Assembly (NCBI GenBank): GCA_946406665.1
Contig: CAMJLE010000004.1
Location: forward strand, 1-48,105
Length of the DNA stretch: 48,105 nt
DNA from: an uncultured Candidatus Saccharibacteria bacterium
Lineage (GTDB): Bacteria > Patescibacteriota > Saccharimonadia > Saccharimonadales > Saccharimonadaceae
Direction: 5' to 3'
Shown piece by piece: positions 1 to 48,105 of the stretch; within the stretch, counting starts at the first letter, position 1, and the number at the start of each line of letters is the position of its first letter. The position numbers and the translations under genes are program-made. Below the pieces are notes generated by a model. The model was not told the origin of the DNA and made no database searches. It saw nothing but the letters and a program-made list of their open reading frames with translations.

Positions 1-237
1 CACCATTCCGTCAAGATAAGTTGGCGCCACGACGGAACGGAGGGCTCCGTTACTGTAAAAATGATAGATTGCCCTTACGAAAACCCGCGTTGTCATATTA
101 TAGAGAGCCGTAGGTATAACATCGACAAGGAGCTGGCGATACTAATCCTCGTGATGGCCGAAAGGATCAGTAACGATCCCAGTCATTTCACTCTCGAAGA
201 TTTGGGCTTAGGGTCCAACTTCGATGTGAGCTACTAA
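1..237 (+). CDS. 3' end of an unknown protein
   Basis: An open frame enters from the left edge and runs without a stop to TAA at 235-237, giving 78 visible residues; the start lies outside the window. The end of the protein has two visible cysteines in PYENPRC, then a short helical stretch (KELAILILVMAERI), and finishes with LGSNFDVSY. No family is recognised. A strong intrinsic terminator follows 20 bases after the stop, which supports this being the true end of a transcribed gene. The next gene is convergent. Confidence 0.55.
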   Translation, partial: HHSVKISWRHDGTEGSVTVKMIDCPYENPRCHIIESRRYNIDKELAILILVMAERISNDPSHFTLEDLGLGSNFDVSY

Positions 238-256
238 AAACTGCCCGTTTGGGTAA

Positions 257-290
257 AGCTCCTGCGCAAATTCTGCACAGGAGCTTTTTT
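257..290 (+). terminator. Rho-independent terminator
   Basis: An 8-bp perfect stem (AGCTCCTG with CAGGAGCT) around a 13-nt loop is followed by six T. It ends the partial gene at 1-237 and overlaps the stop codon of the convergent minus-strand gene. Confidence 0.8.
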
Positions 291-3200
291 ATATTGTGCT
301 ATTCTGATTTCTTCTTTGGTTGGGGGTGATTGTATAGTATGCCACAACAATGGGCGGATGCTGCTCTACTAAAGACGATTCAAACACTACCCTAACCGCA
401 GGCCTCTCGTAGAACAGTGGACCAAGACCGTCTGGGTGGTAGTCTGCAATAAATTTGAGTGCGTTTATCTGCTTAAAGGCAGTGATGACCTGGTCTCTAG
501 TAAGACCACTGTTGCGAGCAATTCGCCCGACCATTGTTTTATCAAGAGGATGTTCCTCAACATATTTGTCTATATATGCAGCCGTTTGCGCCTTCTTGAA
601 GATACCCATCATTTCACCTACGCGTTGCATAAGCGCATATGCTTCAAACATATGGTTCTCTTTTGTGTCTTTGTGATGCTCGGAACCTAAGATGTTTGAC
701 ATATGAGCAAGCGTATCAATATTGTTGACAATGTCTACAACGCTACCAATTACCGGGATGGCACTAATAAGCTTATCCCAAAAAGACGAACCGGTATCCA
801 TCGGGCGATATTTAGCTTCAATCTCTGGGTCCGGAACGCCCAGTGGGGCGCCACGAAATAGTTTTTCTTCTACCTTCAGAGCCAACATATTCTTATCGCT
901 TGACGAGGTGTCGGACAAGACAAACTCGTCGGCCGGATTATTACCATCTGTATAGGCAGCCAACAGCGCATTATTCGACACATTGCGCCCTTCTTTAATG
1001 GCTAAGATGATAGGGTTCTTGGCCGAGGCGATCCCTGTACCATTCATCCTGATATCCGGGTTGGGGTTCGAAACGGGATCGTATGGCTCCTCGAAGCAGC
1101 CTTTTGCATCCCAGTACCACATCACATCTTCTATGCTGTATCCCATCGTTGTAAAGTCTGGTATATAATACGGCTCACCAAAGGCAGTAGCGAAACGTTT
1201 CTGGCCATCGTTGACGAGTTCGGTGATTTCGGGATGGTCGCCAGTAGTAACTATGTCGTCGATAGCGTCGGCGGCATGACTTGCTGGAGTGAGAGCAACC
1301 AAAGATCCGCCAACAACGGAGGCGATATTGCCGACGCGGCCAATTATACTACTCGTATTCAGATTCGCGCGCGTTAACGAAGCCATAAGTGACCCCATGA
1401 AAGTATACTCGGAAGAGATATCGAAGGGGCTAAGTCTTTCGCGATCATAGCGTGCTTGCTCGGCGATTAGTGCCGCCTTTTTCTGCGAGTAGACAAGCGC
1501 CCCCTTCGCCGTGCCGACACTAAGGCCCCCTAATTGCGCGACAAGCCCCTGGAGCTGCTCCGCAGCCCAAGCAATTGCGCCTCCGGCGGGCGCGCCCTCA
1601 ACAAAGTCGGAAAAATCTCGCACAAGAGCATGCATAATCTTGGGCACCATGATAGACAAGATGAAACCAATAGCGGTGCTGATGGCAGTACTAATCCCGA
1701 CGCTAACCAACAGCCCTACTAGCCTAGTAGTCCCGAGAGAGGCAACATCGCCGATAGCGTCGATAATAGAGGCTATCAAATTAGTGCCCGTGCAAGCCTT
1801 GTAGCCAGTACCCCCTTCTAGGGAGCTGGCGATTTTGCGAAATTGGTTTGAGCTCGTAATATATGACTGCACAATCGTGTCATTATCGGTAAGCTTAGTG
1901 CCGCCATAGAACTGCGCTAGAGCAGAGCTACCTATGGCGGAAGTGGTAATTGAAGTAAAATCTCCTTCCGTAAGCTCAAATTCGGTCGTCTTGGGTCGAG
2001 TGAGATAGTTGGCGAACACGGCCAATATAGCATCGCCGCCATCTCCAGCCTGCATGCGTTGGATAGCCTCAAAGATTCTCAGTGTCATCACGACAACCTG
2101 AGCAGCCTCATATGCTTTAATCATACGATTGATGGTCATCGCGGTATTATAGACGAGACAGACGCCCTGAGCGGCCTTGCTCACAATGCCGCTAAACTCC
2201 ATGCCGTCATTAACCATCTTTTTAGCCATGTCGTCAACACTTCCGCGCACGCCATCGGCATCGCCTGCGGTCATAGTGGTCGTCTTGCGGTCGGTTTCAA
2301 TGCCTTCGGTCGTCGTTGTCACACCGCGATCATCTGATTCTGTCGTCTCGGTTTTATGCGCCTCATCGACCTCAGCCTTCATATCGCCAGTGGATTCGCT
2401 AAGTGCCGTCTGTAGGTTTTCATCAACAGAAGACTTAACATCCTCTGGCGAACCCTCTTCGACGTCGGCTAAGCCATTAAGCTTTGCGGCTTTGCCGTAT
2501 TTACCTTCTAGGCCGGCATCACTCTTCATTATTTTGTCTCTCGTTGAGGATGGAGCGTAGTTCGTTGCGTCGAGAGCCTCTTTTGCATTGCTATTTTCTG
2601 CGGCGATCGTAGTGACATTATTGCCGTTTATCTCCGTAACTTTTCCGTCACTTCCAGTTACTTTTAAGACCGTTTTTCCGTCCGGCGTCTCATTTATTCC
2701 TACGCCGGCATTAGCCAAATCGCCCTTCATTTTTTCTGGCAATCTTTCAAGTGGGCCACCTTTTGCATACTTCCCAAGCATAATTCCGCTCATTATTTCG
2801 CGAGTGCGATATGTGATGGCTATTTCTACGGTTCCCATGGTCTTCTTGATGTTTGGGATTAAGCTCTCCACCAGGAAGGTGGCGCTAGTCATTAAGCCCA
2901 TAATACAGATGCCGAGCACGATTAGGATAGTCGCAATTGGACCTGCAACCTTGGCGCTTCTACCGAAGCTGCTCCCACTGACGGCCCTACCGGCCTGTAG
3001 AGCCATGCCAACCGTCGAGCCGGCCGTCATGCCAACTTTGAGGCCAGTATGATTTATCCAGCCATTAGATTTCGTTTTGTCGGATTGCTGATTTTTCTCG
3101 CCAGCAATAAGTACGTTGCCTTCTCTGCCGACAGCCTCGCCTCGATCGAGTGGCCTATCGGGGTTTTCTTCGCCATTAAGTACATTTGATTTCTCTTCCG

Positions 3201-3297
3201 AATTGCGGCTCTTGGGGCGCCCCATAGCGTCATTAGGGGTCTCGACTTTGTCGATACCCTTACCGATGTAATCGCCATTACCGCCACCTTCGTTCAT
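289..3297 (-). CDS. Large membrane protein, paralog of the T4SS-cluster 950-aa protein
   Basis: The 1002-residue product has a charged cytosolic-type N-terminus (1-115), one clear membrane segment at about 118-140, a Thr/Asp/Glu-rich hydrophilic stretch (200-350) and several hydrophobic helices around 375-420 and 510-560. It is a paralog of the 950-aa protein at 17199-20051: both share the layout and a matching block with RLSPFDISSEYTFMGSL here and RSPFDASSPNTFLGSI there. Because that paralog sits among VirB4 and VirB6 homologs, a role in a secretion or envelope machine is inferred. There is no Shine-Dalgarno. An extended -10 box ends 6 nt before the ATG, so the mRNA is predicted to be leaderless. 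Biochemical function is unknown. Confidence 0.8.
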   Translation of the reverse strand: MNEGGGNGDYIGKGIDKVETPNDAMGRPKSRNSEEKSNVLNGEENPDRPLDRGEAVGREGNVLIAGEKNQQSDKTKSNGWINHTGLKVGMTAGSTVGMALQAGRAVSGSSFGRSAKVAGPIATILIVLGICIMGLMTSATFLVESLIPNIKKTMGTVEIAITYRTREIMSGIMLGKYAKGGPLERLPEKMKGDLANAGVGINETPDGKTVLKVTGSDGKVTEINGNNVTTIAAENSNAKEALDATNYAPSSTRDKIMKSDAGLEGKYGKAAKLNGLADVEEGSPEDVKSSVDENLQTALSESTGDMKAEVDEAHKTETTESDDRGVTTTTEGIETDRKTTTMTAGDADGVRGSVDDMAKKMVNDGMEFSGIVSKAAQGVCLVYNTAMTINRMIKAYEAAQVVVMTLRIFEAIQRMQAGDGGDAILAVFANYLTRPKTTEFELTEGDFTSITTSAIGSSALAQFYGGTKLTDNDTIVQSYITSSNQFRKIASSLEGGTGYKACTGTNLIASIIDAIGDVASLGTTRLVGLLVSVGISTAISTAIGFILSIMVPKIMHALVRDFSDFVEGAPAGGAIAWAAEQLQGLVAQLGGLSVGTAKGALVYSQKKAALIAEQARYDRERLSPFDISSEYTFMGSLMASLTRANLNTSSIIGRVGNIASVVGGSLVALTPASHAADAIDDIVTTGDHPEITELVNDGQKRFATAFGEPYYIPDFTTMGYSIEDVMWYWDAKGCFEEPYDPVSNPNPDIRMNGTGIASAKNPIILAIKEGRNVSNNALLAAYTDGNNPADEFVLSDTSSSDKNMLALKVEEKLFRGAPLGVPDPEIEAKYRPMDTGSSFWDKLISAIPVIGSVVDIVNNIDTLAHMSNILGSEHHKDTKENHMFEAYALMQRVGEMMGIFKKAQTAAYIDKYVEEHPLDKTMVGRIARNSGLTRDQVITAFKQINALKFIADYHPDGLGPLFYERPAVRVVFESSLVEQHPPIVVAYYTITPNQRRNQNSTI

Positions 3298-3303
3298 ATT
3301 TGC

Positions 3304-3312
3304 ATTATAGCA
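3304..3312 (-). promoter_or_regulatory. Extended -10 promoter, leaderless start
   Basis: On the minus strand the sequence reads TGCTATAAT, then six bases, then the ATG at 3297. Since transcription normally begins 6-7 nt after the -10 box, the A of ATG should be +1. No good -35 is visible. Confidence 0.65.
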
Positions 3313-3388
3313 TAAACGGATTTATAGCGCATAAGCGCTTGCTTTTTGATACGAAAAATGCTTAGATATAGTTAAGGAGTGCTATACC

Positions 3389-4015
3389 ATGGCAACAAAA
3401 ATAAACAAACACAAGAGAAACACTAACGGCTTTACCCTGCTTGGCATAATGGGGTGGATTTTGCTGGTAGCGGTCATTTGTTTTGGGGTCCTAGTAGGAT
3501 GGAAATTATTCCAAGACGACAACACGAAGAGTGACGCATCCGAAAGCAGTCAGACGCAGGATATTAATACGGCAGATGTCGACAATAAGCCAAAGGAATC
3601 TACAGAACCGAAAGAAGAGCAAGACAATAAGACGACGGCTGGAAATGAAGCAAAAGCTAAAACCGACGAGTTAGAAAAACAACAGGCCGCCGAAGCCGAG
3701 AAGACGGATGGCGGCCTGAAAAAGGCGGACGTGGTGCTAAACGAGCCATATTGGGTGGAAGATAAGCTTATTATTAGTAGTGTAGTTACAAATATTCACG
3801 AGAATGAGGGCGACAACTGTTACTACATACTGTCTTCCGAAACATCCACAACTACGATTGTGCGGAAGGTTATGCCGAACGCAAAGAATACGGTATGCAA
3901 GGCGCTCGAGATCGAAAAAGGTAGTCTGACGCCAGGGCGATGGTCGGTGAAGTTGAAATATAAATCTAACTATGCGGAGGGTGTAAGTGAAACGCAAACT
4001 TTTACGATTCAGTAG
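3389..4015 (+). CDS. Single-pass membrane protein with C-terminal beta-type domain
   Basis: The 208-aa product has a short basic cytosolic end, one membrane helix at about 14-36, a highly charged Glu/Lys/Thr linker (45-110), and a compact C-terminal domain (about 115-208) with alternating hydrophobic residues, two cysteines and an Ig-like beta-sandwich look. It starts at an ATG with AAGGAG nine bases upstream. Its 3' end overlaps the next gene by 29 nt, so the two are probably translationally coupled; the neighbour is an exported wall-active protein. No family is recognised. An accessory envelope role for this pair is inferred. Confidence 0.75.
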   Translation: MATKINKHKRNTNGFTLLGIMGWILLVAVICFGVLVGWKLFQDDNTKSDASESSQTQDINTADVDNKPKESTEPKEEQDNKTTAGNEAKAKTDELEKQQAAEAEKTDGGLKKADVVLNEPYWVEDKLIISSVVTNIHENEGDNCYYILSSETSTTTIVRKVMPNAKNTVCKALEIEKGSLTPGRWSVKLKYKSNYAEGVSETQTFTIQ

Positions 4016-6356
4016 TATATTGGCGACGCTAGCTTTTTTGATAGTGTTTTTTGGACTAGCCGTGACTAATACGCCAAGCACGACGGCAGTCAAAGCGACG
4101 GACTTTAAAGCCGGTCGCATCATTGACGATAATGTCTTCTATAACTCAAACACGATGACGGCGGCACAAATCCAAAGTTTTATGGATGGCACGCTACCTG
4201 CGTGTGACATGTGGGGCACTGGTAAAATCGGGAACGGTTACTACATTAATGGTAAGGCCGTCGACCCGAACACGACGCGCGCAGAATATGCGCGTCGCAT
4301 GCGTACGGAAGCCGGCGATAGTAGATACCACGAGCCACCGTATGTCTGTATTAATAAGTATTACGAAAATCCAACGACACACGAGTCAAGCTTCGATACG
4401 AAGGGCGTAGTTAAAGATGGAATGATTTCAGCGGCACAAATAATCTATAACGCTGCCAAAGAATACAATATCAACCCACAAGTGTTGTTAGTAATGCTGA
4501 AGAAAGAAAGCTATGCTTGGGGCGATAATTGGCCAACAAAAAATGAGTACAACACTATCATGGGATATGCCTGCCCGGATCACGCCGCATGCGATACAAA
4601 CTACTACGGCTTTTATAATCAGGTCCACACCGCGGCTTGGCAGTTAGATTATTATAAGAAGAATATCTATAGCTATAATTACCGCCCATATGTCACAAAC
4701 AAGATTTACTACTCCCCCACTGCATCATGTGGCTCAAAGAATGTTTACATTGAGAACTACGCTACGGCTTCGCTATATATTTATACGCCATACACGCCCA
4801 ATGATGCAGCTTTAAGAAACTATCCCGGAACTTCCACTTGCGGTTCATACGGCAATCGCAACTTCTTCATGTATTTTAACGAGTGGTTTGGAAGTACGCT
4901 ATTCTCGACTAGTTTGGCATCAGTTGGCGGCGGTAACTATTATATCCGGAGCTCGAATGATTCGACGAAGTATTTGATTTTTAATAGCGCCACTACCAAT
5001 ACTTATGCAGTAGGCTTTGGCGTCAAGCCAGTAAGCGGGAGTGGCAATGAACTAAAAGTCCAGAAAAACAGCGACAATAGCTACTCCATAATAAATGCCA
5101 AGCTCAACGTGGCGCTCGATGCAACCACTGCGCCGGAAGAAAAGGTTATTATTAAGCCGTCGCCATATTCTGCCACTAGCGCATCGCAGAAGTGGATTAT
5201 CTACGATAACGGTAATAGTAGCTACAGCTTCTCGCCTCTTAATAATAAGACCGTGGCTTTGACGTATGACGGCACAAGTGGACAATTCGTGTTGTCGACT
5301 TATACAAGAGCTACCTGGCAAAAGTTTAACCTGGAATCATACGTCACCCCCGCTACCACTGGCAATACGACACCTACCACGCCTACGACACCTCCTGCTC
5401 AAAATGAGCCAAAGGAAGAAAACTCGCAGGGAGGCTCCCAACCGCAACCGCAGACCCAAACAGTGCCTCAGGAGTTGGCGTCCGGAACGTACTCTTTTGT
5501 TTCGTCGCTGAATTACACTTCCGCAATGTCTTTAGTGGGCGATAAAACAGTTAATGGCACTAATGTTCATCTGTGGAATATAACAAACAAGCCAAGTCAA
5601 AAGTATAATATTCAGTATGACGCAGCGTCTGGATATTACACCTTCAAAAATCTCTTATCTGGTAAGTATTTAACGGCGAGATCGAGCACCATAACCGACA
5701 AAACGCAAGTTATGATTTATACGCAAACTGCCGTCTGTAGTCAAAAGTGGAAAATTACAAAAAATAGTGATGGTACGTTCATGATTGCATCAGCCTGTAA
5801 TGATAACTTTGTGCTTGATGTGGAAAATGGCAAAAGCACAAATGGCACTAGGATACTACTGCGTAAGAAGAGCACTGGAAAAGCCCAAAAGTTTACATTT
5901 ATAAAATACGAAGGGGCTTCCCTGAATGGCCAATACTTCATCCGAAGCGGATCAAATTCAAACTTCGTAGTCGATGTCTCTGGTGGCAAATTCAAGAACG
6001 GCAGCAATATTCAACTCTATAAGGCAAACAAATCTGCTGCTCAGAAGTTCACCCTTAAACACGTTGCGAGCTGCGACTGCTACAATATTGTGAGCTATAA
6101 TTCAAATTTCAGCATCGATGTTAAAAATGGAAGCAAAGCGAATGGCGCAAATATTTGGATTTACAAGAATAACTCAACCGCCGCACAGCGTTGGTATATC
6201 GTGAAAGGCATGGACGGATTCTATAGGATTCGCAATATTGGCAGCAGAAAAATGCTAAACCTGAACGCAAACAAGATCGGAAACGGTATAAATATCAACC
6301 TATGGCAAGACGGCAATGCAAACTCCCAGAGGTGGAGGCTGGAGAGAATAAAATAA
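3987..6356 (+). CDS. Secreted lysozyme-like protein with ricin-type lectin repeats
   Basis: The 789-aa product begins at GTG with GGAGG six bases upstream and has a signal peptide (1-35, hydrophobic LATLAFLIVFFGLAV). Residues 40-300 resemble the lysozyme-like domain of actinobacterial secreted proteins; the INPQVLLVMLKKES segment (about 168-181) would carry the catalytic Glu. Residues 310-450 and 500-789 are ricin/CBM13-type beta-trefoil repeats with recurring Q-[KR]-[WF] motifs (SQKW, AQKF, AQRW, SQRW). A Thr/Pro/Gln-rich linker at about 452-500 joins the two halves. The predicted role is cutting peptidoglycan while binding glycans, either its own or a host's. The overlap with the preceding TM-anchored gene suggests the two products work together. 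Confidence 0.8.
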   Translation: MKRKLLRFSSILATLAFLIVFFGLAVTNTPSTTAVKATDFKAGRIIDDNVFYNSNTMTAAQIQSFMDGTLPACDMWGTGKIGNGYYINGKAVDPNTTRAEYARRMRTEAGDSRYHEPPYVCINKYYENPTTHESSFDTKGVVKDGMISAAQIIYNAAKEYNINPQVLLVMLKKESYAWGDNWPTKNEYNTIMGYACPDHAACDTNYYGFYNQVHTAAWQLDYYKKNIYSYNYRPYVTNKIYYSPTASCGSKNVYIENYATASLYIYTPYTPNDAALRNYPGTSTCGSYGNRNFFMYFNEWFGSTLFSTSLASVGGGNYYIRSSNDSTKYLIFNSATTNTYAVGFGVKPVSGSGNELKVQKNSDNSYSIINAKLNVALDATTAPEEKVIIKPSPYSATSASQKWIIYDNGNSSYSFSPLNNKTVALTYDGTSGQFVLSTYTRATWQKFNLESYVTPATTGNTTPTTPTTPPAQNEPKEENSQGGSQPQPQTQTVPQELASGTYSFVSSLNYTSAMSLVGDKTVNGTNVHLWNITNKPSQKYNIQYDAASGYYTFKNLLSGKYLTARSSTITDKTQVMIYTQTAVCSQKWKITKNSDGTFMIASACNDNFVLDVENGKSTNGTRILLRKKSTGKAQKFTFIKYEGASLNGQYFIRSGSNSNFVVDVSGGKFKNGSNIQLYKANKSAAQKFTLKHVASCDCYNIVSYNSNFSIDVKNGSKANGANIWIYKNNSTAAQRWYIVKGMDGFYRIRNIGSRKMLNLNANKIGNGININLWQDGNANSQRWRLERIK

Positions 6357-6371
6357 CAGCCAGCTTGCCTG

Positions 6372-6380
6372 TGGTAAAAT
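6372..6380 (+). promoter_or_regulatory. Extended -10 promoter, leaderless start
   Basis: TGGTAAAAT is followed by six bases and then the ATG at 6387, with no Shine-Dalgarno between. It separates the LCP gene transcriptionally from the gene ending at 6356. Confidence 0.65.
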
Positions 6381-6386
6381 ATAGAA

Positions 6387-8129
6387 ATGAGTAGTGGAAA
6401 ATCAATCGATGGCCTAAGAAGGCGAAGTGCCTCTACCCAAAAACCGTTGCCGCCAAAGAGAACACGTTTGGTTAAGAAAGTTTCAGCCAGCAACCGCACC
6501 CAGAAGAACATAGGTGTTTTCGGCAAAGAAAAAGCTACCGACGCGATAGGCGTTGTTAGTACTAGGAGAGAAAAACGAATAAGAGAGGCCGATAACACAG
6601 AAGCCGTGAAAGATTTTTTGACAGAAAATTATAATGACGATCCGACAGATTTAGTCGATGTTCCAAAGAAGCAAAAAAAGAGTAGAAAACGTAGTCATAA
6701 AGGCCTAAAACGCTTTTTGATTATCTTCGTTATCTTATTATTGGTGGCTGGCGGTGGTATTTTTCTATATCTCAACGATTTCGTATCGCAGGTTACCGAC
6801 GGCGGAGGCATTATTGGTCTGTTGCTCTCAGACCCAGATACACCACTCCAGAAAGATGAAAATGGTCGATCTAATATTTTAATTTTCGGTACCGAAGGTT
6901 GGTCTATGGATCATCCCGAGCAGTACGATGGCGGCGATTTAACCGACTCGATGATGGTGATTAGTATTAATCAAGATACTGGCGATGCGAAAGCGATTAG
7001 TTTACCCCGAGATCTCAAGACGACTACTTGCACGTCGTCGGGAAAGCTCAATGAGGTATATTACTGTAATTATTCCGAATACTACACGAAGATTTCGTCC
7101 GGACAGAACGTTAACAACGAACAGAGGCAGGAATACGAAAAGAAGTCCGCCGAGGCGTTAGCGCAAAAGTTCGAGGAAGTTCTTGGCATCAAGGTCCAGT
7201 ATCGAGTACACGTAAACTGGCAAGCCGTCGTGCAGGTAATTGACGCCATTGGTGGGGTCGATGTCGTCTTCGTATATGGTGACCAGAAATGGAATGGCAA
7301 CGAGACAACCATAGAGGTCTCCGATGAACGTGGCATTGCCGATATGCGCTACGATTATTCTGGTTATAACTTCGAATACGGAACTGGAAAAGTTTATCAT
7401 CTAGACGGTTCGAAAGCCCTTGCGGTAGCGAGAGCGCGCAACGCCTTTGGTGGATATGGTGCGTCTGGAGGCAACTTCAGCCGCGAATACTTCCAACAAC
7501 GCATAATAGAAGCGATGGTAAAGAAAGCTCGTGCATCCAATATAACCTCTGATTTAGTGAAGGCATTAAAGATAAAAGAGGCGGTCGGTAAAAACTTACG
7601 CACCAATTTTAAGGACACCGAGATAAAAACCCTCCTAAAGCTAGCCGATAGCGACATTTTGACAAGAATGGAGACCATTTCCCTCTATAACCCCAGCGAT
7701 AATACGGCGAATTTTCTCACGATGGGTATGATAAATGGCATTTCTTATGTTTATCCAGTAGAGGGCGTGGGGCAGTATAGCCAAATACATAGCTATATCA
7801 AAAAGCAGCTATCCGGGGCGGACTTTGTGAGTGAGGGTGCGAAGATTGTTGTGCTCAACGGCACTGAAGAAAACGGAATCGCAAGCAATGAGAAGAATGA
7901 TCTCGAAGACGCTGGTTTTACGGTGAGTCAAATAGGGAATGCACCAGATAAGAAGGAATTGTCAGGGTTTAGCGGCGTAAAGATATATCAGATTAATTCA
8001 AAAATGAACAAGACTGCTATGGCCCTCAAGAAGCGTTATAGTGCAGAAATGATTACTAATATCCCCACCGATTTGAAAGAGTACGATTGTGATTTCATTA
8101 TCATAATTGGAAAAGACCATAATAAATAA
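6387..8129 (+). CDS. LytR-CpsA-Psr (LCP) family protein
   Basis: The 580-aa protein has a basic cytosolic tail (1-108), one membrane helix (109-128), an extracellular LCP domain (about 158-390) and a C-terminal LytR_C domain (about 483-578). LCP marks are NILIFGTE at the domain start, DSMMVISIN, the conserved arginine in SLPRD, IGGVDV, and ARARNAFGG followed by SREYFQQRII. LCP enzymes transfer undecaprenyl-linked glycopolymers onto peptidoglycan in monoderm bacteria, and that is the expected role. The N-terminal tail is longer than usual for the family. The start is set by the leaderless promoter, and a terminator follows at 8217. Confidence 0.9.
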   Translation: MSSGKSIDGLRRRSASTQKPLPPKRTRLVKKVSASNRTQKNIGVFGKEKATDAIGVVSTRREKRIREADNTEAVKDFLTENYNDDPTDLVDVPKKQKKSRKRSHKGLKRFLIIFVILLLVAGGGIFLYLNDFVSQVTDGGGIIGLLLSDPDTPLQKDENGRSNILIFGTEGWSMDHPEQYDGGDLTDSMMVISINQDTGDAKAISLPRDLKTTTCTSSGKLNEVYYCNYSEYYTKISSGQNVNNEQRQEYEKKSAEALAQKFEEVLGIKVQYRVHVNWQAVVQVIDAIGGVDVVFVYGDQKWNGNETTIEVSDERGIADMRYDYSGYNFEYGTGKVYHLDGSKALAVARARNAFGGYGASGGNFSREYFQQRIIEAMVKKARASNITSDLVKALKIKEAVGKNLRTNFKDTEIKTLLKLADSDILTRMETISLYNPSDNTANFLTMGMINGISYVYPVEGVGQYSQIHSYIKKQLSGADFVSEGAKIVVLNGTEENGIASNEKNDLEDAGFTVSQIGNAPDKKELSGFSGVKIYQINSKMNKTAMALKKRYSAEMITNIPTDLKEYDCDFIIIIGKDHNK

Positions 8130-8216
8130 TTGTAGCCACAGAGGCAATAGCTAGCTGCTGCATCATCCAGAGCTTGCTACTACGCCTCCATAATATGCAA
8201 CACGGCTAACTATTGA

Positions 8217-8250
8217 AGCTCCCCCGTCTATATACGGAGGGGGCTTTTTA
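8217..8250 (+). terminator. Rho-independent terminator of the LCP gene
   Basis: A stem of AGCTCCC and CCGT pairing with ACGG and GGGGGCT, with one bulged A and loop CTATAT, precedes TTTTTA. Confidence 0.8.
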
Positions 8251-8393
8251 GTTCATTATCGCTTCCCTACTTTTCCAATAGTTTTAAACATACCAGGTGA
8301 TTTCTAATAATTGACATTGCGTGAAATTATTATGGCTATCTGGTATTTCGTAGTTGACATTGCACTATTCTGCATTTTTGTGTGGAAAACCAT
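8251..8393. other. Intergenic DNA with repeated TTGACATTGC
   Basis: The gap between the LCP gene and khpB is 313 nt and holds no credible ORF. After the terminator it is AT-rich. TTGACATTGC occurs twice (8311-8320 and 8354-8363), with a TACCAG/CTGGTA inverted pair (8291-8296 and 8340-8345) and a TGTGGAAAA site at 8381. Each TTGACA could be a -35 element but no convincing -10 follows at 16-18 nt. Its purpose is unknown. Confidence 0.4.
8381..8389 (+). promoter_or_regulatory. DnaA-box-like site
   Basis: TGTGGAAAA is one base from the reverse complement of the consensus box TTATCCACA. It is identical to the sites beside dnaA but lies 2.3 kb away, so it could be chance. Confidence 0.35.
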
Positions 8394-8419
8394 AAAAAAG
8401 GCCCCGCATCGACGGGGTC
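8394..8419 (-). terminator. Terminator of the rpmH-khpB operon
   Basis: On the minus strand CCCCG-TCGATG-CGGGG is followed by CC and six T, just downstream of the khpB stop. Confidence 0.75.
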
Positions 8420-8442
8420 TCATTGATTACTCTTAGCGCTAC

Positions 8443-8907
8443 CTAGGCGTCTTCTTTCTTTACAATATGCAGTCGACGTTCGCGACCTTCTCCGGTGCTG
8501 AACGTCTCTATATCTGAATAGTCGCCCGCGTAACGATGCACTACGCGACGATCTGCAGCATTTAGGTCGAGAACCTTCTCTTTGCCAGTGCGGCGGACTT
8601 CGTCTACCCACTTCTCTGCTTGATGTTCAATCTTGTCGGCGCGTTGGCGTTTATAGTCGGCGATATCTATATTTACGCGGGTAACCTCAGCATTGCGCGC
8701 AACCAATGTCATCATAAGGATATGCTGCAGGGCACGTAGGTTATTTGCGTTTTTGCCAATTAGCAACGAATTCATACTAGTGGATGGGATTGATAGCTGG
8801 ATTACATCATCCTCAATAGTCGAATAGACGGCTATGTTGATTCCGAAGAAAGACAACAAGTCTTCCAAATACTTCGTTGCAAAACGAATTGATTCATCGG
8901 TGTTCAT
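8443..8907 (-). CDS. khpB: KH-R3H RNA-binding protein KhpB (Jag)
   Basis: The 154-aa protein has a KH domain (about 30-95; loop LIGKNANN in the GxxG position) and an R3H domain (about 100-150; ADRRVVHRYAGDY with the expected Arg and His). The N-terminal Jag_N domain of longer homologs is absent, so this is the short form. KhpB binds RNA with KhpA and affects cell division and elongation in Firmicutes. It is the last gene of the rpmH-rnpA-yidC-khpB order, two bases after yidC, with a GGAG site before the ATG and a terminator at 8394. Confidence 0.9.
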   Translation of the reverse strand: MNTDESIRFATKYLEDLLSFFGINIAVYSTIEDDVIQLSIPSTSMNSLLIGKNANNLRALQHILMMTLVARNAEVTRVNIDIADYKRQRADKIEHQAEKWVDEVRRTGKEKVLDLNAADRRVVHRYAGDYSDIETFSTGEGRERRLHIVKKEDA

Positions 8908-8909
8908 AA

Positions 8910-9971
8910 TTATCTCCTTTTCTTTTTATCCGATGCGGTAATTCGCGTAATGTGGACTTTTTCTTTTTTGTTTTTATTATCCGACGAGTAGTGCGTTGTT
9001 TTTTCTTGTTGCTTAATCGTACGGTCATCAACAATCACCGCTTCCTTCGCATCGCGGAGTTCTTTAAGAATCTGCTTATCAGCGGCAGCTTCCATTTCGG
9101 TATAATTCTGGCTCAGAATACGCTTCTGAAGGGCGACGGTGATTGTATTACTTAATAGATAGTAGAACACAAGGGCGCCAGGCAAGTTGGCCATAATGAG
9201 AAACATCATAAACGGCATCATCCACGTCATTTGACCTTGCGCTACAGCATTAATCTCTTCTTGGCTGGCTTCTTTGCCTTCAGCGGCTTCGCGCATAAGC
9301 TGGCGCATGGTACGTTTCTTGCCGTTCTGACGCGTAGGATCCTGCTGGCGCGACATAACAAATTGCATCGCAGCCGATGCGACGGCAAAAATAAGAATAA
9401 CAATCGAGCCGGCATCCGAGAATCCGGCCGTCGTAGATAAATCGACTATACCGAATAGCTTTGGCGCGAATTCTAGCGTAGGGTTTTCGGCGCCAGATTT
9501 AACTTGTTCTAGATAAGTTCGCTGTTGAGTAATAAGATCACCAATATGATTCATCGGCTCGACGAAGAAGTAGGCGGAATGCTCCACTGTATAGGTATCC
9601 TTATCGGTTACACGCGGGCGTACAGCAACATTGATTGCGGTAAAAAGGCCAATAAAAATTGGAAATTGAATCAGAAGCGTAAGCATAGAGCGAAAAGGTT
9701 TAACGTTTTTACGCTTATACAAATCCATCATCTGAAGAGATTCTAGCTGACGATTTCCCTTGCAATTCTTCTTTATTTCGGCAAGTTCTGGCTGAATCTG
9801 ACGCATGATGCGCGTCTGATGGAGCTGGCGCTTCATGAGTGGCCAGGTGATTAGTTTAACGATGATGGTGAATAAGATAATAGCTAAGCCAAAATCGCCA
9901 ACTAGAGAATAGATCACAAAAAGGATGTTCACGATTGGTCGGACAATGATCATATCAAGAAAAGCAAACAT
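8910..9971 (-). CDS. yidC: Membrane protein insertase YidC/Oxa1
   Basis: The 353-aa protein has the Oxa1/YidC core of five helices: about 10-25, 25-50 (DFGLAIILFTIIVKLITWPL), 95-115 (SMLTLLIQFPIFIGLFTAI), 185-210, and 250-275. There is no large extracytoplasmic P1 domain, so it is the Gram-positive/mitochondrial type. No lipobox is seen. The C-terminal 60 residues are basic, ending in KKKRR, as in YidC forms that contact the ribosome. It inserts membrane proteins alone or with SecYEG. AAAAGGAG precedes the ATG. Confidence 0.95.
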   Translation of the reverse strand: MFAFLDMIIVRPIVNILFVIYSLVGDFGLAIILFTIIVKLITWPLMKRQLHQTRIMRQIQPELAEIKKNCKGNRQLESLQMMDLYKRKNVKPFRSMLTLLIQFPIFIGLFTAINVAVRPRVTDKDTYTVEHSAYFFVEPMNHIGDLITQQRTYLEQVKSGAENPTLEFAPKLFGIVDLSTTAGFSDAGSIVILIFAVASAAMQFVMSRQQDPTRQNGKKRTMRQLMREAAEGKEASQEEINAVAQGQMTWMMPFMMFLIMANLPGALVFYYLLSNTITVALQKRILSQNYTEMEAAADKQILKELRDAKEAVIVDDRTIKQQEKTTHYSSDNKNKKEKVHITRITASDKKKRR

Positions 9972-9996
9972 ACAACTCCTTTTTCAACTCTTTCAA

Positions 9997-10338
9997 TTAT
10001 ATGATATCCGCATCCTTAAGTAAATCTCTTATGGTTTTCTGGATTTCTTTATAGTCTATATTCAACAACTCTTTAGAATTAATGATAAAAATACAATCTA
10101 CAGGTTTCTGTATTTTCGGCAATTCACAACGAATAGCCTCATAAATGCGGCGACGAATACGATTGCGACCAACGGCAGACTTTAAAATCTTCTTACTTAC
10201 CACTACCGCGTAACGTTGTTTATTTCTGCTATTATCAGCAAAAACCAGGGATATTTTGGAACCCCTGATTGTTTTGCCATTTTGGTAGGTATATCGCACC
10301 CCACCTCTAGAATGAAAACGATATCTCTTTGAAATCAT
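9997..10338 (-). CDS. rnpA: Ribonuclease P protein component
   Basis: The 113-aa basic protein carries the RNase P protein signature around residues 50-67 (SAVGRNRIRRRIYEAIR). It assists the RNase P RNA in trimming the 5' ends of pre-tRNAs. It starts four bases after the rpmH stop on the same strand, the classic rpmH-rnpA order next to dnaA. Its translation start falls inside or just after the rpmH end, suggesting coupling. Confidence 0.93.
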   Translation of the reverse strand: MISKRYRFHSRGGVRYTYQNGKTIRGSKISLVFADNSRNKQRYAVVVSKKILKSAVGRNRIRRRIYEAIRCELPKIQKPVDCIFIINSKELLNIDYKEIQKTIRDLLKDADII

Positions 10339-10342
10339 CTAA

Positions 10343-10480
10343 TTAAGCGGTTAAACGAGCGCGACCTTTAATGCGACGGCGAGCAAGAACCTTGCGACCG
10401 TTTACGGTAGAATTGCGCTTGCGAAAACCATGCTCAACTTTGCGTTGACGTTTGTGTGGCTGATAAGTTCGTTTTGGCAT
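10343..10480 (-). CDS. rpmH: 50S ribosomal protein L34
   Basis: The reverse strand encodes 45 residues beginning [19 protein letters not shown] and ending [12 protein letters not shown], a clear L34: small, Arg/Lys-rich, with the KR-x-HGF-R motif. A mature-length protein fits exactly between the ATG at 10480 and TAA at 10343. It is the first gene of the minus-strand operon with rnpA, yidC and khpB. The mRNA has an AGGA site and a 5' leader of about 44 nt from the promoter at 10531-10559. Confidence 0.95.
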
Positions 10481-10530
10481 GAGTATATTCCTGACTATAT
10501 AATTATTGTTTTATTAAAAGAATTGTGTCT

Positions 10531-10559
10531 ATTATACTGATTTTTTGCACATTTTTCAA
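10531..10559 (-). promoter_or_regulatory. rpmH promoter
   Basis: Read on the minus strand: TTGAAA, 17-bp spacer, TATAAT. A DnaA-box-like site begins five bases upstream of the -35. Confidence 0.7.
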
Positions 10560-10563
10560 GGTT

Positions 10564-10572
10564 TTTTCCACA
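10564..10572 (-). promoter_or_regulatory. DnaA-box-like site
   Basis: TTTTCCACA, one mismatch to TTATCCACA, sits directly upstream of the rpmH -35 element. It is inverted relative to the site at 10666. Confidence 0.6.
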
Positions 10573-10656
10573 TGTCCGCGCCCCTGTTTGATTGACGATT
10601 GGGGAAAAATCCTCTCTGTAGGCCGAAAAGAATATTAGAAAACATTATTTCGAGCT

Positions 10657-10684
10657 TTGAAAACCTGTGGAAAAGTCCTATAAT
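10657..10684 (+). promoter_or_regulatory. dnaA promoter
   Basis: TTGAAA, 16-bp spacer, TATAAT. The spacer contains TGTGGAAAA, so DnaA bound there would block RNA polymerase; autoregulation is inferred. Confidence 0.7.
10666..10674 (+). promoter_or_regulatory. DnaA-box-like site in the dnaA promoter
   Basis: TGTGGAAAA lies between the -35 and -10 elements of the dnaA promoter and is the reverse complement of the site at 10564-10572. Confidence 0.6.
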
Positions 10685-10713
10685 TAATCTTAAAGAAAGG
10701 AGGAGTAGCCAAA

Positions 10714-12081
10714 ATGCCCAATGAGTGGCAGACCGTACTGGACGAAATAAAGAACAGTGTGTCCGAGATGGCCTACGAAGCTTATTTTGCGCGTTTTAAG
10801 TTCGTTTCCAACGAAGATGGTATTTTGACTAGCTCCGTACCAAATGTCTTCATAAAGACGCAAATAGAGGGCAAATACCATAGCGCAGTACTGGACGCGT
10901 TAAGGGTTGCGGGATATGTTTTTAACGACTTTAAAGTAATAATTGACGGCAACGATAAGCCCACCGTAAAAACACCCAAGGAAGTTCTACCCAACAGACG
11001 CACCATATCAACTTTTACCCAGCCTAAACCAATAGTCGCAGCAAAGCGGCCAACTATTGATGGCAATGGATTAAATCCTAAGTTTAGACTAAGTAATTAT
11101 GTAGTTGGTAGCAATAACGACCTCGCCGTTAGTGCCGCTCATGCTGTCATAGAGAATCCAGGCCTACGTTATAATCCATATTTCCTCTACGGCGGTCCAG
11201 GCCTAGGAAAGACACACCTCATTCAGGCGATTGGTAACGAAATCCTGGAGCGAAACCCAGAGATGAATGTTTTATACGTGACGATTGAGCAATTCTATCA
11301 TGAATTCGTTGAGGCGATGCGTAAAAAACTAGACGGCTTTGCAGAGAAATATCGTAAAGTTGACGTCTTAATAATTGACGACTTCCAATTCATAGCCGGA
11401 AAGGAAAAATCCCAAGATGAATTCTTCCACACTTTCAACGAATTACAACAACACGACAAGCAAATAATCGTCGGCAGCGACCGGTTACCGGCGCAAATCG
11501 CCACAATTGACGAGCGTCTAGCCTCTCGCTTAATGATGGGTGTACCGATTGATATTCAGATGCCGGATTTTGAGACGCGCTGCGCAATTCTAAAGTCGAA
11601 AGCCGAGTTGATTGGTGCTGAAATAGACGATAAAACAGTCGAATTTATCGCCGAGAACGTGCGTAGTAATATTCGCGACCTAGAAGGTAAACTAAACCAG
11701 ATATTGGCCCTCTCAGAATTACGCGGTGTCCCAGCATATGAATTAATCGATGATAGCTACATTACTCAAAATAGCGCACCGACGAGACGAAAAACTATCT
11801 CAGTCAAACAACTACTCGATAAAGTGGCAAAGTATTACAATCTAAGCTCTAAAGACTTACTGGGAACGAGTCGCATTAAGAATATAAAAACCGCACGGCA
11901 GATTGCTATGTATCTTATGAAAGAAGAGTTAGGACTTAGCACGGTAGAGATTGGCCGAGAATTAAGCAAGGATCATACAACCATTATGCATGGAATAAAG
12001 GTGATTAAAGGTAATTTAAAAACCGATTTCAACTTAAGGGAGCAGATTACTGATCTACGACAAAAAATTTATGCAAATTGA
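10714..12081 (+). CDS. dnaA: Chromosomal replication initiator DnaA
   Basis: The 455-aa protein has all four domains: N-terminal domain I (1-75), a short linker (76-120), the AAA+ ATPase (about 121-330; Walker A GGPGLGKTH at 160-168, Walker B IIDDFQF near 220-226), and the C-terminal DNA-binding helix-turn-helix (about 360-455) with the DnaA signature SKDHTTIMHG. It binds DnaA boxes and opens oriC. The ATG follows AAAGGAGG closely. The gene ends in TGA, which shows UGA is a stop in this genome. dnaN and recF follow on the same strand. Confidence 0.98.
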   Translation: MPNEWQTVLDEIKNSVSEMAYEAYFARFKFVSNEDGILTSSVPNVFIKTQIEGKYHSAVLDALRVAGYVFNDFKVIIDGNDKPTVKTPKEVLPNRRTISTFTQPKPIVAAKRPTIDGNGLNPKFRLSNYVVGSNNDLAVSAAHAVIENPGLRYNPYFLYGGPGLGKTHLIQAIGNEILERNPEMNVLYVTIEQFYHEFVEAMRKKLDGFAEKYRKVDVLIIDDFQFIAGKEKSQDEFFHTFNELQQHDKQIIVGSDRLPAQIATIDERLASRLMMGVPIDIQMPDFETRCAILKSKAELIGAEIDDKTVEFIAENVRSNIRDLEGKLNQILALSELRGVPAYELIDDSYITQNSAPTRRKTISVKQLLDKVAKYYNLSSKDLLGTSRIKNIKTARQIAMYLMKEELGLSTVEIGRELSKDHTTIMHGIKVIKGNLKTDFNLREQITDLRQKIYAN

Positions 12082-12370
12082 CGGATATATGTGAAAAACT
12101 GGTGAATAAAAATGTTGAAAAGATGGTAGATAAAATGTGGAAGGAGACTGTGGAGAAAATGGAAATGTGGAATAAAACGACGGAAGAAGATGATATTTTT
12201 TCACAAAATGAGTTTTTTGCACTGAGTTTTAAAAATAATTTTCGCCTTATTTACACAGCTCTTTTTGGAAATTCTTATCTGTTAAATTGGAGTTTTACAC
12301 GTTTTCCACATAGAACTATTAATACTACTACTCTTTTATATAATAAATAAACTTTTAAAGTGGAGGAAAT
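12082..12370. other. dnaA-dnaN intergenic region, candidate oriC
   Basis: This 289-nt gap is strongly AT-rich. Its first part repeats TGTGGA in one orientation (near 12135, 12148 and 12164); a perfect copy of the local DnaA-box variant, TTTTCCACA, lies at 12302-12310. The stretch 12190-12360 is nearly all A/T and could be the unwinding element. TATAAT at 12339-12344 probably serves dnaN. A frame running through it from a TTG has low-complexity composition and I do not call it a gene. Confidence 0.6.
12302..12310 (-). promoter_or_regulatory. DnaA-box-like site
   Basis: TTTTCCACA, identical to the site upstream of rpmH, lies next to an A/T-rich tract before dnaN. Confidence 0.55.
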
Positions 12371-13474
12371 ATGGAGATAGAGGTTTTACAAGATAGACTA
12401 GCAAAAGCCCTAAATGCGGTAAGTAGAGTTGCAGCAAGTACGAAAGCAGGGTTGCCAATCCTTAGCAATGTACTTTTAAGAGCAGAAGATAATCAGTTGA
12501 CATTAACGGCTACAAATATGGAAATAGCAACTGTGCAATATGTTAACGCTAAGGCGAAAAAGAATGGCACAATTACTGTCCCTGCAAAGTTGCTAGCTGA
12601 ATTTGTGGCTAATTTACCCAAGGAAAATGTACTATTAAGCGCAAAAGATGAAAAACTTACAATTTCGGCGGGAAAATATAAATCTACCGTTAATGGGATT
12701 TTGGCGGATGATTTTCCGGAGTTGCCAAAAATAGACGAGGAAGAGGCGGCTACATTTAAGATAAATGTAGATATATTCAAAGAGGCGGTCAATGAAGTAA
12801 TTATAGCAGCAAGTAATGATACGACACGCCCTGCCCTAACTGGGGTATTCTTTAATACTTTTAATGATTCGTTGTTTATTGCAGCAACCGACGGTTATCG
12901 TTTAGCGGATCGTAAATTTGTAGAGAATGTTCAGAGCGAAATAAAAGTTATTGTTCCTACCAATGCCCTACAAGAAGTTATCCGTTCGATTTCGGATAGT
13001 ATGGATGAGATTGAGGTATTAATTACGAGTAGTCAGATTCGTTTTAGGATGGGTGAGATAGAGATAACTTCCAAGCTTATAGATGCGAGCTTCCCGGATT
13101 ATCGACAATTGATACCAAAGGATTGTACGAATAAGATTGAGCTCGATAAGGCAGAATTGATCAGGATGACGAAAGTAGCGGCTTTGTTTGCGCGGGATAA
13201 TGGCGGTTCAATTGTATGTGAGGCAAGCAAGGAGAGCCAATCCTTCTCTATTAGTGCAGTGGCTTCTGAACTAGGGGAAAATACCTCTGCTATGGAGGCT
13301 AATGTCTCCGAGGATGGGAAGGTTGTATTAAATTCGCGCTATCTTCTAGATGCCCTAAATGCAACCGTAGAAGGTAAGGTTGTGTTTGGTTTGAGCGGGA
13401 AACTGGCGCCCGTTACGATTAAAAACGCAAAAAGTGATGACTATACGCATATTATTATGCCACTGAAAAGCTAA
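12371..13474 (+). CDS. dnaN: DNA polymerase III sliding clamp (beta)
   Basis: The 367-aa length and sequence fit the beta clamp: three repeated domains of about 120 residues, N-terminal RLAKALNAVSRVAASTKAGLPILSN, a central TDGYRLAD motif, and a C-terminus ending HIIMPLKS. It encircles DNA and holds polymerase III on the template. GGAGGA lies six bases before the ATG. Its TAA stop overlaps the recF ATG (TAATG), so the pair is translationally coupled. It probably has its own promoter at 12339. Confidence 0.97.
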   Translation: MEIEVLQDRLAKALNAVSRVAASTKAGLPILSNVLLRAEDNQLTLTATNMEIATVQYVNAKAKKNGTITVPAKLLAEFVANLPKENVLLSAKDEKLTISAGKYKSTVNGILADDFPELPKIDEEEAATFKINVDIFKEAVNEVIIAASNDTTRPALTGVFFNTFNDSLFIAATDGYRLADRKFVENVQSEIKVIVPTNALQEVIRSISDSMDEIEVLITSSQIRFRMGEIEITSKLIDASFPDYRQLIPKDCTNKIELDKAELIRMTKVAALFARDNGGSIVCEASKESQSFSISAVASELGENTSAMEANVSEDGKVVLNSRYLLDALNATVEGKVVFGLSGKLAPVTIKNAKSDDYTHIIMPLKS

Positions 13475-14493
13475 TGAATGTAATAGAGAGAGTAAAACTA
13501 AGATATTTTCGCTGCCATGATGAGTTTGATTTGGATTGTCGACGTCCAACAACTTTAATAATCGGCGAAAACGGAAGTGGAAAAACTTCGATTCTGGAAG
13601 CGGTTTATTTGGCGTTACGTGGAAAAAGTTTTAAGGGTGTGGATAAAGAGATACTGAAACGTGATGAAAGTTTTTATCGTGCAGAAATAGTACTGAAAGA
13701 TGCGCAAAAAATTATAATTCGCTTTAACGGCAATAAGAAGGAATTTGAGATTGACGGGAAAAAGAGCGCGCGCTTGCCAAAGAAGAATAGATATCCGGTA
13801 GTATTGTTTGAGCCTGACGATATATATCTAATTAGTTCTTCCCCGTCACGACGGCGCGATTATTTTGACGAGTTATTCAAGCAGATAGATGATAATTATG
13901 GAACCTATTTAAGTAAATATAATAAAGCCTTACGGCAGCGTAATGATTTGCTAAAAAATGAAATCATAAGTAGAGATGACTTATTTTCGTGGAATATTAT
14001 GTGCGCAAATTACGGTACAGAATTGATAAAATGGCGTGTGCAAAACCTGGGTAAAATTAATAGTAAAATGACTGAGGTCTATCGGGATATTGCAAATAAT
14101 AATGATAGTTGTCGGATAGATTATTTGGGCGCACGCGTGGATGAAAATGAGTATTTAAATAGGTTGGAAATGAATTTTGAACGAGATCGGATTATGGGAC
14201 ACACTTCATTTGGGGTCCATCGGGACGATTATGAGTTCGTATTTAATGATAAGAAAGCAGATGGATCAGCGTCGCGTGGTGAAAATAGAAGTATGATTTT
14301 AGCATTAAAATTTATTGAGGCGCAGATATTGGAGAAAGAGGTCGGGAAAAAGCCTGTAGTGTTGCTAGATGATATTTTTTCGGAATTAGATGAAATGCGC
14401 CAAAAACACTTGGTGGATAATTTTAGGAATTACCAAATGATAATAACAAGTACAACCGTTCCGAGCGAAATGCGTGTAGATAAGGAGCTCTAG
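13474..14493 (+). CDS. recF: Recombination protein RecF
   Basis: The 339-aa SMC-like ATPase has Walker A GENGSGKTS at 31-39, a signature region SRGENRSMILALKF near 267-280, and Walker B VVLLDDIFSELD near 296-307. RecF loads RecA at gaps with RecO and RecR. It overlaps dnaN by one base and completes the dnaA-dnaN-recF order. It ends four bases before the stop of a convergent gene with no terminator visible between them, so the two transcripts must overlap or end within one another. Confidence 0.95.
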   Translation: MNVIERVKLRYFRCHDEFDLDCRRPTTLIIGENGSGKTSILEAVYLALRGKSFKGVDKEILKRDESFYRAEIVLKDAQKIIIRFNGNKKEFEIDGKKSARLPKKNRYPVVLFEPDDIYLISSSPSRRRDYFDELFKQIDDNYGTYLSKYNKALRQRNDLLKNEIISRDDLFSWNIMCANYGTELIKWRVQNLGKINSKMTEVYRDIANNNDSCRIDYLGARVDENEYLNRLEMNFERDRIMGHTSFGVHRDDYEFVFNDKKADGSASRGENRSMILALKFIEAQILEKEVGKKPVVLLDDIFSELDEMRQKHLVDNFRNYQMIITSTTVPSEMRVDKEL

Positions 14494-14497
14494 GAGA

Positions 14498-15412
14498 TTA
14501 TGGCTCAAAAGCGTTGGCGTAATGTAGGATGTCTTTTGGAGTTTTTGGGGTGTTTTTCTGTGTAAGTAGTGGCTGTGGAGTCGCTAAGATATGCCACTCG
14601 TCGTCGATGTTTTTAAGTAAGACACGATAGTGGGCACAGATAAGATCTTTGTCGTAGTCGTATTTATAGAGTGTGGCTACGTAGTATTGCCCCGCAATAT
14701 ATTCGCCTTCCGATAATTTATACGTGTCGGAAAGTTGAAAACTTGCTTTGATTGTTTCTTCCGGATCGGATTTTGGGGATTCGTTATATGATGAAAATGG
14801 ATTTTCGGCAGTGAAATCGATTTGATATATTGTTGGATCGATATCTTCTAGGTTTTTGATTTTTTGGACGGCTGCATCGAGATATTCAGGGGCTGATTTA
14901 ACTGTAATACTTGGCGCTTCGTTTTGATGATAAATGTAGCCGATCGAATAAAGACGGTTATTAATTGGGAGGTAGTTGAGGATGGGGTATTGTTCTTTGA
15001 TTGCTCGTCCTTCTTGGCTAAGCGCTTGTCCAACAATCCCCTCGGTTTCGATGAAATCTTGTTGGTGGGCCTTGATATATGCTTCACCTTCACTATCGGC
15101 GGCCTCGAGAATGCCGACAATATAGCGATATTTAGCAGATATTTCAACCTCCCTTTCGATTGTTTTAAAATGTTCGAATTCGATTTTTGCTGAGTATTTG
15201 CCAGGCTCTAGCCAGACTTGGGAGTTGTTATTTATTTTTGTGCCATTTAGCGTAATAGTCGCTTCGTATGGTGCATATTGGACAGTGGTTGGAACTTTAC
15301 CAATTCTACTGATGGATATGACGATAAAATAAATAATACCAACAAATATTATTGTGGAAAGGATAAAGAAAATGACGCGTTGTTTTTTATCTAGATTTTT
15401 AATTAGATGCAT
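14498..15412 (-). CDS. Membrane-anchored protein with PEGA-like domain
   Basis: The 304-aa protein has one N-terminal membrane helix (about 12-35) and an extracellular part. Residues 42-85 look like a PEGA domain (ATITLNGTKI, then WLEPGKYSAKIEFEHF). The rest is alpha/beta with many Tyr and no recognised family. It is the last gene of the minus-strand T4SS-like cluster, 11 bases after the peptidoglycan hydrolase gene, with AAAAAGGG before the ATG. PEGA domains occur in surface proteins, so a role anchoring or organising the apparatus at the wall is plausible but unproven. Confidence 0.75.
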   Translation of the reverse strand: MHLIKNLDKKQRVIFFILSTIIFVGIIYFIVISISRIGKVPTTVQYAPYEATITLNGTKINNNSQVWLEPGKYSAKIEFEHFKTIEREVEISAKYRYIVGILEAADSEGEAYIKAHQQDFIETEGIVGQALSQEGRAIKEQYPILNYLPINNRLYSIGYIYHQNEAPSITVKSAPEYLDAAVQKIKNLEDIDPTIYQIDFTAENPFSSYNESPKSDPEETIKASFQLSDTYKLSEGEYIAGQYYVATLYKYDYDKDLICAHYRVLLKNIDDEWHILATPQPLLTQKNTPKTPKDILHYANAFEP

Positions 15413-15423
15413 TGCCCTTTTTC

Positions 15424-17202
15424 CTAATTATTAAAAAATGATGGTATTTCGAATGAATTGAAAGTTGGACTACGATACCAACGTACAATTGCTCCATTGC
15501 CAAACGTGAGGTCTTCTGAACCAGCCATCGGCGCGCGCCCAGCCCCCCTTGTGGAATATGACGCGGATGCGATTACGCTGTTAAAACCTGGTATTTCGCC
15601 GACGTAAATAAAAGTATGGCCACTAGAGAATGCGACGTCGCCTGGTTGCAGGAGGCTAGTATCTACGAATGTACCGACCGAGTCGTTGATTAGTTGCCAG
15701 CCATGCGATCTAACCCAGGCTTCTTGCGTACTAGTGTTGCCCTTAGAATCGTTATAATTTGGTTCTAGGCCGGAATTTTGCACAAGGATAGTTACGAAGC
15801 CACCACAGTCTATACCCGGAACGCCAGCAACAGAGCCACCAACGTAGCGACCTTCGCTAATTGATTGATTTACGGCGTCAGCATAAGCAGGCATGCGGTC
15901 GTGCCATGGGGCAGGATGATAGTCTGGCCAGGCGTAACTTGTGACGAGAGACTGGAATTCGCCATTTACACTACAGCCATTCTCATTGGTATTGGAATTG
16001 ATTGCTTTCCAGATAGTTTCAGCAAAGAGGGTTTTCCCGGCGTCGTTGGGATGGAGTTGATCTTCCTTAAGATATAGCTCCGGTTCTTGGGAGACGGTGA
16101 AAGCCCAATCGGCGATAATGATATTCGAGCTAGATTTAGCGAGTTTTTTGAATAAGACGTTATTTGAAGTATGGAGATTTTTGTCTTTTCCGTTATAACC
16201 GGTTATAAGGACAATAGTTCTATCGGGCCCAAGTACTTTAAGGGCTGCATCGATTCGCTCTTGGGTGAGTTTGGGTGAATTTGTGCCAAGTGCAAAGACG
16301 ACGATGTCCTTTAGATTCATTCCATTCGCTATCAAAACACCCTCTTCCCATCCGCGTCCACTTCTTGCGTTAATATCTACTTCGGTGAGGTCGGAAAATT
16401 TTTTCATGATGGCTTCGCGGGAGCCGACTGTAATGGAGTCGCCAATTACCGTCATGTGCTTGCCGGTTTCGAGGCGGCCGGATGCGCCGCTAGTACTTTT
16501 AATACCCTTGCCAGAATATTTATTAAAATATTCTTTTGCGAATTCGCGGCGCCTTTCGGTTGCTTGATATAGGCGACCTGCATAAGGCGCATAATATTTG
16601 ATTTCGGAATTGCCGCCAACGGCGCGCTCGAATAAGACAAGGAATATTTCGGCAGCCATTTCGGGTGAAGTGGCTTTTTTGATTTCTTCTTGCCAGTTTA
16701 AGTCTTTTTCGCTCATGGTGAACTCGAGTTCGACGCGAAGAATGCCATCATAGTCGTCTTGGGGCATTTTTTTCTCTGCGTCGCTACCCCAATATTCTTT
16801 GGAGGTATATTTATCGAACCCTACTTCTTTGAGTTTTGCGAATAGGCGATCCTTTCGTCCGCCTCCCCATTGAAATAGTCCCCAATATGACGAGTTGCTG
16901 GCGCGAGTGGCGCCTGGGCCGGATTCTGCCTTTGCGTTACCGAGAATTCCGGCAGTTTGCGCATCGGTGAAGCCCTGCTCGATGAAGAAGTTCCATATTT
17001 TTTCGTCTATATCTTTCCCGTTTAGCATAGTGGCGGTAGTGTTGCAGTCATTAGCGTTGCCGGCGGGATTGTAATAATAAATGCCATTTTTGTCGAATAT
17101 ATCCAGAATATCTTCGCTAGGAATAGCAGCATAGGAAGGCGTTACTATAATAATGGCGGAGATTATGGAAAAGAGTGGTTGGAGGATTTTTTTAATTGTC
17201 AT
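15424..17202 (-). CDS. Secreted three-domain peptidoglycan hydrolase (lysozyme, SGNH, NlpC/P60)
   Basis: The 592-aa product has a signal peptide (1-25) and three enzyme-like domains. Residues 64-230 match phage-tail lysozyme-type domains (likely catalytic Glu93 in KAESG, plus YWGLFQWGGG). Residues 248-400 form an SGNH hydrolase with GDSI (254-257), GTN (306-308) and DQLHPN (Asp381, His384). Residues 440-578 look like NlpC/P60 with Cys466 in IDCGGFV and His529 in SGHTFIYVG. Together they could cut glycan, remove O-acetyl groups and cut the peptide. It overlaps the upstream 950-aa gene by 4 nt, so it probably plays the VirB1-like wall-opening role for the T4SS. Confidence 0.88.
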   Translation of the reverse strand: MTIKKILQPLFSIISAIIIVTPSYAAIPSEDILDIFDKNGIYYYNPAGNANDCNTTATMLNGKDIDEKIWNFFIEQGFTDAQTAGILGNAKAESGPGATRASNSSYWGLFQWGGGRKDRLFAKLKEVGFDKYTSKEYWGSDAEKKMPQDDYDGILRVELEFTMSEKDLNWQEEIKKATSPEMAAEIFLVLFERAVGGNSEIKYYAPYAGRLYQATERRREFAKEYFNKYSGKGIKSTSGASGRLETGKHMTVIGDSITVGSREAIMKKFSDLTEVDINARSGRGWEEGVLIANGMNLKDIVVFALGTNSPKLTQERIDAALKVLGPDRTIVLITGYNGKDKNLHTSNNVLFKKLAKSSSNIIIADWAFTVSQEPELYLKEDQLHPNDAGKTLFAETIWKAINSNTNENGCSVNGEFQSLVTSYAWPDYHPAPWHDRMPAYADAVNQSISEGRYVGGSVAGVPGIDCGGFVTILVQNSGLEPNYNDSKGNTSTQEAWVRSHGWQLINDSVGTFVDTSLLQPGDVAFSSGHTFIYVGEIPGFNSVIASASYSTRGAGRAPMAGSEDLTFGNGAIVRWYRSPTFNSFEIPSFFNN

Positions 17203-20051
17203 ATTGCGAAATTCCTTCGGTCGATAATGATTGGTTCGGTTGAGACGGCAAGAATAGCCAAGGCTGGAGTTCGGGTTTGTGTGAAGCTTATTTCGACCTT
17301 TTGGGGCTCTGTGTATGGCCCGAATTTGATACGCTCGGAAGGGTTATAATTGGCGATTTCGGTTGAATAATCAATATATTCCAACAAGAAGGTAATATCG
17401 TCCATACTCAAGCCGGTGGTGCGGGATAGTGTGCCTTTGAAGCTAGTGTCTAGCGGGTGGTCTTCGCGGTATTTTTTCTCATATGCTAACACCGGATTAT
17501 TTTCGGCAGATTTTGGCCCCTCCATGCCTTGGATGATACGCATATCGCCAACGAATAGCTGGTAATACTTTATTTCGGAATCCCAACGAGGATTGGTGCT
17601 AGTGTTTCTGCAAGTATCTCCAGTTCCCCAGCCCTGATTCGCAACGTCTCTTCCCGCATTGATAACGTCGATGATTTCGTTTGCAATTGGGGCATTATTA
17701 ACGACAGACCCAGCATCGACATGGAACGCATTCATAATATTAGCGTCCATTACACCCCATTCTGATTGACGATTAGTGCAGGCGATGAGGAATTTCGATA
17801 ATTCGGAACCGTCTTTAATGCTCCCGTCTTCGTTTAGATTTGGTTCGATTGCGGCGCGATAGGCTGGGTCGTCTGGTTTAGTGTCGGTAGTACTCTCGTC
17901 GTAACTAACGATGGGGTGGCCATATGAGTCACATACGACATCCTTAAGGTTTGGACATTCGGTGTGCTGGCTAATATAAGACAGTGTTTGGTCAATAGCT
18001 GAAGCGCCTGGGATTAATGAGCGCATAGAACTTCCTACGACGCGGGAGATATTAGCCGTCCCGGAGATTAGAGGATTTGAATATGAGAGATATGAGAACT
18101 TAGAGACGATTGATCCTAGGAAAGTGTTGGGACTCGAAGCGTCAAATGGGCTACGATGGAGGCGGTCAATTTCAGCCTCTTGGGCTATTGCGATAGTTGT
18201 CTGGCGGTTAAGATTTTTAACGCTCTCTTCTGAGGCTGGCATAAAGGCACTACCTTTGGTGGCGAGTGAGAAGTTTGCAGCGGCGGCCCCTTGCGAGAGC
18301 CATTCTCCGGCGATGATGCCAGTGTGTGTCTCGAACATATCTGAGGTGAGCATTTTTGCTATACGGGGGACGATTGTGCTAATGATGGCGGCGACGGTAC
18401 TAGCAAAAACGATACGATTAACGGTTTGAGCGATAGCGCCGATGGCGAAGAATGCAAGATTGCCTCCTGGTACGGAGTATTTCGTTAGTGAAACAATGGC
18501 GGAGCTAGCCGTAACAAGAGAGCATGCTGCGGTTGTAGCGCCGGAGAGTGCAGCAAGGCGCCAGACGGCGTTAGTGATGCCGTTGAGCGAATATGGTTGA
18601 AAACTAGTTTCTGGTGAGGGGGTGTTACCTAAGACTAATTGTGCGCCAGGTGATTGTACCGGCGAGCCGGTGACGGTTTTGGTGACAAGTTTGCCGTCTT
18701 CATCGATATAATCAACAGTGTTAGTAGTTTCGCGTGTGAGATGATTGAGTGCCTCATTGACGCTAGAGGCGCCTTTGCCGCCGTACATCATCTGGCTAAT
18801 AGGTTCCATAAAGCTAAGGAAATAAGCGATTGATTGACCGATTTGGTGAGCAGATATAACGACGTTGAGAATAGAAGCGAGTCGCAGCATGGAGCACGTA
18901 GCTCCGCCGGCTGCCGAAACTTTACCGGCCAGTTGGTTGACTAGCGAGTGAGCTTGGGCCACGGAGTCGGAGCCTTCGAGATTATTAATTTCAATGTTGT
19001 CACCATTTGTGGATGTGGTTGTTTTACCATTCTCGTCGGTTTCGTCATGGACAGTATTAATGACTGTGTTACCACTATTGCCAATAGTATTGCCATTTAC
19101 GGTATCTTGAAAAAACATTCTTCTAGTATCTTGATCGGCGGATGGATCAAAGTCTGACATTGTATTGCGGTTTGTGGCGCCCGGCCAATTCCCAAAAAAG
19201 TCGTCAGATGACTCGTCGAAGAAACCGGCAACTCGGCCGCGCTTGGCGGAATAATAGGCATCGCGAAAATTGGTGTTTGAGGCGAATTCGTCTTGGAAAG
19301 AATCGGCACTGATAATCTTGTCTTTATACCGGAGAACGGTCTTAGATCCGAGAATGGCCTGTCCTGCCTCGAAGTTGTTGTCTCCATTGATGTGTCCTAC
19401 CTCGATGCCATTATTGGCAAGGCGTTTTTGGAGATATGGGGAGAAAACCGTGTATTTATTTGAGAGAATGCCTGGTTTTATTTGGCTACCGCCGTCAAGC
19501 ATATAAGAAATCAGGCGTGCGTTACGGAGATTGTACGAAGTATATTGCAAGTCGGTTGCTTGAGTATATAGTGCAGAAAGATGCGCTGGAAGCATGGATT
19601 GAGCGGCGTAGAAAAAGATGCCACCGCCAAAAAGCACGGCAGCTATGGTGCCGATGGGGCCGGCTTTTTTGAAGAACAGAGCCATATCGATGGAGCTGGC
19701 TTTTTTGAAGAACCAACCCATTTTCTTTTTATTCGCATTCTTGTTATTAAAGAATGGGCGTTGCTCTTTGGGATTAGTATTCTTGCCGTGAACATTATTT
19801 GTGTAGCCCCCACTACGCGATGAGGACTTACTAGTGCGGCGATTCTTGGATGAACTTGGTTCGGGGTTTATAGGGCTATTTTCGCCGTCGGTTAGTGGTG
19901 TATTGGTTTTTTTCTGTGATTTTAACGCTGTTCTTTCTCCATGAGAAAGAACGCCGGTTGCGGCCAGTCGCGCCTCTTCCATCCATTCATTATGAGGATT
20001 GTTGGGGCCGCGCCATTCTTTGTTGGTGTTTTCTTCTGGTGTGGAGACCAT
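17199..20051 (-). CDS. Large T4SS-cluster membrane protein
   Basis: The 950-aa protein has a hydrophilic N-terminus with Ser/Asn/Lys-rich sequence (1-115), a membrane helix at about 130-152, an Asn/Thr/Asp-rich stretch (280-360) and several hydrophobic segments around 390-420 and 500-580. It is a paralog of the 1002-aa protein at 289-3297 (shared layout and the SPFD...TF.GS block). It lies directly downstream of virB4 and overlaps the wall hydrolase gene by 4 nt, so it is very likely a structural part of the secretion machine. It has no match I can name. A TATAAT five bases before the ATG suggests a leaderless or near-leaderless start. Confidence 0.8.
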   Translation of the reverse strand: MVSTPEENTNKEWRGPNNPHNEWMEEARLAATGVLSHGERTALKSQKKTNTPLTDGENSPINPEPSSSKNRRTSKSSSRSGGYTNNVHGKNTNPKEQRPFFNNKNANKKKMGWFFKKASSIDMALFFKKAGPIGTIAAVLFGGGIFFYAAQSMLPAHLSALYTQATDLQYTSYNLRNARLISYMLDGGSQIKPGILSNKYTVFSPYLQKRLANNGIEVGHINGDNNFEAGQAILGSKTVLRYKDKIISADSFQDEFASNTNFRDAYYSAKRGRVAGFFDESSDDFFGNWPGATNRNTMSDFDPSADQDTRRMFFQDTVNGNTIGNSGNTVINTVHDETDENGKTTTSTNGDNIEINNLEGSDSVAQAHSLVNQLAGKVSAAGGATCSMLRLASILNVVISAHQIGQSIAYFLSFMEPISQMMYGGKGASSVNEALNHLTRETTNTVDYIDEDGKLVTKTVTGSPVQSPGAQLVLGNTPSPETSFQPYSLNGITNAVWRLAALSGATTAACSLVTASSAIVSLTKYSVPGGNLAFFAIGAIAQTVNRIVFASTVAAIISTIVPRIAKMLTSDMFETHTGIIAGEWLSQGAAAANFSLATKGSAFMPASEESVKNLNRQTTIAIAQEAEIDRLHRSPFDASSPNTFLGSIVSKFSYLSYSNPLISGTANISRVVGSSMRSLIPGASAIDQTLSYISQHTECPNLKDVVCDSYGHPIVSYDESTTDTKPDDPAYRAAIEPNLNEDGSIKDGSELSKFLIACTNRQSEWGVMDANIMNAFHVDAGSVVNNAPIANEIIDVINAGRDVANQGWGTGDTCRNTSTNPRWDSEIKYYQLFVGDMRIIQGMEGPKSAENNPVLAYEKKYREDHPLDTSFKGTLSRTTGLSMDDITFLLEYIDYSTEIANYNPSERIKFGPYTEPQKVEISFTQTRTPALAILAVSTEPIIIDRRNFAI

Positions 20052-20056
20052 AGATA

Positions 20057-20062
20057 ATTATA
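20057..20062 (-). promoter_or_regulatory. -10 box close to the start codon
   Basis: TATAAT on the minus strand ends five bases before the ATG at 20051. It lacks the TGn extension, so this is a weaker case than the others of its kind. Confidence 0.4.
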
Positions 20063-20112
20063 TTCTACAATATTTTATAGTTTATGTCGAATATGGAAAA
20101 CGGGCGAAGTGG

Positions 20113-21912
20113 TTATCTCTTGGCGGTTTCGGTAGGGTTGGTAGTAATAAGGTCTTCTTCGGTGTCGGAGGCTACGATTTGGATATGAACGTGGTTTTGA
20201 CCGGCGAAGAATAAACCTTGACCTACTGGGAAGTTAGATAGGCGTTTGCGCTCCTCAGCCGTGAGCTTGAATACATCGGAAAGAACATCAACAGCAGAAG
20301 CGGATTGCTTGAGGAGTAACTGCATAGATGAGTTAGCGACAATGGCGCGGCCCATTTTTGAAGACATGAAGTCTTCTACGTCCTGCGTAATAGTTGTGAG
20401 GCCAAGGTAATATTTACGAGCGCGTTTAGCTAGGCTGAAGAGGAAGTTGGCTGAATCTTCGTATTTCATGAGCTGCCAGGCCTCATCTACGAGGAGGAGG
20501 CGACGTTTTTGTTGTGCGCGAACGATATTCCAAATATGAGAGAGGACGATATACATTGCAACTGGACGGAGCTCGTCTTCAAGATCACGAATATTAAAGA
20601 CGGCCATTTGGTTATTGATATCGATGTTTGATTGTTGTGAGAAGATGCCGGCGAAGCTACCGGTAGTGTACTTGCGGAGGCGCTGAGCCAAACTAGGGCC
20701 AGATCCGCCCATATGCAAGAGAGTATCAAACAAGTTCATGATGGTCGGCGGTGTTGCCGTGTGCGTGAGAGGGTCGTTAGTGATGCCGGCGCGCGCGTAG
20801 GTATCGATTAAAGCCTGATCGAGATCGGCTTCTTCGTTGGCGGAAAGGCCGCCGCCGTTGCCAATCATGAGACGGAAGAGGCCGTGCAATGTAATGAGGT
20901 TTGCGCGGAGCGCGTCGTTGGCATCTTCGGCATCGATAACTCTTGGCAGGTCGAACGGGTTGATACGTACGTCGGAGTTGAGGCTAAGGCGGATATATGC
21001 GCCGCCGACGGCGTCGCATAGTTTTTGGTACTCATTTTCTGGGTCGATAATGAGTATTTCGGTACCAACCATCATGGAACGAAGCGCCTCGAGCTTTACG
21101 GTGAAAGATTTACCTGCACCGGATTTTGCGAAGACGACCATATTGGCGTTTTCAAGCGTGAAGCGATCGAAGATAACGAGACCGTTGTTATGCATATTAA
21201 CGCCATATAGAATACCTTTCTCCTGAGTGAGATCGGCGGAGGTGAATGGAAAGCTGGTTGAAATTGCGCCGGTATTCATGTTGCGGCGAATTTGAAGTTG
21301 ATCGGAACATTGTGGCATCGTGCTGTTCATGCCCTGCTCTTGTTGCGAGCTGGCTACTTTACTGAAGACCATCTGCTGACCAAAGATGTTTTCGATTTTA
21401 TGTTGGACAAATTGAAGCTCGTCTAGAGAGTCGGCGTAAATGGTAACATAAAGGCCATAACGGAAGAATTTTTCGGCGCCAACCTGAAGTTGATCGCGGA
21501 GATCTTCGGCGTCGGAGATGGCTGCTTCGAGCTCCGGGTCGCGAACGCGGCCTTTCTCGTTGTTAATATTCATGCTAGCTTCAAGCTGGGTGACTTTTTT
21601 GGTGAGGTTTTTCATGACGACGCCCGTATCTACTGGGTAGATATACATGGACACGTCAATTACCTCATCGATATTAATAATAGAGCTGAGCCAGCCGGTA
21701 TATAGCATGCGAGGGTAGCCATAGACGTAGATAGTGCGGCCATATTTGGTACCGAGACGGAAATAATCAGAATGAATTTCGATACTGGATGGCGAGATGA
21801 GATCGCGGAGGGTGGTAATACCGGTTTCGAAGGCTTTTTGGATTTCGACTTCTTCTTGAAGCTGCGCTTGCGCGGCAATGTCGGCAGCGCTGAGTTGTTT
21901 AGCTTTTGCCAT
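20113..21912 (-). CDS. virB4: VirB4-family T4SS ATPase (motor half)
   Basis: The 599-aa protein has a RecA-like ATPase with Walker A KSGAGKS (263-269), the IIDPENEYQ block (288-296) and Walker B LLLVDEAWQ (472-480), all typical of VirB4/TraC motors. Residues 1-230 are an N-terminal region found in VirB4 proteins. It would hydrolyse ATP at the inner side of the secretion channel and drive pilus assembly. The 288-aa gene immediately upstream, two bases away, resembles another TraC N-terminal domain, so the motor appears split over two genes. AAGGAG stands before the ATG. Confidence 0.93.
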   Translation of the reverse strand: MAKAKQLSAADIAAQAQLQEEVEIQKAFETGITTLRDLISPSSIEIHSDYFRLGTKYGRTIYVYGYPRMLYTGWLSSIINIDEVIDVSMYIYPVDTGVVMKNLTKKVTQLEASMNINNEKGRVRDPELEAAISDAEDLRDQLQVGAEKFFRYGLYVTIYADSLDELQFVQHKIENIFGQQMVFSKVASSQQEQGMNSTMPQCSDQLQIRRNMNTGAISTSFPFTSADLTQEKGILYGVNMHNNGLVIFDRFTLENANMVVFAKSGAGKSFTVKLEALRSMMVGTEILIIDPENEYQKLCDAVGGAYIRLSLNSDVRINPFDLPRVIDAEDANDALRANLITLHGLFRLMIGNGGGLSANEEADLDQALIDTYARAGITNDPLTHTATPPTIMNLFDTLLHMGGSGPSLAQRLRKYTTGSFAGIFSQQSNIDINNQMAVFNIRDLEDELRPVAMYIVLSHIWNIVRAQQKRRLLLVDEAWQLMKYEDSANFLFSLAKRARKYYLGLTTITQDVEDFMSSKMGRAIVANSSMQLLLKQSASAVDVLSDVFKLTAEERKRLSNFPVGQGLFFAGQNHVHIQIVASDTEEDLITTNPTETAKR

Positions 21913-21914
21913 GA

Positions 21915-22781
21915 TTATTGTTCTCCTTCGCTAGGTGCGGCACCTTCGCCCTTTTTGACGTATAGGTGTGCGAGCTTATTAAAGTCTCCGAGTGGTTCTC
22001 GGACGGCGGTATCCGGGTTATTGAAGTTGTAGTAGAGTTGCCCTAATTCTTTAGTGGAAAGACGCACGGAATGGATGCCGATTTGGAAAAGTCCGGAAAT
22101 GACAGCTTCGACACGGTTATTAATTTCCGTAACGGCTTTGTCGTAGGTGGCGCGGTCGATGCGGGTGACGGATGGGCCTTTTGCGCGACTGAATGATTTG
22201 AAGAAATTCTTTGTTTGTGTGACGGCTTTCTCGGCTTCGGATGACGTGTAGTAAGGGATAACAACGAAGAAAGACTTGTCCATAATGTTTGCTTCTTTGG
22301 ATAGTTCATCGATGAAGTCGATATAATCGTCCATAAGGATACCAAGGAGCATGTTGTCGTTGTTGCGGCGAAGTTCGGAGAGACGATCGAGGTATGGCCC
22401 GATGTCAACGCGCTGAGAGCGAATTAATATCTGAACGGTAAAGTTTAATGAGTTCAAGAAGTTTTGGTAGGAGTATTCGACGGCTTCACGTTCGGCTTCG
22501 GACATAAGATCGAAGTTGATGGATTTGCATGCAACTACAGCGCGGAAAGAGCCGTCTTTCATGATAACCATAGAATCGCGGAGCTCTGAAATAATAAGCG
22601 TAGCCTGCGTTGAAGTTGGGTTTTCCTTTTGTGGAGCGGCTTGGGTTGGCTGTTGCGGTGTAGTGATGGTGTTGGGCTGAGCCATATTACCTTGTGCTGC
22701 GGACGGCTGTTGCATAGGTGTGGCGCCATTGAATGGCTGAGGGGGTTGATTTGGTATTACTGGTGGTTGATTTGGTTGCAC
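21915..22781 (-). CDS. TraC/VirB4 N-terminal-like protein
   Basis: The 288-aa protein begins with about 55 residues rich in Pro and Gln, then a domain (60-265) resembling the N-terminal domain of TraC/VirB4 proteins (SELRDSMVIMKDGSFRAVV, then an IGPYLDRL helix region). It has no Walker motifs. It starts at GTG with AAGGAG seven bases upstream and lies between the PrgI-like gene (9 bases) and virB4 (2 bases). It probably forms a complex with the VirB4 motor. Confidence 0.82.
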   Translation of the reverse strand: MQPNQPPVIPNQPPQPFNGATPMQQPSAAQGNMAQPNTITTPQQPTQAAPQKENPTSTQATLIISELRDSMVIMKDGSFRAVVACKSINFDLMSEAEREAVEYSYQNFLNSLNFTVQILIRSQRVDIGPYLDRLSELRRNNDNMLLGILMDDYIDFIDELSKEANIMDKSFFVVIPYYTSSEAEKAVTQTKNFFKSFSRAKGPSVTRIDRATYDKAVTEINNRVEAVISGLFQIGIHSVRLSTKELGQLYYNFNNPDTAVREPLGDFNKLAHLYVKKGEGAAPSEGEQ

Positions 22782-22790
22782 GTTGACTCC

Positions 22791-23774
22791 TTAATGTAAT
22801 GAAATATATACTTCGTCATTTTGTTGATCTTTGATTCGCTTTGCCTGCTTCGCGATAGTCTCGATGGAGAAATCGTTGTTATTGGCTAGGTTGATGAGGT
22901 TTGGATCGGGGGCAGACTGGTTTTCTGCAGACGGAGCTGGCGCGGGGGCGGTTGGCTGAGATTGTGGGGTTAGTTGACCGGCTGCAGCTTCAGCGCGTGC
23001 CCTTTCGGTCGCGATTTCTGTCACTAAGGAATCGGGCTTAACGATGGTTTCGTTGTTTCTGATGGTGCCATTGTTTAGCGGAGTGCTAGCGAGAGGATTG
23101 GCTGGAAGTGCGGGCGGTTGAGGGGTTGCAGTTTGCGTAGCGGGCTGTAGAGTGGCTGGCTGTTGAGGGGTGGTTTGGGGAGCGCTAGTAGTGGCGTGCA
23201 TCTGGCTGATAGCTTCATCGTAGCGGTTAGACGCGTTGTTTTGAAGAGTCTTAGCAATGGAGCTATTGCTAGTGGTTGTATCCTCGAACATATCGAGAGT
23301 ATCATTTGCTTCGGCGTAAACCTCGTCTTTGACGCCAGAATTGTTGACGGTTCCTTTGATTGCGTAGCCTTCGCTATCGATGATATCGGCAAGGAATGAT
23401 AGACGATGCATGGCCTCTTCTTGATCGAGATCTTTGGTGCGCTTCTCTTCTTTCTGCTTCGGCGCGGTGATGACGATAGTGGATTCTGGTTCGCCGGGCT
23501 CCCAAATGCGAATATGGGGTTTTAAGTAGAACGACACGATTGCGGAGAGATAGGTCTCCATTGGCTGGTCTTTCTTTAGAGGTAGAGCTAAGGCGCCAAG
23601 AAGTAGTATTGGCGGAACCAATACTATAATGAGAGGTGGAAAAATTCCCCAGAACAAAACACCCAAGCCAATCAAGCCACCTATAATCATTAGGTAGACG
23701 AATTGGCGGAAAGTAAATGGCCCGAGGAGTTTATCTTCGGCCTCAACATCCTGTGGGACCTTATACTGAGCCAT
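22791..23774 (-). CDS. PrgI family (VirB3-like) protein with long tail
   Basis: The 327-aa protein starts with a PrgI-type domain (1-100): MAQYKVPQDVEAEDKLLGPF, then two membrane helices at about 25-45 and 48-66, and KPHIRIWEPG. PrgI and VirB3 proteins pair with VirB4 at the inner membrane. The remaining 220 residues are hydrophilic, rich in Gln, Pro and Ala (about 195-300), and unusual for the family. The start is at an extended -10 box (TGCTAAAAT, six bases before the ATG), so leaderless translation is predicted. Confidence 0.88.
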   Translation of the reverse strand: MAQYKVPQDVEAEDKLLGPFTFRQFVYLMIIGGLIGLGVLFWGIFPPLIIVLVPPILLLGALALPLKKDQPMETYLSAIVSFYLKPHIRIWEPGEPESTIVITAPKQKEEKRTKDLDQEEAMHRLSFLADIIDSEGYAIKGTVNNSGVKDEVYAEANDTLDMFEDTTTSNSSIAKTLQNNASNRYDEAISQMHATTSAPQTTPQQPATLQPATQTATPQPPALPANPLASTPLNNGTIRNNETIVKPDSLVTEIATERARAEAAAGQLTPQSQPTAPAPAPSAENQSAPDPNLINLANNNDFSIETIAKQAKRIKDQQNDEVYISLH

Positions 23775-23780
23775 ACTTAT

Positions 23781-23789
23781 ATTTTAGCA
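23781..23789 (-). promoter_or_regulatory. Extended -10 promoter, leaderless start
   Basis: TGCTAAAAT on the minus strand is followed by six bases and the ATG at 23774. It would start a PrgI-TraC-VirB4 transcript. Confidence 0.6.
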
Positions 23790-23826
23790 CAATCGTTAAT
23801 GTTTGTTTTGGCATGGATGCTGCCTT

Positions 23827-26760
23827 CTACCAATCAGTATTAACGCCAAGCATTTCGCGGATTTCTTTGTTCATAGCGGTACGTTGGTGGGTGGCATTTG
23901 GTTTATTGAGACCATTAACCATGGCTTTGACGGATGGGTTGTTGAGGAGTTCCTTGCTGACCAACATATCTGTGCCCATGACTGTTCTGACTTCGCAGTT
24001 GGTTGGGTCCATTTCAAGCAAGGCAGCATTGATGCCCTTGATAGTCGAGCTCTTAGAGGTGGCCAACTGACTCTGTACCATGTTATCGAGGTAACTAATA
24101 ATTCGAGCATGAATGGCGGCTTGGTGATTTCTAAAGAAGTCGCTTTGATTGCCGAAGGTTGGATGTAGGGGGTCTTTCCCGAATTTAGAGAGGTTAAATC
24201 CACCGAGGAGCTGTCGATCGTGCATGGCGAGCTGTTCACCATCCATGAGACCGGATACGGCGGCGGTGCGGAAGTGCTTCTCTGGAATGAGGAGTGGGAG
24301 CATCTCTTCATTGCCGCTACTATCGGTCGGAATAGGAATAGTACCATCTTCGATCATCTTGAAGATCTGTTTATATACGGTGCGATCCTGAGATGCAACA
24401 GGAGCCCAGCTACTGAGGTCGTCGAAGATTTGTTGCAGAGTGGCTTTTTGGATGTTGTCTTTGGCTTGGTCACTAGTGCCGTCGCCGGTCATATATTTAC
24501 CCTGGATGAAGGTCTTGAAATCGATGTATGGGGCGACGTTGTCTGCCGTGTTATTTGGATCGTTATGTTCGCTCATGCTGCGGCGGATCATGTTAGATTT
24601 AGCCCATGCCCAGACGTAGAGGTTGTCGTTTTTGAGAGTAAGACAAGCATCGGCAAGACTTTTCTGCATAGCGTAATCGTTCTTGATTTTGTCAGAATAG
24701 TCGGTTAGGGTCTTGATAATATCGCCGTGGTCGCCACGTTTAGCCATAGTGAGAAGCGCAGCTTTGGCGGAGTTGTAATCTTTCGTATCGAAGGCCTCAA
24801 TGAGACGTTTTTGATTGTAGCTACCAGATGGCGAATCGTCGTAGAGCGCGAGATAGCTCGCCTCCATCTCGGAGTCGACGCGGCGTTTCTGGGAGATGGC
24901 GTCGGCAAGGACGTCGTTGACGGCGCGCTTGACTTGACGTTCTTCTTCTGAGCCAGCGGCAGGATTGCTATTATAGCGGAACGCGTCGGTGACTTGTTTG
25001 TAAATATCGGAGCTAGTGCGGGTGTTTTCGTCACTTAGGGCTGTGCGTATCTTTTTGGCGCGGCTTTCCATATTATCGCGTGCAACACTGCGCTGGCGAG
25101 CTTTAGCAATAGCGTCGTCGACAATATCTCTTTCGAACCCTTCATTGGTTGCGGCAATTTGAGCGTTGCGCATCTGGCGAATGATTGGAATACCAGCTGC
25201 GGAGCCGTTATCGAGGCCCTTATCCATATCAGTTTCGAATTGGGTGCGTTCGATGGTGTTGCGTAGTTTTTGACGTTGCATATTGTAATAACGAACGCCG
25301 CGTCCGTTAGCTCTGCCATCGCGAAGCATACTCGTGGCGGCACGGGTCATGTAGGTATCTTTGTTGTTAGCGACGGTGTTAGTCAGATCGAATTCGCGCT
25401 GTGCGCGACGCTGTTCGAGCCAGCGCGCTAGACGATTGGACGGAAGAGTACTTGTGCCATTGAGCTGGCGAGCGCGAGCGAGTGCATGGCCTTCCATGCC
25501 GCGACGACGTAGCATGCCCGAAGCCGGATCGGTGACGCGATGCATGAATCTGTCGATGCCTCCGAGAACGGTGCCCGACATGCGCAGGAGCGGAATAGAC
25601 AAGAATAGTGGCAGTACTTGAATAGCTATGCCAAGAACGACGCCGAGCCAGCTAGTCGCGGAGGTGATAGTTACGAAACCGGCTAGCTGAGTGGCGCCGT
25701 AAAGGACGCTAAACATTGGATAGAAGAAAATCATACTGAAGAACATCTGATACCAGGTGCGGAACCATTTTTCGGTGTTTGGCAATAAGTAACAGACGAA
25801 AGCAAGTGGAGCAACCATTACTAATAGGAAGATAAGCGCTTGACGGGCAGCCATAGTGATGACGGCAGAAATGATTGCAACGGCGCCGGCGAAAATGATT
25901 GGAAGTAAGAGCCAGATAAGGCCGATGACGCCGCCAGAGAATGCTAGCGTGATGGTGGTGCCAATTGTGCCGATACCGAGGATAGTCGCAACGACACCCG
26001 CAAATGATAGATTGGCAATCTGTTCATTAATAGCGCCGTCGGTAATGGCGGCCGTTTCGATGTTTGTGAATACGCTGCGTAGGGCGATGCCGAATATATT
26101 GCTAAGGTCGACGGCAAATGTACAGATAGTGTAGCTTAGGTTGATTAGGATAGCGGCGATGATGAGGCGAGGTAGCATGCGCTTGATGCCGTAGTTCGTA
26201 ATGCCTAATCCGGTAAGTTGCGAAAAGATAATGACAAGGAAAAAGGCCACGAATATGAGATTCGTGATGCTTCTGATGTAATCCCAGACTACATGGACGG
26301 GCGATTTTGCGTCGTTGGGTAGTGGATTGACGCGGAGCAGATTGTCGAGAATGCCATAGGCGCCGTCAATTACATTAGCAAAGAAGACGGAGCCAGGACA
26401 TACAAGCCAGCCGAGGCCGCCTACTTGGTCATAGCAGGTTGGATCCTGCTTTTCTTCTCCCGAATCGTTTTCGTCGGTCTCCTCTTCCTCGTCGGCGTCG
26501 GTGTCGCTCTTCTTCTTTTTCGGGTTAACCTTAAGGCTAGGATTGGTGGTAGTTCCAGGGGTTGTAGTGCTTGGAGTGGTCGTCGTACCTGGGGTGGTAG
26601 TGCTTGGAGTGGTCGTGCTAGGGGTTGATGGGGTTGTGGTGGTGGTTTCAGGGGTAGTAGTAGAATTTGTTGGGGTGGCAAAAACCGGACCGGCTATAGC
26701 ATTAATGCTAAGGACGGTCGCTAATGCGAATATAGCTACTTTTTCGAGCCACCTTCTCAT
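23827..26760 (-). CDS. VirB6/TrbL-like polytopic T4SS protein
   Basis: The 977-aa protein has a signal peptide (1-29), a Thr/Pro-rich repeat tract (30-75), an acidic stretch (80-105), a Cys-containing segment, then six or more membrane helices between about 155 and 400, and a long charged cytosolic tail (about 410-977). This layout fits VirB6/TrbL-like proteins that form the inner membrane channel of T4SS. The tail of over 550 residues is rich in Arg, Asp and Gln with helical character and has no family I recognise. It lies at the head of the minus-strand cluster and is divergent from the pilin operon. Confidence 0.85.
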   Translation of the reverse strand: MRRWLEKVAIFALATVLSINAIAGPVFATPTNSTTTPETTTTTPSTPSTTTPSTTTPGTTTTPSTTTPGTTTNPSLKVNPKKKKSDTDADEEEETDENDSGEEKQDPTCYDQVGGLGWLVCPGSVFFANVIDGAYGILDNLLRVNPLPNDAKSPVHVVWDYIRSITNLIFVAFFLVIIFSQLTGLGITNYGIKRMLPRLIIAAILINLSYTICTFAVDLSNIFGIALRSVFTNIETAAITDGAINEQIANLSFAGVVATILGIGTIGTTITLAFSGGVIGLIWLLLPIIFAGAVAIISAVITMAARQALIFLLVMVAPLAFVCYLLPNTEKWFRTWYQMFFSMIFFYPMFSVLYGATQLAGFVTITSATSWLGVVLGIAIQVLPLFLSIPLLRMSGTVLGGIDRFMHRVTDPASGMLRRRGMEGHALARARQLNGTSTLPSNRLARWLEQRRAQREFDLTNTVANNKDTYMTRAATSMLRDGRANGRGVRYYNMQRQKLRNTIERTQFETDMDKGLDNGSAAGIPIIRQMRNAQIAATNEGFERDIVDDAIAKARQRSVARDNMESRAKKIRTALSDENTRTSSDIYKQVTDAFRYNSNPAAGSEEERQVKRAVNDVLADAISQKRRVDSEMEASYLALYDDSPSGSYNQKRLIEAFDTKDYNSAKAALLTMAKRGDHGDIIKTLTDYSDKIKNDYAMQKSLADACLTLKNDNLYVWAWAKSNMIRRSMSEHNDPNNTADNVAPYIDFKTFIQGKYMTGDGTSDQAKDNIQKATLQQIFDDLSSWAPVASQDRTVYKQIFKMIEDGTIPIPTDSSGNEEMLPLLIPEKHFRTAAVSGLMDGEQLAMHDRQLLGGFNLSKFGKDPLHPTFGNQSDFFRNHQAAIHARIISYLDNMVQSQLATSKSSTIKGINAALLEMDPTNCEVRTVMGTDMLVSKELLNNPSVKAMVNGLNKPNATHQRTAMNKEIREMLGVNTDW
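26535..26670 (-). repeat. Thr/Pro low-complexity coding repeat
   Basis: Codons 30-75 of the VirB6-like gene repeat short units of the type TTTPSTTTPGT. The DNA shows it as recurring GGAGTGGTCGT-like units on the plus strand. After signal cleavage this tract would be outside the membrane and resembles glycosylated stalks. Confidence 0.75.
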
Positions 26761-26769
26761 AACTCTTCT

Positions 26770-26778
26770 ATTATATCA
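26770..26778 (-). promoter_or_regulatory. Extended -10 promoter for the T4SS cluster
   Basis: TGATATAAT on the minus strand ends nine bases before the ATG at 26760, giving a leader of only two or three bases. Confidence 0.6.
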
Positions 26779-26865
26779 CACATAAGCTTTTTAGTCAAGT
26801 ATTATAAGAGATAAACTGCCAAAAAACCAATTATACCCTGCCCTCCTAAAAAATGCGATAGCTTA

Positions 26866-26874
26866 TGTTATAAT
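26866..26874 (+). promoter_or_regulatory. Extended -10 promoter for the pilin operon
   Basis: TGTTATAAT begins 50 bases before the ATG at 26916, giving a leader of about 35 nt. It diverges from the promoter at 26770. Confidence 0.6.
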
Positions 26875-26915
26875 GTCTCTATAAATTAATGGTCAGCTGA
26901 GTAAGTAATAATTTT

Positions 26916-27383
26916 ATGCAGATAAAACATTTTTTCAAGAGAATTGCGTTAGTATTAGGGGTGGCAGCGATGGGGATAATGAGTCTCGGTGGTGGATTAG
27001 CGTGGGCGGAAGCGCCGGCAGACGTGACGGTAAAGCCTGAACGTGAGGAGAAATGCGCGACCATCTTGTATGTTTTTTGCGAGTCGGCCGAGAATAATGG
27101 CGAGCAGACGATAAAAGATTTAATTAAATTCATAATTAGCGTCATATCCATAGGTATTGGCGTATTGGCGACGATTGGCATAATTATTTGTGCTTACATG
27201 ATAATGACCGCAAAGAACAATGACGCACAGGTAGCAAAAGCGAAGACGCGGCTACTAGAGATTGTGATAGGGGTTGTTGTTTGGGCGGTTGGCGCGGGTG
27301 TGATTTTGTTGTTGGTACCAGATGAAGAAGCGGCAAATTTCGCCGAAGATGCGGCAGTGATTAATATGGAGATAAAAGAATGA
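26916..27383 (+). CDS. VirB2-like pilin subunit (diverged)
   Basis: The 155-aa protein has a signal peptide (1-31, ending LAWA), a short extracellular loop with two Cys, and two membrane helices at about 70-94 and 108-128 joined by a charged loop (KNNDAQVAKAKTR). This is the VirB2/TrbC pilin layout. It is the most diverged copy of seven in the window, since it lacks the GG-x2-Y-x2-S-x-G signature. Its TGA overlaps the next ATG (ATGA). A weak GAGTAAG precedes the start. Confidence 0.8.
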   Translation: MQIKHFFKRIALVLGVAAMGIMSLGGGLAWAEAPADVTVKPEREEKCATILYVFCESAENNGEQTIKDLIKFIISVISIGIGVLATIGIIICAYMIMTAKNNDAQVAKAKTRLLEIVIGVVVWAVGAGVILLLVPDEEAANFAEDAAVINMEIKE

Positions 27384-28183
27384 GAAAAAAACTAACTTCT
27401 TTTGGATTAAGCCTCGCAGTTGCGTTGGTGGCGGTTTTAGGCGCTGTTTTCGTTGCGGATAATCATGCGATTGCAATGTCCGATACGCTGATTGCGGTAC
27501 AGGCCAAGGGTACTGATGGCGGTAGCGGTGGCAGTGGCAATAGTGGCAGCTCAGAGGCAACGACCGGAACCGATAATGGCGGTAGTGCTGATACTAAGAC
27601 GGGGTCTGGAAATAAGTGTAGTGAGCATCATTTTATGGGGCTACGCGCATGGTATGACAATGTGGAGGCGGTATGCAGTGGCAGACAGCCGGAAGATGAG
27701 TATGCACTTCGTGCAATGATCTGGCTAATTGTATTAAATCTCGTGACGATGGTTTTGCAGGTGGCTGGCTACGTTTGTGTCGGTTTTGTAGTTTGGGGCG
27801 GATATCAATATATGCTCTCAAGGGGTGATGCGGGTAAAGTCGCGAGCGGCAAGAAGACTATAACGAATGCCTTAATCGGCATTGCTCTTTGTATGACTGC
27901 TTCCCTGATTTCTGGCGCAATAGTGGATATTACGTCTGGTGCGGCGGCGAACGATGCTACTTTCGTGGCATCGTTGTTTAATACGGCGTTTTTGTGGGCA
28001 GGTATTGTGTGTGCGATCGTTATCGTAATGGGCGGTATTGCATATGTAACAAGTACAGGCGAGCCGCAAAAGGTTTCTATGGCAAAGAATACTATTATGA
28101 ATGCGGCGATTGGCTTGATTATTACTTTGCTTGCGGCGGCGATTGTGAATCTGGTGGTTAATGCAATTAATAATGGCGCATAG
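27380..28183 (+). CDS. Tandem VirB2-like protein (two pilin units fused)
   Basis: The 267-aa product has a signal peptide (1-32), a Gly/Ser/Thr-rich linker (43-75), a Cys-containing region, then two copies of the two-helix pilin unit. Unit 1 carries WGGYQYMLSRGDAGKV and unit 2 MGGIAYVTSTGEPQKV, each followed by an AK/GKK-T-I and second helix. Four membrane helices result. It overlaps the preceding gene by 4 nt. Single-chain dimer pilins are unusual, so it may form a specialised base or tip piece. Confidence 0.8.
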   Translation: MRKKLTSFGLSLAVALVAVLGAVFVADNHAIAMSDTLIAVQAKGTDGGSGGSGNSGSSEATTGTDNGGSADTKTGSGNKCSEHHFMGLRAWYDNVEAVCSGRQPEDEYALRAMIWLIVLNLVTMVLQVAGYVCVGFVVWGGYQYMLSRGDAGKVASGKKTITNALIGIALCMTASLISGAIVDITSGAAANDATFVASLFNTAFLWAGIVCAIVIVMGGIAYVTSTGEPQKVSMAKNTIMNAAIGLIITLLAAAIVNLVVNAINNGA

Positions 28184-28209
28184 TAGTCTGAGCTAGAGAA
28201 GGAGAAGGA

Positions 28210-28509
28210 ATGATAGATAAGATTAAAACCATACTAGCGAACGTAGATATCGGCGGACAAGTTAGAAGCATTGAGGGGGGCGACGTCAGTTTAGAGGCGT
28301 CTGTTCGAAATATATTGTCGGTCGTGTTTGCGGTGGTTGGTATTGTTGCGGTAATTGTAATAGTTGTAGGTGGCGTTAATTATATAATTTCGCAAGGTGA
28401 TGCCTCAAAGATCCAGAAGGCAAAAAATACTATTTTGTACGGAATTGTTGGCCTAATCGTGACCCTAGCGGCGTTTGCAATAGTGAACTTTGTAATGAGT
28501 GGTCTATAA
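28210..28509 (+). CDS. VirB2-like pilin subunit, no signal peptide
   Basis: The 99-aa protein has two membrane helices (about 35-56 and 75-97) with the family motif GGVNYIISQGDASKIQKAK between them, then YGIVGLIVTLAAFAIVNF. The first 30 residues are polar with no signal sequence, unlike the copies at 26916 and 28587. GAGAAGGAG stands before the ATG. It follows the tandem-fusion gene by 26 bases, so it is in the same operon. Confidence 0.82.
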   Translation: MIDKIKTILANVDIGGQVRSIEGGDVSLEASVRNILSVVFAVVGIVAVIVIVVGGVNYIISQGDASKIQKAKNTILYGIVGLIVTLAAFAIVNFVMSGL

Positions 28510-28586
28510 TTTTATACAAATTAATGTTGTAATATGATAGAATTACATTAAAGTTTTCGTTTAAAGAATTGAAGGAGAAAAACTGA

Positions 28587-29084
28587 ATGAAAAAAAGTGG
28601 CATATTAGCGAGAGCGTTCGTGGCAGTAGCTTTCGTTGCGATTATGTTAGGTGGCTCGTTCGCTAGCGCGCTGGATGCGTGTGTTGGTGAAGGAAACAAG
28701 TATCCTAATTTGGCCATTGATAACCCTGGTGATGGCTATGTTTATTGCCAGAGAGTCAAAGTTAACGAAGAATATCACAATATTTACGCAAAGTCTTCTC
28801 ATGACTGTGCGCAGGCAGGTGCTCTAGCAACTAACCCAGATACCTGTAACGATGGCGACCTCAACGATATGATCAGAATGATTATTACTACTGTTATCTT
28901 TGCAGTAGGTATGGTTGCGGTAATTATGATTATCATTGGTGGCGTTAACTACGCTACGTCTCAGGGTGATGCCGCTAAGGTTAAGAAAGGTAAAGACACG
29001 ATTCTCTATGGTATTATCGGTCTCGTAATTGCGATATTGGCCTTTGCGATTGTAAGCTTCGTACTTAGCGCCCTTCAAAGTTAA
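28587..29084 (+). CDS. VirB2-like pilin subunit with Cys-rich ectodomain
   Basis: The 165-aa protein has a signal peptide (1-29), an extracellular stretch of about 60 residues with five Cys after the signal, then the two-helix unit with GGVNYATSQGDAAKVKKGK. Such a Cys-bearing head makes it the most elaborate single-unit copy here. AAGGAGAAAA stands before the ATG. The 77-nt gap before it contains -10-like sequence (TGATAGAAT near 28534), and a terminator follows, so it may have its own promoter. Confidence 0.82.
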   Translation: MKKSGILARAFVAVAFVAIMLGGSFASALDACVGEGNKYPNLAIDNPGDGYVYCQRVKVNEEYHNIYAKSSHDCAQAGALATNPDTCNDGDLNDMIRMIITTVIFAVGMVAVIMIIIGGVNYATSQGDAAKVKKGKDTILYGIIGLVIAILAFAIVSFVLSALQS

Positions 29085-29108
29085 TTAAGCGAAAAGAAAT
29101 TCTAAAAA

Positions 29109-29134
29109 GCACCCTCCTCTGCGGGGGTGTTTTA
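29109..29134 (+). terminator. Terminator after the fourth pilin gene
   Basis: CACCC pairs with GGGTG around a CTCCTCTGCGG loop and is followed by TTTTATT. Confidence 0.65.
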
Positions 29135-29147
29135 TTGTGGCTTTTTA

Positions 29148-29156
29148 TGTTATTAT
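29148..29156 (+). promoter_or_regulatory. Extended -10 promoter
   Basis: TGTTATTAT gives a leader of about 18 nt that contains the AGGAG site of the gene starting at 29181. Confidence 0.55.
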
Positions 29157-29180
29157 TTAAGGCAAATAAGGAGAATAATA

Positions 29181-29606
29181 ATGAAGAATCTTAAGGATGT
29201 GGCAAAAGAGGCAGGAGCTGTTCTCACGATTGCTGCATTGACGGTAGCAACGACTGGTGTGCGTGTATTCGCCGAGGGCGGAACTGCCGGCGGTGACGGC
29301 GGTGAGGTGTCCGGAGGAGGCGCAACAGAGAATGCGCGAAATGGCGTAAATAATGTTAACCCTGGTGCAGAGACTGATTTGAACAAGATGGTATCACTAA
29401 TTTTTAACGTTGTCTTTACGGTCGTAGGTGTAGTTGCAGTAGCATTTATTATCATTGGCGGCGTTAATTATATATTGTCTCAGGGCGATGCCGCTAAGGT
29501 GCAGAAGGCAAAGAGCACGATTCTATACGGCGTAATTGGCCTAGTAGTTGTGTTGTTGGCGTTTGCGATTGTAAACTTCGTACTTAACGGTCTAGCAGGA
29601 CAGTAG
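29181..29606 (+). CDS. VirB2-like pilin subunit with Gly-rich N-terminus
   Basis: The 141-aa product, from the ATG with AAGGAG upstream, has a signal peptide (1-28, ending VFA), a Gly/Glu-rich extracellular segment, and two membrane helices with GGVNYILSQGDAAKVQKAK between. A longer frame upstream exists but has no ribosome site and reads through the promoter. It is the clearest match to the family consensus. Its terminator (29625) is followed directly by the next promoter, so each of the last pilin genes is a separate unit. Confidence 0.85.
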   Translation: MKNLKDVAKEAGAVLTIAALTVATTGVRVFAEGGTAGGDGGEVSGGGATENARNGVNNVNPGAETDLNKMVSLIFNVVFTVVGVVAVAFIIIGGVNYILSQGDAAKVQKAKSTILYGVIGLVVVLLAFAIVNFVLNGLAGQ

Positions 29607-29624
29607 ATTAAACTAGCTACATCG

Positions 29625-29654
29625 ATGCCCCTGCCCCGAGTGCAGGGGCATTTT
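29625..29654 (+). terminator. Terminator of the fifth pilin gene
   Basis: A perfect 10-bp stem (ATGCCCCTGC with GCAGGGGCAT), loop CCCGAGT, then TTTTG. Confidence 0.85.
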
Positions 29655-29659
29655 GTTTA

Positions 29660-29668
29660 TGGTATTAT
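29660..29668 (+). promoter_or_regulatory. Extended -10 promoter, leaderless start
   Basis: TGGTATTAT is followed by seven bases and the ATG at 29676. It begins only six bases after the terminator T-run. Confidence 0.6.
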
Positions 29669-29675
29669 TCATAAT

Positions 29676-30008
29676 ATGAATAGGCCATTGAATGTTGCGC
29701 AAATAATTGGCGAAGTGATAGATCCGGGATCAGCTCATGAGGGAGCGTCGCAAATAATACGAACCCTGGAAGGGCCGGACTTAATCGAGATTGTGAGGAA
29801 TCTATTAAATACGACGCTCGGAGTGGTCGGAGTGGTTGCAGTGATTATGATAATTATCGGCGGTTTTTATTATACGACATCGCAAGGGTCGCCAGAGAAA
29901 GTGCAAAAAGGTAAAAATACAATTCTGTACGGGATTGTGGGGATGATTATATGCTTATCAGCTTTTGCGATTGTGAATTTTATTTTGGCAAGCTTGAGCG
30001 GGAGTTGA
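29676..30008 (+). CDS. VirB2-like pilin subunit, leaderless
   Basis: Starting at ATG 29676 the product has 110 residues: a polar N-terminus without signal peptide, then two membrane helices (about 46-66 and 84-106) separated by GGFYYTTSQGSPEKVQKGK. A frame extending upstream would translate the terminator hairpin of the previous gene and is rejected. No Shine-Dalgarno is present, consistent with a leaderless mRNA from the -10 box at 29663-29668. It ends in TGA. Confidence 0.8.
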   Translation: MNRPLNVAQIIGEVIDPGSAHEGASQIIRTLEGPDLIEIVRNLLNTTLGVVGVVAVIMIIIGGFYYTTSQGSPEKVQKGKNTILYGIVGMIICLSAFAIVNFILASLSGS

Positions 30009-30027
30009 TCTGTTCATAGAAGGCAGC

Positions 30028-30061
30028 AAAAAAGTCACTCGGTTTCTTGAGTGACTTTTTT
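30028..30061. terminator. Bidirectional terminator
   Basis: A 13-bp perfect stem (AAAAAAGTCACTC with GAGTGACTTTTTT) has runs of A and T on both sides. It serves the pilin gene and the convergent Hsp20 gene. Confidence 0.9.
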
Positions 30062-30067
30062 GTGAGA

Positions 30068-30586
30068 TTAGTTAATCTGAATGCGCTTTGGAGCTTCGGT
30101 CTTTTCTTTTTCGAAGGAGATAGTAAGGACCCCGTCTTTAAGGACAGCCTCGACGCCATCTTCTTTGACCTGAATTGGCAATGCGATAGTGCGGCTGAAT
30201 TCGCCCCAGTAGCATTCTTGGATGTGCCATTGAGTAGCTTTGTCGTCTTCTCCGCCATTGAGAACGCCGGAAATAGTTAGGATGTTGTCTGAAATTGAGA
30301 CATCTAGATCTTTGCGTTCGATGCCTGCAGTACGAGCCTTGATGACGAGTTTGTCGTTGGTTTCATATACGTCGACTGCTAATTGGCCTGGGATATCGTC
30401 GGCGCCGTCATCCCAACCCTCGCCGTCATCGACATATTCTTCTTCTACGATGGTAGTTTCTTCTGCTGGAGTGTTGACTGGAGTTTCCACCGGTTCCTCT
30501 TCTGCAACTAGTCCAGAGTTATCGCCCTCTAAAAAGGCTGCTGTGAGCTCATCATCTAAGCTCATGTCGTCTTGTTTACGAGCCAT
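30068..30586 (-). CDS. Small heat shock protein, Hsp20/alpha-crystallin family
   Basis: The 172-aa protein has an acidic, Glu/Thr-rich N-terminal region (1-63) and an alpha-crystallin domain (about 66-165) with LVIKARTAGIERKDLDVSI and the closing GVLTISFEK. It holds unfolded proteins in an ATP-independent way. The long acidic N-terminus is unlike the usual hydrophobic Hsp20 N-terminus. GGAGG precedes the ATG. No CIRCE-like repeat is seen upstream. Confidence 0.92.
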   Translation of the reverse strand: MARKQDDMSLDDELTAAFLEGDNSGLVAEEEPVETPVNTPAEETTIVEEEYVDDGEGWDDGADDIPGQLAVDVYETNDKLVIKARTAGIERKDLDVSISDNILTISGVLNGGEDDKATQWHIQECYWGEFSRTIALPIQVKEDGVEAVLKDGVLTISFEKEKTEAPKRIQIN

Positions 30587-30675
30587 AGTTTTTTATATTC
30601 CTCCACTAATTTACACTCTTAAGCTTTATTATAGGGGGCATTATTCGTAAAATCAAGAAGAAAGGAGGCTTTGTT

Positions 30676-31344
30676 GTGAAAAATACAATCATTGGGAAAA
30701 TTGGCGAAGCGATATGTCCTCAATCATGTATTTCATGTGGAAAAGTAGGTGGATTATTATGTGAATGTTGTAAAAAATACATCACGGAGGGCGATAATTG
30801 TAAATGTTTAAGGTGTGGTCAGAAGCTATACATGAGAGTTTGCAAGAATTGCGAACTGCCCTTCCGGGAGCAATACTGAGTCGGCGAGAGAGCGGATTCA
30901 TTGAGGGCGCTGATTAATTTATATAAATATGAATGTGCGAGAAGTTGCGCGACGATTTTTGCGAATCTACTTTTTGAAATGTTTGGGTCATTTACGAACG
31001 AAAAAATAATCGTGCCTTTACCTACAATAGAAAAACATAAAAGGATGCGCGGTTTTGATCATACGGGATTATTGGCGCGGAGGATAGCGTGAAGGTGTGG
31101 CGGAAATGTAGCGTTATTAATGGGGCGGCAGAATAATGCCGTACAAGTGGGCGCGAGCGCGGAAATGCGATTCAGGCAAGCTAATAACGCATACCGTATT
31201 GTCGACGTCGTGAGTTGCGATAATGAGTATATGTTATTGGATGACGTATGGACGACTGGTAGCAGTATGATGGCGGCTTGTGAGCTGTTCAAAAAGAATG
31301 GGGCCAGGAATGTGTCGGTAATTGTATTAGCTAAAAGTGGGTAA
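30676..31344 (+). pseudogene. comF: comF homolog interrupted by two in-frame UGA codons
   Basis: One reading frame from GTG 30676 (AAAGGAGG upstream) to TAA 31342-31344 encodes a complete ComF-like protein of about 220 residues, except that TGA codons stand at 30877-30879 and 31090-31092. Visible ComF parts are the N-terminal zinc finger (four CxxC pairs among Cys residues 14-56), the LINLYKYE motif after the first stop, RMRGFDH, and the phosphoribosyltransferase loop MLLDDVWTTGSS after the second. There is no frameshift. ComF helps DNA uptake in naturally competent bacteria. Either this is a recent pseudogene or the UGAs are read through. UGA ends normal genes nearby. Confidence 0.8.
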
Positions 31345-31346
31345 AA

Positions 31347-31745
31347 CTAGACCGTCGTAGTGCCGCCGACTGCGCTGATGACGAAGTTGACAATTGCAAA
31401 AGCGAGGATGGCAATGATGAGGCCGATGATGGCGTACATAATAGTATTTTTAGCATCGGTGACCTTTTTGCTGTCGCCGCCCGAAATGATATAGCGGAGA
31501 CCACCTACAATCAGCATAATTACGGAAATGATACCTACAGCGAAAAGTACGGTGTTGGTGATTTTCGTGAAGACGCCACTCGTACCAATAAGGTCTGCAG
31601 GCATGCCGTTAGCGCGGGCAGCTTCGGCGCCGGCCTGGGCGGGGTTATCATAATTCATAGCGGCCATAGCTCTACCGGTCATAAGAGTAGCCATGGTGGC
31701 TGCGCCAGTAAGAATTTGCCCTGTTTTCTCTAATGCTTTTTTCAT
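31347..31745 (-). CDS. VirB2-like pilin subunit, minus-strand copy
   Basis: The 132-aa product has a signal peptide (1-28), a short extracellular part, and two membrane helices (about 60-84 and 102-126) with GGLRYIISGGDSKKVTDAK between and YAIIGLIIAILAFAIVNF after. It is the seventh copy, lying apart from the operon and convergent with comF with only two bases between stops. No clear Shine-Dalgarno is visible upstream of the ATG. Confidence 0.82.
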   Translation of the reverse strand: MKKALEKTGQILTGAATMATLMTGRAMAAMNYDNPAQAGAEAARANGMPADLIGTSGVFTKITNTVLFAVGIISVIMLIVGGLRYIISGGDSKKVTDAKNTIMYAIIGLIIAILAFAIVNFVISAVGGTTTV

Positions 31746-31851
31746 ATTGATATGCTCTAATTTACCCTTAAGATAGATAAATTATACATTAATGTTTAAG
31801 AGATGGCAAATAGTGCAAAAATACTAATATTGTGTTAGGATATAGATTATT

Positions 31852-31944
31852 GGAGGGTTACCCAAGTGGCTGAAGGGGACGGTTTGCTAAATCGTTAGAC
31901 TGGCGAAAGCTGGTGCGAGAGTTCGAATCTCTCACCCTCCGCCA
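31852..31944 (+). tRNA. tRNA-Ser (anticodon GCU)
   Basis: A full cloverleaf: acceptor GGAGGGT with ACCCTCC, anticodon stem ACGGT/ATCGT with loop TTGCTAA (GCU), a long class II variable arm and T-loop GTTCGAATC. CCA is encoded. It reads AGC and AGU. Confidence 0.95.
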
Positions 31945-31949
31945 AAAGG

Positions 31950-31973
31950 CGCTCAAGTGATTGGGCGTTTTTT
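31950..31973 (+). terminator. Terminator after tRNA-Ser
   Basis: CGCTCA pairs with TGGGCG (one G-U) and six T follow. Confidence 0.6.
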
Positions 31974-32002
31974 GGTGCAATAATGTGTTGTCTTTTTTCT
32001 TA

Positions 32003-32011
32003 TGGTATAAT
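32003..32011 (+). promoter_or_regulatory. Extended -10 promoter, leaderless start
   Basis: TGGTATAAT is followed by six bases and the ATG at 32018. Confidence 0.65.
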
Positions 32012-32017
32012 TTCATT

Positions 32018-32482
32018 ATGGCGAATAAGACTTTAGTGAACTGGGAAGCTCGAGAATACATCGAGTATAAAAAGAACACCGGATGGTATATCGGTTTAGC
32101 TGCTATCACTATCGGTTTATGCGCGGTTGCTATTTTCATGCAGCAATGGACGTTTTTGTTGTTAATTGTCGTGGCGGTGGTCGCATTGTTGACCTATACT
32201 TTGCGCAGTCCGAGACTATTACACTACTCTTTGACTGACAAGGGGCTGTCGGAAGGAAATAACTTGTACGTGTTTAGCGATTTTAAGTCGTTTGGTGTAT
32301 TGAATGAGAATAATCATTATTCGATTGTATTGATGCCTAAAAAGCGTTTTGGGTCGCGTGTGACTGTTTACTTCCCCGAGGCAGAGGGCGAGCAGATTGT
32401 GGATGTGTTTGGTGCCCATTTGCCGATGGAGCCTGTGAAGCTGGACTTGTTGGATAGATTGGTGAAGTTCTTGAGAATTTAG
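32018..32482 (+). CDS. Small two-TM protein with PH-like C-terminal domain
   Basis: The 154-aa product, from the leaderless ATG, begins MANKTLVNWEAREYIEYKK, has two membrane helices (about 23-42 and 45-63), and a C-terminal domain (70-154) of alternating beta strands that resembles bacterial PH-like domains (HYSLTDKGLSEGNNLYVFSD, then FGSRVTVYFPE). Frames extending upstream would translate the -10 box and are rejected. The function is not known. The resemblance to a bacterial PH domain is only by eye. Confidence 0.75.
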   Translation: MANKTLVNWEAREYIEYKKNTGWYIGLAAITIGLCAVAIFMQQWTFLLLIVVAVVALLTYTLRSPRLLHYSLTDKGLSEGNNLYVFSDFKSFGVLNENNHYSIVLMPKKRFGSRVTVYFPEAEGEQIVDVFGAHLPMEPVKLDLLDRLVKFLRI

Positions 32483-32540
32483 CATAAACATGTTAGTGTA
32501 TTAGTAAGATTAAGATTAGATTTTAAAAAAGGTGGGCAAA

Positions 32541-33038
32541 ATGGAACAGACAAATGCTGCAACCGCAGACGAGTTGCAACAAGCAATTAATAGCATTACG
32601 AACGGCGGGGCTGCTACGGGGGCGGCCGATGCGGTAGCTCAAGCTGCGGCGGCGGTGCCAGCTGCAGGAGAAGCGGCAACTGTTGCGGCGGATCCTGCGG
32701 CGGCGGCTGTAGCTGCGGCGGCGGTGCCAACGGCGCCAATTATGTCGATGAAAGCTCAATATGGAGATCCTGATTTGGACAGAGTAAAGTCGATGGCCTT
32801 GAGTGACTTGCGGCCGCTGTTGGAAAAAGTTGATATCCCGGCAGAAAAGAAATTTATTATCTACAAGGATATTTTGGAGCTGACCGAGGATAAGGCCTGC
32901 ATCGAGCCGGCTTATGCAGCGGCTCGTCAAATTGCCGACGAAAAAACAAAGGGCGAAGCATTAGTGTTTATCGTTGAGTGTATCGATAAGCTTGGTATTC
33001 AGATGCCTGTTGGCAGCGAAGAAGAGGAAGAACAATAA
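32541..33038 (+). CDS. Ala-rich protein of unknown function
   Basis: The 165-aa product, from the ATG with AGGTGG upstream, has a polar N-terminus, an Ala-rich low-complexity tract (about 25-70) and a folded-looking helical C-terminal part (75-155) with LSDLRPLLEKVDIPAEKKF, ending in an acidic Glu tail. No membrane segment or signal is seen. It stands alone between tRNA-Ser's neighbour and groEL, with a terminator at 33059. I do not recognise a family. Confidence 0.7.
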   Translation: MEQTNAATADELQQAINSITNGGAATGAADAVAQAAAAVPAAGEAATVAADPAAAAVAAAAVPTAPIMSMKAQYGDPDLDRVKSMALSDLRPLLEKVDIPAEKKFIIYKDILELTEDKACIEPAYAAARQIADEKTKGEALVFIVECIDKLGIQMPVGSEEEEEQ

Positions 33039-33058
33039 TCTAATCTTATATAAGCTTT

Positions 33059-33087
33059 AAAATACCCCCGTGTTTCGGGGGTATTTT
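33059..33087. terminator. Bidirectional terminator
   Basis: A 12-bp perfect stem AAAATACCCCCG/CGGGGGTATTTT with loop TGTTT serves the Ala-rich gene and convergent groEL. Confidence 0.9.
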
Positions 33088-33116
33088 GTGTGTGAGGTTT
33101 GTTTTGGAGGTGCGTA

Positions 33117-34742
33117 TTAGTACATTCCGCCCATGCCGGCGCCAGCGGCGGCAGTATCGTTCTTTTCTGGTAACTCAACTACGAGAGCACCCATAGTAAT
33201 GGTAGTAGCAGCGATACTAACGGCGTTTTGTACGGCTTCGCGAGTGACGCGAGCTGGGTCGATAACGCCTGCCTTTTTGAGGTCGATGAGCCCCTGCTCT
33301 GGCGCCATTACATTGATGCCAAACCCGTCTTTGGCGGCCTCGACTTCGGCGAGAAGTGCTTGACTATTGAGGCCGGCGTTGCCGGTAATATGGACAAATG
33401 GAGCCTTGAGGGCATTCTTGAGGATAGCTGCGCCGGCATTGTCATCCTTGAGCTTTTTGCTGAGATTAACGAGCGTAACGCCTCCGCCTGGAACGATACC
33501 TTCGTCAAGGGCGGCTTTGGTGGCAGCGACGGCGTCATCGACGCGATATTTCTTTTCGTCGATTTCGGTTTCAGTGGCGCCACCAACCTTAATGACGGCT
33601 ACGCGACCCTTGAGGGCGGCAGCGCGCTTATTAAACTCACCGGTTTCGTAATCCGAAGTGGAGGCTTCGGCTTGCGCTTCGATTTGAGCGATGCGTGCTT
33701 TGACCTCAGTTTGCTTCCCTGCACCTTTAATAATGGTGGTTTCGTCTTTTGTGGCAATGATTTTGTGGGCGGAGCCAAGAACTTCGAGGCCGGAGTTTTC
33801 GAGGCTCATACCTTTATCGGCGGAGACCACGGTGGCGCCAGTAAGGATTGCGATGTCTTCCATAATTTCTTTGCGACGATCGCCGAAAGCTGGAGCTTTG
33901 AGGACGAGCGTATTGAATACGCCTTTGAGTTTATTGAGGACTAGAACGCTAAGCGCTTCACCTTCGACCTCTTCAGCGATAATGACAAGGTCTTTGCGAC
34001 CAGTTTGAGCCATTTTTTCGAGGAATGGCACAATGTCGTTGACAGCGGATATTTTCTTGTCGGTAATAAGGATATCGGGTTTATCAAAGATGGCCTCTTG
34101 GCGATTTGCATCAGTGACGAAGAAGGCGGAAGCAAAACCTTTGTCATAGGTGAAGCCTTCGGTAATTTCGGACTGCATCTCGAGGCCTTGCCCCTGCTCT
34201 ACTGTGACAACGCCGTCTTTGCCGATTTTCTCGATTACATCAGCGATAAGCTTACCAATTTCGGCATCGCCGGCAGAAATAGTGGCAACTTCGGCAATTT
34301 TTTGGCTGTCGCCGTCGATTTTTTCGGCAGTCTTGTTGATGCCTTTGACGATTTCTGCGCCAGCAGCCTCAATACCCTTGCGAAGATCCATTGGATTGTG
34401 GCCAGCTGCAATAAGTTTGTTAGCCTCGGCGATAATATTGTAAGTAAGGACAGTTACAGTTGTAGTGCCGTCGCCGGCGACTTTGTTGAGTTTTTGTGCG
34501 GCAGTCTTAATGAGCTTTGCACCCATCTCGTAGCCGAGAGTTGCATCGTCTTCTTTGGGAAGCTCGACGGCTTCGGCAACTGTGACGCCGTCATGGGTAA
34601 TGGTTGGTGCGCCGTAGCTTTTTTCGATAATTACATTACGGCCTTTAGGACCAAATGTAACTTTAACTGCATCGTAGAGAGCCTTGGCGCCGCCGAGAAT
34701 TTTCTCGCGAGCTTCGGCATCATAAAATACTTTCTTTGCCAT
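33117..34742 (-). CDS. groL: Chaperonin GroEL (Hsp60)
   Basis: The 541-aa protein has every GroEL mark: VTFGPKGRNVI near residue 28-38, the ATP motif GDGTTTVTVL near 84-93, and a C-terminal Gly/Met tail GAGMGGMY. It forms the double-ring folding chamber closed by GroES. AAAGGAG precedes the ATG. It lies 10 bases after groES in one operon under the CIRCE-controlled promoter. Confidence 0.98.
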   Translation of the reverse strand: MAKKVFYDAEAREKILGGAKALYDAVKVTFGPKGRNVIIEKSYGAPTITHDGVTVAEAVELPKEDDATLGYEMGAKLIKTAAQKLNKVAGDGTTTVTVLTYNIIAEANKLIAAGHNPMDLRKGIEAAGAEIVKGINKTAEKIDGDSQKIAEVATISAGDAEIGKLIADVIEKIGKDGVVTVEQGQGLEMQSEITEGFTYDKGFASAFFVTDANRQEAIFDKPDILITDKKISAVNDIVPFLEKMAQTGRKDLVIIAEEVEGEALSVLVLNKLKGVFNTLVLKAPAFGDRRKEIMEDIAILTGATVVSADKGMSLENSGLEVLGSAHKIIATKDETTIIKGAGKQTEVKARIAQIEAQAEASTSDYETGEFNKRAAALKGRVAVIKVGGATETEIDEKKYRVDDAVAATKAALDEGIVPGGGVTLVNLSKKLKDDNAGAAILKNALKAPFVHITGNAGLNSQALLAEVEAAKDGFGINVMAPEQGLIDLKKAGVIDPARVTREAVQNAVSIAATTITMGALVVELPEKNDTAAAGAGMGGMY

Positions 34743-34752
34743 AAATTCTCCT

Positions 34753-35007
34753 TTATATAGTTGCTAGGATATCTTCTTCTTTGATAATGAGATAGTCGGC
34801 CCCGTCAAGTTTGATTTCGGATGCGGAATAGTCGCGATAAAGAATTCGATCACCTTTTTTGACATTCTTAACATCTGGACCAACTGATTCGATGATAGCG
34901 GTGTTCTGCTTCTCTTTTGCTTCGCCGAGAAGAATACCAGAGGCGGTTTGCTCAACGGCGGCGTCCTTTTTGGCGACGACGCGGTCAGCAAGAGGTTTAA
35001 TAGCCAT
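34753..35007 (-). CDS. groS: Co-chaperonin GroES (Hsp10)
   Basis: The 84-aa product starts MAIKPLADRVVAKK, a clear GroES N-terminus, and carries a mobile-loop region and the C-terminal DYLIIKEEDILA. A longer frame upstream would read through the CIRCE site, so the AGGAGG-preceded ATG at 35007 is chosen. It caps GroEL. At 84 residues it is slightly shorter than the usual 95. Confidence 0.95.
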   Translation of the reverse strand: MAIKPLADRVVAKKDAAVEQTASGILLGEAKEKQNTAIIESVGPDVKNVKKGDRILYRDYSASEIKLDGADYLIIKEEDILATI

Positions 35008-35038
35008 GAATTTCCTCCTAATGTTTTTGTATAAGTTC

Positions 35039-35067
35039 AGTGTAGCGCGGTGAGTTAGCACTGTCAA
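35039..35067 (-). promoter_or_regulatory. groESL promoter
   Basis: On the minus strand: TTGACA, exactly 17 bp, TACACT. The -35 lies inside the CIRCE element, so repressor binding would exclude polymerase. Confidence 0.8.
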
Positions 35068-35081
35068 GCTTCGAGTGCTAA
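35055..35081. promoter_or_regulatory. CIRCE operator (HrcA binding site)
   Basis: TTAGCACTG, nine bases, GAGTGCTAA. The consensus is TTAGCACTC-N9-GAGTGCTAA, so only one base differs. HrcA should repress groESL here. No hrcA gene is in the window. Confidence 0.92.
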
Positions 35082-35169
35082 GTACTAGTGGTTAATGGTG
35101 AAATATGTTTCTCGTAAATAAGCTTAAAGATTTTGGGATATAATAATAAAAAATAAGTGAGGTCTAATA

Positions 35170-36936
35170 ATGGAAGAACAAGATCAGCAGTCTGAGCAGG
35201 CGGTTGAGGCGGTTGAGCAGCAAACTGATGCGCAGGTCGCAGATAATGTAGGCGAGACGGCTGCGGCGGAGAGCTCCGTGGAGAATGCGGCTACCGCTAA
35301 CTCAGACAAGAATGACAAGGGTAAAAAGGGGCACGGTCTTATACTCGTGTTAGTAACAGTGTTAGTGCTAGTACTGGCGGCTGGATGTGTTGCGGCGGTT
35401 GTGTTATTGCAGGGGTCGGGAGATAAAAAAGATGACAGTCAGAGGGCGGATAATAAGCAAAAACAGGAGCCCGTCGATAGCGACAATGATCTTGCCCTGA
35501 AGAACAATGAGTTAAGTGATTTTGATTTAAGCTTTTTGAAGCTCGAAAACAACGAGGAAAACAATGTCTATAGTCCGCTTTCAGTAAAGTATGCATTAGC
35601 GATGCTGAAGGATGGCGCCAAAGGCGAATCGAAAAAACAGATTGAGAACGTAATCGGCGGATATGAGGTAAAGAAATATACTAATAGCAAAAATACATCT
35701 TTGGCTAACGCGATGTTTATTCGTGAAGAAACTAAAGATAAGATTATCGATAGCTATATTGATGGTCTGAAGACAAATTATAATGCAGACGTCATTTACG
35801 ATAGCTTCAAGAGCGCTAGTGCGATGAATTCCTGGATTAACAAGCAGACGTTAGGCCTGATTGATAAGACGATGAAAGATGAAGACTTGAAGGGGTTGGA
35901 TTTTGCATTAGTTAACGCTTTGGCAATTGATCAGAATTGGAATTATGCCCTGCAATGCCAGGACGGGATTAAGATACCATGTAAGAGCCGTTATTCTTGG
36001 AGTTCGAGTTACGAGCATGAGAATTTCAATCAAAGTATTGATAGGATTAGAGAAAAATACGAATCGCTAAAGTTTAATGGCTCTAGCAACGTTAAGTCTG
36101 TTAAGATTGGCGCAAACTTTAATAATTACGACATTATTAAAGAAGTTGGCGAAGATAAGATTCGAGCTAAGGTTGCCGAAGAATATAAAAAGTGGCTGAG
36201 GAGCGACGAAGGGCAGTATGAGGGTATTAAAGATACAGATACGGCAAAGATAGCTAAGGAAGTCGATGAATACATGGAAGAGCTGAAGGCGAATTACGGG
36301 AAGAACGATTCGTCGACTGACTATTACGTATACTATGATGACGATGCGAAAGTGTTTGCTAAGGACTTGAAGAAATATGATGGCAATACGTTGCAATACG
36401 TGGGGATAATGCCGAAAGAAGATAGTTTGAGCGAGTTCGTAAAGAGCTTGACGGCAAAAAAGACGGCGAAGTATATTGACGGCCTAAAGGAACTGAAGAA
36501 TGAAAACTTTAAAGAAGGCGTAATTACGCGGATTGATGCAACTATTCCGTTGTTTAAATACGATGGCTCGTTGAATTTGAAGGATGATTTGAAGGCGCTT
36601 GGCATTGAAGATGTGTTCAGTGAAGAAGATGCGGATTTGTCCGGAGTAACAAAACTGACGAAGGCGAATGGAGAAGCCTATAACTCATTTATCAAGATTG
36701 CCAAACATAATACGACGATTGATTTTTCGAATGAAGGAATAAAGGCTAGTGCAACTACGGTACTCGGTGGCGGTATTGGCAGTGGCGGTCCTCACTTCGA
36801 ATATCTTTGGGATGTGCCGGTAGAAAAAGTTGACTTAACTTTCGATAAACCGTTTATGTATCTTATTCGCAATAAAGATACTGGCGAGATATGGTTTGTC
36901 GGCAAAGTATATGAGCCGACGGAAAATAAGAAGTAG
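35170..36936 (+). CDS. Membrane-anchored serpin (protease inhibitor)
   Basis: The 588-aa protein has an acidic cytosolic N-terminus (1-53), one membrane helix (57-80), a charged linker, and a serpin domain (about 110-588). Serpin marks are NVYSPLSVKYALAMLKDGA near 135, the helix with LANAMFIRE, the hinge NEGIKASATT (521-530) before the reactive loop, and the closing FDKPFMYLIRNKDTGEIWF (558-576). Serpins trap serine or cysteine proteases by a conformational change. The hinge has Ala-rich P12-P9 but Ile at P14. It stands alone with a GAGGT site and a terminator. Presumably it guards the cell surface from host or neighbour proteases. Confidence 0.9.
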   Translation: MEEQDQQSEQAVEAVEQQTDAQVADNVGETAAAESSVENAATANSDKNDKGKKGHGLILVLVTVLVLVLAAGCVAAVVLLQGSGDKKDDSQRADNKQKQEPVDSDNDLALKNNELSDFDLSFLKLENNEENNVYSPLSVKYALAMLKDGAKGESKKQIENVIGGYEVKKYTNSKNTSLANAMFIREETKDKIIDSYIDGLKTNYNADVIYDSFKSASAMNSWINKQTLGLIDKTMKDEDLKGLDFALVNALAIDQNWNYALQCQDGIKIPCKSRYSWSSSYEHENFNQSIDRIREKYESLKFNGSSNVKSVKIGANFNNYDIIKEVGEDKIRAKVAEEYKKWLRSDEGQYEGIKDTDTAKIAKEVDEYMEELKANYGKNDSSTDYYVYYDDDAKVFAKDLKKYDGNTLQYVGIMPKEDSLSEFVKSLTAKKTAKYIDGLKELKNENFKEGVITRIDATIPLFKYDGSLNLKDDLKALGIEDVFSEEDADLSGVTKLTKANGEAYNSFIKIAKHNTTIDFSNEGIKASATTVLGGGIGSGGPHFEYLWDVPVEKVDLTFDKPFMYLIRNKDTGEIWFVGKVYEPTENKK

Positions 36937-36970
36937 GTATTAGGGTTATTGTCCCAAATTCCGTCCAAAA

Positions 36971-37013
36971 ACCTCGGCGAAGCTGCATCTTGCAGTGGAG
37001 CCGGGGCTTTTTT
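36971..37013 (+). terminator. Terminator of the serpin gene
   Basis: CCTCGGC pairs with GCCGGGG, an inner CTGCA/TGCAG hairpin lies within, and CTTTTTT follows. Confidence 0.8.
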
Positions 37014-37051
37014 ATGATTTGATGCTTTCTGTGTAGTCGTTGGGGGCGTGG

Positions 37052-37060
37052 TGGTATGAT
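37052..37060 (+). promoter_or_regulatory. Extended -10 promoter, leaderless start
   Basis: TGGTATGAT is followed by six bases and the ATG at 37067. Confidence 0.6.
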
Positions 37061-37066
37061 GTAGAT

Positions 37067-38329
37067 ATGAGCATAAAAGAAAAGATTCCATTGTACGATA
37101 AAATTGTAATTCCCTATCATGTAGGAAAAGCGGCTATTTGGGGAGTGGCAAATGGTTTTCCGGGACGAAGGCTGAAAGTGATTGGCGTGACCGGTACGAA
37201 CGGAAAAACAACAACTTCTTTTATGATTTGGAAGATGCTGAATGAGGCTGGACATAAGGCCGGCGTGATGACGACGGTCGGTTGGGGTGTAGGTGAAATC
37301 CATGAGCAGATGGAGCATATGACGACCGTAGATTCTAGGCTACTAAATAAGAGGATTAAGAAAATCGTAGAGGCAGGAGCGGAATATTTGGTGCTTGAGC
37401 TTACGAGTCATGCCCTTGCGCAACATCGCAGCTTAGGGATTCCGATTGAAGTTGCCGTGATGACGAATGTGACCCATGAGCATTTGGATTACCATAGGAC
37501 TTTTGAAAAATATCGTGATGCAAAGCGAAAATTATTTAAGCAGGCCAAATATGGCGTAGTGAATGCTGACGATCCGAGTGCGGAGCTATTTGAGGAGGAT
37601 GTGACGGACTATGTGACGTATGGTGTAAAAAGTGGCAAGATGAAGGCCGAGAAAATACAGCTGAAGCCGGATGGCGTTGAATATGTTATTCCGTCAGAAG
37701 GCAATTTGAAGGTTAAAACGCAGATTGCGGGCAATTTTAATGTATATAATTCCCTGGCCTGCGTGGCGGTCGGAAAACGCTTGGGGCTGTCTGATGAAGA
37801 AATCCAGAAAGGGATTTTTGCCTTGACGGAGGTTGAGGGGCGAATGGTTAAAGTGGACGAAGGACAGATTTTTACGGCGATAGTGGATTACGCGCATACG
37901 CCGGACGCATTTGAGAAGTTGCTCCCAGACATGCAGAAAGCGACCGAAGGAAGATTGATTGTGGTATTTGGTTCGGCTGGAGGGCGCAGGGATCCTTCAA
38001 AGCGCAAACCGATGGGTGAAATCGCCGGAAAATATGCAGATATTATTGTACTGACGGAAGAAGATGACCGCGATACGCCTGGCGAGGAAATAATGGAGCA
38101 AATTGCAGAAGGCGCACGTGAGCAAGGCAAAAAGGATGATAAGAATTTGTTTAAGATTCTGGATCGACCGACGGCGATTTTGGAGGCGTGTAAGATGGCG
38201 AAAAAAGGTGACACTGTGCTCTTCTTGGGCAAAGGCAATGAAAAAACAATTGAGCGTGCTGATGGAGTTCATCCTTACTACGAATTGGATGAGGTTACAA
38301 AGGCGCTAAAGGCTATAAAAAAGAAGTGA
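37067..38329 (+). CDS. murE: Mur ligase, MurE-like (UDP-MurNAc-dipeptide ligase)
   Basis: The 420-aa protein has the Mur ligase ATP motif VTGTNGKTTT (41-50), the TSHALAQHR motif near 119-127, NVTHEHLDYH (near 138-147), and C-terminal domain motifs VDYAHTPDAF and FGSAGGRRDPSKR. It would add the third residue to the peptidoglycan stem. Domain 1, which binds the UDP moiety, is almost absent (about 30 residues before the ATP domain; normal MurE is near 490). The acid-selecting DNPR position reads DDRD here, so the third residue cannot be predicted. The leaderless ATG is chosen because the longer frame reads through the -10 box. Confidence 0.85.
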   Translation: MSIKEKIPLYDKIVIPYHVGKAAIWGVANGFPGRRLKVIGVTGTNGKTTTSFMIWKMLNEAGHKAGVMTTVGWGVGEIHEQMEHMTTVDSRLLNKRIKKIVEAGAEYLVLELTSHALAQHRSLGIPIEVAVMTNVTHEHLDYHRTFEKYRDAKRKLFKQAKYGVVNADDPSAELFEEDVTDYVTYGVKSGKMKAEKIQLKPDGVEYVIPSEGNLKVKTQIAGNFNVYNSLACVAVGKRLGLSDEEIQKGIFALTEVEGRMVKVDEGQIFTAIVDYAHTPDAFEKLLPDMQKATEGRLIVVFGSAGGRRDPSKRKPMGEIAGKYADIIVLTEEDDRDTPGEEIMEQIAEGAREQGKKDDKNLFKILDRPTAILEACKMAKKGDTVLFLGKGNEKTIERADGVHPYYELDEVTKALKAIKKK

Positions 38330-38365
38330 TTCCCTTTTGGTGGCGGATATTTTTGCGCTCAATTT

Positions 38366-38374
38366 TGATATAAT
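38366..38374 (+). promoter_or_regulatory. Extended -10 promoter
   Basis: TGATATAAT gives a leader of about 14 nt that holds GAGAGG before the ATG at 38395. Confidence 0.55.
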
Positions 38375-38394
38375 TTGAATAACGAGAGGTGGTT

Positions 38395-41097
38395 ATGAAT
38401 CCAGAGGTTGGGCGGCAAAATAATATGGTCTATGTAGCTAGTGCACCAGGTGTTTCGGATGCGCCGAAGAAAAGTTGCAAACCGGTAGCGCTGATAATTT
38501 TGGGCGTAATTGGCGTGCTGGCGGTGGTGGCGATTGGTGTGCTGGTCTTTTTGTTGAAAGGTAGCGATATTAATTGGGATACGGACTATGGCGATATTGG
38601 CTTAGACTACATAATGCCTACGACGGTACAGGTGGGCATAAAAGCAAGCGAGGGCGTGCTGGGTGATGTGAATTACGAAGGGGTTTGTGACAAAAACAAC
38701 AAGATAAAACAACCGGTGCGAGATGGCGAGAGAGTGAAATGGGATTTATCTGATGGGGCTGGACGATGTACGCTAAAAGCGAGTTATCAATTGAGAACGA
38801 TTGAAAAGGCTTTTATGGTGATAACGGATGAGGTTGAGGGTGAAGATTTAGCGCTGGAGGATATATATCGGACAAAAATTAGCCAAGAGGCGGACGATGA
38901 CGGCGATGGGCTCCAAAATAAGCGAGAGAAGGAACTGGGCACGAAGACTGATTTGACGGATACGGATGGCGACGGCTTGGCGGATGGGTATGAAATTAAT
39001 ACGACGAAGACCGATCCACTAAAAGCAGACACGGATAACGATGGCTTGAATGATGCGAGTGAAATTAAAGTGAACCTTGATCCGCTGAAGGTGGACACGA
39101 AAAAAGACGGAGTGCGAGATGGTGAACGAAAACTAAACTATGTTTATAATGGCGGGAATGTTAGCTTAAAGTTGAGCGGCAAGGGTGATATTGCGAATAC
39201 TACAATTGACATTACTAATGGTGCGGCTTTGAGCAAGAAGGCTGGTCTTATTCCGAAATTGTATAGTTTTTATACGGCTGGCGATACGGATGAGGTGGTG
39301 GCGACAATTGCCTACACTGATGCCGAGCTCGCGAGCGCAAAGATTAGTGCAAGCGATTTGGTGCTTTATCGGTATGATTTGAGTAATGGAAAATATGAAG
39401 CTGTAACAACAAAGGTCGATACGGCTCAGATGAAAGTGAGTGCGACGATTGGAGATATGGGGCCGTATTATGTTTTGGGGTCTAGGAAAGCTGAAAGCTT
39501 GGAGAATAGAAATTCGGAAATACTGTTCGTGCTAGACAACTCTTGGAGCATGTTTACAAATGAGCAGTATAAGAAGATGCATGACGGTAAAGACTTCTAT
39601 GTCACATTGGATGCAAATGACCCGGAAGGGCGCCGTTTCCAGTTTACTAAAGAGCTGGCGGAGAGATTGAGCGAAAAAGGCGCAAAGATAGGTATTGGGG
39701 AGTTTAGTGGAGATTTTGTGGCGGTCGGAAAGATTGGCTCGAAGATTGACGAATTAAAGAAGGTACTGAACGGAATGAACGAGCATCGAAGTGTAAAAGT
39801 TGATGGTACAAATATAGCGAGGGCGATTCGGGATGGCGCAAAGGAGTTTTCGAGTGGGGCGAGCCTGAAGACTCTAGTACTTCTAACTGACGGCATAGAT
39901 GTTAACCATCTTTCTGGTCATGCGGAAACTATAGCGAAGGAGATGGCAGATCAGAATGTGCGCGTGTGTGCGCTAGGCTTTGGCGAGGGGGCGTATAGCA
40001 ACGATTTGACGACAATTGCAGAAAAGACTGGCTGCAAGCTCTTCTCTAGTTCGGACGTAACGGGACTAGACGAAGTCTTTAATAACTTAGAGATTTTGCT
40101 GAATGATGAGCTTGCGGATATTGACGGTGATGGCAAAATGGATGGATACGTAATGGCCGATAGCGGTTTCATGGTGACGCGTGATGGTTTTTCGTTTAAG
40201 AACTATAGTTCCAATCTAATGCTGGATGGGCATTGTTATGGGATGGCGACTTTTGCGCAGTTGTATTATTCGAGAAAGATGCCGCTTCGGCATGATGCCA
40301 TAAAAGCGGCTGGGCTGACTTCGTATAGCTATAACTTGAATTGGTCGTATTTTAGAGATTATCAGAATTTGTATGATTACAAATTGCGGACGAATGCCCT
40401 GAAGTATGTGTCGCAATTTGGTGCGAGATATTTTGGTGAGGAGGAGCTGGTTGGTAAATATGTGATGAAAGATGGCCTGTTGACCTATACGGATGCTGTG
40501 CGGAAAGAGATAAAGAAGACGGGGATGTTTGATTTTTACGAAAAGAAAACAAAAGTTTCGCCTGCCGATCAGGAGAAGAAATATGGTTTTTCGTATGAGG
40601 GGATTGAGAAGGCGCGCCTGGATGAAGTGAAAATGCAAAATAGTGCGGCGATGGATGATGTTGATCGGAGTTTAATGAATGCGATTTTTGCAGGCCAAAT
40701 TCGTCAAACGGCGGTAAGAATGTACAGTTCTGGTAGTGCGGTCGGCATTGATGGTAACGTTATAAAGAGAACGAACGTTAAACAGATGACAAACTCTAAT
40801 GATTTCATGAATTTGATTACAGCAAGATTGCGAAGACATGAGGCGCCAGTAATATTAGCATATTTCTCGGGAGGGCTACATGCGATGAATGCGATTAACT
40901 TGATTCAGGATGCAAAAGATTCAAACCACTATTATGTAGGGGTATATGATAGTAATTATCCTGGCGAAAAACGTTATCTAGAGCTTAAGTGCAGTAATTA
41001 TAGCTGCACAACTAGGTCGAACAGCTATTATGGCGAATCGGGCGAAGTGATTAGAATGTCTATTTCACAGGCGGAAGATCTGAAGCATTTTAACTGA
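38395..41097 (+). CDS. Surface protein with TSP3 calcium repeats, vWA domain and Cys/His hydrolase-like end
   Basis: The 900-aa product has one membrane helix (about 30-53), TSP3/EF-hand-like calcium repeats (about 165-245, DDDGDGLQNK, DTDGDGLADG, DTDNDGLNDA), a beta-rich section, and a vWA domain (about 375-560) with MIDAS DNSWS (381-385) and later LLTDGID. Residues 600-900 hold GHCYGMA (Cys614), GLHAMNA (His829) and VYDSNYPG (Asp852), which look like a papain-type Cys-His-Asp set. Adhesion plus proteolysis or transfer at the cell surface is inferred. Its end overlaps the convergent gene by 8 nt. AGAGG before the ATG fixes the start. Confidence 0.82.
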   Translation: MNPEVGRQNNMVYVASAPGVSDAPKKSCKPVALIILGVIGVLAVVAIGVLVFLLKGSDINWDTDYGDIGLDYIMPTTVQVGIKASEGVLGDVNYEGVCDKNNKIKQPVRDGERVKWDLSDGAGRCTLKASYQLRTIEKAFMVITDEVEGEDLALEDIYRTKISQEADDDGDGLQNKREKELGTKTDLTDTDGDGLADGYEINTTKTDPLKADTDNDGLNDASEIKVNLDPLKVDTKKDGVRDGERKLNYVYNGGNVSLKLSGKGDIANTTIDITNGAALSKKAGLIPKLYSFYTAGDTDEVVATIAYTDAELASAKISASDLVLYRYDLSNGKYEAVTTKVDTAQMKVSATIGDMGPYYVLGSRKAESLENRNSEILFVLDNSWSMFTNEQYKKMHDGKDFYVTLDANDPEGRRFQFTKELAERLSEKGAKIGIGEFSGDFVAVGKIGSKIDELKKVLNGMNEHRSVKVDGTNIARAIRDGAKEFSSGASLKTLVLLTDGIDVNHLSGHAETIAKEMADQNVRVCALGFGEGAYSNDLTTIAEKTGCKLFSSSDVTGLDEVFNNLEILLNDELADIDGDGKMDGYVMADSGFMVTRDGFSFKNYSSNLMLDGHCYGMATFAQLYYSRKMPLRHDAIKAAGLTSYSYNLNWSYFRDYQNLYDYKLRTNALKYVSQFGARYFGEEELVGKYVMKDGLLTYTDAVRKEIKKTGMFDFYEKKTKVSPADQEKKYGFSYEGIEKARLDEVKMQNSAAMDDVDRSLMNAIFAGQIRQTAVRMYSSGSAVGIDGNVIKRTNVKQMTNSNDFMNLITARLRRHEAPVILAYFSGGLHAMNAINLIQDAKDSNHYYVGVYDSNYPGEKRYLELKCSNYSCTTRSNSYYGESGEVIRMSISQAEDLKHFN

Positions 41098-41941
41098 GCC
41101 AGAGGCTAACACAGCGAATATAACCGCCACCCTTTCTGAGTTCGGTCACGTCTGGCGTAAGGCAAATAAGGCCGCGCGCTTCGAGCTTAGCTTGGAGTTT
41201 GGGGGCGTTGCAGGACATGATGACGTGTTTGCCGGTGCTAACCAGGTTATTGGCGAATCCTTTAGTGCATTCGTTGAAATCGACAGTGATTTTGTCGAGG
41301 TCGGTGAGAGCTTGGATTTTTTGGTTTGATTCCTCGTCGAGAGCGTCCGGGCAGTATGCAATAGTATGCTCGTCGATGACGGAGACGGCGAGGTCGAGAT
41401 CGTACCAAAAGCTATCGACGCGGCCAGTGAAGGGGTTAATATGCTCGGTGCCGTCATCGTTGAGTTGGGGTTTAGCATGGAGCTGGATTAGCTCAAGGCC
41501 AAGAGTTTTGGCGGCGAAAGCTTGGGCTTCTGGGTCGGAGCGATAGCTGCTGCCGCCGAAAAGATAGTTGCCACAACATAGCGAATCGCCTTGGCCAGAA
41601 AAGAGATACTTGCCTGGCACTTCGATGGTTTTAATCCCCTGCTCTTCTAAACATTTTTTGGCGTAGGCCTCTTCGGCTTGGCGGGCTTTGGGAAGACGCG
41701 ACATGACGGCGACGCCATTTTTGACTAGTGCCCAGTTGGCGGTATATACGCCGTCTTGGCAACCTTTTGGTGGGTCGACTTTTACGAGTTCTATGCCGGC
41801 CTGCTTGAAACATTCGAGGATTTCGGCGTGCTCGGCCATGGCTTTTCGAACGCTAATGCCGCTCGAGGTGTAATATGGGTTGATTTCGTAGGTGTCTGCA
41901 AAATAGTCGGCACCAGAAACTAGTAGTTTTTGGTTAATCAT
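41090..41941 (-). CDS. Dimethylarginine dimethylaminohydrolase-like enzyme
   Basis: The 283-aa protein belongs to the amidinotransferase/DDAH-like fold: QDGVYTANWALV near 60-72, SGQGDSL, FWYDLDLAVSVID, and a C-terminal GGGYIRCVSLWL with Cys277 in the nucleophile position. DDAH cleaves methylated arginines to citrulline; relatives include arginine deiminase. It is the second gene of a two-gene operon, 8 bases after the Mur-ligase-like gene, with AGAGGA before the ATG. Substrate is a guess: DDAH, arginine deiminase and related hydrolases are hard to separate by eye. Confidence 0.8.
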   Translation of the reverse strand: MINQKLLVSGADYFADTYEINPYYTSSGISVRKAMAEHAEILECFKQAGIELVKVDPPKGCQDGVYTANWALVKNGVAVMSRLPKARQAEEAYAKKCLEEQGIKTIEVPGKYLFSGQGDSLCCGNYLFGGSSYRSDPEAQAFAAKTLGLELIQLHAKPQLNDDGTEHINPFTGRVDSFWYDLDLAVSVIDEHTIAYCPDALDEESNQKIQALTDLDKITVDFNECTKGFANNLVSTGKHVIMSCNAPKLQAKLEARGLICLTPDVTELRKGGGYIRCVSLWLS

Positions 41942-41949
41942 GAGTTCCT

Positions 41950-42672
41950 CTAGTTAATTTTGGGTTCGTAGTTTGCGATGCCATCGACGATGCTGTCGAT
42001 GTCGGCGCCGATGGCGAAGCCGGCAAGTGCTGCTGCGGCCATGTAGTTGACGGCGGCTTCGTTGGCGACATAGGTTGCCATGTCGAAACTGCGACCACTA
42101 TAGGTTACGTTGGTTTCGGTGCCCATTTTATAAAGTTTTTGGCGATTGATGCGAAGGTCGCAGTCGCGGTCGTGGCCATAGGTGAAAGTGGCGGTTTTGG
42201 TTGGGTATTTGGAGTAGAAATCGTACTTGATATTGCCGTCGCGACAGAGGATGCTGAAATATGGCTGCGTGTTAAACAAGATAGATTGAGCATCGCGATT
42301 GCTAGTGTCTGGTGCGCCAATACCGTCTTCCGTAAGAACGGCAGCATAAATTGGGAGACCGTAGAAGATATGGTTTGCAAGTGCGGTGCCGTCGACCGAA
42401 ATGACGACGTGGTCGGCGCCAGTTTTCCATATTTTGTAGATTTGCTTGTAGAGCTCGGTGCTAGTTTTGGGGTCTAGGATGAGGCCGGTCTTTGCGTCGC
42501 GAGATTTGGCGATTTCATAGATGAAATGCGCAGTAGTATCGCGGCCATTAGCGCCAGTAACGGCGATGACTTTGAGGTCGTTCCCAGGGTTGCTGTAATA
42601 AGTGGCAAGGAATCTTGCCTTGGCTTTTTGAAGTTTTGGTTTGAGTCCGGATGTCTTCTTTTGCTCTGCCAT
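41950..42672 (-). CDS. Degenerate, truncated Mur-ligase-like protein
   Basis: The 240-aa protein aligns with the ATP-binding middle domain of MurE: LKVIAVTGANGRDTTAHF (33-50) matches LKVIGVTGTNGKTTTSF of the murE at 37067. The catalytic Lys of the P-loop is Arg44, followed by Asp where Thr is usual. The C-terminal ligase domain is missing; the end resembles the stretch just before it (AALAGFAIGADIDSI). It is therefore unlikely to be a working ligase and may be a sensor or scaffold. It leads an operon with the DDAH-like gene and has a leaderless promoter. Confidence 0.75.
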   Translation of the reverse strand: MAEQKKTSGLKPKLQKAKARFLATYYSNPGNDLKVIAVTGANGRDTTAHFIYEIAKSRDAKTGLILDPKTSTELYKQIYKIWKTGADHVVISVDGTALANHIFYGLPIYAAVLTEDGIGAPDTSNRDAQSILFNTQPYFSILCRDGNIKYDFYSKYPTKTATFTYGHDRDCDLRINRQKLYKMGTETNVTYSGRSFDMATYVANEAAVNYMAAAALAGFAIGADIDSIVDGIANYEPKIN

Positions 42673-42678
42673 AAAAAT

Positions 42679-42687
42679 AGTATATCA
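42679..42687 (-). promoter_or_regulatory. Extended -10 promoter, leaderless start
   Basis: On the minus strand TGATATACT is followed by six bases and the ATG at 42672. Confidence 0.6.
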
Positions 42688-42702
42688 TCTCTGGTAGAAA
42701 TG

Positions 42703-42711
42703 TGCTATAAT
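42703..42711 (+). promoter_or_regulatory. Extended -10 promoter for tRNA-Arg
   Basis: TGCTATAAT lies about 94 nt before the tRNA, giving a pre-tRNA leader of about 87 nt. In the leader GGGCAC (42788-42793) can pair with GTGCCC, the 5' acceptor strand. Confidence 0.5.
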
Positions 42712-42804
42712 ATGATGCATCATGTGGCTTTGCGCTGCACGATGGTCTTTTAATCTTTGAACGGTGGAATAGTAGCTTGTCTTTGATGGGCACTATCCAC
42801 ATAT

Positions 42805-42881
42805 GTGCCCGTAGCTCAGTTGGATAGAGCGTCAGCTTGCGGAGCTGAAGGTCGTACGTTCGAATCGTATCGGGCATACCA
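42805..42881 (+). tRNA. tRNA-Arg (anticodon GCG)
   Basis: Cloverleaf: acceptor GTGCCCG with CGGGCAT (first pair G-U), D-arm GCTC/GAGC, anticodon stem TCAGC/GCTGA with loop TTGCGGA (anticodon GCG), T-arm GTACG/CGTAT with loop TTCGAAT, discriminator A and encoded CCA. It reads CGC and CGU without the A34-to-inosine change used by most bacteria, which read this box with tRNA-Arg(ACG). Confidence 0.92.
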
Positions 42882-42924
42882 TAATTTGAGTCAAAAAACC
42901 GCATGTCGGCAGTTTTTCTCGTTC

Positions 42925-43130
42925 GCTCGCCCAAGAGGCGCGCTTCGCTCGGAGAAACTACCAATCTGCGGCTTTTTGTTCTCAAATTAAAAATTCTTCG
43001 CTCGGTCAATAACCGCGCTTCAGAAGAAGAAGCTGCCAATCTACGGTTTTTTGATTTCAAATTATTTTTCCTCTTGCTCGCCCAAGAGGCGCGCTTCGCT
43101 CGGAGAAATTACCAACCTACGGCTTTTTTG
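42925..43130. repeat. Three tandem repeats of about 75 bp
   Basis: Units begin at 42925, 43000 and 43076. The first and third share a 54-55 nt core almost exactly (starting GCTCGCCCAAGAGGCGCGCT and ending CGG followed by a T-run); they differ by a few bases. The middle unit is diverged. AT-rich linkers separate them. The flank of unit 1 (CCGCA at 42898) can pair with TGCGG at its end, so each may fold as a hairpin. The 344-nt gap between tRNA-Arg and the next gene otherwise holds only the terminator at 43158; no gene is called. Confidence 0.8.
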
Positions 43131-43157
43131 CTACGATATATTTTTCTTGATTTTTGC

Positions 43158-43211
43158 ATAAAAAGACCCTCGGCTTGGTGCTGTTTTTATAAACGGCATT
43201 TTTGCCGAGGG
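43158..43211 (-). terminator. Terminator of the small membrane protein gene
   Basis: On the minus strand CCCTCGGC and GCCGAGGG pair around a loop that itself can fold (TGCCG-TTT with AAA-CAGCA), and TCTTTTTAT follows. Confidence 0.7.
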
Positions 43212-43225
43212 GTATTTGACTGCAT

Positions 43226-43591
43226 TTATTCTTCCGCGTATGCCAGCTCTCTTCCAGCGCATGTGGCCGCAAGAATGGCGAGAAATACTTCTCCGATGAT
43301 GATCGTGATTATAATAATCAGGTTCATTCTCATCATGACTACCTCCGCGCATATGGGGATAAGCAGTCCAGGAATTGTGGCTTTAAGCAGGCGGATGGTC
43401 CAGTCGAACTCGTTATGGGGTACGACTGAGCTTGCGATTCCTTTGCAGGCGTCATAGATTGCAAACACCAGAAGGGATTCGGTCTCTAATCCGACCGCCG
43501 GGATTATCCCGTCAAGTCCATATGCGGTGGCTATAAGGCCCGCCGCAAGCGTTCTTGGCGGTGTGCCATTCCCTGTTGTGAACTCTTGCAT
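43226..43591 (-). CDS. Small membrane protein of unknown function
   Basis: The 121-aa product has a polar N-terminus and probably three membrane helices, clearest at about 68-84 and 89-111 (MNLIIIITIIIGEVFLAIL), ending in a short charged tail. A terminator follows directly, which supports a real gene. It diverges from the ECF-transporter S component with 56 nt between. No family is recognised and no Shine-Dalgarno is visible. Confidence 0.6.
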   Translation of the reverse strand: MQEFTTGNGTPPRTLAAGLIATAYGLDGIIPAVGLETESLLVFAIYDACKGIASSVVPHNEFDWTIRLLKATIPGLLIPICAEVVMMRMNLIIIITIIIGEVFLAILAATCAGRELAYAEE

Positions 43592-43647
43592 TGATGGGTA
43601 TGATTGTGGTTTAATTTTGGCATATCTTTTGAAAGGGGGTGCGAGAG

Positions 43648-44181
43648 GTGAAAGATAAGAAGTTTAATGTAAAGACGGAGAGTCTTGCAATGATGGCAAT
43701 ATGCGTTGCCTTAGCTATACTCTTCGGAAATGGTCGGGTGCTGAGCTTGACGATTAGTCCATTCAGGATTAGTATCGGCAATTTGCCGATTGCGCTTGCG
43801 GGGATTATGCTGGGTCCTGCATGTGGTGCAATGACTGGCGTTGCGGCGGATTTGCTGTCGTGCGCGTTCGTTGGCTACGTGCCGATTCCGCTGGTGACTG
43901 TAGGCGCGGGATGTGTTGGCGGCATGGCGGGATTAGCGTATCGAAAGGCCGCTCGGTTTCGGGAGTCGCTGAGAGTGATTCTTGCAGTGACATCTGGTCA
44001 TGTAGTTGGCTCAATGGTTGTAAAAACCGTTGGGCTAGTTCTGGCCTTTGGCTATCCGCTGTTGCCGACACTAATTGGGCGGATCGTTGAATATACGCTC
44101 ATTGGTACGGTTGAGTGTATATTGGCCATAGTGATCCTTAAAGGATTGAGGAGAGCTGGACTCTTTAGGCCGCCTAGGTGA
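43648..44181 (+). CDS. ECF transporter S component, FolT-like
   Basis: The 177-aa product has about six membrane helices. The pattern SLAMMAICVALAILF near the start, ISPFRISIGNLPIALAG, the GP-x-CGAMTGVAADLL segment and a closing IGRIVEYTLIG resembles folate-family S components of energy-coupling factor transporters, which bind a vitamin and dock to a shared ATPase pair. No EcfA or EcfT gene is in the window. GTG 43648 is preferred because AAAGGGGG lies eight bases upstream; a GTG nine bases earlier overlaps that site. Folate is the best guess for the substrate, not a firm one. Confidence 0.82.
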   Translation: MKDKKFNVKTESLAMMAICVALAILFGNGRVLSLTISPFRISIGNLPIALAGIMLGPACGAMTGVAADLLSCAFVGYVPIPLVTVGAGCVGGMAGLAYRKAARFRESLRVILAVTSGHVVGSMVVKTVGLVLAFGYPLLPTLIGRIVEYTLIGTVECILAIVILKGLRRAGLFRPPR

Positions 44182-44198
44182 TGACTAGGCGGCTTTTT
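44169..44198 (+). terminator. Terminator of the ECF S-component gene
   Basis: A 9-bp perfect stem GCCGCCTAG/CTAGGCGGC overlapping the stop codon is followed by TTTTT. Confidence 0.9.
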
Positions 44199-44211
44199 AA
44201 AACAGTGATGC

Positions 44212-44240
44212 TTGACTATTTCGGTGAAGTATTGTATAAT
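44212..44240 (+). promoter_or_regulatory. Promoter of the radical SAM gene
   Basis: TTGACT, exactly 17 bp, TATAAT. It has the classic two-box form, unlike the -10-only promoters elsewhere in the window. Confidence 0.8.
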
Positions 44241-44292
44241 TTACTTGATTAGCTATTTGTCAATTGTTTCTTCACATTAATGGAGGTTCGTT

Positions 44293-45417
44293 ATGGAGCG
44301 AATTACGGTAAAAGAAGTAGATATCCACATTTGTGGGGGTGGGTTTGATTCGAAGACTTGCCGAAAAGCGTGTACGGGTAAATGTCCGTATTGCTATGTC
44401 GACATGGTGTCTGGCAGTAATCCTGTCTTTAGAGATTTGCCGGTCTTTGGTGACACCAAGACGCTGATGCAGGTCATACGCAATATTCACGCGTCGGCAC
44501 AACCGGAAGACCTTGTGTTTGTAGGAGGTGATCCGTGTGAGCATGATGATCTTATGAAACTGATTCAGTTCGCAAAAGGCCTCGGCATGAATGTTGCTGT
44601 CCTGTCGAATACGCATATCTATCGGGATGGCGGAAAGATCATTCCGATCGAATGGATTACGCCATTTGTTGATGAATTGGCGCTTACGCTGCACGGAATC
44701 GGAAGTAGCCATGACTCTATAAATGGCAATAAGGGTGCGTATGAGAACGCTATGAGGCAGCTGAGGAAATTCATGGCTGCGCGTGGCAAGTCTGATCGGG
44801 CGGTATCGATAGTATTAAACTTTGTCCCGTATACGATGCTCAATATCGAAGAGATGATGATTGGGATAATCGAGGAACTGCAGATGGACCCTGAGCGCGA
44901 TTATTTCGCAATTCAGCGTATTGCACCGACTGGGCTCGCGGAGGACGACTACGAACAGTGGAAAGTTCGTCGAGATCTGTTGCCGCAGACGCTTGAGGTG
45001 ATTGAGCGGATACGGAAGGATAGAGGTTTCGAGACGAAGGTGGACACGATCGATGTGTTTCCCTGGTGTGCGATACCGGATAAGTATCACTACATGCTCC
45101 ACGAGGGTGGCTGTCAGTGGGGGCGGCCGAATGGAATTCTCTCCGTAGTTCAGGATGGAGGGATCCAGAGATGTGCGCTGAGTGAGCGCACAATCGGGAG
45201 CTTCTTGGACATCGATACTCAGGGGGAGTTCGCACGGTTTATGCTCGATAATCAGACGCTGAGTGCGTTCCGCGAGCATCGTCATCTTGACGATAAATGC
45301 CTCCATTGTCAGTATCTCGATAAGTGTGGAGGTGGCTGTGTTATTGCGAGTGGTAATGGAGATCCCTACGTTATTGAAGGCGCTGTTCACAAAGGCCATG
45401 ATTATCTCGTAGTATGA
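44293..45417 (+). CDS. Radical SAM/SPASM domain protein
   Basis: The 374-aa enzyme has the radical SAM cluster motif CTGKCPYC (Cys27, 31, 34; Cys23 also near), GGDPCEHDD in the SAM-binding GGE position, and a C-terminal SPASM-like Cys set (Cys near 277, 293, 336, then CLHCQYLDKCGGGC). SPASM enzymes make peptide-derived products (RiPPs) or activate sulfatases. No precursor peptide gene is evident nearby, so the substrate is unknown. GGAGG before the ATG and its own promoter and terminator make it a separate unit. It ends in TGA. Confidence 0.88.
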   Translation: MERITVKEVDIHICGGGFDSKTCRKACTGKCPYCYVDMVSGSNPVFRDLPVFGDTKTLMQVIRNIHASAQPEDLVFVGGDPCEHDDLMKLIQFAKGLGMNVAVLSNTHIYRDGGKIIPIEWITPFVDELALTLHGIGSSHDSINGNKGAYENAMRQLRKFMAARGKSDRAVSIVLNFVPYTMLNIEEMMIGIIEELQMDPERDYFAIQRIAPTGLAEDDYEQWKVRRDLLPQTLEVIERIRKDRGFETKVDTIDVFPWCAIPDKYHYMLHEGGCQWGRPNGILSVVQDGGIQRCALSERTIGSFLDIDTQGEFARFMLDNQTLSAFREHRHLDDKCLHCQYLDKCGGGCVIASGNGDPYVIEGAVHKGHDYLVV

Positions 45418-45440
45418 GATAAGCTAATAGTGCAATAAGG

Positions 45441-45471
45441 AGCCGCGCATCCTTCGGGAGCGCGGCTTTTT
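45441..45471 (+). terminator. Terminator of the radical SAM gene
   Basis: AGCCGCGC pairs with GCGCGGCT around a small TCC-TTCG-GGA hairpin, followed by TTTTT. Confidence 0.9.
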
Positions 45472-45473
45472 CA

Positions 45474-45482
45474 TGCTAAAAT
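45474..45482 (+). promoter_or_regulatory. Extended -10 promoter
   Basis: TGCTAAAAT gives a leader of about 14 nt that contains AAAGGAG before the ATG at 45503. Confidence 0.5.
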
Positions 45483-45502
45483 GATGGCAGCAAAGGAGTT
45501 GT

Positions 45503-45910
45503 ATGGAAAAGACATTTGATTTTTTGAAAAAACGAACGCAGGTGAACTATGTAGCGACGATTAATGAGGGGAGGCCGAGCTGTCGGCCGTTTGGCGATCC
45601 GGTGCTGTTTGATGGGAAAATTTATGCTTTGACGAACGCGCAGAAAAATGTGGCGAAACAGTTAGCGAAGGACAGACATGTGTGTATTGTGGCATATGAT
45701 GGCGGAGAGGAGTGGATTCGAATTAATTGTGAAATGATTGATGACAGCGATAATATTGAAGCGAAAAAAGCGATTATTGCCGAGTTTGATTGGGCGGAAG
45801 AGGCGGGTTACACGCTCGATTCGCCGGATTTCAAAGTATTTTATCTGGCGAACGCCGAAGCGACGATCTATAACTCAAACGGTGAAGTTTTAGCCAAAGA
45901 AACGTTTTAA
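45503..45910 (+). CDS. PNPOx-like flavin-binding protein
   Basis: The 135-aa protein has the pyridoxamine-phosphate-oxidase-like split barrel: VNYVATINEGRPSCRPFGDP near 14-33, KIYALTNAQKNVAKQLAKD near 39-57, and a WIRINCEM strand. Such proteins bind FMN or F420 and reduce small molecules. It is short and lacks the specific PNPOx tail, so I do not assign vitamin B6 synthesis. AAAGGAG precedes the ATG. Confidence 0.85.
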   Translation: MEKTFDFLKKRTQVNYVATINEGRPSCRPFGDPVLFDGKIYALTNAQKNVAKQLAKDRHVCIVAYDGGEEWIRINCEMIDDSDNIEAKKAIIAEFDWAEEAGYTLDSPDFKVFYLANAEATIYNSNGEVLAKETF

Positions 45911-45921
45911 TGAACTAGGAA

Positions 45922-45981
45922 AGAAAAAACTCCGGAGAGGGGCTCCTGCATGAGCGGGGGTCCCTTTTCTTTCCGGAGTCA
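45922..45981. terminator. Hairpin with terminator features on both strands
   Basis: ACTCCGGA (45929-45936) pairs with TCCGGAGT (45972-45979). On the minus strand the stem is followed by a T-run. On the plus strand an inner GCTC/GAGC hairpin is followed by TTTTCTTT, which could end the flavin-protein gene. Confidence 0.55.
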
Positions 45982-46008
45982 ACCATAGAGATAGTCTGAA
46001 GGGCTTCA

Positions 46009-46017
46009 TGTTATAAT
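46009..46017 (+). promoter_or_regulatory. Extended -10 promoter, leaderless start
   Basis: TGTTATAAT is followed by six bases and the ATG of sufC at 46024. Confidence 0.65.
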
Positions 46018-46023
46018 CTAGCC

Positions 46024-46716
46024 ATGTTACAGGTGAAGGAAGTGTCATTTAAAGGGATCTTGAAGGGCATTTCTTTTGATGTGCGCCCCGGGGAGCTAGT
46101 AGTCATTACGGGGCCGAATGGCAGTGGCAAGTCTACTTTGGCAAAGGTGATTATGGGGATCGAGAAGTGCGATGGAGGTGAGCTATTGTTTGGGGGCGAA
46201 ACGATAACCGAAAAGGATTGTGTGGAGCGAGCGCGAATGGGGCTGGCCTTCTCTTTCCAGCAGCCAGTGCGCTTTAAAGGGCTGACAGTGCGAGATTTGT
46301 TGAAGATTGCGGCGAGCGGTAGTGAGGCGTTTCTTGAGGATGAGACAAAAGGAGTGGATGTTTTTTTGGAAAAAGTCGGTTTGGAACCGGCGTTATATCT
46401 TGACCGAGAAATTAACGCTTCCCTGTCAGGTGGCGAGCTGAAGCGAATTGAGATTGCTTCGGTGCTGGCGCGCGATGCGATTTTAAGTATTTTTGATGAG
46501 CCGGAGGCCGGGATAGATATTTGGAGTTTCGATAATCTAGTGAAGATGTTTAAAGAAATGCGAAAAAAGAATCCGAAACGAGCGATTATGATTATTTCGC
46601 ACCAAGAGCGAATTATGAAAATAGCAGATAGGATTATTTTGCTAGAGAACGGCAGGATTAGTGCGCAAGGTGCGCCGGAACAGATGATGGCGCGAATTGG
46701 GGGTGGATTGAAATGA
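46024..46716 (+). CDS. sufC: Fe-S cluster assembly ATPase SufC
   Basis: The 230-aa ABC ATPase has Walker A GPNGSGKST (near 31-39), Q-loop SFQQPVRFKG, signature LSGGELKR (near 138-145) and Walker B LSIFDEPEAGID. The FSFQQP and LSGGE-x-KR features separate SufC from transport ATPases. It works with SufB/D scaffold proteins to build Fe-S clusters. Its stop overlaps the next ATG (ATGA), so the genes are coupled. The mRNA is predicted to be leaderless. Confidence 0.93.
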   Translation: MLQVKEVSFKGILKGISFDVRPGELVVITGPNGSGKSTLAKVIMGIEKCDGGELLFGGETITEKDCVERARMGLAFSFQQPVRFKGLTVRDLLKIAASGSEAFLEDETKGVDVFLEKVGLEPALYLDREINASLSGGELKRIEIASVLARDAILSIFDEPEAGIDIWSFDNLVKMFKEMRKKNPKRAIMIISHQERIMKIADRIILLENGRISAQGAPEQMMARIGGGLK

Positions 46717-47636
46717 TGGATCTCGATAAAATTGAGCGCGATTTGATGCGAGAGGTGTCGGGCGTAACAGGTATTCCCGAGGGGGCGTATAACTTTCGCG
46801 TGAATGGTAAGTCGATTGGGAGGCAGAGCTCAGAAAAAATAAATATCGTGCCGAAAACTGAAAAAAGTGGCATCGATATCTACATTGCAGACAATACGTA
46901 TCAAGAAATTGTTCACATTCCGGTAATTATTAGCGCAAGCGGGTTGAAGGAAGCTGTATATAATGATTTTTACGTTGGCGATAATTGCGAAGTAACAATT
47001 GTTGCGGGATGTGGGATTTATAATTGCGGAGCGGATGATTCGATTCATGATGGGATTCACGTTTTTCATGTAGGTAGGAATTCGAAGGTTTATTACATCG
47101 AGAAGCATTGTGGGATTGGGCCGGGTGCGGGAAAGATTTTGAATCCAACGACCAAAGTTGATTTGGGCGAGAATAGTTATGCGGAAATGCTGCTCGAGCA
47201 AATCAAGGGCGTAGATTCGACGAGGCGCGTGACGGAGGCGGATTTGGCAAAGGGTGCGCATCTAGTTGTGAAAGAGCGATTGTTTACGCATGGAAAACAG
47301 AGCGCCGAAAGTGAGATAGTGGCGAGGCTGAATGGCCGAGATTCGTCGGCGGATATCGTTTCGAGAGCGGTGGCGCAGGACTTCTCTGCTCAGAATTTTC
47401 GTTCGCATATTATTGGAGCGGCAAAATGTCGCGGACATTCGGAATGTGATGCGATTATTATGGACAAGGCGCGCGTGAATGCTGAGCCGGCGCTAGAGGC
47501 CTTAAATGTTGATGCGGAGCTGATACACGAGGCGGCGATTGGCAAAATTGCGAATGAGCAGCTGACGAAGTTGATGACTTTGGGCTTATCGCGCAGGCAG
47601 GCGGAGGCGCAAATCATTAATGGTTTCTTGAAGTAG
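46713..47636 (+). CDS. sufB: SufB/SufD-like Fe-S scaffold (short form)
   Basis: The 307-aa protein carries the SufB/D C-terminal motifs: GHSECDAIIMDKARVNAEP near 244-262, AELIHEAAIGKIA, and GLSRRQAEAQIINGF at the end. At about 300 residues it is much shorter than the 450-490 of bacterial SufB and matches the compact scaffold of the two-gene minimal SUF system of archaea and some anaerobes. No sufS, sufU or sufD is in the window. It overlaps sufC by 4 nt. Whether it should be called SufB or SmsB is a naming choice. Confidence 0.9.
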   Translation: MMDLDKIERDLMREVSGVTGIPEGAYNFRVNGKSIGRQSSEKINIVPKTEKSGIDIYIADNTYQEIVHIPVIISASGLKEAVYNDFYVGDNCEVTIVAGCGIYNCGADDSIHDGIHVFHVGRNSKVYYIEKHCGIGPGAGKILNPTTKVDLGENSYAEMLLEQIKGVDSTRRVTEADLAKGAHLVVKERLFTHGKQSAESEIVARLNGRDSSADIVSRAVAQDFSAQNFRSHIIGAAKCRGHSECDAIIMDKARVNAEPALEALNVDAELIHEAAIGKIANEQLTKLMTLGLSRRQAEAQIINGFLK

Positions 47637-47666
47637 TTGACGGCTTTTGGGCGCTAGCATTGAGTG

Positions 47667-47816
47667 ATGAGCCTAATTCAGCCGGATGAGCCTTATATGA
47701 GATTCCGCTTTAGTGATCGATCCGATAGGCGCGGTGAGTACGAATGTATGTGGAAAGATTATGTTTCGAAAATTCCATTAGTTAAGAGATATATGAGTCG
47801 TAAAGAAAACAGATAA
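47667..47816 (+). CDS. Possible 49-aa protein
   Basis: A frame from ATG 47667 to TAA 47814-47816 encodes MSLIQPDEPYMRFRFSD onward, rich in Arg, Tyr and Met and basic at the end (RYMSRKENR). No Shine-Dalgarno or promoter is seen, so it may be chance. The 200-nt gap between sufB and tRNA-Ser holds nothing else except the tRNA promoter TGGTAGAAT at 47821-47829. Confidence 0.25.
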   Translation: MSLIQPDEPYMRFRFSDRSDRRGEYECMWKDYVSKIPLVKRYMSRKENR

Positions 47817-47836
47817 GATATGGTAGAATAGAAGGT

Positions 47837-47924
47837 GGAAGCGTGGCCGAGTGGTTGAAGGCGCACGACTCGAAATCGTGTGGGCAGAAATGTCTCGGAG
47901 GTTCGAATCCTCTCGCTTCCGCCA
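47837..47924 (+). tRNA. tRNA-Ser (anticodon CGA)
   Basis: Cloverleaf: acceptor GGAAGCG/CGCTTCC, anticodon stem CACGA/TCGTG with loop CTCGAAA (CGA), a long class II variable arm, T-loop GTTCGAATC, CCA encoded. It reads UCG. TGGTAGAAT ends seven bases upstream, so transcription should begin at the mature 5' end or one base before it. Confidence 0.95.
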
Positions 47925-47983
47925 AAAACGTCTGCATTGATAGTCTTGTAGTAGAATGTTGATTCGGGCGTTTTTTGTTTGAG

Positions 47984-48105
47984 ATGAAAGCCAATTTATC
48001 ACTCCTTATGGTGGCTGAGCGTTATCCGACTGGCAGAGTGATTCGGAAAGAAGTTGGGTATGTGGCGAAGACAACAGATTTTAATTGGTTGAATCGTCCA
48101 GACGT
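47984..48105 (+). CDS. 5' end of an unknown protein
   Basis: From ATG 47984 a frame stays open to the window edge: MKANLSLLMVAERYPTGRVI and on. It begins just after tRNA-Ser. No clear ribosome site is present, and a T-run lies right before it. Only 40 residues are visible, so no family can be named. Confidence 0.4.
   Translation, partial: MKANLSLLMVAERYPTGRVIRKEVGYVAKTTDFNWLNRPD

Follow-up and report, generated by a model that had tools for sequence, protein, structure and literature searches.

Most Saccharibacteria carry a chromosomal T4SS near the replication origin, and the system is a known one (PMC12102498; PMC10633639). Quinonero-Coronel (2025, PMC12102498) has surveyed the Patescibacteria-clade T4SS, finding few VirB8s and leaving open the origin of the pilins. 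In S. epibionticum the T4SS cluster (SEML1_0006-0019), pilins included, is essential for growth on the host (PMC10633639). Studies of TM7x have reported that T4SS genes are higher at first encounter with the host (PMC10768705). With regard to VirB2-like pilins, a recent review names Patescibacteria as the exception.

We have analysed a stretch of 48,105 nt (the window) from a rumen-type Saccharibacterium whose source genome is 84% complete. The region at 14498-31745 holds, near the origin, the Patescibacteria T4SS of monoderm, MPF_FATA-like type, which is chromosomal and maintained by vertical descent. Its parts are a complete set for such a machine: a PEGA-domain protein, a wall hydrolase, a 950-aa protein of unknown kind, VirB4, TrsD, PrgI/VirB3 and an extended VirB6, together with six pilins in a divergent array and a seventh that stands apart. 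The VirB4, PrgI/VirB3-like, VirB6-like and VirB2-like genes named in a first-pass annotation were all recovered in their places by Pfam, NCBIfam, PDB and hhalign, as were its two divergent blocks, a virB operon on the minus strand and a six-pilin array on the plus strand. The same annotation had taken the locus for an unrecognised apparatus; this kind of T4SS has already been published (PMC12102498; PMC10633639), so the locus is not a new system. It shares with the published one VirB4, TrsD, PrgI, VirB6 and the multi-pilin VirB2 array, a lysozyme and a peptidase just downstream of virB4, closeness to dnaA, and the absence of any linked relaxase or T4CP; the likeness to the S. epibionticum T4SS was judged from the published description of that cluster. 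The locus differs in having an SGNH domain within the hydrolase and, where the survey found few VirB8s, an uncertain VirB8 candidate in the PEGA protein. These two points aside, no substantive difference was found.

The locus abuts dnaA-dnaN-recF. The origin-side anchor is dnaA (10714-12081, plus strand), recognised by its match to an ORF of a family member and by gene order, with a small plus-strand ORF between it and dnaN (within 10714-14493), then dnaN itself (12371-13474, plus strand; Pfam DNA_pol3_beta) and a recF-like gene (13474-14493, plus strand; Pfam SMC_N/RecF). GC skew becomes positive at about 12 kb, and an Rfam scan of 9-34 kb matched a tRNA as its only hit. The first-pass annotation was silent on these adjoining genes, as it was on hsp20, comF and the separate TrsD gene. 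Comparison of gene order across Saccharibacteria, which it had proposed, found the T4SS order in every one of the 20 genera sampled and again in about 80 other loci, a recurrence far beyond chance. In a tree of VirB4s from plasmids and from Saccharibacteria as the one Patescibacterial class sampled, the origin-type sequences grouped in a single Saccharibacterial clade (100/100) that excluded the ICE-type and plasmid sequences, the deep relations among VirB4 types being blurred by long branches. Four family genomes at least 91% complete are without VirB4 and TrsD, and the T4SS is therefore not needed universally.

The channel genes lie together on the minus strand, with those for PrgI/VirB3, TrsD and VirB6 next to virB4. 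VirB4 (20113-21912, 599 aa) is of the CD1110/MPF_FATA type, scoring 392 bits with the NCBIfam CD1110 family profile, whose cut-off is 325, and matches PDB 4ag5/4ag6 at E 1.7e-55. It is present in one copy in its own genome, is 73-86% identical across the family, and is 29-38% identical to the VirB4s of Gram-positive plasmids. The 288-aa product of 21915-22781 matches NCBIfam TrsD at E 3.6e-8, under the curated cut-off yet over the right region, and the VirB4 N-terminal region at E 8e-5; the VirB4 N-terminus is thus encoded as a separate gene. The PrgI/VirB3-like protein (22791-23774, 327 aa) has a long C-terminal tail and a Pfam PrgI match at E 1.4e-11 (45.2 bits against 27). The extended, polytopic VirB6-like protein (23827-26760, 977 aa) has at least six hydrophobic segments in its first 400 aa and aligns by hhalign with the TrbL/VirB6 of relatives' ICEs (probability 95%, E 2.4e-8, 282 columns). 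Matches to TFAM at its C-terminus (E 5e-4 to 0.06) were taken as helical low-complexity chance. This protein is one of the two large unknown proteins of the first-pass annotation, the other being the 950-aa protein, which still has no recognised relative or fold.

That 950-aa membrane protein (17199-20051, minus strand) is assigned to the T4SS operon by positional conservation, as it lies between the hydrolase and virB4 in 32 of 38 recF-linked loci. It has a paralogue at 289-3297. It was without a match in Pfam, NCBIfam, the PDB or a fold search, its AF2 model being of low quality (pLDDT 61), and hhalign against VirB6 profiles gave probabilities of only 0.3% and 12%, which led us to reject it as a second VirB6. 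At the recF end lies the PEGA-domain membrane protein (14498-15412, minus strand, 304 aa; Pfam PEGA E 9e-5), modelled by AF2 at pLDDT 91.7 with one TM helix, a PEGA beta-sandwich and a weakly NTF2-like C-terminal region. Its residues 215-286, approximately, align weakly with NTF2-like entries including the conjugation protein 3ub1 (Z 4.1, rmsd 4.6, 72 residues), while plain Foldseek against the PDB returned nothing at E < 0.001. It may be a VirB8-type subunit.

The fused wall hydrolase of the first-pass annotation is a secreted VirB1-type wall enzyme of 592 aa (15424-17202, minus strand), identified by Pfam, OatA structures and motifs. Besides its lysozyme and NlpC/P60 domains it has a third, SGNH, which had been missed. 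The protein consists of a signal peptide, a lysozyme domain at residues 67-229 (Pfam Phage_lysozyme2, E 8e-20), an OatA-like SGNH domain at 252-402 and an NlpC/P60 domain at about 460-590, for which the Pfam match is weak. The catalytic motifs GDSI, DQLH, DCGGF and GHTF are present, and both the domain trio and these motifs are kept in close relatives. The SGNH domain resembles that of OatA in sequence (PDB 5ug1 and 5ufy, E 5e-8), with GDS and D..H motifs, but is without the acyltransferase-3 membrane domain of OatA and is embedded between the lysozyme and NlpC/P60 domains. For these two reasons it may as well be an esterase as a transferase.

The pilin array (26916-30008, plus strand) comprises six VirB2-like genes, five of them above the cut-off of PF18895; against the NCBIfam Mbov_0395 pilin-like model the array pilins fall just under cut-off. 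Pilin 1 (26916-27383) is TrbC/VirB2-like and under both pilin cut-offs and clusters with the pilin family. Pilin 2 (27380-28183) has two pilin domains, and pilins 3-6 (28210-28509, 28587-29084, 29127-29606 and 29625-30008) match PF18895. The seventh pilin (31347-31745, minus strand; PF18895 E 7e-11) is separately transcribed, and relatives carry a pilin in the same slot, 69-95% identical where present. The best match of a pilin falls in another genome in 327 of 332 cases, and as pilins match between genomes and not within arrays, their sequences favour fixed orthologous roles over antigenic variation. Between the virB operon and the array is a divergent promoter region of 155 bp (26761-26915), whose minus strand reads TTGACT-17-TATAAT with TG before the second hexamer (11/12 matches); this is a consensus match only, and the promoter scan was no richer in matches than shuffles. 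A near-perfect stem followed by a T-run, read directly from the sequence at 30009-30067 (AAAAAAGTCACTC...GAGTGACTTTTTT), separates the array from the convergent hsp20 and is a probable bidirectional terminator. The hsp20 gene (30068-30586, minus strand; Pfam HSP20 E 2.6e-19) is a conserved neighbour at the array end, and 46 loci carry both hsp20 and a separate minus-strand pilin. A comF gene beside the array, inside 14498-31745, contains in-frame TGA codons, and such codons were found throughout one clade.

Related modules exist on mobile elements. The ICE-type T4SSs of Saccharibacteria have pilin, VirB6, PrgI, TrsD and VirB4 in the same order, and in two of them VirB4 is followed by a CHAP hydrolase. 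They differ in a VirB4 just 37-39% identical, in lying away from the origin, in the frequent fusion of the first pilin domain to VirB6, and in carrying VirD4 directly downstream (10/10), Replic_Relax in five and a serine recombinase in two. Conjugative plasmids of Embleya and Streptomyces and a Pontibacillus plasmid T4SS have a PF18895 pilin directly before VirB6, then a TrsD-like gene and VirB4 (37-38% identical), and NlpC/P60 enzymes lie nearby in Embleya and Pontibacillus. In contrast to the locus here, the Embleya and Streptomyces plasmids encode VirD4, that of Embleya also a Replic_Relax relaxase, and all three lack the 950-aa protein and, with just one or two pilins, a large array. The PEGA profile matched, among plasmids, only one from Chloroflexota. 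With PF18895 pilins directly upstream of VirB6-TrsD-VirB4 on plasmids of both Bacillota and Actinomycetota, the pilins here were probably acquired together with the module.

The first-pass annotation had judged the locus not to be an ordinary conjugative element, and this stands: no relaxase or T4CP adjoins it, and the longest direct repeat between its flanks is 12 bp, so that no att-like repeats were seen. The missing VirB7/9/10 also agree with that annotation; none was found among the Pfam-scanned ORFs of the T4SS block, as expected where outer-membrane parts are absent in monoderm T4SSs. Its claim that relaxase and VirD4 are lacking holds for the window, in which searches for homologues of VirD4, Replic_Relax and serine recombinases found none, and does not hold for VirD4 in the genome. 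There the whole-genome search that it had suggested found two VirD4-like ATPases unlinked to the T4SS locus, from which a coupling protein could still serve the T4SS; searches for five relaxase families were negative in this 84% complete genome, the one for PF01076 being without a positive control. It is very improbable that the locus is a conjugative element, intact or decayed, inserted as an ICE at the tRNA-Ser with relaxase and coupling protein lost or hidden. That tRNA at the right edge lies 107 bp past the last pilin, the family's ICEs use the same core, and the VirD4-like ATPases are at hand, but no stretch of at least 13 bp of the tRNA recurs in the window, and the lack of att-like repeats and of a serine recombinase speaks against integration there. 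Moreover, in many genera the locus keeps its place beside recF or dnaN, and the 101 origin-type loci are all without VirD4, a Replic_Relax relaxase or a serine recombinase (against VirD4 in 10/10 and Replic_Relax in 5/10 second T4SSs of the same family). The VirD4-like genes, for their part, have gyrB and further housekeeping genes as neighbours and are retained even where the genome is without this T4SS.

Since neither a relaxase nor a dedicated coupling protein is found, the T4SS would not conjugate its own DNA, and by a modest lead over doubt we favour a channel with a multi-pilin pilus that reaches the host and most likely passes proteins to it. The membrane channel would be made up of VirB4, the separately encoded TrsD, PrgI and the extended VirB6; the three-domain hydrolase would open the peptidoglycan, and O-acetyl groups that block lysozyme would probably be removed or moved by its SGNH domain; and VirB6 and VirB4 would drive assembly of several pilins, differing in role (major, tip or base), into a pilus, predicted by homology, that reaches the host cell. 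Proteins would be the likeliest cargo; the main alternative is uptake from the host. The computed results do not discriminate among host contact, protein delivery and DNA uptake, the roles that the first-pass annotation had proposed. A machine that takes nutrients such as DNA or nucleotides from the host, in the manner of the Helicobacter ComB T4SS or archaeal Ced/Ted, is an unlikely reading. Reviews have proposed it because comEC is dispensable and the T4SS essential in S. epibionticum (PMC11665869; PMC10633639), and both the lack of coupling protein and relaxase at the locus and the comF gene adjoining the array fit it; however, the relation to CedB is weak (50 bits, with the cut-off at 700), comF here has in-frame stops, and the wall hydrolase and pilin array are compatible with either direction. 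Still less probable is an organelle whose filament mainly grips or bridges to the host, transport being secondary or absent. The 6-7 pilins, the lack of a coupling protein and the rise of T4SS expression in TM7x at first encounter (PMC10768705) accord with it, but VirB4, VirB6 and the three-domain hydrolase are retained, none of which a pure adhesin needs, and PMC12206443 describes separate type IV pili for adhesion in these bacteria. Beyond the favoured protein-passing channel, we offer only tentatively an essential non-conjugative T4SS that would join a multi-pilin pilus with fixed, orthologous pilin roles, a pilin-VirB6-PrgI-TrsD-VirB4 conjugation module acquired, pilins included, from Gram-positive plasmids, and a wall enzyme that both de-acetylates and cuts host peptidoglycan, the whole serving epibiont and host as a conduit in both directions.

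Overall, the origin-linked machine is cleanly separated from its ICE-type cousins in the same family. VirB2-like pilins do occur in Gram-positive conjugation modules, in contrast to the review that names Patescibacteria as the exception. An SGNH domain acting on O-acetylated peptidoglycan would be a specific candidate enzyme activity open to assay. The need for the Patescibacteria T4SS has been tested in a single species, where it proved essential, and the new locus supplies testable points.

In the window, dnaA, dnaN and a recF-like gene (10714–14493) run directly into a minus-strand T4SS operon that encodes a VirB6-like protein (23827–26760), the VirB3-like PrgI (22791–23774), TrsD (21915–22781), VirB4 (20113–21912), a 950-aa protein without a recognised relative (17199–20051), a wall hydrolase (15424–17202) and a PEGA protein (14498–15412). 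A divergent plus-strand array of six pilin genes (26916–30008) begins 155 bp from the operon and ends at a probable terminator (30009–30067), beyond which lie hsp20, comF and then a seventh pilin gene. The source genome comprises 756 kb in 47 contigs and is 84% complete, the window being its contig C4 of 48,105 bases. Close public-genome records are named Candidatus Saccharibacteria, mostly from ruminant sources, and one match of the window VirB4 among them is 99% identical. In addition, a record titled Nomurabacteria (locus L082) carries a Saccharibacteria-type VirB4 that is 88% identical to that of the window; its title is perhaps wrong.

The window VirB4 scores above the cut-off of the NCBIfam CD1110 family, and a PDB search at the threshold used returned only the VirB4 structures 4ag5/4ag6. 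The VirB4 N-terminal region is encoded by a separate gene matching TrsD (NCBIfam), and PrgI was identified by Pfam. The Pfam scan gave no VirB6 match for the 977-aa VirB6-like protein; its profile aligns with VirB6/TrbL of the ICE-type systems, the second T4SSs of the family, over 282 columns (probability 95%, E 2.4e-8). Searches of Pfam, NCBIfam and PDB returned no relative of the 950-aa protein, and its structure model was poor and gave no match in a fold search. This protein is absent from some lineages and has a distant paralogue of 1002 aa in the window (289–3297, minus strand; 24% identity, E 7e-28), about 7 kb away on the opposite side of dnaA. A PEGA-domain protein was also observed upstream of VirB4 in a Chloroflexota plasmid T4SS (L161, 5579–6442).

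All 20 genera sampled from the Saccharimonadaceae show the order recF / PEGA–hydrolase–(950-aa protein)–virB4–trsD–prgI–virB6 / pilins–hsp20, with accessory genes sometimes lost or duplicated, and so do 80 loci of named genomes; one section of the tree has the locus no longer adjoining dnaA-recF. The T4SS is widespread in the family, virB4 being present in 53 of 61 genomes (37 of the 41 good ones), and is not universal, because neither virB4 nor trsD was found in four good genomes (G003, G045, G056 and G057), two of which, G003 and G057, also gave no PF18895 pilin. All four keep both VirD4-like ATPases.

Ten second, ICE-type T4SSs of the same family, with VirB4 37–39% identical, share the order pilin, VirB6, PrgI, TrsD and VirB4 with the ori-type systems (the kind seen in the window beside dnaA-dnaN-recF), and their VirB6 is often fused to a pilin domain. 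VirD4 lies immediately downstream in 10/10, and the fetched stretches hold a Replic_Relax relaxase in 5/10 and a serine recombinase in 2/10; tRNA-Glu marks the end of one element. At the same thresholds, and with flank lengths that vary among loci, VirD4, Replic_Relax and serine recombinase were found at none of 101 ori-type loci, and a search of the window for att-like repeats found none, which upholds the first-pass view that this is not a standard conjugation element. Five relaxase families gave no match in the window's own genome, which is 84% complete (PF01076 lacked a positive control). In the VirB4 tree the ori-type systems form one fully supported group and the ICE-type systems another. 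On these searches, the T4SS of the window is not an ICE. The first-pass remark that no VirD4 is visible holds for the locus only, as the genome encodes two VirD4-like ATPases of 1075 and 949 aa whose neighbours are gyrB and further housekeeping genes. Of the 61 genomes of the family, 60 have relatives of these ATPases, among them the genomes that lack VirB4, and therefore the ATPases are not tied to the window-type T4SS, in agreement with the report that the t4cp gene of the cultured relative S. epibionticum is not essential (PMC12102498).

The wall hydrolase combines lysozyme, SGNH (252–402) and NlpC/P60 domains and retains the GDS and D..H motifs as well as the NlpC Cys and His motifs. Complete homologues are arranged as lysozyme-SGNH-NlpC (n = 20) or SGNH-lysozyme-NlpC (n = 3), and at more distant loci the hydrolase is often shorter or duplicated and without SGNH. 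The nearest solved structures to the SGNH domain are those of OatA (E 5e-8). Unlike OatA, the hydrolase has no acyltransferase-3 domain, and for this reason the SGNH domain is preferably read as a putative esterase that would unblock O-acetylated peptidoglycan.

Antigenic variation by pilin arrays has been raised as a possibility in a 2025 survey (PMC12102498). In an all-pilin BLASTP comparison, the best match lay in a different genome for 327 of 332 pilins, a figure somewhat inflated by near relatives. For slots 1, 2 and 4 of the array, each of the 15 close relatives examined has its reciprocal best match at the equivalent position, as holds also for the separate slot 7 (31347–31745, minus strand) in relatives having it; correspondence is less resolved for slots 3, 5 and 6. 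This pattern speaks for long-standing subunits with fixed roles rather than for a recent amplification that serves antigenic variation. The pilin profile was also run against 860 ORFs from outside Patescibacteria, where it matched four small ORFs (E 9e-14 to 8e-22; next best 0.04) but none of 36 other small ORFs with at least two hydrophobic segments. The four are encoded immediately upstream of VirB6, two on Pontibacillus plasmid DNA and one each on plasmids of Embleya and Streptomyces. Pfam confirmed PF18895 in all four, and the annotation of the Pontibacillus gene reads Mbov_0395 pilin-like conjugal transfer protein.

Several other genes of the window were also observed. The comF gene (30676–31344, plus strand) is a single frame across 222 codons with two in-frame TGA codons. 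Among 60 orthologues, 12 have internal stops, one or two each, and these come from the window and its close relatives (L039, L072, L076, L077, L080, L084, L090, L092, L101, L105 and L128); all the stops are TGA, with no TAA, TAG or frameshift. Several are common to diverged lineages, and one of them falls on a Trp that is near-invariant in the DDVWTTGSS motif. As among intact orthologues, divergence is greater at third than at second codon positions. Other genes of these loci use TGA as an ordinary stop (41/329), and tRNA-Trp among 28 tRNA loci examined was CCA only. Read-through (or recoding) and slow decay are both possible. A secreted protein of 789 aa (3987–6356, plus strand) carries ricin-type lectin domains, and its N-terminal part resembles a lytic transglycosylase by eye only; its gene adjoins an LCP-family gene (6387–8129). 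Although the bacterium is ultrasmall, the window also encodes a protease inhibitor of the serpin family (35170–36936, plus strand; E 1e-45), and a 902-aa protein with a VWA domain and a bacterial TSP3 repeat (38389–41097, plus strand), possibly a surface adhesin.

Overall, the composition and conservation of this T4SS, the absence of a linked relaxase or coupling protein and its wall-enzyme motifs are established. The system is of an already known kind, to which the window adds one further example; new here are the SGNH domain, the orthology of the pilins, the contrast with the ICE-type systems and the pilins on Gram-positive plasmids. These plasmid pilins bear on whether Patescibacteria pilins arrived with the T4SS, a question left open in PMC12102498, and on the statement in PMC12857230 that Gram-positive T4SSs otherwise lack VirB2. 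S. epibionticum cannot grow on its host without the T4SS cluster (PMC10633639). VirB4 would drive a channel whose pilus comprises several pilins and for which the system's own wall enzyme would open a passage through peptidoglycan, and the T4SS would exchange material with the host, protein export being the likelier function and uptake the second.
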